Positions 1-64,000 of a stretch of DNA of 64,000 nt are shown here, piece after piece (the first letter of the stretch is position 1; each line of letters starts with the position of its first letter). Source of the DNA: Blepharisma japonicum (Eukaryota; Ciliophora; Heterotrichea; Heterotrichida; Blepharismidae); contig CATKHK010000069.1 of assembly GCA_949751835.1 (NCBI GenBank), forward strand, positions 62,001-126,000. The letters are read 5' to 3'. A program made the position numbers and the translations under genes. A model generated the notes under the pieces. The model was given only the letters and a program-made list of their open reading frames with translations. It ran no database searches and had not been told where the DNA came from.

Positions 1-3000
1 TTCCTGCAGGTCTTTTTGCATTTTGTATTACATTGATAGCATGTATTATAAGCTGGGCCACCCCAATATTGATTTATTTTACAGTTAGGAATACATATTT
101 GGCTTATTGGACAAACACTACAGGTTTCAGTACACGTGGTAGTCGATAAACTTGATACTGATTTTACAGTGTTAAACATCTGTATGGTATAAATAAAGCC
201 TTGATAGAAATTATAAATAGCTGATGAACTTGCTTGAGCTCCAATAGTCATTGTAGTATGAGGTCCTGCATCACTAAAAGCTCCATATCCAGTCAAACTA
301 GGAGAATAAGATATACCATTTACATAGCACGATAATGTATTATAGCCACTAGAAGCAGCCTCTAATGTAAATACTATATGACTCCATTCGTAATTTTTCA
401 TTGATGCTTCACATATATGAAAAATTGGGGAGACGCCCAAAGTACTCGAAAATATAGGCTTGCTATCCATTATAGATATGGAGTAAAGCGTTGAATAATC
501 ATTAGAAATATTGTGTTTTGATAATATAGCTGAGTATGAATTCTCAATGTTTAGCCATATAGAAATTGTAAAGGTAGGAGCAATTACAAGTCTTGGAGAT
601 GTATAATTTGAATACTCAGGAAGCCTTAAAACTGATGATTGTCCGTTAAATCAAAATCCTCTTAAATAAGCTGGAATAGGGTCATCAGCTTCATAATCAG
701 GATAAAATTGTTTTGTTGATCCAGTTATAACAGGGATAGAGCTTGCTTTATCATAGATGACTCCATTCAAAGTATTTAAATCTAAGTCAAAGATTTTTTC
801 TTGAACTAGCACACATCCACTTGGAGTTGAAGAATAACCTGATGGACAGCCGGACCCACAAATTCCTGAAGCCATATAATAGCCATCAGCACATGTCAAA
901 CAGTCTAAATAATTCGAAGATGTACAGGTCTTGCAGGAAGTATCACAAGCTTCACAATCCTCAGTGCCAGAATTCCAGTAATATCCAGAATTGCATTGAC
1001 AGTTTGTACCTATTAAGCTTGCATTCGTTTTACAAGTAATGCAGGTACTCGTATAATCATTGCATATTTTACATTTGATGTCTTGGCAAAGGTTGCAAGT
1101 GTTATCTTTTCTAACGCAGCCAACAATAGAGCATCCAGACAAGCATGAATCGCAGATATTGCCATTCCAGTATTTGTCTATAAGACAATTATCTAAGCAA
1201 GTATTAGAATTATCAACTGGGCATAATGAGCATCCACTGCAAGAGCTTGAAGTTAAAGAATTAGCTGTAATTGAATTATAGATTTTCAGATCCCATAGAA
1301 ACCCATTAAAATATGACGTTAAAGTAGTAGAATCTAGGTAGCTTGCTCCGATCAATAAAAGAGAAGAACTTTCTAAATCATTTAGTCAGCTTGCATACAA
1401 ATCGCTTGATGTATCAATATTCGCATTTGTAGTAAGCTTAATTATTTGCTGAGGAGTTGCGCTGATGTCGGATACGGCTGAAATAAAATTTCATTGGGAA
1501 AGAGTTGTCTCCAGCGAGGCAAGAGTACTTGTATAAGTGATTGTAGTAGAATCTTGAAGCGTCAGAATAAGTGAAGGGAATTTGCTTACTAATTCAAGAC
1601 TCACATATTTTGTAAATGCTCCACTATTAATTTGTTTACAAAAAATAACCCCTGTCCCATCTATTGGTTTTATCCAAGTAGAAATAATAAATTTAGGAGC
1701 CAATGCAAGCAATGGTGAAACTGTGCCTGTATAAGGAGGTAACTGCATATACGCTGATCCAGAAAAGTAATAGCCTCTATAAATAGCTGCTATTGGATCA
1801 GTTGCATCATAAGTAGGGTAAAATTTACTATCTTTGCCTGTGAGAACTGGAATACTTGAAGCTAAATCGGTAACAACGTCTTTTATTTGATGAGGCATCA
1901 AATTAAAAACTAGGGTGTCTGTATAAACTGGATCAATATCACAATTGCTGCCATTTATAACATATCCTCTTGGACAAAATGAAATACATAAAGACTGAAT
2001 TAGATAATAATCTGGGACACAAGTAAGACAACCAGTATATTCAACAGTAGAGCAAGTAGCACACATAGTATTGCAGAGCTCACAGGACTGAGTACTAGAA
2101 ATTCATAATGCATTATCCAAGCACGTGCAATGATCTACAGGCTTATAAGCATTTGTAATACAGCTGGTGCATTCTCCTGAAAAAGTAGTGCATGAGTAAC
2201 ATTCTTTATCCCTGCAAAGTCCACAAGTTAAATCACTAACACATCCTTGACTGCATCCTGTCAAACAAACAGTGCAGCTATCTGGATATTCATTTACAGC
2301 ACAATTACTTAAGCATTGATTATTAGACGGGCAGGCAGAGCAGCCAGTGCAAGACGTAGAATAATCATCAGACTGATGGCTATAAGAGTTATAAATATTT
2401 ACTCTTGCTAAAAATCCATATAAACCTAAAGTCCCAAAGGTTTCATCATTTCCAATATATAGAGTTCCTATGTTAGTATCTTTAAAGTAAATTAGTGATG
2501 TAGTAGTGATATCAGTAAAGGCAACTGCGTTGATATATAAAGTTAGCTTAGTTTTACCATCTGCTTGGACTTGCCCTGTAAAGCTTAAAAAGTTCCAGCT
2601 ATTTATTATGTTTGTTGTAGCTGTTAAAGTAGCAGATGACGAATCAGAAAAAATTACTGAAAGTATAGGATATCCTGAGGAGTCTATGCTAATTTTGAGG
2701 ATATCACTCGAAGTATATTTAGTTAATAGAATTCCAGCTGAAAGCGGCTTTATCCATAGAGAAATAGTGAAGGATGGTGCTATTACGACAGTAGAAGATA
2801 AATAGTTGCTTTGATAAAAATAATAGCCCCTTTTATAAGATGGTATTGGATCGTTTGAGTCTAAATCCCATTCAGGATAGGAATTTGTGTTCACAGAGCC
2901 TACATCAAAACCAGAAACTGTATCAAGACGCACTTGGTCCGTCAAGTCTAGGCTAATCCCTAAATTTGATGAATAATCACAAGTTTTTCCTGCAGAATAT

Positions 3001-6000
3001 GCATTATAGCCAGATGGGCATTCAGTTAAGCACTGTCCAGTTAGGGCGAAGAAATAATACCCTGAAAAGCATGCTGTGCATTTTATATAAGTTAAGCCTG
3101 TACATTGAGAGCAGCCATTAGAGCATGGGTCACATGAAAGCCCATCTGCAGATGTTGTATATCCAGGATTGCATACACAAGGAGTTCCACTAGCATTAGA
3201 AACACAATGAGTGCATTTTCCTGAGCCAAAATTAGAACAAATAGAACATAATAAATCATCACAAATATTGCATATAGATGCCCTGACACAACCTTTACTA
3301 CACGAACTGCATGCTGTATAAGCTGCCCCATCATAATATTGAGATAAATCACAAGACCATAGACAAGCATATCCAGAACCACAAATAGCATTAATATAGC
3401 TTGAAAAATCATTAATTGGCGTATTTCAGATCTGAAAAGCATTGATAAACCCCACAAACCCTGAAGAGCTGCTTTTTCCAATCATTAAATTCGTTGTAGC
3501 AAGGTCTCTAAAAACATAATTTGAAATAGGTGAGTTTGCTATTGAAGCGCCATTGATATAAATATCTATGCTTGTGGCACTCAAAGTGTATTCAAAAGTG
3601 ACTGATAAATAATTTCAATTATTTAGAGTAGACCCTGAAGACAAGGTTTGAATAGTAGTTGCTTGTGTAGGGTCTTCCATTAAAGCTTTTATAGTACCTG
3701 TAGAATATAAAACAAGCTGCTGGCTTTTCTTTTCAAGTCAGTCTCCATCAGTGATCACGTAAACTCATGCACCAATAGAAAAACTATGTGAAAGTAAAAT
3801 GTTAACTGATGATAATAAGTACATGTTTCCATCAAAATATAAGCCACGATTATAGGCAGGAATCGGATCAATTGATTCAGGACTATTAAAAAATTGAAAA
3901 GACGCTGAGGATGCTCCTGTTGTAAAAATCCCATATGAGCCTTGAAAATCTACATTGAAAGATTGATTAATTACAGTAGTTGATACTGATGAACAAGCAG
4001 CCCCAAATCCAAAAGGACAGCCATTTAAGCAAACCTTTCCAACCAATTGAGAGCTTCCTGAACAAACAGAGCATTCAAAATAAGTAGTTTTTATGCAAGT
4101 TGAACATAAGACATCACAGATTTCACATGTTTGAGACATAGCTACCCAAAAAGTATCAGTATCACAAGTGCAACCTCCAGCTCCATCAGCAACAGCATTT
4201 GTAATACAAGTCGAGCAAGAATTTGTCCCAGAAAACTCAGTGCAGGTGGCGCATTCTTTGGTCTTGCAGAGTCTACAAGTATCAGAATTTCTGCATCCTT
4301 TACTGCAGCTTGCTATACAATTTGTGCAGCCAGAGCCATTATAATATTGAGATAAAGGACAGTTATCTGGGCAGCTTAAATTAGCTGGACACTTTGTGCA
4401 GCTGCCTGAACATCCAACAGTCTGATAATCGTCTAAAGCATGGCCACTTTGGGTATAAATTTTAACAATTCACAGAAATCCAGTAAATGCTAAGCTAGAA
4501 TCCCCAATCTGTAAAATTCCTGATGTACTGTCTAAAAGGTAAAGTGGAGTAGTTGTAGAAGATGAGACTTGATTGGCACCATCAATATAAGATTTTACCG
4601 TTGTTGTCCCATCAGCATTGATTATACAGTCAAATGAGACGAAAAATCAGCTATTAAGCACGTTAGAGGCTCCTGTTACTGAAATTATGGTTGATGAGTC
4701 TGATAGAAGGAGTGAAATATTTGGCTGTCCTGAAGCCATAATATATATAAGTCATTGAGTTGCTGATACAAACTTAGAGATTACCTGGCCAGATGCTGTA
4801 GCTTTTATTCATATAGAAATTGAAAATAAAGGTGCAAGCATAAAATTTGCTTTTAAATAGCTGTTAGAATTAAAATAGTACCCTCTCAAATAAGAAGGAT
4901 AAGGATCATTTGCGTCATAATTCGGATATAAATTAGTATTTGAGACTCCAACAGTTATCCCAGAAATCGCATCTAGCAATATACTATTAGAGAATTCTAA
5001 TGAATAAACTGTAAAAGTGAGATCACAGTTCCTTGTACCTGAATTTAGAGTGTATCCTGATGGACACTCTGGTAAACACTGAATATTAAGAAAATAATAT
5101 CCGCTTAAACAACTTGTACATTGATAGTATCCATCTCCAGTGCAGGTTTGGCAGTTTGTTGGGCACGCAACACATGAAAGTCCATCATTTGAAGTCCTAA
5201 AGCCTTGATCACAAGCACAATTAGTTGGATTTTTTGATGCATTTGACACACACGTATTGCATTTTCCTGAGCCGAAGCCTGTACAGATAGAGCATAATAT
5301 ATCGTCACAGATATTGCAAGTATTAGGTCTAATACATCCTGTACTGCAGGAATTACAAGCAAAGCAAGAAGCACCGTTTTTATAGGTAGAGATGCCACAT
5401 GTCCATAAGCAAGAAGCTCCTAACCCCGATCCACAAAATGTAAAGCTGCTGATGATTGCGGTGAACCCTGTAATCTGAGTGTTTCACAGCTGAAAATAAT
5501 AAATAAACCCTACAAACCCAGAGCTGCTGCCTTTTCCTAGCTGTAGATTCGTTGATGCTTGATCTCTATATATTTTGCCAGAGATAGTAATTGACCCCGC
5601 AGAAACTCCATTTATATAAAGAAGAATAGGTGAAGAATTTGAAGTATAGTATAAAGTAAAAGATACATACGCCCAGCCGGCGAATGAAGAGCTTGGGGAT
5701 AAAGTTTGTGTTGATGTTGCTTGTGTAGTATCTTCCATTATAGCTGTTACTGTACCTGTTGATCCTACGGTTAATCTGGTTTGTTTTTGCAAAAAGTTTC
5801 CATCAGTGATCACATAAATCCATGCTCCCATGGCAAAGCTGTGTGATAGGTAGACAGAAACTGAAGATAATAAATACATATTTCCATCAAAATAAAGTCC
5901 TCTTGCATATGCAGGAACAGGATCTATGGTCTCAGGGGTATTAAAAAATTGATAAAAACTTGGATCTGTTCCTGTAGTAAAAATCCCATAAGAGCCTTGA

Positions 6001-9000
6001 AAATTAGTATCAAATAATTGATCAAGCACTAAAGTTGAAACTGGAGAGCAAGAAGCTCCATAGCCATAAGGACAATCATTTAAACAAATAGTGCCTACTA
6101 TTTGTTTCCCTCCCACACAAGTAGTGCACTCAAAATAAGTGGTTTGCTTGCATGCGGAACAAAGCGCATCACAAAAGTCACAAATGGCTGTGCTAGAAAG
6201 CCAAAAAGCATTTGCCTTGCATTGACACCCTCCAGATCCATCTGATTCTGCATTTGTTGCGCAGCTTGAACAAGACCCAGAAAAAGAAGTGCATTCATAG
6301 CACTGTTTTGTCTTACACAGTCCACAAGTATCTGTATATCTGCATCCTTTCGTGCAAGATCCCTTACAATTAACACAAGATGAACCATCATAATATTGTG
6401 ATAATGGGCAAGAATTAGGACAATTATGATCACTAGGGCAGCTTGCACAAGGAGAAGTACAACTTGATGTTGTATAGTCACTGTACTGCAAACTTCCTAT
6501 ATTAAAAATGTTTAAATCATATAAAAAACCAGCAAAGCCACTGCTAAGTGTAGATTTTGTCCCAATATAAAGAGTGCCTGAGCTGCGATCCTGAAAATAA
6601 GTGATGGTTGAAGATGAGCCTAAATCTGTGGTGAGAGAATTAAAATATGAGTTTATTGTTGTTACATAGCTTGAGTCGATTTTTCCTGTAAATGCAATAA
6701 AGTTTCAATTATTTAACACAGAAGTCGCTAAAGTTACAGAAAAGGATGAAGAATCGCTTAAAGTGAGGGAGAGCTTTGGGTATCCAGATCCACTTAAAAT
6801 TTCTAAGCAAAAAATTTCACTTCCAGAAACTGTTTTCGAGACAATAGTTCCAGCTCCAGATGGGTATATCCATATCGAAATAGTAAAATAAGGCCCAATC
6901 ACAGTATTCGTCGACAAATAATTATTTCCACTAAAATAGTATCCTCTCAGGTATAATGGATATGGATCATTCGAATCATAACTAGGATATGCATTTGCAT
7001 TAGAAGACCCTACTTGGACCCCTGAAATTGAATCAAGCACTAGTTTATCATAAAAAATTATGCTCAGTCCTATAGTTGACGAAAAATCACAATTTTTTGT
7101 GCTAGAGTTTTCTGTGTATCCTGTCGGGCAATTTAAAAGGCATTGAGTGCTGCTATAGAGAAAATTGCTGGAGCTGCAGGACGTACACAAATAATAAGCT
7201 GAGCCCGTGCAAGAAACACATCCAGTGTAGCAAGCCGAACAAAGGGCTTGATTTATAGGCTGATAAAATCCAGAATTGCATGAGCATGGAGTCCCAGAAG
7301 CATTATCAATACACAATGTGCAGGCTCCTGATGAAAATGATGAACATTGTTTACATAAGAAATCATCACAGATATAACAAGAAGTTCCTCTAGTACAACC
7401 CATTGTGCATGTTCCTATGCATGGCTGGCATGCACTTCCATCATAATAATGAGAGTAATCGCAAGACCATAAAGTTGCCACTATACCTCCTGAAAAGCCA
7501 AAGAGATTATAAGGGGTAGAAAAGTCTGTAATAGTGGTTCCTCAGAGCTGAAAATAGCTAATAAAACCATTGAAATTTGGAGAACCTTTGCCTATATATA
7601 AATTTCCACCGCTTGCTAGCCTAAATACATAATCTAAAGCGGTAACTGCTGTCCCAGCTACTGTATTTAGAAATGGAGTCAATGTTGTCGTCTTACTAGC
7701 AAATCCTACTGAATAAGAAACATAGCTCCATGCATTCAAATTTATAGTCTGTGACGTCGAGTAGCTTGCATAAGTCCCATCCCATTTTTGTAAGTCAAAA
7801 TTAATAGTCCCGCTTGAGCTTATGGTAAGCTTATTAGTGCTATGACTAATAATAGTCCCTGAAATAGCAAAAACCCACATCCCTATACTTCAAGTATTAG
7901 ATAAATTTTGAGTCACAGTCAAATATTGATTTAAATTAAAATATAGGCCTCGCTTTTTTGCTGGCAATGGATCAGACCCTTCAGGAGAATTCCAATAATT
8001 GTAGCTACTTGAACTTGTCCCTGTGATAAATACTGAAGTATAAATTCCAGCAAAAGTCCCTGTAAAATCTCCAGTTGTTGTAGCAAAACAAGAATTTCCT
8101 CCACAATTTCATCACCCAACTGGATACCCATATAAACAAACCCCTGCATTATTAGGGATTGAAGTACTGCATGCTGTATTCGACCATGTCTGAGTACAAG
8201 TTGTGCCTAAAATATCACAACACCCTGGAGTGATTCCTGTAAAGCACGCAGTACACAGAGGAAGCGTATACCCTTTGCAAGCACTGCAGTCTGATGTATT
8301 GCAAATCCTACAGTCTGTGCTTCTAATGCATCAAGGCCAGGTAGGGCAGCTTCCATCGCAGTTCTGACAGGCAGATTCATCTCAAAACTGGTTATTAATA
8401 CACTCAATCTGGCATCCATTATTACTTCCATAATTTGTATCAGTATCAGCTCTAGCTTGTAGCCAATAAATAAACCCTCTAAATGAGTTTCCTCCACTAG
8501 TATTCCCAATCGTCCACGTATAAGTTCCACTAGGGAAGCTAGCTTCTGTAGAAGATAAAGTTGTTGAACCAACTGATGAACCGCTGATATAAAAAATAAT
8601 ACTTGCTGAGTTACAAGAAGTTTGCTGGAGAAGAAAAGAAGCATAATGCCAAGATGATGAATAAGAAGAGCCAGAGCCAGTGACTATATTGGTATTTCAA
8701 CTGGAATCATAAATTTGTGCAGTAAATTTATAGACTCCAGAGGAATCCGCCCATATTCGGAGATATTGGGTTGAGCTTAAAATAACATTTAAAATTTCCC
8801 CACTAGCCAGTGGCTTAATTCATAAATTTAAGATAAAATAAATACCTGGGGTGTAGTTTTGATTACTAGTAATTCCTGAAGTTGTCGCAAAATAAAACCC
8901 ACGGTCAAAGGTCGGAAGTGGAGAATTTTGGGTAACTGAATTATAAGAAATAGAGCCTGGATTATTTCAATTATCGGCAGAGTTGCTAGTGCTCGTGATG

Positions 9001-9275
9001 TAAGTTGCAGTTAAGTCTTTGATATTGGAAAATTCCAATGTAAATAAAACAGAGGCTGTCGTACTGGGCTTGTTACATCAATCAGTGCAAGCTAAGGGAC
9101 AATATTTTTGAATGTAAGTAAAAAGAGATGGGCATGAATCCGCACAAACCTTGCTATCAACATAATATTGCTTAGAGCCGATGCATCAATATTTTGAAAA
9201 GGCTGATGCGAGATTGTTTGGGCATGAAGAATAGGCTAGCACAATTTGACTGATAAAAATTAGAACTTTGTTCAT
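1..9275 (-). CDS. Gene A: giant nine-module LamG/Cys-rich surface protein (C-terminus beyond window)
   Basis: The ATG at 9275 opens a signal peptide (MNKVLIFISQIVLAYSSCP). The frame then runs uninterrupted to the left edge (about 3091 codons) if TGA is read as Trp. Nine LamG/ConA-like domains recur about every 345 residues, with their RGYYF/RGLYF motifs near residues 125, 440, 775, 1120, 1465, 1810, 2150, 2505 and 2873. They are separated by Cys-rich linkers of furin/GF-receptor type (repeated CxxC, C-x3-C-P-x-G). By comparison with genes B-G, about 600 residues are missing off the left edge: the rest of the last Cys-rich linker, an Ig-like domain and the membrane tail. LamG domains usually bind glycans or proteins, so an extracellular recognition or adhesion role is inferred. 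It is the only paralog here with all nine module types in order, so it defines the module numbering. The ligand is unknown. Confidence 0.88.
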
Positions 9276-9627
9276 TTTATTAGAGTCGGTGAAAAATTGT
9301 TTTAAGGTAATGAAATATTTTAAGCTAAAAGAATTTCTTGTTATTAATAGGGTAAAGGCAATTAACTATTAATTTCAAAAATTTTATAGTTGTTTTGAAA
9401 CTTAAATTCAAATTAAAGGAAATTAAGAATTTTGATAATGGAAATTTTTATTTATGGCTAAACAATTGAAAATAGCTCTTAGCAATTGAGTTTAATTGAC
9501 AATTAAATATTTTTATCAATATTAAAACATAAGTTCCTAAGTAAAATAATACAGTCTGTAAAAAATTAAATTCATTAAAGCTTCAAATTATCAGCAATGT
9601 TTTGTAAATTAATTTATTTATTTTTAA
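9276..9627. other. Intergenic spacer between gene A start and gene B stop
   Basis: This is very AT-rich DNA with no usable frame. It must hold the 3' end signals of gene B and the promoter of gene A. I recognise no specific motif and no relic of the flanking genes. Confidence 0.5.
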
Positions 9628-12600
9628 CTATATAATTATGCTCGAATATATTTGATTTTTTTTTACAATTCCTTCCTTTGTTAGCTTGTATTTGATTATT
9701 TTATATAGTGTCCTTGAAAAAATGCCTATTGAAGCCAATGACTGAATTCCCATAATTGTTATCACAATTGCTATGATCCCATCCTCAATAGCCAAAACGA
9801 TTTCTTGATCGATATCAAATAAATAAACTGAAGTCGCACACATAATTAAAAAAATAGATACTTCTGTCAAAAGATTGCTTATTTGTAAAATTGCATCTTT
9901 AAATGGCCAGAAAAGAATTAAATGAATAATAGTCATTGCTGAAAGAACAATATTAATCGTTACTTCTGTTTGGGGATAATCTCTTAAAAAGACCAAATTT
10001 ATGATATAGATAAATCTCCTTATAAAAAACACAAAATAGTATTGCGTTGCTAGTAATCCTCGATCAGTTCGAAATTCATAAAAAAACGAGCTAAATAGCT
10101 GATTAAAGGTCTTCTCTCTTGATTGGATCTTTCATTTATTTTTAAAAGAAAACAAAAAATATACTGGTGGAGTAATAGCATGCAAAATATAAATAGTTGA
10201 ACATATAATAAGATTTGCTATTTGAGTGGTATTATTAAATCCAAAAGTCATAAGCCCAATACTTGCAGCTGCTCCAAGTTCTAGATAACACTGTATCCAA
10301 AATCTTAAATAAAAGGCAAAATGATAGGCCTTCACAGTTTTCATAAATTTCTTCCCTAATCATCTGAATGAGCATCGAGAAAAGAAAAATACAATTGGAA
10401 AAACTAATAGAGAAGCCAAAATCAATGCAAAATCATTTCCTGCGTTTAATAGGATTAAATCAGTGTCAAACCCAAAATCTTTTGCTTGAGAATAAGGAGT
10501 TTTTCCTTCATTTTTGTCTATGATATATTTAAAAGCATTTGGAATTAAATTAAATGAGTTCAAGCTATTCAAAAAAGCACTCATTTTGCTGGATAAAGGG
10601 ATTCTTGATAATGTCAAGTAGCTGAGAATCTGTAAACTATTCATCATACTCCATAGAGAACTTGGATTAGGATTTATAACTGATAAAGCAGCTGCTCCAG
10701 TAATAGCTGCTTGGGCCCCAGCACTTGCTTGAGATGTAGCTGCTGTTATATCAGGCGAATATGGCGCAGGATCATAAGAATTTAAGGATTCCGATATTTC
10801 TGATGAATTTAAAACTCCGTTTGAAACAGATCTCACTTCAGCTAAGTTTAAAAACTCAAGCTTAACTAATGTGCCTTCAGGTATTTCTTCTGAAATTTTT
10901 AAAGAAATATAATAACAAGTGCTGTTTATCTGTTCAATGTTATATGAAATTTCACCTAAATTTTCAATTGCTATTGTAAAATCTTCTACTGTAAGACCCT
11001 CAGCAAGACTGTCTGAAAAAGTAAGAATGAGAGAATTATCTGATAAAACTGAGAGTTCTGCTGAAAAAGGAACTAAAGTACAAAAATTTGTTCCGTTATA
11101 GCCTAAATTACAATAGCATAGATTATTAATAAGTATCGCATTTTCTACACAAGCAGTGCATTCTGTAAGAGATTCACAATTAGTGCAGTAATCTGGGCAT
11201 GAATAAAATTTGCCATCAGTGCCTCTAAAACCACCAGCCTCAAGAGGAATGCAAGTACTGTTGTTAGAAGTGTCTAAAACATAATTGACGTCACAAATAC
11301 ATGAATCAGGATTTATTGCATTCTCTTTGCAAGCTGAGCATCCAGAATCAGAATAATCAGTGCAGGTGTCGCATAATAAATTACTGCAAAGTGAGCATGT
11401 AGATCGTCAGTCTCTGCAGGTTTTCTTGCATTTGATATTGCAATTATAACATTTATTGTCGCCTGGCCCACTCCAATATTGATTTATTTTGCAGTTGGGA
11501 ATACAGATTTGGCTTATTGGGCAAACACTGCAAGACTTGGTGCAAGATGTTGTCGATAGACTTGATATTGATTTTACTGTATTAAATATCTGAATTGTAT
11601 AAATAAAACCTTGATAAAAATTATAAATTGCTGATGAACTTATTTGAGCTCCTATAGTCATTGCAGTATTAAAACCAAAATCAAGAAAAGCTCCATATCC
11701 TGCCATGATTGATGAATCAGAAAACCCATTTATATAGCAGGATAACTTATTATAGCCATTTTGAGAACTTTCTAAAGTAAATGCAATGTGACTCCATTCA
11801 TAATGATATAGTGATGCTTGACATGTATAAAATATTTGGGATGAGTTTATTAAAAGAAAAATTGTTGGTTTACCACTTATTAAAGAGATAGAGTAAAGTG
11901 TTGAATAAGCATCGAAAGTGTTATATTTAGATAACAGAGCCGAAAATGATGTTTCAATGTTTAGTCATATAGAAATAGTAAAATTTTGAGCCAGTACGAG
12001 TTTAGGAGATGTATAATTTGAATATTCAGGGAGTCTTAAAACTGAGGACTCACCATTAAACCAAAACCCTCTGAGATATGCAGGGATCGGATCGTCATCT
12101 TCATAGTCTGGATAAAATTGACTAGTTGAGCCAGTAACAACAGGTATTGAGCTTGCTTTATCATAAATTATTCCATTTAAAGTATTTAAATCCAAGTCAA
12201 AAATTTGTTCTTGAACTAATATGCATCCACTTGCAGATTTAGAATACCCTGTAGGGCAGTTACTTAAACAATTCCCAGAAACCATATAATAGTAATCATT
12301 GCATACCAAACAATCCAAATGACTAGGAGATGTGCAGGTTTTGCAAGAATTATCACATTTTGTACAAATATTTGCCCCTGGACTTATAAAATACCCTGAT
12401 GGGCACTCAGCTAAACATTCGCCAGTAACTGCATAGAAATAATATCCCGAAAAGCATGCTTTACATTCCTGAGAAGTTAAGCCTGTGCATTGAGAGCAGC
12501 CTGTATAGCATGCCACACATGAAAATCCATCAGAAGAAGTCCCATAGCCAGTATTACAGATACATGAATTTGGGGCTCCACTGGCATTAGTAACGCATTG

Positions 12601-15600
12601 AGTGCATTTTCCTGATCCAAAGCCACTGCAGACAGAGCATAATAAATCATCACAAATATTACATGTAGATGCTCTGACGCATCCTGTATTACAGGAATTG
12701 CAGGCTGTACAAGAATTCTCATCATAATAATGAAACAAGTCACAAGACCATAAACAAGAATGACCTTTTCCTGTGCCACATATGATATCATTAATAAAGC
12801 TTGAAAAATCACTGATAGGCGCATTTCATAGCTGAAAAGTATTAATAAACCCAACAAAACCAGAAGAGCTGCTCTTGCCTATCATTAAGCTTGTAGTCGT
12901 GAGATCTCTGAATACATAATTTGAAATAGGTGAACTTACAATTAAAGCGCCGTTTAAATATATCCTAATGTTTGTGACACCAGAAGTATATTCAAAAGTG
13001 ACTGATAAATAATTTCAAATATTGAGTGTCGTTCCTGAGGAAAAAGTTTGAGTAGCCATTGCTTGTGTAGGGTCTTCCATTTTGACATTTATATCTCCTT
13101 TCGAGGAAAAACAAAATTGCTGATTTTGCTTTTCCAGTCAGTCTCCATTAGTAATTACATAAAGTCAAGCTCCAATAGAAAAACTATGTGAAAGCAAAAT
13201 ATTTGTATTTGATAATAAGTATTTATTCCCATCAAAATATAAACCTCGTTTATACGCAGGAATCGGATCGATTGACTCAGGATTATTAAAAAACTGAAAA
13301 GATGATGAGGCTGATCCTGTTGTAAAAATCCCATATAAACCATAGAAATCAGCATTGAAAGATTCATGTATCACAGGAGCTGTCACGAATGAACAAGAAG
13401 GCCCAAATCCATAAGGGCAGCCACTAAGGCAAACTGAATCAACTAATTGATAGCTTTCTAAGCAAATTGAGCATTCAAAATAAGTAGTTTTTATGCAAGC
13501 TGAGCACAAAACATCACAGATTTCACATGTTTGAGACGTAGCTACCCAAAAAGCATTAGTATCACAAGTGCAGCCTCCATTCCCATCATCAATAGCATTT
13601 GTAATACAAGTTAAGCATGAATTTGTCCCAGTAAACTCTGTGCAGGTTTCACATTCTTTGGTCTTGCAGAGTCTACAAGTATCAGAATTCCTGCATCCTT
13701 TACTACAAGTTGCCATACAATCTGTGCAGCCAGAGCCATTATAGTATTGAGATAAAGGGCAGTTATCTTGACAACTTATACCAGCTGGACACTTATTGCA
13801 GCTGCCTGAGCATCCAGAAGTTTGCAAGTCATCGAAAGCATGACCTCTTTGGCTATAAATTTTAATATTTCATAGAAACCCAGTAAATCCTAAACTAGAA
13901 TCTCCAACTTGAAACAATCCTGATTGACTGTCTTTATAGTAATTTGAAGTAGCTGTAGTAGAGGAGACCTGATTGGCTCCATCAATATAAGATTTTATTG
14001 TTGTTGTTCCATCAACATTAATTATACAGTCAAACGAAACAAAAAATCAGCCATTGAATACGCTAGAGCTTCCTGTGACTGAAATAATCGTCGATGAGTC
14101 TGATAGAAGTAGAGAAATATTTGGCTGTCCTGAAGCCAAAACTTGTATGAGTCATTGGGTTGCTGTAATGAACTTAAGCATGACAATGCCAGCTGATGTA
14201 GGTTTTAATCAGATAGAAATTGAAAATGAAGGAGCAAACATAAAATTTGTATGCAAATGGCTATTAGAATTGAAATAGTAGCCTCTCAAATAAGAAGGAT
14301 AAGGATCGCTGGCATCATAAATTGGATATGAGTTTGCATTTGAAGATCCCATTATTATTCCAGAAAAGGTGCCTAGCAGTATCTTATTAGAAAAATAAAT
14401 TGAATAAGTTGTAGATGAAAGGTCACACTCAAGTGTTCCTGAATTTAGTGTGTACCCTCATGGACATTCAGATAAACATTGAATATTTAGAAAATAATAA
14501 CCATTTTGGCAGCTTGTACATTGATAGTATCCAGCCCCAGTGCAAGTTTGGCATCCTGTATAGCATGGGACGCATGAAAGCCCATCAGAAGACACCCCAA
14601 ATCCAGTGTTACAAGCACATAGTCCTGGAGCTCCACTCGCGTTATCTACACATTGACTGCATTTACCTGAGTCAAATCCTGTACAAATAGAGCATAATAA
14701 ATCATTACAAATATTGCAGTTATTTGCCCTTACACATCCCAAATTACATGAATTACAAGATGCATAGTTCGCGCCATCATAGTAATGGGATAGATCACAG
14801 GACCATAAACAAGCAGATCCTGATCCACAAATTGCATCGATATAGCTTGAAAAATCAGTTATTGGCACATTTCACATCTGAAAAGTCCTGATGAATCCTA
14901 CAAAACCAGATGTGGAGCTCTTCCCGATTATTAAAGAGCTGGTAGAGATATCTCTGTAAAGCCTATTTGAAATGAGGAGGGATGAGATCGGAGCTCCATT
15001 CATATAGACAGTTAAAGTAGAATCCCCAAGATAATAGATAGACGTCACTGATAAGTATTTTCAGCTATTGATTGGACTGGCTAATGATAATGTTGAAGAT
15101 AATAATGCTTGATTAGAACTTTCCATACTTATAATAAAACTCCCCGTTGAAGAATAATTGAGTCTGTCAGGTAATTTTTGTAACCAATCACCATTATTTA
15201 ATACATAAATTCAAGCTCCAAAAGAAAAACTGTGAGACAGCTGAGGAGTTATTGATGGTGCCAAATACATATTTCCATCAAAAAACAAACCTCGTTTATA
15301 TGCAGGAACCGGATCAATTGCCTCAGGAGTATCAAAAAATTGAAAACATGTTGGATCTGTCCCTGTAGTAAAAATTCCATATGATCCTTGGAAATTTCCA
15401 TCGAAAGAAAGATCAATAACAGGAGTAGACACTGGTGAGCAAGGAGAAGTCCCAAATCCATAAGGGCAACCATCAAAACATACATTCCCAATCAAATTGT
15501 AGCTTCCTGAGCATATAGAGCATTCAAAATAAGCTGTTTTCAAGCAAGTTGAGCAGAATATATCACATATTTCACAAGATTGTGATGAAGAAACCCAGAA

Positions 15601-17676
15601 AGCATTAGTATCACAAGTGCAGCCCCCAGCACCATCAAAAACCGCATTTGTTATGCAAGTTAAGCATGAATTTGCCCCAGAAAATGCTGTGCAGGTGTCA
15701 CACTCTTTCGTCTTGCATAATCTGCAGGTATTAGAACTTTTGCATCCTTTTATACAAGTATCCAAACAGTTTTTGCATATAGAACCGTCATAATATTGAT
15801 TAATTGAACAATTATCTAGGCAAAGGTAATCTCCTGCACACTTCGTGCAAGTTCCTAAGCATCCTGTAGTTGTATAAAAAGCAGTTCATGCAGAGGGACT
15901 ACAATTAAGTTTAATTTTTCATGCAAATCCAGTAAATCCTGAGCTATAGTGTCCTAAATATAAATCTCCTGACAAGCTGTCTAATAGATAAAGAGGAGTC
16001 GTAGTTGAGGAGGTGACTATGCTTGATGTATCAATATAAGAATTTGCAGTAGTGGTCCCATCAGTATTAATAATACATTCAAATGAAACGTAAAATCAAT
16101 CATTCAAGATACTTGAGGCTCCAGTAACTGAGAGAGTTGTTGAGGAATCTGAAAGAAAAAGGTAAAGTTTTGGCTGTCCTGAAGGCAAAATTTGCACATA
16201 TCACTGGGTTGTAGTCGATATATACTTGATGAGGACAAAGCCAGCCGCAATAGGCCTTATTCAGGCACCAATAGAACTAGAAGGAGCATGCATATAGCTT
16301 GTTTTTAAATAGCTATTAGGATTGAAATAGTAGCCCCGATTATAAGCTGGAAAAGGATCATTGGGATCATAATTTGGATATGAGTTGGTATTCGACGACC
16401 CTACATCTACTCCTGAAATACTGTCTAGAAGTATGATTTTGGAAAATATAAAACTATATGAATAGGACCCATCAAAATCGCAGTTATTTGTTGAAGAATT
16501 AGGAGTGTATCCTGTTGGACATTCCGATAAACATTGTATATCAAGAAAGTAATAGCCAGCTTGGCAGCTCGTACATTCGTGATACTCGCCTCCTGTACAA
16601 GTTTGGCATCCTGCTGAACAGACTAACCGGGAAGTTTTTGGTATTTGAGAATTAAAATAATGTTCTAAACACATTGATAAAGAATAACCGAAGCATAAGC
16701 TACAATCTGGGGAATGACAAAAAATACAGTCGTTGCCTCTAACACACCAAGGAAAATTTGAACAGTCAATATCACAATTTTGGCATACAGATCCATCTCA
16801 ATATTGATTATCTGCACAGTCAATAGTGCTAGTCATGATCCCATAGTTTATATTGCTATCAGCTCTTGCTTGAAGTCAATAAATAAACCCTCTAAAGGAG
16901 TTGCCTCCACTTGCATTTCCAAAAGTTCATGTATAAGATCCATTTGGAAAATGTATTTCAGAGTTGCTTAATATTGTTGTTCCAGCCTCATCCCCATCTA
17001 TATAAAAATTGATGGAGCCTACCTCGCAAGATAACTGAGACAGAGAAACTGAAACTGAGTGCCAAGATGACGGGTGCTTAGCAGATGATGCTCCAGACAC
17101 TGCTATTTGAGCTCCATTGGAGTTAAAAACTAATAAATTAATTTTATAATATCCAAATGTATCAACTCATATCCTCACATATTGTGTTGAATTTATTTGT
17201 ATATTTAAAATTTCTCCACTTTCCAAAGGCTTTATTATCAAATTTAAAATAAAGTATAGGCCAGGAGTATAGCTCTGATTACTAGTCATACTTGACGCTT
17301 TAGCAAAATAATAGCCTCGATCTAAAGTTGGAAGTGGGGAATTTTCTCTCCCAGAAATATAAGAAATACCTCCTGGATTTACAAATTTCTTACTATTATC
17401 AGCTGAGTCTAAGACATAAGATAAGGTTAAATCTTGGACCTTTGATAATATTAATGTGAATAGAATTGCATCATCGTCAATAGGCTTACTGCAATAGTTA
17501 AATAATCCTTTATCAAAAAACTGTTGGTAGAAAGAATAAAGAGTAGGGCATCCATCTGCACATATTTTTGAATCAACCATAAATTTTGGGTTATTACACC
17601 CAGATCCTCAGCTGTCATATGGACAACTTGCAAAGCTCAACGTAATTTGGGATATAAGAAAAAAAATTGCATTCAT
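9628..17676 (-). CDS. Gene B: six-module LamG/Cys-rich multi-pass membrane protein
   Basis: One open frame of 2682 codons runs from ATG at 17676 to TAG at 9628 (TGA = Trp). It starts with a signal peptide (MNAIFFLISQITLSFASCP). LamG modules lie near residues 122 (type 1), 447 (5), 795 (6), 1134 (5), 1479 (6) and 1872 (9), with Cys-rich linkers between. An Ig-like domain starts near residue 2200, and about seven hydrophobic helices follow from about residue 2425 to the end. The 5-6 pair is present twice and types 2, 3, 4, 7 and 8 are absent. Near residues 334-350 (16630-16675) the linker jumps straight from the post-module-1 segment into the type-5 linker, which marks a deletion joint. The tail is very close to that of gene C. 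The protein is probably at the plasma membrane with the N-terminus outside; its function is inferred as recognition or adhesion. Confidence 0.9.
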
Positions 17677-18170
17677 TAAGCTTATTATTATAATAAAAAT
17701 GAAGTAGTTGAGTTAATATAATTGAAGTTTAGGATAATTAATATTTTTTATGATATTTTAAGATAAATATAAGATATTAAACTGCTTTGGAAAGCCTGGA
17801 GAAGATAATCTGAATGTTATATAAAAATGGGTTGATATTTTTAGACTAAAAAACTAAGATAAGTTATTTCTTTAATTACATTATCATTCCAATAAGTAGA
17901 TTGCTTTAATTTGTTAATAATTTTGATTCATCTTAATATGCTTTCATTTTCAAATATATAATATTTCTTAAATTTAAATTCCTATTGAAGAAATTAAAAA
18001 GGTTTTTATTGCCTAAACTAATAAATATTTTACCAAAATTCCTTAGTTTGAAAAATATTCGATAATTAAATAAAAATAACTATTTGAGATTATTGCAAAT
18101 TATTAAAGATAAAATTAGAAATGAAATAATAAATTTAAGAGTAACCTTCTTCTACGAAAGATAATTTAAT
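17677..18170. other. Intergenic spacer upstream of gene B
   Basis: This is AT-rich DNA with no frame longer than background on either strand. It probably contains the gene B promoter. No motif was recognised. The right part of the full B-C gap (18171-18484) is a duplicated tail of gene C and is described separately. Confidence 0.45.
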
Positions 18171-18680
18171 TATTTAGAAAATAGCAAATATTAAATCGAA
18201 ATAAAATCTAAAATTGAGAAGGTTTATTTCTTAATTTCTTTTATTTCGTTTTTAAATAGGTAATGCCTCTTTTACAATTTCCGTCTTTGCAAGCTTATAT
18301 TTGATGATTTCATGCAGTTTCCTTGCAAAATGGCTATTGAAGCTATTGTCTGAATTCTTATAATTGCTATCAAATTGCTATAACTATATTCTCAATAGCC
18401 GAAACAATTTTCTATTTAAATTAACTATTTAGAAAATAAGCAATATTAAATTTAAATAAAAACTAAAATTGATAAGGTTTATCGCTAAATTTTTTTTATT
18501 TCGTTTTTCAATGGGTGAATGCCTCTTTTTACAATTCCTGCCTTTGTTAGCTTATATTTGATTATTTCATATATTGTTCTTGCAAAAATGGCTATTGAAG
18601 CTATTGTCTGAATTCCCATAATTGCTATCACAATTGCAACAATCCCATCCTCAATAGCTGAAACAATTTTCTGATTTATA
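18171..18680 (-). repeat. 255-bp tandem duplication of the gene C 3' end
   Basis: Two direct copies are seen, about 18171-18425 and 18426-18680. Both begin with tatttagaaaata followed by a matching AT-rich leader. They continue through the gene C stop region and into sequence coding the last membrane helix (shared stretch gaagctattgtctgaattc). The right copy is the live 3' end of gene C. The left copy has many small differences, including length changes, and no open frame, so it is decaying. The two copies are nearly collinear at an offset of 255 bp. Confidence 0.85.
18240..18422 (-). pseudogene. Decayed extra copy of the gene C C-terminal coding segment
   Basis: This is the coding part of the left duplicate. 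It matches the gene C segment at about 18491-18677, which encodes the last membrane helix and cytoplasmic end (GIQTIASIAIFARTIYEIIK). Several one- or two-base length differences break the frame. It lies just downstream of the gene C stop and is presumably in its 3' untranslated region or spacer. No function is expected. Confidence 0.8.
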
Positions 18681-21600
18681 TTAAATAAATAAACTGAAGT
18701 CGCGCTCATTATTAAAAATATAGATGCTTCAGTCAATAGATTACTTATTTGCAAAATGGAATCTTCAAATGGTCAGAAGAAAATCAAATGCATAATAGTC
18801 ATTGCTGAAAGAACAATGTTAATCGTTACTTCTGTTTGAGGATAGTCTCTTAAGAAGACTAAATTTATGATATAAATAAATCTCCTTACAAAAAACAAAA
18901 AATAATACTGTGTTGCAAGTAGACCACGATCAGTTCGAAATTCATAAAATAGCGAGCTAAATAGTTCAGTAAACGTCTTTTCTCGTGATTGGATCCTATT
19001 TTTATTTTTATAAGAAAATCAAAAATATGCTGGTGGGGTAATAACTAATAAAGCATAAATGGCTGAGCAAATAATAAAATTCGTTGCTTGAGTGATATTA
19101 TTGAATCCAAAAGTAATAAGTCCTACACTTGCAGCTGCTCCAAGCTCTAGATAACATTGTATCCAAAATCTTAAATAAAAGGCAAATTGATAAGCCCTCA
19201 CAGTTTTCGTAAATTTCTTCCCTAATCATCTGAATGAGCATCGAGAAAAGAAAAATACAATTGGAAAAACTAATAGAGAAGCCACAATCAGTGTAAAATC
19301 ATTTCCTGTAGTTAATAAGATTAGATCAGTGTCAAACCCAAAATCTTTTGCTTGGGAATAAGGAGTTTTCCCTTCATTTTTATCTATGAAATATTTAAAA
19401 GCATTTGGGAATAAGTTAAAAGAATTCAAGTTATTCAAAAATGTACTCATCTTGCTTGAGAAAGGGATTCCTGATAAAGTCAAGTAGCTTAGAATCTGTA
19501 AACTGTTCATCATACTCCATAGAGAACTTGGATTTGGATTTATAACTGATAAAGCTAAAGCTCCAGAAATAGCAGCTTGAGCACTTGCAGTAGCTTGAGA
19601 ACTCACTGCTGCAATGGCTGGGGAATATGGAGCAGGGTCATAAGAATTCAAATAGACTGATATTTCTGATGAATTTAAGACACCATTTGAAACTGATCTT
19701 AATTCAGTTAAATTTAAGAACTCAAGAGTGGCTAATGTCCCTTTAGATATTTCTTCCGAAATTGTTAAAGAAATATAATAGCAAGTACTATTTATCTGCT
19801 CAATTTTATATGAAATTTCTCCTAACTTTTTAACTGATATAGTAAAATCATTTATATTAAGTCCGAAAGCCAAGGTATCTGAAAAAGTGAGGTATAGAGA
19901 ATTATCTGATAAAACTGAGAGTTTTGCTGAAAAAGAAACTAATGTGCAATTTTTTATTCCATTATATCCGAGATCACAATAGCATAAATTATTCTTCAAA
20001 CTTGCATTTTCTACACAAGCAGAACATTCTGTAAGGGACTCACAATTAGAACAGTGGTTTGGGCATGGATACAAAATTCCATCAGGACCTCTAAATCCTC
20101 CAGCTTCAAGAGGAATACAGCTGCTATTACTGGAAGCATCTAATACATAGTTTAAATCACAAATACAGGAATCAGGGTTAATGGCGTGTACTTTACAACT
20201 TGAGCATCCTGATGTAGAATAATCAGTACAGACCTCACATAATAAATTGCTACACAAAGAGCATGTAGGTCGCCAATCTCTGCAGGTTTTCTCACATTTA
20301 ATATTGCAATTATAGCATTTATTATAACTAGGGCCACTTCAATATTGGTTTATTTTGCAATTTGAAATACAAATTTGACTTATAGGGCAAACACTGCAAG
20401 ACTCTGTACAAGAAGTTGTCGATAGGCTTGATATTGACTTTATTACATTAAACATTTGAATAGTATAAATAAAGCCTTGATAAAAATTATAAACTGCTGA
20501 TGAGCTTATTTGAGCTCCTATAGTTATTGTGGTATGCGAGCCTATATCAAGAAAAGCTCCATATCCTGTCATTCCAGATGAATCAAGAATTCCATTTATA
20601 TAGCAGGATAGGGTATTGTAACCATTTTGAGCAGTTTCTAATGTAAACGCGATATGGCTTCATTCATAACTATTTAGCGATACTTGGCACATATAAAAGA
20701 ATGGGGAGGAGTTTATTAGGAGAGAGATTGTTGGTTTACTGCTTATTAATAAGATATAGTAAAGTGCTGAGTAATTATCAGAAATATTATGCTTTGATAA
20801 TAGAGCAGAAAATGATGTTTCAGTGTTAAGTCATATGGAAATTGTAAAGATAGGGGCTATTACAAGTTTTGGAGATGTATAATTAGAATACTCAGGCAGC
20901 CTTAAAACAGAGGAATGACCATTAAACCAGAATCCTCTCAAATAAGCTGGAATTGGATCGTCAGTTTCATAGTCTGGATAAAATTGGCTAGTGGAGCCAG
21001 TAACAACAGGTATTGAGCTTGCTTTATCATAAATGACTCCATTTAGAGTATTCAAATCCAAATCAAAAATTTGCTCTTGAACTAATATGCATCCACTTGC
21101 TGATTTAGAATACCCTGATGGGCAGCTACTTACACAAATTCCAGAAACCTTGTAATATCCATCATTGCATGTCAAGCAGTCCAAATAGCTAGGAGATATA
21201 CAGGTTTTACAAGAACTGTCACATTTTACACAAATATTTGTCCCTGGATTAATAGTATACCCAGATGGACATGCAGTTAAGCATTCACCAGTAATTGAAT
21301 AGAAATAAAAGCCGGTAAAACATGCAGTGCAATCATGAGAAGTTAAGCCTGTACATTGAGAGCAGCCATTATAACATGGGTCGCATGAAAAGCCATCTGA
21401 AGAAACTGTGTAGCCAGGATTACATACGCATGGATTTGAAGCTCCACTAGCATTAATAACACATTGAGTACATTTTCCTGAGCCAAAACCTGTGCAGACT
21501 GAACATAATAAATCGTCACAAATATTACATGTAGATGCCCTGATACATCCATTATTACAGGAATTGCAGGCTACACAAGTAGTCCCATCATAATAGTGAG

Positions 21601-24600
21601 ATAAATCACAAGGCCATAAACAAGTATAGCTAGAACTACAAATAGCATTTATGGAGCTTGAAAAGTCACTAATTGGTGTATTTCATAGCTGAAAAGTATT
21701 AATAAAACCAATAAACCCAGAAGAAGAACTTTTACCAATCATTAAACTAGTTGTAGTGAGATCTCTGAATACGTAATTTAAAATAGGTGAATTTGTGATT
21801 GAAGCGCCATTGATATAAATTGTTATTGTTGTAGTGCCCGAAGAGTATTCAAAAGTGACTGATAAATAGTTTCAATCATTGAGATTAGACCCTGAAGACA
21901 AGGTTTTAATGGCTGTTGTTTGTGTAAAATCCTCCATTGTAGCTTTTATAGCTCCAGTCGAGTATAAAGCAAGATATTGATTTTGCTTTTCCAGTCAATC
22001 TCCATCAGTGATCACATAAAGTCAAGCTCCAATAGAAAAGCTATGTGAAAGCAAAATATTTGTATTTGATAATAAATACATTGATCCATCAAAATATAAA
22101 CCACGCTTATATGAAGGAATCGGATCAATTGATTCTGGGCTATTAAAAAACTGAAAAGATGATGAGGCTGATCCTGTTGTAAAAATTCCATATGAGCCTT
22201 GAAAATCTATATCAAAAGATTGATTAATAATAGGTGTTGCTACCTCGGAACAAGAAGGCCCAAATCCATAAGGACAGCCATTAAGGCAAACACTTCCAAC
22301 CAATTGAGAGCTTCCTGAGCAAATAGAGCATTCAAAATAAGTTGTTTTTATACAAGTTGAGCATAAGACATCACAGATTTCACATGTTTGAGATAAAGAG
22401 ACCCAAAAAGCATTGGTATTGCAAGTGCAACCTCCAGTCCCATCAGTAACTGCATTTGTAATACAAGTCAGGCATGAATTTGTCCCAGAAAACTCAGTGC
22501 ACGTTGCACATTCTTTGGTCTTGCAGAGTCGACAAGTGTCAGAGTTTCTACATCCTTTGCTGCAGCTTGCTATACAATTTGTACAACCAGAGCCGTTATA
22601 ATATTGAGATAAAGGGCAGTTATCTGGACAACTTAAGTCAGCTGGACATTTTGTACAGCTGCCTGAGCATCCAGCAGTTTGCCAGTCATCTAAACTATGA
22701 CTGCTTTGACTATAGATTTTTACAATTCATAGAAATCCTGTAAATCCTAAAATAGAATCCCCAATTTGCAAAATTCCTGACAGGCTGTCTAAATGGTAAA
22801 GCGAAGTAGCTGTAGTAGAAGAGACTTGATTGGTTCCATCAATATAAGAATTTACCGTTGTTGTTCCATCTGCATTAATTATACAGTCAAATGAAACAAA
22901 AAATCAGCCATTAAGCACGCTAGAGGCTCCTGTGACTGAAATAATAGTTGATGAGTCTGACAGAAGAAGAGAAATATTTGGCTGTCCTGAAGCCAAAACT
23001 TGTATGAGCCATTGGGTTGCTGATACAAATTTAGACATGACAAGTCCAGATACTGTAGGGTTTATTCAGACAGAAATTGAAAATGAAGGAGCAAGCATAA
23101 AATTTGTCTTTAAATTGCTATTAGAATTGAAATAGTAACCTCTCAAGTAAGAAGGATAAGGATCGTTTGTGTCGTAATTTGGATATGTGTTAGTGTTTGA
23201 TGACCCGACAGTTATTCCAGAAATGGTATCTAGCAGTATACTATTAGAAAATAAAATTGAATAAGTTGCTGTTGTAAGATCACAATTATTTGTGCTTGAG
23301 TTTTGTGTGTATCCTGATGGGCATTCTAATAAACATTGAATGCTAAGAAAATAATAACCACTAATACAGCTTGTGCATTGATAATATCCACCTCCAGTAC
23401 AAGTTTGGCACCCTACTGGACATGCTACACATGAAAATCCGTCATTTGACGTCCGATATCCTGCATTGCATGCACAATTTGTTGGATTTTTTGAGGCATT
23501 AGACACACAATTAGTACATTTTCCTGACCCAAAACCTGTGCAAACAGAGCATAATTGATCATCACAGATATTGCAAGTAGAGGCTCGCACACATCCTTTA
23601 CTACAGGAATTACACATTAAGCAAGAGCCTAAGTTTTCATATGCCGAAATACCACAGAGCCCTAAGCAGGAAACTCCTGATCCTGAACCACAAAATGTAA
23701 AGCCACTTATGATTGCTGAAAATCCTGTAATTTGAGTATTTCATAGCTGGAAGTAATAAATAAAGCCTACAAATCCTGAATTGCTACTTTTTCCTAGCTG
23801 CAGATTAGTTGATGCCTGGTCTCTGTAAATTCTTCCAGAGATAGTAATTGATCCTCTGGAAACTCCATTAATATAAAGGGAAAGAAAAGAGGCATTTGAT
23901 GTATAATAAATAGTAAAAGATACATAAGCCCAGTCAGTAAATGAAGAGCTTGGAGATAATGTTTGTGTAGACGTTACTTGTACAGCGCTTTCCATTGCAA
24001 GTGTTATAGCACCTGTTGATGCGAATATTAGTCTTGTTTGTTTTTCCAATAAATCTCCATTAGTAGCCACATAAACTCAAGCTCCCATCGCAAAGCTGTG
24101 CGAAAGATAAACAGAAACTGAAGACAATAAATACATATTTCCATCAAAATAAAGCCCTCTTGCATATGCAGGAACAGGATCAATATTTTCAGGATTTATA
24201 AAAGGCTGATAAGAGCTTGGGTCTGTTCCTGTGGTAAAAATCCCATAAAAACCTTGAAAATCAGTGTCAAATAATTGGTCTATCACTGCTGTTGAAACTG
24301 AAGAGCAAGAATTCCCATAACCATATGGACAATCATTTAAACAGATAATCCCTACTATTTGTTTCCCTGCTGCACAAGTAGTGCACTCAAAATAAGTAGT
24401 TTGTTTACATACAGAGCAAAGTGCATCACAAAAGTCACAACTAGCTGTATTAGAATGCCAAAATGAATTTGCTGTGCACTGGCATCCTCCTGAACCGTCA
24501 CTTTCTGCATTAGTAATACATATTGAGCAAGACCCAGAAAAAGATGTGCACTGGTAGCACTGTTTTGTCTTGCAAAGTCCACAAGCATCGGAATATCTGC

Positions 24601-27529
24601 ATCCTTTTGTACAAGATCCCATACAATTTGTGCAAGAGGAACCGTTGTAATATTGTGATAATGAACAAGAACTAGGACAGTTATGATCGCTAGGACAACT
24701 CGTGCAAGGAGAAGGGCAACTTGATGTTGTGTAGTCGTTGTATTGTAAATTTTCTGTATTAAAAATGTTTAAATCATATAAAAATCCAGTAAAACCACTG
24801 CTTAAGGTAGATTTTGTACCGATATAGAGAGTGCCTGAACTGCGGTCTTGAAAATAAGTGATGCTTGAAGGTGAGCCTGAATCTGTGGTAAGAGAGTTAA
24901 AATATGAATTTATTGTGGTCATATGGTTTGAGTCAATTTTTCCAGTAAATACGATGAAATTTCAGTTATTGTTCAAAGTGTTTGCTGATAAAATCACAGA
25001 AAAAGATGAAGAATCTCTTAAAATAAGGGAAATTTTTGGATATCCAGAGCTTAAAATTTCTAAGCAAAATATTTCATTTGAAGACACATTTTTAGAGATA
25101 ATTGTTCCAGCTCCAGATGGGTATATCCATATCAAAACAGTAAAATAAGGCCCAATCACTGTATTTGTCGACAAATAATTAACTCCGCTAAAATAATAAC
25201 CTCGAAGATAGCTTGGATAAGGATCATTAGAATCATAAATTGGATAAGCATTTGTATTAGAAGATCCTACTTGGACTCCTCCAATTGAGCCAAGCATTAA
25301 TTTATCATAAAAAGTTATGCTAAGCCCAGTAGTTGTCAAAAAATCACAATTATTTGTACCTGAATTTTCTGTATATCCAGTAGGGCAATTTACAAGACAT
25401 TGTGTACTCCCATATAAAAAATAGCTAGTTACACAAGAAGTGCACAAATAATAAGCAGAGCCTGTACAAGAAGCGCATTCTGTAGGACAAGCAGAGCACA
25501 AAGCTTGGTTTGGAGGCTGATAAAATCCGGAATTACACACACAAGGAGTCCCAGAAGCATTAGAAACACATAAAGTGCAATCTCCAGCCGCAAATGATGA
25601 GCATTGAGAACATAAAAAATCATCGCAAATATAACAAGACGTCCCTCTAGTACAGCCCATCGTACATGAGCCTATACACGATTGGCATGTACTTCCATCA
25701 TAATAGTAAGAATAATCGCAGGGCCATAAAGTTGATATCACACCTCCAGAAAACCCATAAAGATTATAAGGAACAGAAAAGTCTGTAGTAGTTGTTCCTC
25801 ATAGCTGAAAATAACTAATAAAACCATTAAAATTTGGAGAGCCTTTGCCTAAATATAAATTCCCTCCATTTGGCAATCTGAAAACATAATTTGTGACTGT
25901 AACAGCTGTCCCAGATACAGTATTAAGATAAGGAGCTAAGGTTGTAGCTTTATTGGCGAACCCAACTGAATAAGAAATGTAATTTCAGATATTTAAAATT
26001 GTAGTCTGTGATGTTGAGTAGCTTGCAGAGGTGCCATCTCATTTTTCTAAGTCATAATTAATCGTCCCGCTCGAGCTTATGGTAAGTTTATTAGTACTAT
26101 GGCTGATGATAGTCCCTGAAATAGCAAAAACTCACATCCCGATACTTCAAGTATTAGATAAATTTTGAGTTACAGTCAAATATTGGTTCAAATTAAAGTA
26201 AAGGCCTCTATTTTTTGCTGGTAATGGATCAGACACTTCTGGAGAATTTCAATAATTATAGCTACTTGAGCTTGTCCCTGTGATAAAAACTGAAGTGTAA
26301 ATTCCAGCAAAAGATCCTGCAAAATTAGTAGTCAAAGTTGAAAAACAAGAATTTCCTCCACAATTATACCACCCATAGGGATACCCATATAAGCAAATTC
26401 CAGCATTATTAGGAATTCCAGTGCTGCATGCAGTATTTGCCCAAGTCTGAGTACAAGTTGTCCCTATATAATCACAGCACCCTGGAGGAATTCCTGTTGT
26501 GCATGCTGTACACATAGAAAGTGAATAGCCATTACAATTGCTGCAATCTGCAGTATAGCAATAACTGCAATCACTACCTCTAACACACCAAGGCCAAGCA
26601 GGACATCCTGATGCACAATTTTGGCAAACAGACCCATCTCAATATTGATTTTCAATACAATTAACACTAGGTGTCGAAGTCCCATAAGTCGCCGTATTAT
26701 CAGCTCTAGCTTGTAGCCAATAAATAAAGCCTCTAAATGAATTCCCTCCGCTTATATTACCAAAAGTTCACGTATAAGTTCCGCTTGGAAAACTTATTTC
26801 AGAGCTACTTAGCGTTGTTGTACCTGCTGGGTTGCTAGATATATAAAAAATTATGTAGCCTGTATTACAGCTTTGTTGATTGAGCAGCATTGAAGCTGTA
26901 TGCCAAGACGACGGATAAGCAGAACTTGCTCCAACTACTGATATTTGTGACCCACTTGAATTATTAATTAGCGCACTAAACTTATAAACCCCAGACCCGT
27001 CTGCTCATATCCTCATATAGGTAGTTGAACTTATTTGGACATTTAATATTTCTCCACTTGCAAGAGGCTTTATTCATAAATTTAAAGTAAAATAAAGCGC
27101 TGGGATGTAGCTTTGGTTTCCTGTCATACTTGATGTAATTGCGAAATAAAATCCACGATCTAAGGTAGGGAGTGGAGAATTTTGGGTTGGAGAATTGTAT
27201 GAAATTCCTCCTGGATTTTGAAATTGTTTACTGGAATTTGAGGAATCTGAAACATAAGTCAACGTTAAATCTTGAACAGTTGATAAAATCAATGTGAATA
27301 AAATTGCGCTATCTCCACTAGGTTTGCTACAATAATTATTGCATTGTACAATACAATAAAGTTGATAGTAGTTAAAAAGAGTAGGACATTCGCTAGCACA
27401 TACCTTGGAGTCTACCATACACTTCGGCAGATAGCATCCTGTCTGCCCAAAACCGCTATCTCATTTATCGTATGGACAAGTTGCAAAAGCCAACAGAATT
27501 TGGGAGATAAAAATAAAAATCATGACCAT
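18485..27529 (-). CDS. Gene C: seven-module LamG/Cys-rich multi-pass membrane protein
   Basis: The frame of 3014 codons runs from ATG at 27529 to TAG at 18485, with TGA read as Trp throughout. The signal peptide is MVMIFIFISQILLAFATCP. LamG modules start near residues 125 (type 1), 441 (2), 778 (3), 1126 (4), 1466 (5), 1810 (6) and 2200 (9). The Cys-rich linkers contain the typical C-x2-C-x3-C-x2-C pattern, for example in the linker before module 5 (residues 1305-1400). An Ig-like domain lies at about 2526-2620, and seven hydrophobic helices at about 2745-2990 include the well conserved segments FYLRFWIQCYLELGAAASVG and DYPQTEVTINIVLS. The type 7-8 pair is absent. The next ATG (third codon) could also serve as start, but it would shorten the signal peptide by only two residues. 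Role inferred: cell-surface recognition or adhesion. Confidence 0.9.
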
Positions 27530-28387
27530 TTTGTGTGATAAGTAATTAATATCATGTAGGAATGAAAACTAACTGGATTAAAATTTTAAAATGTAATAGG
27601 TAGCTTTTATTATTAAAATATTTATTTATTGGAATAGCGATTATAATACCCTGAGGGGTAACGGGTAGTTAGGTGTATTGGGAATATTGTTAGGATAAAA
27701 TTATAAGGAAAGCCAAAATAAATATTATTAAAAATTTGAATAAATTCCTACGTCGCGCTTACAAATTTTCCAACAAAAATTTCATTTATATTTGGTTCTG
27801 ACATATATAAAGAATGATGATTTTTTAAATTTTTTGTGTTTAATGTGTTGACTCTTATAATTAGCTCTCTTATGGCATAATGCAGAGCTAAGATCTAAAA
27901 TTTTTATATAGCTCAAATCGAAATTTAGACAAGAAAGATCCCTTGCTTTTGAGATATTTTAAAAAACTTCAAATACTTACAAAAGCATCTGATTTCTTTT
28001 TTTAAGCTCTAAGAGCTGGTTATCTATGTTTATAATACCTCTCTTCTATTTTTATCTATTTTCAACAATTAACCACATTAATTTTCTCTCAGATATTTTT
28101 GTACATCGGCTTTAAATTTCAGTTTTTAAATCAGTAGATGAGTCCTAAACTATAATGAAATATTTGGATATATTAATATTACATTCTGTGAACTAAACAG
28201 TTTTAATGAATTATTCTTAAGCTTCTTGAAAAATCACCAAATTGAGGTAAACAATTATTAAAATTTTATAATTAAAAAATTAAGTTAAATCAATTTAAGT
28301 AGCTAAAATTAATCTAATGGTTTATAAATTTAAACAAGCTTTTACTGTAATTTAAAAATCAATTTTATTATAAATAAAATAAATTCA
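27530..28387. other. Intergenic spacer between genes C and D
   Basis: This 858-bp AT-rich spacer has no supported gene on either strand and no recognisable relic of the flanking paralogs. It presumably holds the gene C promoter at its left end and gene D 3' signals at its right end. I tried to find a tRNA or other structured RNA and did not. Confidence 0.45.
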
Positions 28388-31300
28388 TTATTTTTGAGCT
28401 TTTACTGTCTCTTTTTTATATTCGTAAGGATTTTTTTTTATAATCCCTGCTTTGGTAAGCTTATTCTTGATTATTCCATATAAAGTCTTTCCAAAAATCG
28501 CAATTGCCGCAGATGATTGAATTCCAATAGTTATTATTACAGTCGCTATAATGGCATTCTCTACAACTGAAACAATTTCTTGCTCCAAATCAAATAAATA
28601 AACCGATGTAGCACTCATTATTAAAAAAATTAGAATTTCCGTTAGTAAGTTGCTAACCTGCAAAATAGAGTCTTCAAATGGCCAGAAAAATCATAAATGC
28701 ATAATGGTCATTAATGACAGTACAATATTAATTGTCACTTCTGTTTGAGGGAAATCCCTTAAATATACTAAATTTATTATGTATATAAGTCTCCTCAGAA
28801 AAAATACACAGTAATACTGCGTCGCAAGTAACCCACGATCAGTCCGAAATTCATAAAAAAAGGAACTAAATGACGCAAAAAATGTTTTTTCTCGGGACTG
28901 AATCCGATTTTTATTTTTATAGGAAAATAAAAAAAATGCAGGTGGAGTTAGAATTATCAGTATACAAATTGCAGAACAGATAATAAAATTGTTAAGCTGC
29001 GTGACATTATGAAATCCAACAGTAAGAAGTCCTATAGCTGCAGCTGCTCCTAATTCAAGGTAGCATTGTATTCAAAATCTTAAATAAAATGCAAACTGGT
29101 AAGCTTGGACCGTTTTTCTGAATTTTTTACCAATTCATCTATAAGAGCATCGTGAAAAAAAGTAAACAATTGGTAAAGCTGAGATTGACGCCAATAATAG
29201 TGTAAAATCATTTCCTGTAGTTATAAGAATAAGATCAGATTCATATCCAAAATCCTGGGCTTTAGAATATGGAGAATTTCCTTCATTTTTATCTATAAAA
29301 TACTGAAAAATATTTGGAAATAAATTATAAGAGTTCAAATTATTAAAAAATGTGCGAATTTTGCTTGATAAAGGGATCCCTGATAAAGTCAAATAGCTGA
29401 GTATTTGTAAAGCGTTCATCATGCTTCATAAAGAGCTTGGACTTGGATTTAATACAGATAAAGCTACAGCTACAGACACTACAACGAGAGCTACTGTTTT
29501 AGCTTGTGAAGCAACTGTTGAAACAACTGGAGAATAAGGTGCAGGGTCATATGAATTTAAAGCAGCAGAAATTTCTGATGAATTTAAAATCCCATTAGAA
29601 ACTGATATAATATTATTTATATTGAAAAATTCAAGTGTAGCTAGTGTGCCTTTTGTAATTTCCTTTGAAATTGATAGGGAAATATAATAGCAAGTACTAT
29701 TAACTTTCTCAATTTTGCTTGGAACTTTTCCTTGATTTTTAATTGTAATAGAAAAATCAGAGACCGTTAGATTGTTTACTAAGCTCTCTGAAAAATAAAG
29801 GTATAGAGAGTTATCAGATAAAGCTTTGAGATTTGCATAAAAATAAACCAGAATACAAGATTTGGCACCATTATAGCCCTTATTACAATAGCAAAGGTCA
29901 GCTTTTAGGCTAGCGTTTTCTTTACAGGCTGTACATTTAGTTAGAGATTCACAAGCTGAGCATAAACTAGGACAAGGGTAAAAAAATCCATCTGTCCCTT
30001 TGAATCCCCCTGATGGAATTGGAATGCATGTACTGTTATTAGAAGGGTCCAGCACATAATTTGTGTCACATATACATGAATCAGGGCTAATAGCATTCTC
30101 TTTACAAGTAAGACATCCTGAAATAGAGTAATCAATACAATCTTCACATAGAATATTATTACAAAGTGAGCAACTAGGCCGCGAGTCCTTACAAGTAGTT
30201 TTGCATTCAATATCACAATTATAGCATTTGTTATAGGCAGGACCACTCCAGTACTCATATATTTTGCAATTGGGAATACAAATTTGGCTTATAGGACAAA
30301 CACTGCAGCTTTCAGTACAAGATGTGGTCGATAGGCTTGATATAGATTTTACTATACTAAAAATCTGTATAGTATATATAAAGCCTTGATAAAAATTATA
30401 AACTGCTGATGAGCTTATTTGAGCTCCTATAGCCATTGTAGTAAGAGGGCCTATATCACTAAAAATTCCATATCCTGTCATTATAGAATTATCAAATACT
30501 CCATTTATATAGCTGGACAATTTATTATACCCACTCAAAGCTTCTAGTGTAAATTCTAAATGGCTTCATTCATAGTTAATTAGTGATGCTTGGCATGAAT
30601 AAAAGAATGGAGATGAATCAATTATCAGAGAAATTGTTGGCTTGCTTGATACTATTGAGATATAATAAAGAAGTGAATAATTAACAGTAAGGCTGTATTT
30701 TGATAATAGAGTAAAATTAGGGTTCTCAATGTTTAGCCATATAGAAATAGTAAAGGTAGGTGTGATCACAAGAGTTGGTGATATATAATTTGAATACTCA
30801 GGCAGCCTTAAAAGAGAAGACTGCCCATTAAATCAAAATCCTCTTAAATATGCAGGAATAGGATCATCAGGTTCATAGTCTGGATAAAACTGTTTAGTTG
30901 AGCCAGTTATAACTGGAATGAAGTTGGCTTTATCATAAATGACTCCATTCAGAGTGTTCAGATCCAAGTCAAAAATTTTTGCTTTACTTAAAACACAGAC
31001 ACCAGAAGAAGGAGAATACCCTGGTGGACAGCTTGCCACACATATTCCTGAAAACATGTAATACCCACTTGCGCAAGTTAAACAGTCTAAAGAACTCGGA
31101 GATGTGCAGGTTTTACAAGAAATATCACATGACTCACAGTTTTCATTATTAATATCCCAATAATATCCGAAATTGCATTGACAGGCTGTGCCTATTAGGC
31201 TTGCATTTGTTTTACAAGTAATGCAAGTATTAGTATAGTCATCACAAATTTCGCATATGATGTCTTGGCAAAGATTACAACTTTTATCGCTTCTTACGCA

Positions 31301-34300
31301 GCCATTTCCTGAGCATATAGTTAAGCAGGGTGCACAGCTACTGCCACTCCAGTGGCTGTCTATTAGGCAGCTATCTAAGCAAGTATTAGCGTTATCAATT
31401 GGGCATAATGAGCACCCACTACAAGTAGTTGAAACTATAGGACTAGCTGTTAGCGTATTATAAATTTTGAGATCCCATAAAAAACCTTTGAAAAATGACG
31501 TCAAAGTTGTAGCGTCAAAATGGCTTGCCCCTATTGTTATGAAGAACGAATTTTCTAAATCATTTAACCAACTTGCATGTAAGTCACTTGATGCATCGGT
31601 AACTCCATTCATAGATAAACTTATGATTTGCTGAGGAGTAGAGCTTGTGCTAGAAATCGCTGATATAAAATTTCACTGAGAAAGGGTAGCCTCTAATAAA
31701 GGATTTGAGCTTGCATAAGTGATTGTTGAAGAATCTTTTAAGGAAATAGTAAGTGCTGGAGCTTTATTTATCAGTTCAAAACTGACATATTTTTTAAATA
31801 GACCATTATTGGCTTGCTTGGAAAAAATAGCTCCTGTTGTAGCTATTGGCTTTATTCAGGCTGATATAGTGAATTTTGGAGAAAAAGTAAACAATGGTGA
31901 TGAAGTGCCTGTATAAGGAGGCAGCTGCATATAAGCTGTCCCAGAAAAATAATACCCTCTATAAATAGCTGCAAGTGGATCAGTTGAATCATAATTTGGA
32001 TAAAATTTATTATCCTTGCCTGTGAGAACTGGGATATTTGAAGCTAAATCTACCACTATATTTTTAATTTGATGTGGCATCAAATTAAATACTAAAAAAT
32101 TGGTATAGCCAGTAGCACTATCACAATTCCCACCATTTATAATATACCCAGTTGGGCAAAAAGTCATACATAAAGATTGAATCAGATAATTCCCTGATAT
32201 ACAAGCAAGACAACTATTATATTTAATTGTAGAACAAGATGCACAAATAGGATAGCAAAATTCACAGGTCTTAGAACTCGATACTCATATTGCATTATCA
32301 AGACATTTACAATGTCCAGCTAATTTATAAGCATTTGTAATACAGTTTATGCATTCTCCTGAAAAGGTAGTGCATGAGTAACATTCTTTATCTCTACAAA
32401 GTCCACAAGTATAACTACTGACACAACCTTGACTACAGCTTGAACAAGCTGTGCAGCTGTCTGGGTATTTATCAAAATCACACTCACTTAAACATTGATG
32501 ATTTGCAGGACAAACAGAGCAGCCGGTAACACAAGAAGAAGTGGCATAATCATCAGACTGGTGATTATAGGAGTTATATATGTTTAGCCGAGCTAAAAAT
32601 CCATATAATCCTGAGCTTCCAAAAGTTTCATCATTTCCAATATATAGATTTCCTGAATTGGTATCTTTAAAATAAGTCGAAGCTGTAGTTGTGATAGTGC
32701 AAGTAGGAGATGCTGCATTATTTATATAGAGGGCTAGTATTGTTTTCCCATCAGATTGGACTTGCCCAGTAAAGCTTATAAAGTGCCAACTATTCAAAAT
32801 GCTTGCAGAAGCAGCCAGAACTGAAGATGACAAATCATTAAATTTGATAGAGAGCCCTGGGTATCCTGAAGAATCTACATTTATTTTAAAAATATCACTC
32901 GAAGTGTATTTAGTCATTAAAATCCCAGCCCCAAGTGGTTTTGTTCACATGGAAATTGTAAATGATGGCGCTATCATAATAGTAGAAGACATATAGTTGT
33001 TATGGTAAAAATAATAGCCTCTTTTATAAGCAGGAATTGGGTCTTTTGAATCAGACCATATTGGATAAGAATTACTATTATCAGCACCTACATTAAAGCC
33101 AGAAACTGTATCAAGGCGAATTTGGTCTGTTAAATCTAGGCTTATCCCTGTGCCAGACACATAATTACATGAATTTGTCCCTGAATTTATAGTATACCCA
33201 GATGGGCACTCAATTAAACATTGCCCAGTATTTGCAAATAAATAAAGCCCTGAATTGCAGGCAGTGCATTTATTATAAGTTGCAACTGTACAGAGAGAAC
33301 ACCCACTATAGCATGCCACGCATGAAAATCCATCAGGAGAAGTCCCATAGCCAGTTATGCAGACACATGGACCAGGGGCTCCACTAGCATAAGTGACACA
33401 TTGAGTACATTTTCCTGAGCCAAAACCTGAACAAATAGCGCATAATAAATCATTGCAAATATTGCATGTAGTTGCCCTAACACATCCTTTACTGCAGGAG
33501 TTACAAGCTAAATAGTTCGTTCCGTCATAGTAATTAGACAAATCGCAAGACCACAAGCAAGAACTGCCTGAGCCACAAATAGCATTAATAGAGCTTGAAA
33601 AATCACTTATCGGTACATTCCATAACTGAAAACTATTAATAAATCCCACAAGCCCAGGAGAGCTGCTCCTACCAACCCATAAGCTTTTTGCTGTACTATC
33701 CCTAAAAACTCTATTTGCTACAGGAGTGGTTGCTGCAGAAACTCCATTAATATAAATAGCTAAATTTGTTACAGCCAAACTATAGCTAAAAGTGACCGAC
33801 AAATAAGCCCACCCTGAAAATACAGTGCTTGAAGACAAAACATGAGTGTCGGTGTTTTGTAATGGGTCTTCCATATTGGCTGTAATAGTTACAGCTGTAG
33901 ATAAAGAAAGGAGGAATTGTTTTTGAAACCAGTCTCCGTTGGTTACTACATAAATTCAAGCTCCTATAGAGAAACTATGAGAAATTAAGATGTTAGATAA
34001 GGTGAGGACCATTGTCCCATCAAAATAAAGGCCTCGATTGTAAGCAGGGATAGGGTCAAAAGTCTCTGGGGTGTTAAAAAGGTTATAAGATGAAGAGCTG
34101 GTGCCAGTGGTGAAAATTCCGTATGAGCCTTGAAAATCTGTATTAAAGGATTGGTCTATCACTGCTGTTGATACTGGAGTACAAGAAGTGCCATAACCAT
34201 AAGGACAGCTATTAAGGCAGACAGTGCCTACTAATTGGTAGCTTCCTACACAAGTAGAGCACTCAAAATACGTATTTTTCACGCAAACTGAGCAAAGAGT

Positions 34301-37300
34301 ATCACAAATTTCGCATGTCTCTAAAGAGTATATCCACAGACTATTTAGTGCACATGTGCAGCCACCAGTCCCATCAGGAACTGCATTTGTAATACAAGTA
34401 AGGCATGAATTAGCTCCAGTAAACTCTGTGCAGGTGGCGCATTCTTTCATCTTGCATAATCTACAAGTATCAGAATTTCTGCATCCTTTAGAACAATTAG
34501 ATCTACAATTTGTACATACAGAACCATTAAAATATTGTGAAAGCGGACAGCCGTTCAAACAGGCAAAATTAGCAGGACATTTTGGGCAGCTATTATTACA
34601 CCCAACTGTTGTAAAATCACTCAATGCGAAGTTATTTTGGCTGTAAATTTTCAATGTCCATAAAAATCCGGTAAATCCTAAATCATAATGTCCAATATAC
34701 ATATTTCCTGTATGGCTGTCTTGAAGGTAAAGAGGAGTCGCTGTTGTGGCTGCAATTAAATTGACCGTATCAACATAAACTCTTATATTTGTTGTCCCGT
34801 CAGCATTAATTCTACAGTCAAATGAAACAAAAAATCACCCCAGATTCAGCAGATAGGTCGTTCCTATAACAGAAATAGTCGTCAATGTGTCTGATAATAG
34901 CAGGGAAAGCTTAGGATACCCTGAGGGTAAAATCTGTACAAACCATTGGGTTGTTGACACATATTTAGTAATTACAAGCCCAGCTGCAGATGGTTTTACC
35001 CATATCCCAATTGAAAAAGTTGGAGCAAGCATAAAAGTTGTCTTTAAATAAGTATTGTAATTGAAATAATAGCCTCTCAAATATACAGGATAAGGGTCAT
35101 TGGCATCATAAGTAGGATATGTATTGGTATTTGACAACCCTACGTTTAGTCCTGAAATAGTGTCAAGAAGAATATTATTATTAAAGGAAAGCCCATAAGT
35201 AGTTGAAGAAAGCGTGCAAGAATTTGTAGAAGTGTTAGGAAGGTAACCTCATGGACATTCGGATAAGCATTGGATGTTGAGAAAATAATAGCCACTTTTG
35301 CAGCTTGTGCATTTGTGATAGCCACTTCCTGTGCAAGTTTTGCAGCCTGTAGAACATGCAGAACAGATTGCTTGGTTAGTGGGCTTATAATAGCCAGGAT
35401 CACATGTGCATGGAGTCCCAGAAGCATTAGAAATACATAATGTGCAAGAATTAGGGGCAAATGATGAGCATTGAGAACATAAAAAATCATCACAGATATA
35501 ACAAGATGTCCCTCTAGTACAGCCCATTGTGCATGAGCCTGATCCTGGGCATGTTTGGCATACACTTCCATCATAATAATTAGCATAATCACAAGGTCAT
35601 AAAGTTATGCCTGCGCTTGTAAATACACTATAAGACACAGAAAAGTCAGTTATGGTGGTTCCTCAGAGCTGAAAATAGCTAATAAACCCATTAAAACTTG
35701 GAGAGCCTTTTCCTATATATAAAGTTCCACCATCTGCTAATCTGAAAACATAATTTGTGACGGTAACTGCAGTTCCAGCTACTGTGTTAACATAAGGTGT
35801 TAAAGTTGTCGCTTTATTAGCAAAGCCAACTGAGTAAGAAATATAGCTCCATGTGCTTAAAGTTATAGAGTTTGATGCTGAGGTACTTGTAGATGTGCCA
35901 TCTCATTTTTCTAAATCAAAATTAATAGTCCCGCTTGAGCTTATGGAAAGTTTATTAGTGCTATGGCTAATTATAGTTCCTGAAATAGCAAAAACCCACA
36001 TCCCAAGGCTTCAAGTATTAGATAAATTTATAGACCCAGATAAAAATTGGTTTGAGTTAAAATAAAGGCCTCTATTTTTTGCAGGAAAAGGATCAGGTAC
36101 CTCAGGAGAGTTCCAATAATTATAGCTACTAGAGCTTGTCCCTGTTTGTAGCACAGAGCTATAAATCCCAGCAAAAGAACCCGTGAAATCTACAGTTAAA
36201 GCAGTAAAACAAGAATTTCCTCCACAATTATACCACCCATAAGGTAACCCATATAGGCAAACTCCAGCATTATTAGGTACTCCAGTGCTGCAGGCTGTAT
36301 TTGCCCAAGTCTGAGTACAAGCTGTTCCTAAATGATCACAACAATTAGGAGTAAGTCCAGTATTACATGAAGTGCAGGTTAATGGGTAATACCCAGAACA
36401 AGAATTACAGTCAGTTATCAAGCAAACATTACACATTGTTCCAGAAATACATCAAGGCCATTTAGGGCAGCTGCTATCACAGTTTACGCAAGATGAGCCT
36501 GATAAGTATTGGTTATCAATACAGTTAACTGTCGAAGTCATAGTTCCATAGACTATATTAGAATCGGCTCTAGCTTGCAGCCAATAAATGAACCCTCTAA
36601 ACGAATTTCCTCCACTTAAATTGCCAAAAGTTCACGTATAAACTCCGTTTGGAAAAATAAATTCATAATTAGTAAATGTCGATGTCGTTGGAACCCCATT
36701 CGCATAAAAAATTATATACGCTTGGGAACAGGATGCCTGATAAAGGAACATTGAAATTTTATGTCAAGAGGAGGTATATGAAGAGCTAGCACCAGTTATT
36801 GATACTTGAGTTCCACTTGGGTTATTAATTAGGGCAGTGAATTTATAAACATTAGACGAATCTGCTCATATCCTCATATAGGTAGTTGTGCTTATTTGAA
36901 CATTTAAAATTTCTCCACTTGCTAAAGGCTTCATTCATAAATTCAAAATAAATAAAACACCTGGAATGTAGCTTTGGTTCCCAATCATGCTTGAAGTAGT
37001 GGCAAAATAAAATCCTCTATCAAAGGTAGGAAGTGGAGAATTTTCTGTTAGAGAATTATATGAAATTCCTCCCGGGTTTTCAAATTTTTTATTAGAATCT
37101 GAAGAATCTGCTATATAAGTCAATGATAAATCTTGAACAGTTGATAATTCTAATGTAAATAAGATTCCATCACTTGCTAAAGCAGGCTTACTGCAATAGT
37201 TTTGACATGAAGGACAATTTAGCTGGTAAGGTGTATAAAGAGATGGGCATACAGGTGCACAAACCTTGCTGTCAACCATATATTTTGGCATATTGCATGA

Positions 37301-37378
37301 AGACCCTGTGCTGTCATTCGGAGGACAGCTTGACAAAGTCAACACTATTTTGGCGATAAAAATCACAATCAAGTCCAT
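28388..37378 (-). CDS. Gene D: seven-module LamG/Cys-rich multi-pass membrane protein
   Basis: The frame of 2996 codons runs from ATG at 37378 to TAA at 28388. The start chosen gives the conserved signal peptide MDLIVIFIAKIVLTLSSCP. An in-frame ATG 33 bases upstream (37411) would add 11 residues not seen in paralogs. LamG modules lie near residues 122 (type 1), 438 (2), 769 (5), 1116 (6), 1456 (7), 1811 (8) and 2181 (9). An Ig-like domain follows from about 2506 and a seven-helix tail from about 2726. The linker before module 5 is a hybrid: its first half (GCTRGTSCYICDDFLC) matches the linker that precedes module 3 in genes A, C and G. Its second half (CTSCKSGYYFLNIQCLSECP) matches the linker before module 5. 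This shows how modules 3-4 were dropped. Cell-surface role inferred as for its paralogs. Confidence 0.9.
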
Positions 37379-38365
37379 TTTATAAAGGAGATAATAAGAT
37401 GTTGAATTCAAGACGAAAGATATTTATTTAAATTAAAATATATAAATTAAAGAGAAAAATATAGATTTCGTGTTAGGAATTTCAAGATATCTAATTTATA
37501 ATTTCTTGGCCAGAAAATGCAATTTTAAATAAACTTTAGAGTTATTATTAATTTTCTTATTTTTTGCTGAAATATCTCAATCTTTGAAGGAATTTCTTTT
37601 GGAGAGCAAAGAAATATCATAAGTAAATAAGATTTGGATAGCTTATAGGAAATGACAAAGGAGATAACTCTAAATGATCTGAATAAATTATTTCTTTTTA
37701 ATAGGTTATGAATAATAATAATTTTATTAAATTTTTAATTTTTATTATTTTAGAAATTTAATCATAATCTTGAATTAAAATAAACTGATATAATAAATTC
37801 TCCCTTAGCCATAAAGTGGTTTAAACTTAAAAATACTAAAGTTCACCTTAATCTCTTTTTGGCCATTTGAATTAAGAGGAAATAATACCAGCCGGCTATA
37901 TAAAAATTTCTTATAATATGTACTTATAAAAGTTATACTATTTATGAATAAAAATAATTAATAGGCTAGTTAAAAATGAATTCTTAATAATTTTATTTGC
38001 TCCCATCTTATGAGCAAGCAGAATGATCTTGCTCGCTCTTAAATTAGGTTTATTTTTATTTTTTAAATAAAAAATAAGAAAATCTATATATAAAAATTAA
38101 AAACATATATTAAAAATTTTTTCTTAGAGTTAAATTTTCCAAAAAATAAGTATTTTTAATCATTTTTTTGCTCTTCAAAGGGAAGGTAATTTGAGCTACT
38201 TTTATAGCTAATATTTAAGCTCTAGGTTTTACTGAAATCTAACTAGCTAAAACACAGCTATTATTCAGATAATGATTTTATTTCCATTTTTAATTAAAAA
38301 TTGTTTCATAAAAAGATGATTTAAATGCGTATCCATCTAAAGTTTTTATCATTTAAATAATTCTA
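37379..38365. other. Intergenic spacer between genes D and E
   Basis: This is 987 bp of AT-rich DNA with long A/T runs. No gene, relic of the array or RNA gene could be recognised. It should contain the gene D promoter and the gene E 3' end signals. Confidence 0.45.
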
Positions 38366-41300
38366 TTATTTTAATTCGACTTTGCTAATAGTTATTTCAT
38401 GATGAATTCTCTTCTTTGAGATTCCTTCTTTAATAAGCTTTTGCTTGACTATTTGATATAAAATTCTAGAAAAAATCGCTATTGAAGAAAATGTCTGAAT
38501 TGCCATAACTGCCAAAATAGTTAAAATAATGGAGTATTCTGTTCCTTTTATTATTTCTTGCTTAAAAGAAAATAAATAAACTGTTGTGGAGCTCATTATT
38601 AAGAAAATCAATATTTCAGTAATCAAATTGGTTAACTGTAAAATTTTGTCTTTAAAAGGCGAGTAAAAGGCTAAAAAGATTGTTGTCATCAATGAGAGAA
38701 CAATATTGATAGCCACTTCTGTCTTTGGATAATCTCCTAAATAAACCAAGTTTATTATATAAATAAGCCTTCTTGCAAAAAATAAACAATAATATTGTGT
38801 CGTTATGAGTCCTTCGTCTGTTCGAAAATCATAAAATAAAGTATCAAACATAGAAAAAAAAGTTTTCTCATGTGACAGAATCCGATTTTTACATTTATTA
38901 GAAAGCCAAAAATATTCTGCTGGAGTAATAATTAGTAAAAAATAAATAGCTGCACATATAATAAAATTTGTAATTTGAGTGATATTTTTGAACTCAAAGC
39001 TGATAAGTCCAATACTAGCAGCCGCTCCCAATTCAAGATAGCATTGAATCCAAAATCGTAGAAAAACGGAATATTTATAAGCTTTCAATATTTTTTTAAA
39101 TTTATTACCAAGCCATCAGTATGAGCATCGAGAAAAAAAGAAAATTATTGGTAAAATTGTAATTGAGCCCAATATTAAAGTAAAATCGTTTCCTTGATTT
39201 ATTAGGATCAGATCAGTATCAAATCCAAATTCTTTAGCTTGAGGATAAGGAGAGTTTCCCTCATTTTTGTCTATAAAATACACCAAAATGTTAGGAAATA
39301 AGCTAAAAGAATTCAAGTTATTCAAAAACGCCCTCATTTTACAAGAAAAAGGAATCCCTGATAAAGTCAAGTAGCTGAGAATTTGTAAAGTGTTCATTAT
39401 GCTTCATAGAGAGCTCGGATTTGGGTTTACAATTGATAAAGCAGAAATTACAGATACAGTGACTTGAGTAATTATGGTGGCTTGAGAAGTAGCTGATGTA
39501 ATTTCTGGAGAGTACGAGACCGGATCATATGAATTCAATGATGCAGAAATTTCAGTTGAATTTAGGATTCCATTAGATATTGATACCATCTTTGTTAAAT
39601 CTAAGAATTTTAGTGTAATTAAAGTAGTTTTAGATATTTCCAGATCAAGCTTTAAAGAAATATAGTAGTAGGTGCTATTAATTTGTTCCATTTTGGACGA
39701 AACGTAGCCTTCATTATTAATTTTTAAAATAAAGTCTGATGTAGTTAGAGCCTTTGAAAGACTTTCTGAAAAAATGAGATATAGGGAGTTTTCAGGTGAA
39801 ACTGTGAGCTTTGCGATAAAAGAAACTAAGCCACAACTTATAGTACCATTATAGCCTAATTTGCAATAGCAAAGATCATTATTAAGACTTGCATTGTTTA
39901 CACAGGCTGTGCATTTAGAAAGAGATTCACAAGCTGAGCATAGACTTGGGCATGGATAAAAGTGACCATCGTCACCTTTGAATCCTCCAGGCTCAATTGG
40001 AATGCATGTACTGCTATTAGGAGTATCAAGCACATAATTTTTATCACAAATGCATGAGTCAATATTAATAGCATGCTCTTTGCAAGACTCGCAGTTTGAA
40101 TAATCAGTGCAAGTTTCACATAAGAAATTACGACAAAGCGAGCATGTACTTCGTCAGTCTCTACAGCTTTTTTTACATTTTATATTACACTGATAGCACA
40201 AATTATAAGCAGGACCACTCCAATATTCATTTATTTTACAATTCGGGATGCATACTTGGCTTATAGGGCAAACACAACAGCTTTCAGTGCAAGATGTAGT
40301 CGATAGACTTGATATTGGCTTTACTGCATTAAATATTTGGATGCTATAAATAAAGCCTTGATAAAAATTATAAACTGTTGATGAGTCTATTTGAGCTCCT
40401 ATAGTCATTGAGGTATGATGGTCTACATCTAGAAAAGCTCCATATCCAGCTGTTATAGAAGAATCTGCTACTCCATCTATATAGCTCAAAAATTCGCTGT
40501 AGCCGTTATTGTTTTCTAAAGTAAACATTATATGGCTTCATTTATAGCTATCAAGAGATTTTTGATATAAATAAAAAAATGGAGATGGGCCTATTTTCAT
40601 TAAAATTGCTGGCTTGGCTTCTAACAATGAAATAGAATAAAGTGTTGAGTAATTATCTATGATACTATATTTGGATAATATAGCAGAATTGATGTTCTCA
40701 ATATTTAGTCATATAGAAATTGTAAAATTTGGCGCAATCACAAGCCTTGGTGATATATAATTTGAATACTCTGGCAGCCTTAAAACTGATGACTGGCCAT
40801 TAAAATAAAACCCTCTCAAATATGCAGGAATAGGGTCATCAATTTCATAGTCAGGATAAAACTGCTGAGTAGACCCAGTCACTACTGGGATAGAACTTGC
40901 TTTATCATAAATTACTCCATTCAGGGTATTTAAATCTAAATCAACAATTTTTTCTTTAACAAATACACAAATGCCGGATGACGGAGAATACCCTGATGGA
41001 CAACTGGCTACACATATCCCTGAAAACATATAATTTCCATTATAGCATGTCAAGCAGTCAAAATAATTAGGAGATGTGCAGGTTTTGCAAGATGTATCAC
41101 ATAAATTGCAAATTTCATTATCATTACTTCAATAATATCCAAAATTGCATTGGCAGCTATTATCGATTAAGCTTGCATTTGCTTTGCAGATAATGCAAGG
41201 AGTTGTATAGTCATCACATATTTCACATATGATATCTTGACAAAGGTTGCAATTTTTATCACTTCTTACACAGCCTTTCTTCAAACACCCAATAGAGCAG

Positions 41301-43495
41301 GATGCACAGCTATTGCCATTTCAATAGCTGTCTATTAGGCAATTGTCTAAGTAATTATTTGGTGCTGCAGGGATAGGTATTACTGCATTGTAGATTTTAA
41401 GGTCCCATAAGAAGCCTTTAAAATATGATGCCATTGTCGAAATATCAAAATAGCATGCTCCAATAGTTATAAAGAATAAATTCTCTAAATCAATAAATCA
41501 GCTTGACTTTATATTACCTGAATAATTATTAACCCCATTAATTATAATACTTATGGCTTGCTTAGGAGTATTACTTATATAAGATATAGCGTAAATGGAA
41601 TTTCATTGAGATTCTATTAATTGAGTAGGACTTTCATATGTAATTTTTGTAGAATCCTTCAGTACAATATTAAGAGATAGAAATTTATTATTCAGTTCAA
41701 GACTTACAAATTTTTTAAAGGTTCCACTTTCTTGTTTTGAAAAAATTACCCCTGACATAGTAATTGGCTTTATTCAGGCTGATATCATAAATTTAGGTGA
41801 AAAAGTAAAAAATGGTGATGGGGTGTCTGTATATGGAGGCAGCTGCATATAAGATGAACCTGTAAAGAAATAGCCTCTATTAATAGCTGGGATTGGATCT
41901 GTTATATCATAAGTAGGATAAAATTTATTATTTTTGCCTGTGAGAACTGGGATATTTGATGCTTCATCAACTACAATATTTTTTATTTTATGAGGTTGCA
42001 AATCTAGTACTAAGAAAGATGTATAAGTAGGATGTCTATCACAATTGATGCTATTTCTAATAAAGCCAGTCGGGCAAAATGGTGTACACAAAGATTGAAT
42101 TAAAAAATTCCCCGATTTACATGTAAGGCAGCCATCAAAATTTACTGTAGAGCACGTCAAGCAAGCCGGATGGCAGGACCTACAGGTATCAGAACTCGAA
42201 TCCCATCCAAAATTATCAGGGCAGCTACAATGACCATTTATTATCGAAGCATTAGAAATACAGCTGGTACACTCCTCTGTAAAACTATTACACGTTTTGC
42301 ATTCTTTATATTTGCAAAGCTTGCACGATAAATTATCTATACATCCTTTACTACACCCTGGTAAACAAGAGTCACAACTATCTGGGTACTCATTTAAACC
42401 ACAATCGCTTAAACATTGATTATTTGAAGGACAAGCAGAGCATTCAGGGCTACAAGAAGAAGTTGTATAATCATCAGCCACATTATTTTTTGAGTTATAT
42501 ATATTTAGCCGAGACAAAAAGCCCTGAAATACGATATCAGAATTTTTATCAGTTCCAATAATAAGTGGTCCTGCGTGCTGATCTTTAAGGTAAGTCAATG
42601 CTTCGGTTGTAAGGGTGTTAGCCATGATTGTGTCATAATAGAGAACTAAAAGAGTTTTGCCATCTTTTATTTCTCCTGTGAAACATAAATAATGCCAACT
42701 ATTAAAGATGCTGGTAGATCCAGTTAAAATTTTAGATGAGGAGTCAGCAAATTTAAGATACAATGATGGGTAGCCTGAAGAGTCTACTGTTATTCTGACA
42801 TTCTCAAAACCAAAAGGGCGCTTAACCATTACAATCCCAGCTACAACAGGTTTTATCCATATAGAAATTGTAAAAGTCGGCGCGACCATGTAATTACTTT
42901 CAGACAATAAATAGCTGTTTGTATTAAAATAATAGCCTCTCTTGTAAACAGGAAATGCGTCATTGCTATCATAGCTCGGATAGATATCAGCTGTGTTTCA
43001 GCCTACATTGAATTTATCAATCCTATCAAGAATGATTTTATTTGTTAAATCAAGGCTAACCACTAAATCTGACTCATGAACGCAAGTATTTGACACTACC
43101 TTATACCCAGATGGGCATTCATTTAAACATTGTCCAGTTTGGGCTGCAGTTAGAGCAAAAAAATAAAATTGTGGATTGCATACAGTGCAGCTTTGGTAAG
43201 TGGAAGCGGTGCATGCAGAACATTCATTTGGGCAAAGCTGATATGAAACTCTATCAGAGGAGGCTAAGAAGCGAGCTCTGAAAGAATATGGGATATCGCT
43301 TGTATTGAATACATAATTTGAGTAAAAAATACCATCAAACAATTGATTCAATAGGAAACTACTTGGACAGCTTAAATCCGCTGGACATTTTGTGCAATTT
43401 CTTACACATTCTTCTGAACTAATTTTTGAGCTGTAATGTGCAAACGATAAGTTGATCAACAAAATTTTGGTGATAAAACTCAGGCAAAAATTCAT
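38366..43495 (-). CDS. Gene E: short three-module member of the LamG/Cys-rich family
   Basis: The frame of 1709 codons runs from ATG at 43495 to TAA at 38366. The signal peptide (MNFCLSFITKILLINLSFAH) is of the family type, but modules 1-6 are gone. A short hybrid region (residues 25-100) carries the linker signature TKCPADLSCPSS and a stub resembling the beginning of module 6. Modules 7, 8 and 9 follow near residues 187, 540 and 897. The Ig-like domain begins near 1228 and the membrane tail near 1442. Within the linker before module 9 (about 41340-41395), part of the Cys-rich segment is missing and replaced by VIPIPAAPNN, with the frame kept. The intact frame over 5.1 kb argues that this is a working short isoform rather than a decaying gene. 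Confidence 0.88.
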
Positions 43496-44638
43496 TATTA
43501 GAAGAGATAATGGAGAGATCAATATATAAGAATAAAAAAATTGAAGCGATAATTAGGTATAAAATAAATAATAAAACGTCATTGATCTGAGCCTAGAACC
43601 TTTCTAAAATCTCTATTAGGGCAAGAAAAGAGATATTTGCTATTGGATGCTACTACTGCTGGGGTATTTTTTGAAAATATGATTTTGACGTTTTCGACCT
43701 TTTAGAATATTCAAGAACTACTTTTTTATTTTTCCACCTTTTTTCAGAGGAGTCGAGATACACCATTGTGCTGAGTGACTTGAGACATGGTAGAAGCTCA
43801 ATTCATTTCATTCCATAATGGTGCTAGAGCCTACAGTATGTGAAACGATCAGAGAGTAGGACGAAAGGTAGGTGAAAGTGAAGAAATAGCTCTTCATAGG
43901 ACTTTGAATATTTTAATTAAGCTATTTTAGATTTCTAAATGGTGGATGCAATCAATATTTTCTTTAATTATTAAAATTTTAGCTATAATAAATAAGAATG
44001 GGATATAAGATATTTAAATTTCAAATTGCTTTATCTTTAATTTTTAAAGAGCTTAAGAAAGGAATGAAAGACATTTGTGCAGTCTATTTGAAGTAAGTTT
44101 TTTTAAAAAGTTAACTAAAAAATGTCTGAATAAACCATTTTAAGCGTTATTTAATTCAGTAAAATTTTGGCATATCCTGAAAATATCGTAAGAGAAGAAA
44201 TATCTCTACACTTTTCTGCCAAGAAGTATCATAATAAATAAACATAACTTGCAAATGGCTTTGAAGATAATTAATTTAGGTAAATATTACAAATATTTTC
44301 AAAATAAAGGGAAGAATTAAAAAGCTTATCAAATCTATTAAAAATTTAATTATCATAAACTTAACTTTTAAACAGAAAGAAATTAAATTATTTATATTCC
44401 TTTCACAGCGTGTTGCAATAGCAAATATTTAAAAATTATAAACTGCTAAAAAAAGTTTAATAATAAATTCTCAGCCACTGCTAAACATTTTAAGAGGTTT
44501 TAAAAGCTCACTTAGTAAATTCTCAAAAAATTATTTTGGTAATACGAAGATATCTAAAACATAACCTTTATTTGGGTTTTCACCAGAAAATTAATATTAC
44601 AACTAAATTTTATTAAAAGCTTCTCATCTGCTTAATTA
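43496..44638. other. Longest intergenic spacer (genes E-F)
   Basis: This is a 1143-bp spacer. Most of it is AT-rich with nothing recognisable, but the stretch at about 43680-43900 is visibly richer in G and C than other spacers. That stretch holds a 59-residue open frame (listed separately) and a short inverted pair CACCATT (43761-43767) / AATGGTG (43817-43823). The rest presumably holds the gene E promoter. Confidence 0.45.
43718..43897 (-). CDS. Possible 59-residue small ORF in a GC-richer island
   Basis: ATG at 43897 to TAG at 43718 with one TGA read as Trp gives a 59-residue product ending in the basic segment STPLKKGGKIKK. An upstream in-frame TAA limits it on the 5' side. I recognise no family. 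Its base composition differs from the surrounding spacer, which hints at a coding or formerly coding segment. It could equally be the relic of a longer gene or a chance frame. It is separate in sequence from the flanking surface-protein genes. Confidence 0.25.
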
Positions 44639-47600
44639 TTATATTTGAATTTTTCTAATACGATTATTTGGCGGATTATTGTTTTCTTTCACATTTCCCG
44701 ACTTCACGAGTTTTTCTTTTACAATTCCCGATTCCCCGAGTTTTTCTTTTACAATTCCCGATTCCACGAGTTTTTCTTTTATTGCTTGGTATAAAGTTTT
44801 AGAAAAAGTAATTATTGCAGAAATTGTTTGGATTGCTATAATAGCTATGATGATTACGATAATAGAATCTTCAATTCCTTCTATAACTTCGGACGTAAAA
44901 GCAAATAAATAAGCCGTTGTAGAGCTCATTACTAAGAAAATCAATATTTCAGTAATTAAATTAGTTATTTGCAAAATTTGATCTTCAAAGGGCCAGTACA
45001 AAGCTAAAAATATCACAGTTATAAAGGAAAGAACAATATTCACAGTCACTTCTGTTTGTGGATAATCTCTTAAATAAATCAAGTTTATTATATAAATTAG
45101 CCTTCTAGCAAAAAATAGAAAATAATATTGGGTTGTTATCAGTCCTCTGTCTGTTCGAAACTCGTAAAAAAAAGTGCTAAATGAGGCAAAAAATACTTTA
45201 TCATGAGTTTTTATGCGGCTTTTATTTTTATAAGAAAACCAAAAATACACACCTGGAGTAGCATTTAGCAAAACAAAAAGAGCTAAACACAAAGCAAAAT
45301 TTGCAATTTGTGTAATATTGCTTAATTCAAAAATTGTAAGTCCAATGCATGCAGCAGCTCCTAATTCAAGGTAGCATTGGATCCAAAACCTAAAATAAAA
45401 TGCATATTGATAATCTTTCAATGTTTTTGTAAATTTTTTACTTATCCATTTGTGTGAGCATCGAGAAAAATATAAAACTAATGGTATAGCTGCAATTGAG
45501 CCTAATAGCAATGTAAAATCATTTCCTTGATTTATTAAGATTAGATCAGTATCAAATCCATAATCTTCAGCTTGTGAGTATGGAGTATTTCCTTTGTTTT
45601 TGTCTATAAAATATGTGAAAATGTTAGGGAATAAATTAAAAGAATTCAAATTATTCAAAAATGATCTCATTTTGCTAGAAAAAGGAATCCCTGATAAAGT
45701 CAAGTAGCTAAGAATTTGTAAAGTGTTCATCAGGCATCATAAAGAGCTTGGGCTTGAATTTATAATTGATAAAGACGCAACCACAGATACAGTTGTTTGA
45801 GAGGTTGTTTGAGATTGAGATGAAACTGACCCAGCAACCGGTGAATATGATGCTGGATCATATGAATTTAAGCAAGCAGAAATCTTTGATGAAGTTAAGA
45901 TGCCATTTGATACAGATTTCACTTTTGAAAGATCTAAGAATTGAATAACAACTAAAGTGCCTTCAGAAATTTTCTCAGTAATTGTTAAAGAAATATAATA
46001 GCAAGTGTTATTCATTTTTTCTAGTTTAAATGAAATTTCTCCTTGATTTCCAATTATTACAACAAAATCCGAATCAGTGAGATTTTTTGCAAGACTTTCA
46101 GAAAAAGTCAGGTACATAGAATTATCAGCCAAAACTGTAAGATTTGCTGAAAAAGAGACTAAAACACAATTTATTGTTCCATTGTAGCCTAGATCGCAAT
46201 AGCATAAATCATTATCAAGGCTGGCATTACTTACACAAGCATTACACTTTATAAGAGACTCACAAGACGCGCACAAATTTGGGCATGCATGAAAGTGCCC
46301 ATCATCTCCTTTAAATCCGCCAGACTCAATTGGTATACATGTATTACTGTTGGTATCATCAATAACATAATTATCATCACAGGCACATGAATCAGGGTTG
46401 GCAGCATGCTCTTTACAAATATCACAGCTTGAATAATCAGAGCATTCATCACATAATAAATTATCACAAAGAGAACAAGTATCTCGTCAGTCTCTGCAAC
46501 TGTTTTTACATTTAATATTGCAACTATAGCATTTGTTATAGGCAGGGCCGCTTCAATACTCTTTTATCTTACAGTTAGGTATACATATTTGGCTAATAGG
46601 GCAAACATTGCAGCTTTCAGTGCAAGATGTAGTCGATAGGCTTGATATTGGCTTTATTGCATTAAAAATCTGAATACTATAAATAAAGCCTTGATAATAA
46701 TTATAGACTGCTGATGAGCTAATTTGAGCTCCTATAGTTATTGTGGTATGAGGACCTATATCATTAAAAAAGCCATGCCCTGTTGTCGCAGAAGAATCAG
46801 ATAGCCCATTTATATAGCTCGACATTATATTATAGCCACTGTTCATTTGCAATGTAAATACAATATGACTCCATTCGTAGTTATTAAGTGATGCTTGAGA
46901 CATATAAAAAAATGGAGATGAGCTAATTAGAATATAAATTGTTGGCTTTCCTGATATTAGAGAAATATAGTAAAGAGCTGAGTAATTGTCAGAAATATCA
47001 GACTTTGAAATTATAGCTGAATAGGAAGTTTCAGTGTTAAGCCATATAGATATAGTGAAGGAAGGAGCGATAACAAGTTTTGGGGATATATAGGTTGAAT
47101 ATTCTGGTAGCCTTAAAACTGAAGTTTGCCCATTAAAATAGAAGCCTCTTAGGTAAGCAGGGATAGGATCATCAGCTTCATAGTCTGGATAAAATTGTTC
47201 TGTTGACCCAGTTACAGCTGGAATTGAGCTTGCTTTATCATAAACTACTCCATTCAGAGTATTCAAATCTAAATCAAATATTTTTTCTTGGGAAAATATA
47301 CACACACCTGTAGATGAAGAAGTATATCCTGATGGACAGCTTGATAAGCAAATTCCTAAAACCATATAATATCCACTATAGCACGTCAAGCAATCATACC
47401 AATTAGTAGATGTACAGGATTTGCATGATGTATCACATAGCTCACAGATTTCATTACTATCATTCCAATAATACCCTGAATTGCATTGACAGCTTGTCCC
47501 TACTAAACTTGCATTGGGAACACATTGAGTACATTTTCCTGATCCAAAACCAGAACAAATTGAGCATAATGAATCGTCACAAATATTGCAATTTTTAGCT

Positions 47601-50086
47601 CTGACACAACCTTTGATGCATGAATTGCAGGATAAATAAGAAGACCCGCTTCAATAATGAGACAAATCACAAGATCATAAACAGGCATGCCCTGATCCAC
47701 ACAAAGCATTAATATAGCTAGAAAAAGAGCTGATTGATGCATTTCAGAGCTGAAAAGAGTTGATAAACCCTTTAAAACCAGATGAGCTGCTTTTACCAAT
47801 TATTAAATTTGTGGAAGCAAGGTCTCTATAAATGTAATTTGAAGCAGGCAAAGTTGAAGCTAAAACATTGTTGATATAGATATTGATAGTTGTGCTGCCA
47901 GAGGAATATTCAAAAGTCACTGACAAATAATTCCAATCAACAAGTGTTGTACCAGAAGACAAAATCTTAGAGGCTGTGGCTTGTGTAGGGTCTTCCATAA
48001 TAGCCGTAATACCTCCTGTCGATGATAAAATAAGCCGGGTTTGTTTTTCTAATATATCTCCACTCGCTATTACATAAAGTCATAATCCTATAGAAAAACT
48101 ATGATAAAGAAGCACCGATGTAGATGATAGCAAATAAGTACTTCCATCAAAATATAAACCTCGCTTATATGCAGGAATAGGGTCAATTGATTCAGGAGAG
48201 CTAAAAAACTGAAAAGAAGCTGAGCTGGTTCCTGTTACCATAATTCCATATGAGCCTTGGAAATCCTCATCGAAAGACTTATCTATCACAGGAGTTGTTA
48301 CTGGCAAACAAGAAACACCACTGAATCCATAAGGGCAACCATTTAGACAGGTATTTCCAACTAATTGATAGCTCCCTACACAAGTTGAGCACTCAAAATA
48401 AGCTGTTTTTAAGCAAGTTGAGCAAAGTACATCGCATTTTTCACAAGATTGAGTTAAAGATACCCAAAAAGCATTTGTATTACAAGTGCAGCCTCCAGAG
48501 CCATCACTTACAGCATTTGTAATACAAGTTGAGCATGAACCTGCCCCTGAAAATGCTGTGCATGTAGCACATTCTTTAGTCTTACATAAATTGCAGGTAT
48601 CAGAGCTTACGCATCCTTTATTGCAGGTTGTCTTACAGTCTGAACAAGATGAGCCATTAATATATTTATCTAATGGGCAATCACTTGGACAAGTGAAATC
48701 AGCTGAACATTTTGTGCAGGGTGATGAGCATCCTGTTGTTTGCCACTCATCTAAGTAATGATTATTTAAGCAATAAATTCTCATTTTTCAAATAAAGCCT
48801 GTAAAGCTAGCACTGTCATGTCCTATATATACATTTCCTGAAACGCTATCTTGTATAGATAATGCAGTCGCTGTTGTGAAAGAATCTAAGAATGATCCAT
48901 CAACATAAGAGCTTATAATTGTGGTCCCATCAGCATTAATGCTGCCATCAAAAGAAATAAAGAACCATCCATTCAGAACATCAGAACTTCCTGTTACTGA
49001 AATTGCGGTTGACGAATCTGACATCAGAAGGGAAAGCTTAGGATATCCTGAGGACAAAATTTCTAGAAATCATTGGTATGCTGGCACTGGTTTAACTAGA
49101 ACTATTCCTGTTGATATAGCCTTTATCCATATAGCAATTGAAAATGTAGGAGCAAGTTTAAGAGGTGATGTTAAATAGCTGTTAGATTTAAAGTAATAAC
49201 CTCTCGATTGAGCTGGATAGGGATCATTTGTATCATAATTTGGATAAGTGTTAGTATTTGAAGATCCTGCAGAAACTCCTCCTCCTTGACTAAGGATAAT
49301 TTTATTATCTAAAGTCATCGTAAGTGTAACAAGATTAACGTAATCGCAGGTATTTGTGCTTGAATTTTGTGTATATCCTGTAGGGCAATATGATAGGCAT
49401 AATATATTTTGGTATGAGAAAGAGCCAGAACTGCAGGAAATACAATAAGCTTGTGCCGTGAGGCAAGCTATAGTAATTAGCTGAAAACTCAGCTTGGTGT
49501 CTCTATTCGCTAAATCAAGAATTTTACATATAGATAGAACCAAAAATGTGTAAAGCGCAATTAAATGATAGGGTGCTTTATAAAAGTCTGAGAAAATATT
49601 TGACCTCCATATATAAGAATATGAGCTCAAAGCCTTTTCTCAAGTAAATTGATTTATTGATAAAACTAACCTAAAATAACGATTCTGTGAAGGATTTTGA
49701 TTTCCTATGATGCTTGAAGCTGCATCAAAATAAAAATCCTGATTGGTGGATGATATCAGAGATTTTTCAGCACAAAATGAAGTAGGCAAATTAATAAACC
49801 AATTTTGTGGAGAATTGTTTGAATTTGAGAAATTTGTAGCTGATAAATCTTGAGCACTTGAAATTATCATTTCAAGTGAATTTATATCATCTTCTCTGAG
49901 TATTGTGTATAAGCCAAAACTAATATTTTGACCTAATCAACTAAATAGGGAAGGGTTTGCCTTTTTGCAGTCAATTTTATATTTAAGATAAAAGTGACCA
50001 GGTTTTATTCCTCAATTATAGCTACCATGTGGGCCAAATGACCAGATGAGTACAGCTTTGGAGATAATAATCAGAATAAAATTCAT
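44639..50086 (-). CDS. Gene F: short LamG/Cys-rich membrane protein with relic first module
   Basis: The frame of 1815 codons runs from ATG at 50086 to TAA at 44639. The signal peptide MNFILIIISKAVLIWSFGPH is followed by a collapsed module 1: a fragment near residue 119 (DFYFDAASSIIGNQNPSQNR) and then non-homologous hydrophobic sequence (residues about 155-205) containing YHLIALYTFLVLSICKILDL, which could be an extra membrane helix. Full modules 5, 6 and 9 follow near residues 299, 644 and 982. The linker between 6 and 9 is a clean hybrid: GSGKCTQCVPNAS belongs to the linker after module 6, and LVGTSCQCNSGYYW to the linker before module 9. The Ig-like domain begins near 1312 and the membrane tail near 1522. 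The C-terminus has three copies of a ten-residue repeat. It is most similar to E and G in the tail. Confidence 0.87.
44691..44780 (-). repeat. Three 30-bp tandem repeats in the gene F C-terminus
   Basis: Units at 44691-44720, 44721-44750 and 44751-44780 are nearly identical; each ends gagtttttctttt on the plus strand. In frame they encode three copies of a ten-residue charged unit (KEKLVESGIV, KEKLGESGIV, KEKLVKSGNV) in the cytoplasmic end after the last membrane helix. Other paralogs have the KxKLxxxGIxK unit once, so this is a local in-frame expansion. Confidence 0.95.
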
Positions 50087-50524
50087 TACGTCATTAAGGC
50101 ATTATGGTGAAACAAATCAATGTTATAATTAGAACTAAAAAACTTTATTGAAGAAATATTTGAATATATTTTGATCTAGGAATTTTAAATATCTAAAATA
50201 TAAAATGCAGAGCATTCGTGCTTAAAACCTTTGAAAACCCTTTCCTAAAAAATAAAAATTCTAAATTAAAATGAGAAAATAAGCATTATAAGCTACTAAA
50301 CCTTAATTCTAAAAAAACTCGGTTATAATTAATAGCAGGTTCGCTTATTAATTTTTTTAAGACAAATTTATTTTAAAACATAAATAAATATCTGATGTTG
50401 TCTGAGATATCTGCTATCAAAAAATGGATTGCCTATGAATAAGCTAATTTAAATGCAAAGGTCTCTTAAATTATAAAAAATCCGTAATAAATTAAATAAA
50501 GATTGACTGATTTTAAGTTTATTT
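50087..50524. other. Intergenic spacer upstream of gene F
   Basis: This is AT-rich DNA immediately upstream of the gene F start. No gene or motif was recognised. It probably contains the gene F promoter. Confidence 0.4.
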
Positions 50525-50890
50525 TAATCGAATTCGATTTTATTTTTTGAAAGAAATCAAATAAATTCAATTGGGGTAATAATTAATGATATATAACAGA
50601 AACACATAAAATAAATTTGTTATTTTGAATGATATTTTTGAGATTAAAATCTGTAAGCCAAACACTGGTAACAATTCCTAATTTCAAGATAGCATAGAAT
50701 CCAAAATCTTAAATAAAATGAATATTTAGAAGCTTCCAAGGCTTTCAGAAATTTATTTCCAATAAATCTGTGTGAGAACATCGAGAAAAAGAAAAAATAA
50801 TTGGCAGAATTGCAATTGAAGCTAAAATAAATGTAAAATAATTTCCTTGATTATGAGAATTAAATTAGTATCAAATCAAAATGCTTTATT
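50525..50890 (-). pseudogene. Fossil membrane-tail fragment downstream of gene G
   Basis: Read on the minus strand, pieces in shifting frames match the family's membrane region: NQGNYFTFILASIAILPIIF, then SRCSH, then KYSFYLRFWILCYLE, then a segment matching the helix after it. Stops and small length changes interrupt it, so it cannot code a protein. The NQGN form groups it with the tails of genes E, F and G (B and C have AGN or TGN). It has no LamG, Cys-rich or Ig-like part, so it is a partial duplication or the last trace of a lost paralog between F and G. Confidence 0.8.
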
Positions 50891-50998
50891 CCCTTTTGAG
50901 AAATGTAAAAAATTTCAAATTTTATTAATTAAAATATTAAAAAATAATAAAAAATAATAAAATTGTTGCATAAAGCTAATTTTATTAAATGATTAAAG

Positions 50999-51367
50999 CT
51001 ATTTTACGATTTTCCTAACTTTCTTTTCATTTTTTTGAACTTGGTTGTGAAGTGGAAGGATTTTTGCTTTGTCAATTTTCCCAGTATTAAACTTATTTCT
51101 AAAAAACTCATATACTGTCCTAGCAGAAATAGTTATTGAAGCAAGTAACTGAATTCCTATTATCACAATGACTATTACCACAATACAATCTTCAATTTTA
51201 GATATCACATTTGACTCAAGATTAAATAAATAAGCTGTTGTGGAGCCCATTATCGTGCATATTAAAATTTCAGTCACTAAATTGCTTATTTGCGAAATTT
51301 GGTCTTTAAAAGGCCAGTAAATTAATAGGTGCATAATAGTCATTAAGGAAAGCACAATATTAACAGT
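50999..51367 (-). pseudogene. Out-of-frame 3' remnant of gene G (last membrane helices)
   Basis: This segment encodes TVNIVLSLMTIMHLLIYWPF and onward through the last three hydrophobic helices to a TAG at 50999, collinear with the ends of genes B-F. It lies in a different frame from the rest of gene G (offset by one base). About 90 codons present in the paralogs (from the helix after FEFTN to DYPQTE) are missing at the join near 51367. It is therefore not translated as part of gene G unless the ribosome shifts frame. Confidence 0.85.
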
Positions 51368-54300
51368 TAGTGAATTCTAGTTCAATAATTCCTATACTAA
51401 CTGCAGCTCCTAATTCGAGATAGCACTGAATCCAAAATCGTAAATAAAATGCGAATTGATATGATTTTAATGTTTTTCTAAGCTTATTGCCGATTCATCT
51501 CTGAGAACATTTAGAAAAATAAATTACCAGTGGTATCGCTGCAATAGAAGCAAATATTAATGTAAAATCATTTCCTTGATTTATCAAAATTAGATCACTC
51601 TCAAATCCAAATTCCTGAGCTTGAGAATATGGGGTATTTCCTTCTTTTTCATCTATTATGTAAGAAAACATATTTGGAAACAAGTTAAAACTGTTCAAAC
51701 TATTCAAAAAGGCTCTCAATTTGCTAGAGAAAGGAATCCCTGATAAAGTCAAATAACTAAGAATTTCCAAGGTATTAATAATGCTTCATAAAGAACTTGG
51801 ATTTGGACTTATAAACGATAATGCAAGAGATGCAGCAACTGCAGTTTGCGCTATTGCCGTTGCTTGTGACGCAATTTCTGCAATAGTTGGGGAATATGGA
51901 TCAGGATCATAAGAATTCAAAACTACAGAAAAATCTGATGAATTTAAGATACCATTTGACACTGATATTACCCCTTTTAGATCTAAAAACGCTAAAGTAG
52001 CTAAGGTGCCTTTAGAAATTTCGTCTTTAATATTTAAAGTGATAAAATAGCAGGTGCTATTAACTTGCTCAATTTTGCATAAAATTTCTCCTTGATTTTC
52101 AATTACTATTATAAAGTCATAGACTGTAAGATCTTTTGCTAGGCTTTCTGAAAAGGTAAGGCAAAGGGAATTATCAGAGAGAACTGTAAGTTTGGCTGAA
52201 AAAGGAACCCATGTGCAAGCCTTGGTGCCATTGTAGCCTAGATTGCAATAGCAGAGATCGATTTTTAGGCTGGCATTTTCTACGCAAGCAGTACATTTAG
52301 TAAGAGATTCACAAGAAGTGCATAGGTTTGGACAGGGACAAAGGACTCCATCAGGACCTCTGAATCCGCCTTGTGCAATAGGAATGCAAGTAGTGTTATT
52401 TGGAGTATCTAGCACATGATTATCATCACAGACGCATGAGCTATCATTTACAGCATTTTCTTTGCAGTTTACGCATTCTGCTGGCGAATAGCCAATGCAG
52501 TTTTCACATAATAAATTATTGCAGAGTGAGCATGTATCTCGCCAGTCCCTGCAAGACTCTTTGCAATTTATATGGCAATTATAGCATTTATTATAAGCAG
52601 GCCCACTCCAATATTCGTTAATTCTGCAGTTTGGGATACAGATTTGGTTTGTTGGACAAACGTTGCAGCTTTCAGTACACAATTTAGTAGACAAGCTCTC
52701 TATTGTTTTTATTATATTAAATATCTGAATACTATAAATAAAGCCTTGATAATAATTATAAAGTCCTTGCGAGCTAATTTGCGCTCCTATAATAGTAATA
52801 GTATGAGTAGTTACATCAGTAAAAGTTCCATACCCAGTTGTCGTAGACGAATCAGAGAGCCCGTTTATATAGCTCGACATTATATTATAGCCACTATTTG
52901 GCTCTAAAGTAAATACAATATGACTTCATTCATAATTATTAAGCGAGGCTTGACATTGGTAAAAGAATGGAGATGAATTTATAGTCAAGGAAATTGTTGG
53001 CTTGCTGCCTATTAATAAGACTGAGTAAAGAACTGAAAAATTATTAGAAATATCATGCTTCGATAACAGAGCAGAGGACAAAATTTCTGTATTAATTCAT
53101 ATAGAAATTGTAAAGGTAGACCCAATTGCAAGCTTTGGAGATGTGTAGCTTGAATGCTCAGGGAGTCTTAAAACTGAAGATTTTCCATTAAAATAAAACC
53201 CTCTTAAATAAGCAGGGATAGGGTCATCAGCTTCGTAATCTGGATAAAATTGCTTAGTTGTCCCAGTTATAACTGGGATTGAGCTTGCTTTATCATAAAT
53301 AACTCCACTCAGAGTATTCAAGTCTAAGTCAAAAACTTTTTCTTTGGCCAGGACACATCCAATTGAAGAAGGAGAATATCCTACTGGACAGCCAGCTTTA
53401 CAAACTCCTGAAGACATATAGTACCCATCAGCACACAATAAGCAGTCAGAAGAACTAGAAGATGTGCAGGTTTTGCAAGAAATATCACATAGCTCGCAGT
53501 CTTCGTTGCTAGTATCCCAATAATACCCAGTATTACATTGGCAGCTTGTCCCTACTAAGCTTGCATTTGTTTTGCAGACAATGCATGTAGTTGTATAATC
53601 ATTGCATTTTTCACATATAACGTCTTTGCACAAGTTACAATTTTTATCAGTCCTTACGCAACCTCTATTAGAGCATCCAAGTACACAGGATACGCAGATG
53701 CTGCTCTCTAAGTATTTATCTAAATCACAATGATCAAGGCAAGTATTACTATTATCAATAGGACATAAAGAGCATGATCCACAAGTGCTTGAAGCTAAAC
53801 TGCTGATTGACATTATTGTATTATAGATTTTCAGGTCCCATAAAAATCCATTAAAAAAGGACACTATAGAGGTAGAGCTTGAGTAGCATGCCCCAATTGT
53901 TATTAAAAATGAGTTTTCTAAATCATCCATTCAACTTGGGGCTAAATCACTTGAGAGATCGGTGACTCCATTTAGAGACAAACTTATAGTTTGCTGAGGT
54001 GTAGAGCTTATGCTGGAAATTGCTGATATAAAATTCCATTGATTAAGAGTAGCTAATAATAAGGGATTAGAACTTGTATAAGTGATTGTGGATGAACCTT
54101 TTAGAGTCAAAATAAGAGATGGGGCTTTGCTTATTAGCTCAAGACTGATTAATTTTTTAAATAATCCGCTGTTGGATTGCTTAGAAAAAATAACCCCTGT
54201 GTCTGTTATTGGCTTTATTCAAGTTGATATAGTAAATTTTGGTGCAAAAGTAAGTAATGGTGACGTAGCGCCTGCATAAGGGGGTAGCTGCATGTAAGAT

Positions 54301-57300
54301 GAACCAGTGAAATAATATCCTCTATTAATGGCTGCTAGAGGATCAGTTGCATCATAATTAGGATAAAATTGGTTATCTTTTCCGGTGAGAACTGGTATAT
54401 TTGACTCTAAATCAGTGACAACATCATTTATTTGATGCGGCATCAAATTGAATACCAAAAAATTGCTATAAGCAGAATTACTATTACAATTGCTACCATT
54501 TATAACATATCCAGTAGGGCAAAATGACATACACAAAGATTGTATCAGATAATACCCTGATACACAAACAAGACAGCCATTATACTTAAGTGTAGAACAA
54601 GACGCACAAATTGAATTGCAAAGTTCACAGCTTTGAGAACTGGAGACTCATAAGGCATTTGCAAGGCACATGCAATGGCCAGCTGATTTATAAGCATTTG
54701 TAATACAGCTTGTGCATTCTCCAGAAAAGGTAGTGCAAGTCTCGCATTCTTTGTCTCTGCAAAGATTGCATGACAAGCCATTAACACATCCTTGGCTACA
54801 GCTAGAGCAAGCTGTGCAGCTATCTGGGTATTTATCAAAGTCACATTCACTTAAGCATTGATGATTTGAAGGACAAACAGAGCAGCCAGTTCCGCATGAA
54901 GAAGCTGCATAATCATCAGCTTGGTTACTATTTGAATTATATATTATTAATCGTGCTAAAAATCCATGGAGTCCTGAAGTTCCAAAAGTTTCATCGTTTC
55001 CTATATAAAGGGCTCCAAAAATACTATCTTTAAGATATGTCAAAGAAGTAGTTGCAATAAAGCTAATAGAAACCGTGTTGATATAGAGATTAAGAACTGT
55101 TTTGCCATCTGTCTGTACTTGGCCTGTAAAACTTAAGAAATGCCAGCTATTTAAAATGCTTGTAGGAGATGTTAAAGTTTTAGAAGTTGAATCGGAAAAT
55201 ATTACTGAGAGGACTGGAAATCCTGATGGGTCTACAGTTATCTTTACAATATCACTAGAGAAATATTTCGTTACTAATATCCCAGCTGCGAGTGGCTTAG
55301 TTCATATAGAAATTGTAAATGATGGTGCAATTACCACATTTGATGATAAGTATTTGCTGAATTTAAAGTAGTAGCCTCTTTTATAAGCTGGAATTGGATC
55401 ATTCGCATCAAAATTTGGATAAGTATAAACATTATTAACACCCACATTGAACCCAGAAACAGTATCAAGACGAATCTGATCTGTTAAATCCAGGCTAATA
55501 CCTATATTTGACCCATAATCACATGTATTTGCTATTGTATTTTCAGTATACCCTGATGGGCACTCGCCTAAGCACTGTCCAGTTGAAGCAAAAAAGAAAA
55601 ACCCTGAAATGCACGCAGTGCATTTATTGTAAATTGCAATTGTGCATAGAGAGCACTCACTCGGGCATAAAATACATGAAAGCCCATCTATAGAAGACCC
55701 ATAGCCAGGATTACAAAAGCATGAACCAGAAACTAAAGTAGCACCAGAAATGCATTGAGTGCATTTTCCTACATCAAATCCTGTGCAAACTAAGCATAAT
55801 ATATCATAACAAATATTACATGAATTTCCTCTAACACATCCTTTAGAGCATGAGTTACAAGCTGAACAAGAAGCCCCATCTTGGTATGTTGAGATTGAGC
55901 AAGCTGATAAGCAAGAACCTTTCGATCCTGCCCCACAAAATGTGAAGCTATTAACAATACTTAGAAAATCAGTAATTCTTACATTTCACAGCTGAAAATA
56001 ATATAGAAACCCAACAAATCCAGAACTGCTACCTTTTCCTAATTGCAAATTAGTATTGGATTGGTCTCTAAAAATGAAATTAGGGTTGCTTAATCAGTTT
56101 GCTAAATTTCCATTGATATAAATTTCGAAAATAGATGCACCTGATGTGTAAGCTACTACAGTTGATACATAATTTCACCCTGCAAGTAAAGAGGTTTGTG
56201 TTAGTGAAATTACTGAATTTGCTTGCATATTGTCTTCCATCCTTACACTTATAGAGCCATTTGACGTTATTTTAAGCCGATTTTTCCTTATAGCATTTCC
56301 ATCTATGATATCATAAATTCATGCCCCCGTAGAAAAGCTGTGAGAAAGTAAAACAGGAGATGAAGACTGCAAAAGCATGTCCCCATCAAAATAAAGACCT
56401 CTTTTATATGCAGCAGGGATAGGATCATCTGCTTCAGGAGATGTAAAATGCTGATATGTGCTTGAAGAAGTCCCAGAAGTAAAAATTCCATAAGACCCTT
56501 GAAAATCAGTGTCAAATAATAAATCAATAACTACCGTTGAGACTACTGCACAACCAGCTCCATATCCATAAGGGCATTCATTTAAGCATATATCATTTAC
56601 TATTTGGCTTCCCGCCACACAAGTATTGCATTCAAAATGGATTGCTTGTTTGCAGACAGAACAAAGTATATCACACACCTCACAGTTACCTGAATTCCAA
56701 AACGCGTTTGTCTTACATTTGCATCCTCCTGATCCATCACTTTCTGCATTTGTGATGCAGCTTGAGCAAGATCCAGAAAAAGTATCGCATGCACTGCACT
56801 GCATAGTCTTACAAAGGGTGCATGCACCGCTAGAGCTGGTATATCTACACCCATTATAGCATAATCCTGAACAAGTTTCACATGATGATCCATTATAAAA
56901 CTCCAAAAATTGGCAAGTTTTAGGACAGTTATGGTCACTAGGACATTGAGTACAAGGAGAATTGCAGCTTGTAGTTGTATAGTCACTGAGTTGAAACATG
57001 CTTCTATTAAAGATCTTTAAATTATATAAAAAACCTTCAAAACCACTTGTGCCTGAATTTCCAATATAAAGAGTACCAATGATTTGGTCTTGAAAATAAG
57101 TTTGAGTTGAAGAGGTGCCTGAGCCTACTGAAATTGAATTAAAATATGAGTTTACGGTGACTCTGCTGCTTGAGTCAATTTTCCCTGTAAATGAAACAAA
57201 GCTTCAACTGCTTATTAGGGCATTTTGAGATGATGAAACAGAAAATGGCGAAGAGTCGCTTAAAATAAGCGAAAGTTTGGGAAATCCACTATTGAGCTCA

Positions 57301-59759
57301 AGGCAAAAAATTTGAGACCCTGAAATTATTTTTGTTACAATTGGGCCTGATGATATTGGATAGATTCATATAGATATAGTAAAATACGGGGCTATCATTA
57401 TATTTGTTGACATATAGCTTGATGGTTTAAAATAATACCCTTGCAGATACTGCGGATATGGGTCTCCTGTCTCATACGATGGATAAGCATTATTTGTAGG
57501 CCCAACTTGTATTCCTGAGACTGAACCAAGCTTTATTTCATCATAAAGAAGCAAACTTAATCCATTTGATGAAAATATGCAAGTTTTTGCTGAGGAGTTC
57601 TCTATATATCCTGTAGGGCAGTTGAGTAGACATATTTTATTAATATATAAAAAGTTGCCAGAGTTGCAGGAAGTGCATGAAGTATCTAGAGGGCCTATAC
57701 AAGTGACACATTTTGTATTGCAAGGAGAACAAAGAGCTTGGTTTGTAGGCTGATAAAACCCAGGATCACATGCACAAGGGGTTCCAGAAGCATTAGAAAT
57801 ACATAATGTGCAAGCATTTGGTAAAAAAGATGAGCACTGAGAACATAAAAAATCGTCACATATGTAGCAAGATGTCCCTCTAGTACAGCCCATTGTGCAA
57901 GGGCCTGAAGCTAGGCATGGCTGACAATTGGTTCCATCATAATAATGAGAATAATCGCATGGCCATAAAGTAGATACCACTCCACCTATAAATCCGTAAA
58001 TATTATATGCATCGGAAAAGTCTGTAATAGTTACACCTCATAGCTGATAATAACTTATAAAGCCTTTAAATTTCGGAGAGCCTTTGCCTATATATAATTT
58101 TCCACCATCCAGCAGCCTAAATGCATAATTTGAAGCTGTTACTGATGCCCCAGCAACATTGTTTAGATATGGAGTTAGTGTCGTAGCTTTATTAGCAAAG
58201 CCTATTGAATAAGAAGCATAGCTTCATATATTTGGAGTTATAGAATTTGATGCAGTGTAGCTTGCTGATGTCGCATCTCATTTTTGTAAGTCTACATTAA
58301 TAGTCCCATCAGCTTTTATGATAAGTGCATTTGTGTTATCACTAATCATAGTCCCAGAAATAGGATAAACCCAAAATCCCATGCTCCAAGTATTAGATAA
58401 ATTTATAGACCCACTCAAAAACTGGCTCGAATCAAAATAAAGACCTCTATTTTTAGCTGGAAATGGATCAGATGTTTCTGCGCTATTCCAATAATTATAA
58501 CTTACAGAGCTACCACCTGTAATAAGCTCTTTTGCATAAGTCCCAGCAAATGCAGTATTAAAATCAGCTGTTAAAACTTCAAAACAATAATAACCTCCAC
58601 AGTCGCCTGCCCCATAAGGAGTCCCATACATGCAAACTCCTTCATTAGGCAGTCCAAAACTGCATACCGTGCTAGTTCAAGTTTGAGTACACTCAGTGGC
58701 TAGATGGTCACAGCAAAGTGGAGAGTTTCCTGTAGTGCATCCAGAGCATTCTACATAAGAGTAACCAGTACAAGACATACAATCTGGAGAAAAGCAAATT
58801 GAGCAGTCACTTCCTCTAACACACCAAGGTCAATTTGGACATGAATTATCGCAGTCTTGACAAATAGATCCATCATAGTACTGATTATTAATACATTCAA
58901 TAGTAGGAGCTGAGACTGCACTATTTGTTTCATAATCGACTCTTGCTTGAAGTCAATAAATAAATCCTCTAAACGAATCATATATACCTGTATTTCCAAG
59001 ATTTCATTTATAAGTCCCGCTAGGAAAGCTCAGCTCAGAATCACTCCACATCACGCTATAGGCCATAGCTCCATCAATATCAATAGTAAATGAGGCTGTA
59101 CTACAATCACTTTGAATAAAATAAATTGATGTATAATGCCAAGATGTAGGATTTGCATAATTGCAAGACTCTGATACATGATTTTGTGCACCATATGAGT
59201 TCTTAATTATGGCCTCAAAATGATGAATACCAAGAAATGTCTCTATTTTTATATAAGATAATGTGTCAATCATGACATTTAAAATTTCTCCACCTTCAAT
59301 AATTTTTATTCATAAATTTAGAATAAAATAAGGACCTGGGATGAAGCTTGTGCTGCTGGCCATCCCAGATGTATGGGCAAAATAAAAGCCACGATCTTTA
59401 GTAGGCAATGGGGATTTCTGTGATTGATCATTAAATTGGATTCCACCTGGGTTTAAAAAATATGTGCTGCTGCCATAAACAGCATCCTGTATTTGGACAC
59501 TTGTAAAATCTTTAAAACTTGAAAATTCTAAAGTGAATAAAATTGCATTTGATGGATCAGGCGCAAGACAGTATTTATAGCAGGTATCACAAGTCATTTC
59601 ATCTGGGAAGAGAGATGGACACTTATCTACGCATATTAGGGAGTCAACCATGTATTTTGGTTTATTGCAAGTGAGTCTTCCAAGGTAATCTAAACTATCA
59701 AATGGGCACGCTGAAAGAACTAAAGCAGCATGAACGATTAAAATAAAGATCCCTAACAT
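51360..59759 (-). CDS. Gene G: seven-module LamG/Cys-rich protein with truncated membrane tail
   Basis: ATG at 59759 gives the signal peptide MLGIFILIVHAALVLSACPF. The frame (2799 codons) ends at TAA 51360-51362. LamG modules lie near residues 121 (type 1), 440 (2), 776 (3), 1120 (4), 1463 (7), 1815 (8) and 2185 (9), so the 5-6 pair is missing. An Ig-like domain begins near 2523. The tail has the first hydrophobic helix (residues about 2735-2755) and the conserved FYLRFWIQCYLELGAA helix, then ends after EFTNC because of an internal deletion of about 90 codons with a frameshift. The protein would keep its entire ectodomain and about two helices rather than seven. It may still be membrane-anchored, or the gene may be a recent pseudogene. 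No 15-21 base GT...AG intron at the join restores the frame cleanly. Confidence 0.85.
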
Positions 59760-60086
59760 TTTATTATAATTTAATTCAATGAGCTTAAAATAAATGAAAA
59801 AGATAAAATTTAAGAATAAGCTTTTTAAGCAATAAAGCTACAAATAATGATTATTTTTAGAAATTTTTAGAGTCTGTATATGAGACTTAATTGAATTATT
59901 AGTTTAAGATTTCTTCCAAAGTGAATATTGCAGGAGTAATTATCATAGCAAGAATACTTGCATAAATTGACTCAAGCTTAGAGTTTTGTTTGAAGTACTT
60001 CTTAGCCTCCATATTTTATAAGCAATTCTTAAGAGGGAAGTAAAACACATTTTTATTTAAAATTTTATTAATCAATGGTTAGAATA
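59760..60086. other. Spacer between gene G and gene H
   Basis: This short AT-rich spacer must carry the gene G promoter and the gene H 3' end. It includes one small open frame (59899-60012), listed separately. Nothing else was recognised. Confidence 0.4.
59899..60012 (-). CDS. Possible 37-residue small ORF with a hydrophobic stretch
   Basis: ATG at 60012 to TAA at 59899 codes a 37-residue peptide: a basic start (MEAKKYFKQNSK) followed by a hydrophobic run (SIYASILAMIITPAIF). The composition is less A/T-biased than the surrounding spacer. It lies 75 bases downstream of the gene H stop on the same strand. It could be a small membrane peptide, a displaced C-terminal fragment of a receptor, or chance. 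I recognise no family. Confidence 0.22.
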   Translation of the reverse strand: MEAKKYFKQNSKLESIYASILAMIITPAIFTLEEILN

Positions 60087-62747
60087 TTAATTGCCTGAAA
60101 ACCATTGCGATCCTGCAAAATTTTCCTTATCCGGTGATTTTGAACTTGCAAAAAGTGGATCTTTAGAATAAGACGCATTATTTACCTTCAAAACATTAAT
60201 TTCTGTTGCACAAATCTTGCTTCCAAGGCTAAATTTGAATAAAAATCCCATTTCAATGCCTTTCTCTGTAGTCAATAAATTTTTGAACTTCAAAGTTTGT
60301 AATATCATGCCAACTACTCCTAAAATTATCCAGCCTATTATCAATCCAAGTTCCCAAAGAACATTCATTTCATTGCCTACAAGAGAATGAACACTAGAAA
60401 TCACATTGCTTCAAATGACAATAAAAACTGAAACAATGGCCCACATATTCATTCGTGGATAATTATAAATCCTAATTTTTCAATATACAAAAGCAAGGGC
60501 AAGCAGCATAAAAGAGTAAATCATTCCTTCCAAAGCTTTACTTACCAAATAAAGATTTTTATTGACTCCTATCATAATAAAATATAAAGCTGATTTATAG
60601 ACTGCAGCTTTAGGATGCAGAATAATATTAAAAATTGGATGATAAAGCTGTCATAAAGGCTGAAAATATATTGAAAGAGCCATATATAATAGTAAAACAA
60701 TAAGACAAAGCAAAGAAATCGATAAATGAAACCCTGTCCAGCAGTATGTATAGCAATCATTAGACACAAAACTATCTGTAATTGAATTTCCTGCACTCTC
60801 TTTGCATAAAAACACAGAAAAAAGTATAGATATAAATGGAATGTATGCAATACTGCATAGCAAAAGAATCACTATTTCTGATATTAGCTCAATTAACTCG
60901 AAAAAGTAATTGGAATATTTTTCGCTATAATCTTGAAATGTCGGCAAGAGATCAACAAGAGAATATCTAAATGGAATTAAAAAGATTATGTCACCTTTTC
61001 TCATTCCTAAATCATAAAACGATATCATGAGATTTGCTAATGTTCTAGGATCCACTAAGGCCATTACAATCCTACATTTGGAGTTGATTATATCTAAAAA
61101 ATAATTTTTGTAGTTTTCTAACTGGTCAGTTGTATAAACAGTGGTAAAATAATAGGATGAATTATTGGCGACTTCTATATGCAGTTTAGAAAGTTTAATT
61201 ACCATGGTCTCGTATGTTTTTTTGGATCATTCTGGCCGATGGACAATAGCAACTTTTTTTCAGCCAAAAATATTTGCAAGCTCTGGAAAAATTCCTGCTA
61301 TATATGATTCTTCTTTAGAAATGGTCATGAATTCTGGATATATTGTCTTATTCATCAATTCAGGAGTAAACTCGCATCCATTAGCTATTATTGGAGCAGA
61401 AATGTTAAGAGCTCTAAAATCCATTATATCTCCGAGGCAAATTGGATCACGTTTTGCAGATAAGTGAACCACTCCAATCTTATCTTTTAGTTTTGCAAAA
61501 CATGGCCTAGAGAAGTTTTTACTGTAAAGTGTGACTCCACAGTCTGTAGATTGAACATTTAAATTGAAATTGCTAAGAAGACCTGATTGGCGAGCAATGC
61601 GGAAAGCAAAGTAATTACCCCATCGGATGAAAATATTATAAGTGGCATTCGTACCTCCTGGATCACTTATCCCATCAGCAAGGGAAATTGTAATGTTTAC
61701 TCTTGGCAAATTAGGAATGATAGTAGAGTTTCCTGGGTAAACTAAAGCACTCCCAATTAAAATTTTTCCACTTGAAATAGATCCTACTTTGATTTTTTTG
61801 CCATTTTGGATATTTATAATTGAAAAATTAGGAAATGGGCTATGATTAATCGTCTTTTTTTCTAATATTTGCAGAGTTTCATGAGTTGTGTAGTCTATAA
61901 ATTGCAAAACAGTTTTTAAAACTTTTTCTATAGCCAAATATTGATAATGGCTATAGCTAGTTGCATTTTCAAGGCCTTCTTCAGCATAAAATACCAGTCC
62001 ATCATTAGTGTAATTTCCTCAAATACTATCACTTCCCATGATAACTCCATAACCGTTTTTCAGCATCATTTTGGAGCTTAAACTTTTAACTATCAAAGGA
62101 GAGCTTCTGCCATCGTTTAGAATAATTATATTTCCTATGCCATTAGGTTTTACTTCTCTTCCTATAATTAGATCATAAATATCTCGATCTTCATTATCTG
62201 TGCAAAATACAGGCAAGCCTTTGCCTTGTTTTTTAAGTGAAAGCAAAATTGGATTTACTGCACTATTTGCTATAACTATAAATTTTTTTCAACCGAAGTA
62301 ATTTGTTAGCTGATTTAAGGCTTGATAATGAAAATCATAAGAAATATGGCCAAAAAATTCATATTTACCATATACGTCTACTTGATGATTCAGATTTATA
62401 TACAAAAAATGAAATTTTTCTGAGTAAGCTCTTATTTGGAACGAATAAAAAGTACTAAAAGTGGCATCAATCGCTAAACTTGGCAAATGGATGCAGCCAA
62501 TTTGAAAATCGCAGTCTTCAGCATTTGTTATGATAAATGTAAAGTCCCTTTGAAACTTTTCATTTAAAGACTTCCATAAGTAATTTGTTAGACCTGATGG
62601 TGTAGAATCTGATACTAATATAACCACATTAAAAGATTGGGATATACGAAATAGTTGAAACTGAAGAAATAGGATAAAAAACAAGGCCATTAATATTATA
62701 ATAGACAAACATTTACGAAAATTAAGACTAATTATATAATTTCACAT
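60087..62747 (-). CDS. Gene H: tandem venus-flytrap (ANF-receptor-like) multi-pass receptor
   Basis: The frame of 886 codons runs from ATG at 62747 (second codon TGA = Trp) to TAA at 60087. The start puts R-K before a hydrophobic leader (CLSIIILMALFFILFLQF); an in-frame ATG at 62690 is the alternative. Two periplasmic-binding-protein type I-like domains follow. The first (residues about 35-340) has TNYFGWKKFIVIAN and a C-terminal NGKKIKVG...ALVYPGN stretch, as at the end of the ligand domain of class C receptors. The second (about 365-595) has the hallmark FPELANIFGWKKVAIVHRPE. Five to seven hydrophobic helices follow from about residue 605 (for example SEIVILLLCSIAYIPFISIL, then LLCLIVLLLYMAL). 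There is no guanylate-cyclase or kinase domain, and the cytoplasmic end is short. Known relatives sense amino acids or peptides, so a chemosensory role is inferred. It is unrelated to genes A-G. Confidence 0.85.
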
Positions 62748-63562
62748 TATTTAAATATCCAGAGCTATGTAGTTAATTTCATTTTAATTAATTAAATATT
62801 TAATTCAACAACCAAAAAATAAAGTTAACAGAAAATGAATATTTTAGGAATCTACCCAGATTTATCAATTAAAATTACTTCTATTAAATCCTCAGTTTTT
62901 GAGAGCCTTTTTAGTTGCATAATAACTGACTCTTATAAGGAGAGCTTTTGAAAATTTTTTTTTGAAATAGTTATTTTTTATATTTGAAATGCGTAGTTAT
63001 ATTGATGCTTAAATTTTTTTTCAATCCAAATTATTCAATTTTATTTTATTGGGATTGATGATTAAAGATAATTCAAAAATTCTGTTTAATTAGATAAGCC
63101 AAAACTTTAAATGGCAAAATCCTAGAATAATTCAAATACATAAAGTTTTAATTGAAAGGCAGCTATTTTCTGTAATAAATATTTTCAATCTGAATTCTTC
63201 TCTTAATATTTAATAACTCGATTTTTTTTTTAATCTTAACTTTAAATATAATAGAAAAATGCATTTATTATTCTATGACAGCTTGATACTTATTCAATTA
63301 TTAAGAGTTAATGGTTTGCATAAATAGCAAAATAATTTTGATTATTTCTCATAGATTACTGATAAGCCTTGGCGTTTTAGTAAGAGATTAAATTAATTAT
63401 TTAATAAAAATGAATTAATTGTTAAGCTAAATTTTCTTTAGAGTTTGATCATAACTTTTTATATAAATTAAACACTCAATAATTATTGCAGGATTTCATG
63501 AATCTGATACCTAGTATAATTTACTTAGGATGATAATTTACTGGAAAATAAGTTATAAAAAT
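62748..63562. promoter_or_regulatory. Shared divergent promoter region of genes H and I
   Basis: This 815-bp AT-rich spacer lies between two divergently transcribed genes, so it should hold both promoters. I found no clear motif, RNA gene or reading frame in it. The gene I start could lie 33 bases earlier, at 63530. Confidence 0.5.
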
Positions 63563-64000
63563 ATGAGCACTATAAGATGTTATAATCCAACGTGCAACCG
63601 TGAAGTTGAACTTTCATGCAGCTGCACTTCTCCTGAAACTTATTCTTGCAAAAAGCACTTATTGGAGCATTGCAAATCTACTAGCAGACCCCATAATTTT
63701 AGTTCAATATTTTATGAGTCTGTTGAAGGCACAAAAGAAGCGATTCTTAGCCTTCTTGCAGAAGAAATATATAAAACTGATGAAATAAAAGCAAATGTAA
63801 TCGCTTCCTTTTCTCAAACTCTTTTCAGTTATAAAAATATTCTTAAACAAGTTTTAGAAGAAATTGATTATGATTCTGTGAGGATTAGCCGCTATTTTGA
63901 AAAAATTTGACAAGTGCAAAAACTATCGAGATTTGAGAATGATCCAGATTTAAATTTGCTAGCTTTACAGCCATATGAAGCCGTTGAAAAAGTTAAAGAA
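63563..64000 (+). CDS. Gene I: B-box-like zinc-motif protein (3' end beyond window)
   Basis: From ATG 63563 the frame is open to the right edge (146 codons), with one TGA read as Trp at 63908. The N-terminus has a Cys/His cluster: CYNPTCNREV, then CSC-x6-YSC-x2-H-x3-H-C and a later PH (residues 5-45). This resembles a B-box zinc finger. A mostly helical, charged region follows (residues 50-146), suggestive of a coiled coil. An in-frame ATG at 63530 would add 11 residues; the later start is preferred because it directly precedes the zinc motif. B-box proteins usually act as protein-protein interaction adaptors in the cytoplasm. What follows to the right cannot be seen. No link to the surface-protein array is evident. 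Confidence 0.7.

Follow-up and report, generated by a model that had tools for sequence, protein, structure and literature searches.

Spider silk and NBS-LRR clusters are birth-and-death tandem arrays of repeat proteins, and LamG domains are common glycan- or protein-binding modules. Among ciliates, the mat locus of Tetrahymena, as described in PMC3608545 and PMC10901506, is a tandem locus whose MTA and MTB proteins have a large extracellular part, a Cys-rich region, and a multi-helix C-terminal tail. Its genes form head-to-head pairs, share a tail exon, and are incomplete in the germline; the words "LamG" and "laminin" are absent from the main text of PMC10901506. A ciliate membrane protein that carries LamG (Laminin_G_3, PF13385) is Tetrahymena Mdl1p, 346 aa long with one LamG and one predicted transmembrane (TM) or pore-lining helix; a binding role of this domain is discussed in PMC9159632. 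The gamone 1 receptors of Blepharisma are called putative in PMC10892320.

The locus considered here occupies most of a 64,000-nt stretch of a Blepharisma japonicum contig (the window). Reading UGA as tryptophan (table 4) with TAA and TAG as stops (G+C content ~34%), we found eight stop-to-stop frames of at least 200 aa; every one is on the minus strand, and the shortest measures 887 aa. Seven of them contain LamG domains and represent giant, uninterrupted genes with the same direction; six of these seven ORFs are open along their entire length seen in the window, A being incomplete. The eighth frame (60087–62750, minus strand) encodes an ANF_receptor protein. Proteins of the array range in length from roughly 1,700 aa to more than 3,000 aa and have a common layout: a signal-peptide-like start, LamG domains (3 to 9 per protein) with Cys-rich linkers, a Cys-rich stalk, and a multi-helix membrane tail. 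When the eight intergenic stretches were compared with one another by blastn (plus strand), no conserved spacers appeared at E ≤ 1e-3. The genes, with stop-to-stop spans in parentheses, are as follows.

3..9275 from ATG, minus strand: gene A, LamG 1-9; open at window edge, TM tail outside the window (3–9365)
9628..17676, minus strand: gene B, LamG 1-5-6-5b-6b-9; complete tail, TM part 9631–10665 (9628–17712)
18485..27529, minus strand: gene C, LamG 1-2-3-4-5-6-9; complete tail, TM part 18488–19531 (18485–27568)
28388..37378, minus strand: gene D, LamG 1-2-5-6-7-8-9; complete tail, TM part 28391–29440 (28388–37423)
38366..43495, minus strand: gene E, LamG 7-8-9; complete tail (38366–43552)
44639..50086, minus strand: gene F, degenerate LamG 1, then 5-6-9; complete tail (44639–50101)
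51360..59759, minus strand: gene G, LamG 1-2-3-4-7-8-9; early ORF stop inside the TM tail (51360–59837)

The array resembles the mat locus in being a tandem ciliate locus coding for large ectodomains on a Cys-rich, multi-helix tail. In contrast to that locus, the seven genes share the minus-strand orientation, without head-to-head pairs, and instead of one tail shared by incomplete genes, genes B to F each have their own complete, diverged tail, as judged on this assembly's form of the locus. With Mdl1p, the proteins share LamG on a ciliate membrane protein and differ in the number of these domains and in length. The array is also like the silk and NBS-LRR clusters, with their tandem paralogues, unequal exchange, relics, and varying repeat number: its same-strand paralogues have dS from 0.33 to saturation, relic tails and a broken gene G are present, and four joins were placed inside homologous repeats. 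Unlike in those clusters, the modules are old and individually recognizable, which allows a join to be located within a linker.

To count LamG domains, we used a profile built from the array's own proteins and a threshold of >50 bits. This yielded 42 domains (9 in A, 6 in B, 7 each in C, D, and G, and 3 each in E and F); the type 1 relic of gene F scored below zero. When proteins and cassettes were scanned against Pfam, the domain was named Laminin_G_3 (PF13385): its gathering cutoff of 27.6 was exceeded by both of the proteins (out of seven) that were scanned whole, C with 152 bits and F with 83.2 bits, and all nine cassettes scanned gave matches at E ≤ 1 (best E, 3.9e-20). A LamG cassette had no relatives by sequence in PDB and none in prokaryote genomes, a collection that is not meant for ciliates and carries little weight; the cassette structure model was poor (pLDDT 39.2).

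The sequence-only reading had assigned the modules to nine types, proposed their order in each gene, and predicted that trees would group modules by type rather than by gene. In a maximum-likelihood tree, the nine types formed nine single groups (8 label changes, which is the minimum, versus a shuffled mean of 30.4), and the proposed orders fit. Support was 100/100 for type 1, 100/99 for types 2, 5, 8, and 9, 98/97 for type 3, 95/93 for type 7, 86/94 for type 6, and 71/67 for type 4, the weakest. The nearest relative was of the same type for 42 of 42 domains, and mean identity was 65.6% within a type across genes (83 pairs) versus 25.2% between neighboring modules of a gene (35 pairs). The module set differs in every gene; as proposed, type 9 closes every gene and type 1, degenerate in F, opens all but E. 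Larger groups in the tree are {2,4,6} (98/95), {8,9}, and {3,5,7}, weaker inside, with low support for the branch uniting these types (55/53 and 63/77). Types 7 and 8 of gene E have long branches (0.59 and 0.52).

Linkers of types 2 to 7 follow the same periodicity, with a mean identity of 50.8% for even-even, 47.5% for odd-odd, and 34.3% for even-odd comparisons. The proposed "paired cassettes" 3-4, 5-6, and 7-8 follow from an older two-module super-repeat (the 2/4/6 and 3/5/7 groups), since even-even and odd-odd linkers are homologous. What holds is a tendency to lose pairs; strict pairing does not, as 2-3-4 is absent from B and F and 1-6 is absent from E. Nor can linker segments be treated as type units: several joins lie in Cys-rich linkers that combine two types, and nominal linker types therefore fail. 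In a tree of linker second halves, labeling by inferred source takes 3 changes (the minimum) versus 7 for nominal labels, a descriptive result since the source labels were assigned after the linkers had been seen.

To place the joins, diagnostic residues fitting a two-parent linker were compared with 2000 shuffles. Four of the five joins tested (B_1, B_6, D_2, and F_6) were placed, with breaks inside the linker and p 0.0005 each; for G_4, p was 0.26. Three controls were not significant, and neither were six in a linker-only test. The joins, written as first part/second half, are as follows.

35321..35326, minus strand: join 2/4' in the type 2 linker of D; 147/150 diagnostic residues fit, p 0.0005
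14548..14562, minus strand: join 6/4' in the first type 6 linker of B; 60/73 fit, p 0.0005; AU p 0.0475
47504..47521, minus strand: join 6/8' in the type 6 linker of F; 158/172 fit, p 0.0005; AU p 0.0002
16651..16674, minus strand: join 1/4' in the type 1 linker of B; 166/172 fit, p 0.0005; second half with type 4
55755..55802, minus strand: join 4/6' in the type 4 linker of G, best place, approximate; 40/63 fit, p 0.26; linker alone p 0.18
21232..21233, minus strand: join in C, an entire type 6 linker followed by an extra type 8 second half; 166-aa linkers

Coordinates of the G 4/6' and C type 6/type 8 joins were derived by hand. For D, type 6 as the second parent is nearly as good within the linker (35/39); the second half sits with type 4 in the tree, and the nominal grouping was not rejected (AU p 0.12). 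The second half of the G linker groups with type 6, with the nominal grouping rejected (p 0.029). The extra type 8 half-linker of C is common to B (about 12366–12367), and the two extra halves are sisters (99/95); this join inserts an additional half-repeat and is therefore not in register. The putative first join of F has a type 2–like half-linker followed by a type 5 LamG with mixed type 3 and type 5 residues at its start. The N-terminal remnant of gene E ends in a type 6–like second half-linker.

Joins fall at differing linker positions. With the G join left out and the C_6 window lying 24 bases off center (48 bases before the join), the best 6-mer was found in three of five join windows; random linker windows gave an average of 2.6 and a maximum of four of five. 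No programmed join signal was found: the five windows have no motif beyond chance. The chimeric linkers look as in-register unequal recombination would leave them.

The membrane tail had been regarded as constant. It is shared, but its divergence is much the same as that of module 9: the complete tails of the four other genes (B, D, E, and F) are 62 to 82% identical to that of C, and dN of the TM part is 0.08 to 0.26 versus 0.10 to 0.23 for module 9. In G the tail is cut, with an internal loss of ~90 codons before a frame-shifted remainder, and two relic tails lie between genes.

51032..51358, minus strand: rest of the G TM tail, frame-shifted; 109 aa with 55% identity to C
50464..50852, minus strand: remnant of a TM tail in the spacer between G and F; lowest tblastn E 8e-13
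18233..18411, minus strand: short relic of the tail C terminus between B and C; tblastn E 4e-4

The relic between G and F is probably what remains of a lost gene. Together with the broken tail of G, the intergenic relics point to birth and death of genes. The tail had no PDB match at E ≤ 1, no Pfam match above cutoff, and none in viral contigs (a collection not meant for ciliates and of little weight); its poor model (pLDDT 43.2) found nothing with Foldseek at E ≤ 0.001.

Paralogues and joins are old. dS was 0.6 to 1.5 in 139 of 159 comparisons; 7 lay below 0.6, and 13 exceeded 1.5 or were saturated. The lowest dS was 0.33 (B_5b–C_5), and no two cassettes come close to identity. In the 158 comparisons with finite dS, dN/dS was 0.08 to 0.64 (median 0.23), and dN above dS over whole domains was not seen. 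Judging from these ratios, the modules stay under constraint.

Overall, these results make it likely that we are dealing with an old birth-and-death tandem array of multi-LamG, Cys-rich, multi-TM surface receptors that may act in adhesion or in recognition of glycans or cells, and whose blocks changed via unequal recombination in linkers. The ancestor, a gene closely resembling A (types 1 to 9), would have grown through doubling of a two-module unit and then been copied in tandem. The copies may have lost module blocks (B also gaining some) when similar linkers recombined unequally, in most cases in register, and some copies would have died. Such recombination would join the beginning of one linker to the second half of another that is of even type, so odd-even pairs would tend to come and go with order kept. 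Between types, DNA identity of linker second halves of gene A is now only ~0.3 to 0.7; homology-driven exchange must therefore date from when the types were more alike.

On this reading the array exemplifies ordinary evolution of a gene family, and none of our observations shows an active machine for generating diversity. The sequence-only reading was right about ordered subsets of nine types, and its further idea, that the layout serves to produce diverse ectodomains on a fixed tail, is not supported: the tail diverges, near-identical cassettes are absent, and the joins are old and showed no motif. Programmed assembly of somatic genes from a germline segment array at macronuclear development, as in MTA/MTB, with diversity between cells or strains, would suit the ciliate-type code, the tandem array with its large ectodomains and Cys-rich tail, and the location of the four placed joins in linkers. 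The complete tails of B to F, the single gene direction, the scattered join positions, and the distance between cassettes speak against it; programmed shuffling is unsupported, and we consider this scenario very improbable. Also very improbable is a heterotrich recognition-diversity locus in which ordered LamG cassettes are exchanged via Cys-rich linkers, in evolution or macronuclear development, such that the set of surface receptors is particular to each strain or mating line and perhaps includes mating or gamone receptors.

Selection for a wide range of binding specificities, serving mating, recognition of self, or the binding of prey or bacteria, could instead keep modules diverse after unprogrammed unequal exchange. 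The distinct module set of each gene, the constraint on modules, and the usual binding role of LamG are consistent with this, but birth and death by itself yields different module sets, and dN does not exceed dS over whole domains; we regard this option as unlikely, though worth keeping in mind. That one or a few genes work while other, redundant copies shed modules by drift is suggested by the degenerate type 1 in F, the broken tail of G, the two relic tails, and the long branches in gene E. It is improbable given that six of seven ORFs are open and dN/dS is <0.65 in every comparison with finite dS. The locus is rich in repeats, and collapsed or misjoined repeats could create false module orders; such an artifact is extremely improbable, as the copies are easily told apart by their dS, ORFs stay open through the joins, and one join is common to B and C, which have diverged since. 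Under the birth-and-death reading, the gain and loss of domains in giant repeat proteins can be read from this array because its module types are old and distinct, and the placed joins, lying in linkers largely in two-module register, leave LamG domains whole. The array also supplies a set of candidates for surface receptors of this ciliate. Should module content vary among strains, recognition diversity in a protist could be tested directly at this locus.

Relationships among the genes were read from individual modules. Module 9 places B with C (100/99), modules 5-6 place A, B_5b, and C together (100/99), and the gene trees of modules 1 and 2 gave no resolution. AU tests rejected A with C in module 9 (p 0.0006) and did not reject B with C in modules 5-6 (p 0.20). 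A single tree that groups A, B, and C is compatible with both 5-6 and 9, making gene exchange among all genes unnecessary as the main driver. Recent duplication of the 5-6 pair of B was rejected, since B_5b and B_6b pair with C instead (dS 0.33 and 0.68). Internal deletion from an A-like nine-module ancestor can yield most genes; only the first 5-6 pair of B needs import or an older duplication. Against B_5b and B_6b, B_5 and B_6 have dS of 0.86 and 1.02, versus 0.97 to 2.01 against other genes, and B_5 falls outside the clade formed by A_5, C_5, and B_5b (100/98).

Eight stop-to-stop frames of at least 200 aa were found in the window when TGA was read as tryptophan, all on the minus strand. 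Seven of the eight encode LamG proteins, named A to G along the window; gene A is truncated by the window edge 33 residues past its LamG 9. The genetic code, in which UGA is tryptophan and TAA and TAG are the stops, and the G+C content of 27 to 38% fit Blepharisma, for which UGA as tryptophan and 66% A+T are given in excerpts of PMC9942806. The eighth frame is outside the LamG array, directly upstream of gene G:

60087-62750, minus strand: ANF_receptor protein, 887 aa (PF01094, E 3.4e-11)

Several hydrophobic stretches are visible by eye in this protein.

LamG domains were counted above 50 bits with a profile built from the window's own proteins. This gave 42 domains (A, 9; B, 6; C, 7; D, 7; E, 3; F, 3; G, 7). 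A LamG relic at the start of F, whose profile score is below zero, was left out of the single maximum-likelihood tree built from all 42 domains. The sequence-only reading had proposed nine ordered module types, with modules grouping by type rather than by gene. In the tree, each of the nine types forms one side of a branch, and the type labels require 8 changes, the minimum possible, compared to a mean of 30.4 for shuffled labels; branch support is weak for type 4 (71/67) and moderate for type 6 (86/94). Each of the 42 domains has a nearest neighbor of its own type, and mean identity is 65.6% for the same type across genes versus 25.2% for adjacent modules within a gene. Thus, modules group by type and not by gene, and the module layout of the array is real and well resolved.

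The proposed pairing of modules into cassettes held in part. Types 2, 4, and 6 cluster in the LamG tree (support of 98/95), as do types 8 and 9 (97/94); types 3, 5, and 7 cluster with low support only. Between different types from 2 to 7, LamG identity is 42.3% for even-even, 40.1% for odd-odd, and 25.0% for even-odd comparisons, and linker identity is 50.8, 47.5, and 34.3%, respectively, linkers being the Cys-rich segments that join the LamG domains. The plain reading of this same-parity likeness is that an older unit of two modules would underlie the array; in-register exchange between such units would remove or add both modules of a pair. Pairing is not observed strictly: 2-3-4 are missing from B and F and 1-6 from E.

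Linkers adjoining missing modules often depart from their nominal type. Joins, places where a linker switches from one parent type to another, were assessed using residues that distinguish two parent types across the whole LamG-plus-linker unit, allowing a single parent change, with 2000 shuffles. Four joins were placed, each with a P value of 0.0005: type 2 to 4 in D (147 of 150 diagnostic residues fit), type 6 to 4 in B (60 of 73), type 6 to 8 in F (158 of 172), and type 1 to 4 in B (166 of 172). The type 4 to 6 join in G was not placed (40 of 63, P = 0.26, 2000 shuffles), and none of the three controls expected to lack a join was significant in the whole-unit test (type 4 of A, P = 0.53; type 4 of C, 0.51; type 6 of A, 1.0). 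A linker-only test agreed (P = 0.0002 for D, 0.0026 for the type 6 unit of B, 0.0002 for F, and 0.18 for G; 1.0 for all six controls). By the linker-only test, the second parent in D could be type 6 (35 of 39) instead of type 4 (40 of 43). The four placed joins fall at unit residues 266 to 300, beyond the end of the LamG part at 214 to 223, so all four lie in linkers. The join common to C and B consists of a whole type 6 linker to which an extra Cys-rich type 8 half-repeat is added, and it is therefore out of register:

C 20342-22258 and B 11512-13401, minus strand: 166-aa linker between LamG 6 and 9, with the extra type 8 half-repeat

A tree of 22 second half-linkers requires three changes under inferred-source labels (22 rows), which were assigned after inspecting the linker sequences, versus seven under nominal labels (17 rows; 5 unlabeled). 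Approximately unbiased (AU) tests reject the nominal second-half grouping for type 4 of G (0.029), type 6 of B (0.0475), and type 6 of F (0.0002), and do not reject it for type 2 of D (P = 0.12). In this tree, the first join of F falls with type 2 halves and the start of E with type 6 halves. The start of the type 5 unit of F mixes type 3 and type 5 residues. Within type 4, the second half-linkers of B_1, D_2, and B_6 (gene and module type) form one cluster (83/86). This cluster would be consistent with a D-like source, but the LamG trees leave the matter undecided.

In 159 codon-based comparisons between pairs of like segments, dS was 0.6 to 1.5 in 139, below this in 7, and above it or saturated in 13. 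The lowest values were 0.33 (type 5 of C and of the second 5-6 pair of B, an extra comparison outside the 159), 0.37 (A-C linker 5), and 0.40 (B-C tail). Where dS was finite (158 of 159), dN/dS was 0.08 to 0.64, with a median of 0.23; the saturated case is the A-B linker 1 comparison, in which one of the two linkers is chimeric. These values indicate that the array copies are old and constrained, with no recent cassette copying among array genes. LamG 1 of G (58884-59558, minus strand) has a long branch (0.84), and its comparison with D gives the highest dN/dS of all; this module may be relaxed or functionally diverging.

We infer a history of deletion and gain from an A-like ancestor. An A-like gene with types 1-9 could yield C, D, G, F, and E via deletion alone: C by loss of 7-8, common to B; D by loss of 3-4; G by loss of 5-6; F by losses of 2-4 and 7-8; and E by loss of 1-6. 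In B, 2-4 would also have been lost, and the 5-6 pair is present twice. The LamG tree and dS comparisons rule out the first 5-6 pair of B as a recent copy of its second, so it would be either an old duplicate or derived from another gene. In the module 9 tree, B groups with C (100/99), and A with C is rejected (P = 0.0006). For modules 5-6, A, the second pair of B, and C group together (100/99), and B with C is not rejected (P = 0.20). The trees of modules 1 and 2 gave no resolution of gene relationships.

Programmed shuffling was also considered. No motif was common to the five join windows beyond the level seen in random linker windows. Array genes all run in one direction, and the tails of B to F are complete, whereas the Tetrahymena mat locus is described in excerpts of PMC3608545 as head-to-head pairs completed from end segments. 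According to excerpts of PMC10901506, MTA and MTB each contain a Cys-rich GFR domain as well as five transmembrane (TM) helices. The best reading of the locus is an old birth-and-death array whose linkers have recombined.

Signal-peptide-like starts (read by eye), LamG domains, Cys-rich linkers, and ~6 to 8 membrane helices per tail (6 to 11 raw hydropathy peaks, some overlapping, in the five complete tails) fit putative surface adhesion or recognition receptors. One of nine cassettes scanned matched Pfam Furin-like_2 (E 0.0007). The tail had no Pfam match above the cut-off and no PDB match; structure models of tail and cassette were poor. Among the matches listed for ciliate or heterotrich LamG, laminin, lectin, and furin-like proteins and Blepharisma receptors, titles and abstract starts (supplements and subscription papers lie outside this search) held no description of the array, and the words laminin, concanavalin, and lectin are absent from the main text of PMC9942806.

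The membrane tail, taken to be constant in the sequence-only reading, is not: the other complete tails (B, D, E, and F) are 62 to 82% identical to that of C, and dN of the TM part (0.08 to 0.26) is about like that of module 9 (0.10 to 0.23). The frame of gene G ends within the TM tail, with ~90 codons absent compared to paralogs (51032-51800, minus strand); the rest continues in another frame (109 aa, 55% identity to C). This remaining tail is still conserved, which suggests that the loss is recent or else confined to this copy of the genome. Two intergenic relics may come from lost array genes:

50464-50852, minus strand: relic membrane tail (E 8e-13)
18233-18411, minus strand: short relic membrane tail (E 4e-4)

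The C terminus of F (44639-45000, minus strand) carries a short run of near-identical ~10-residue repeats, seen by eye, that the other tails lack.
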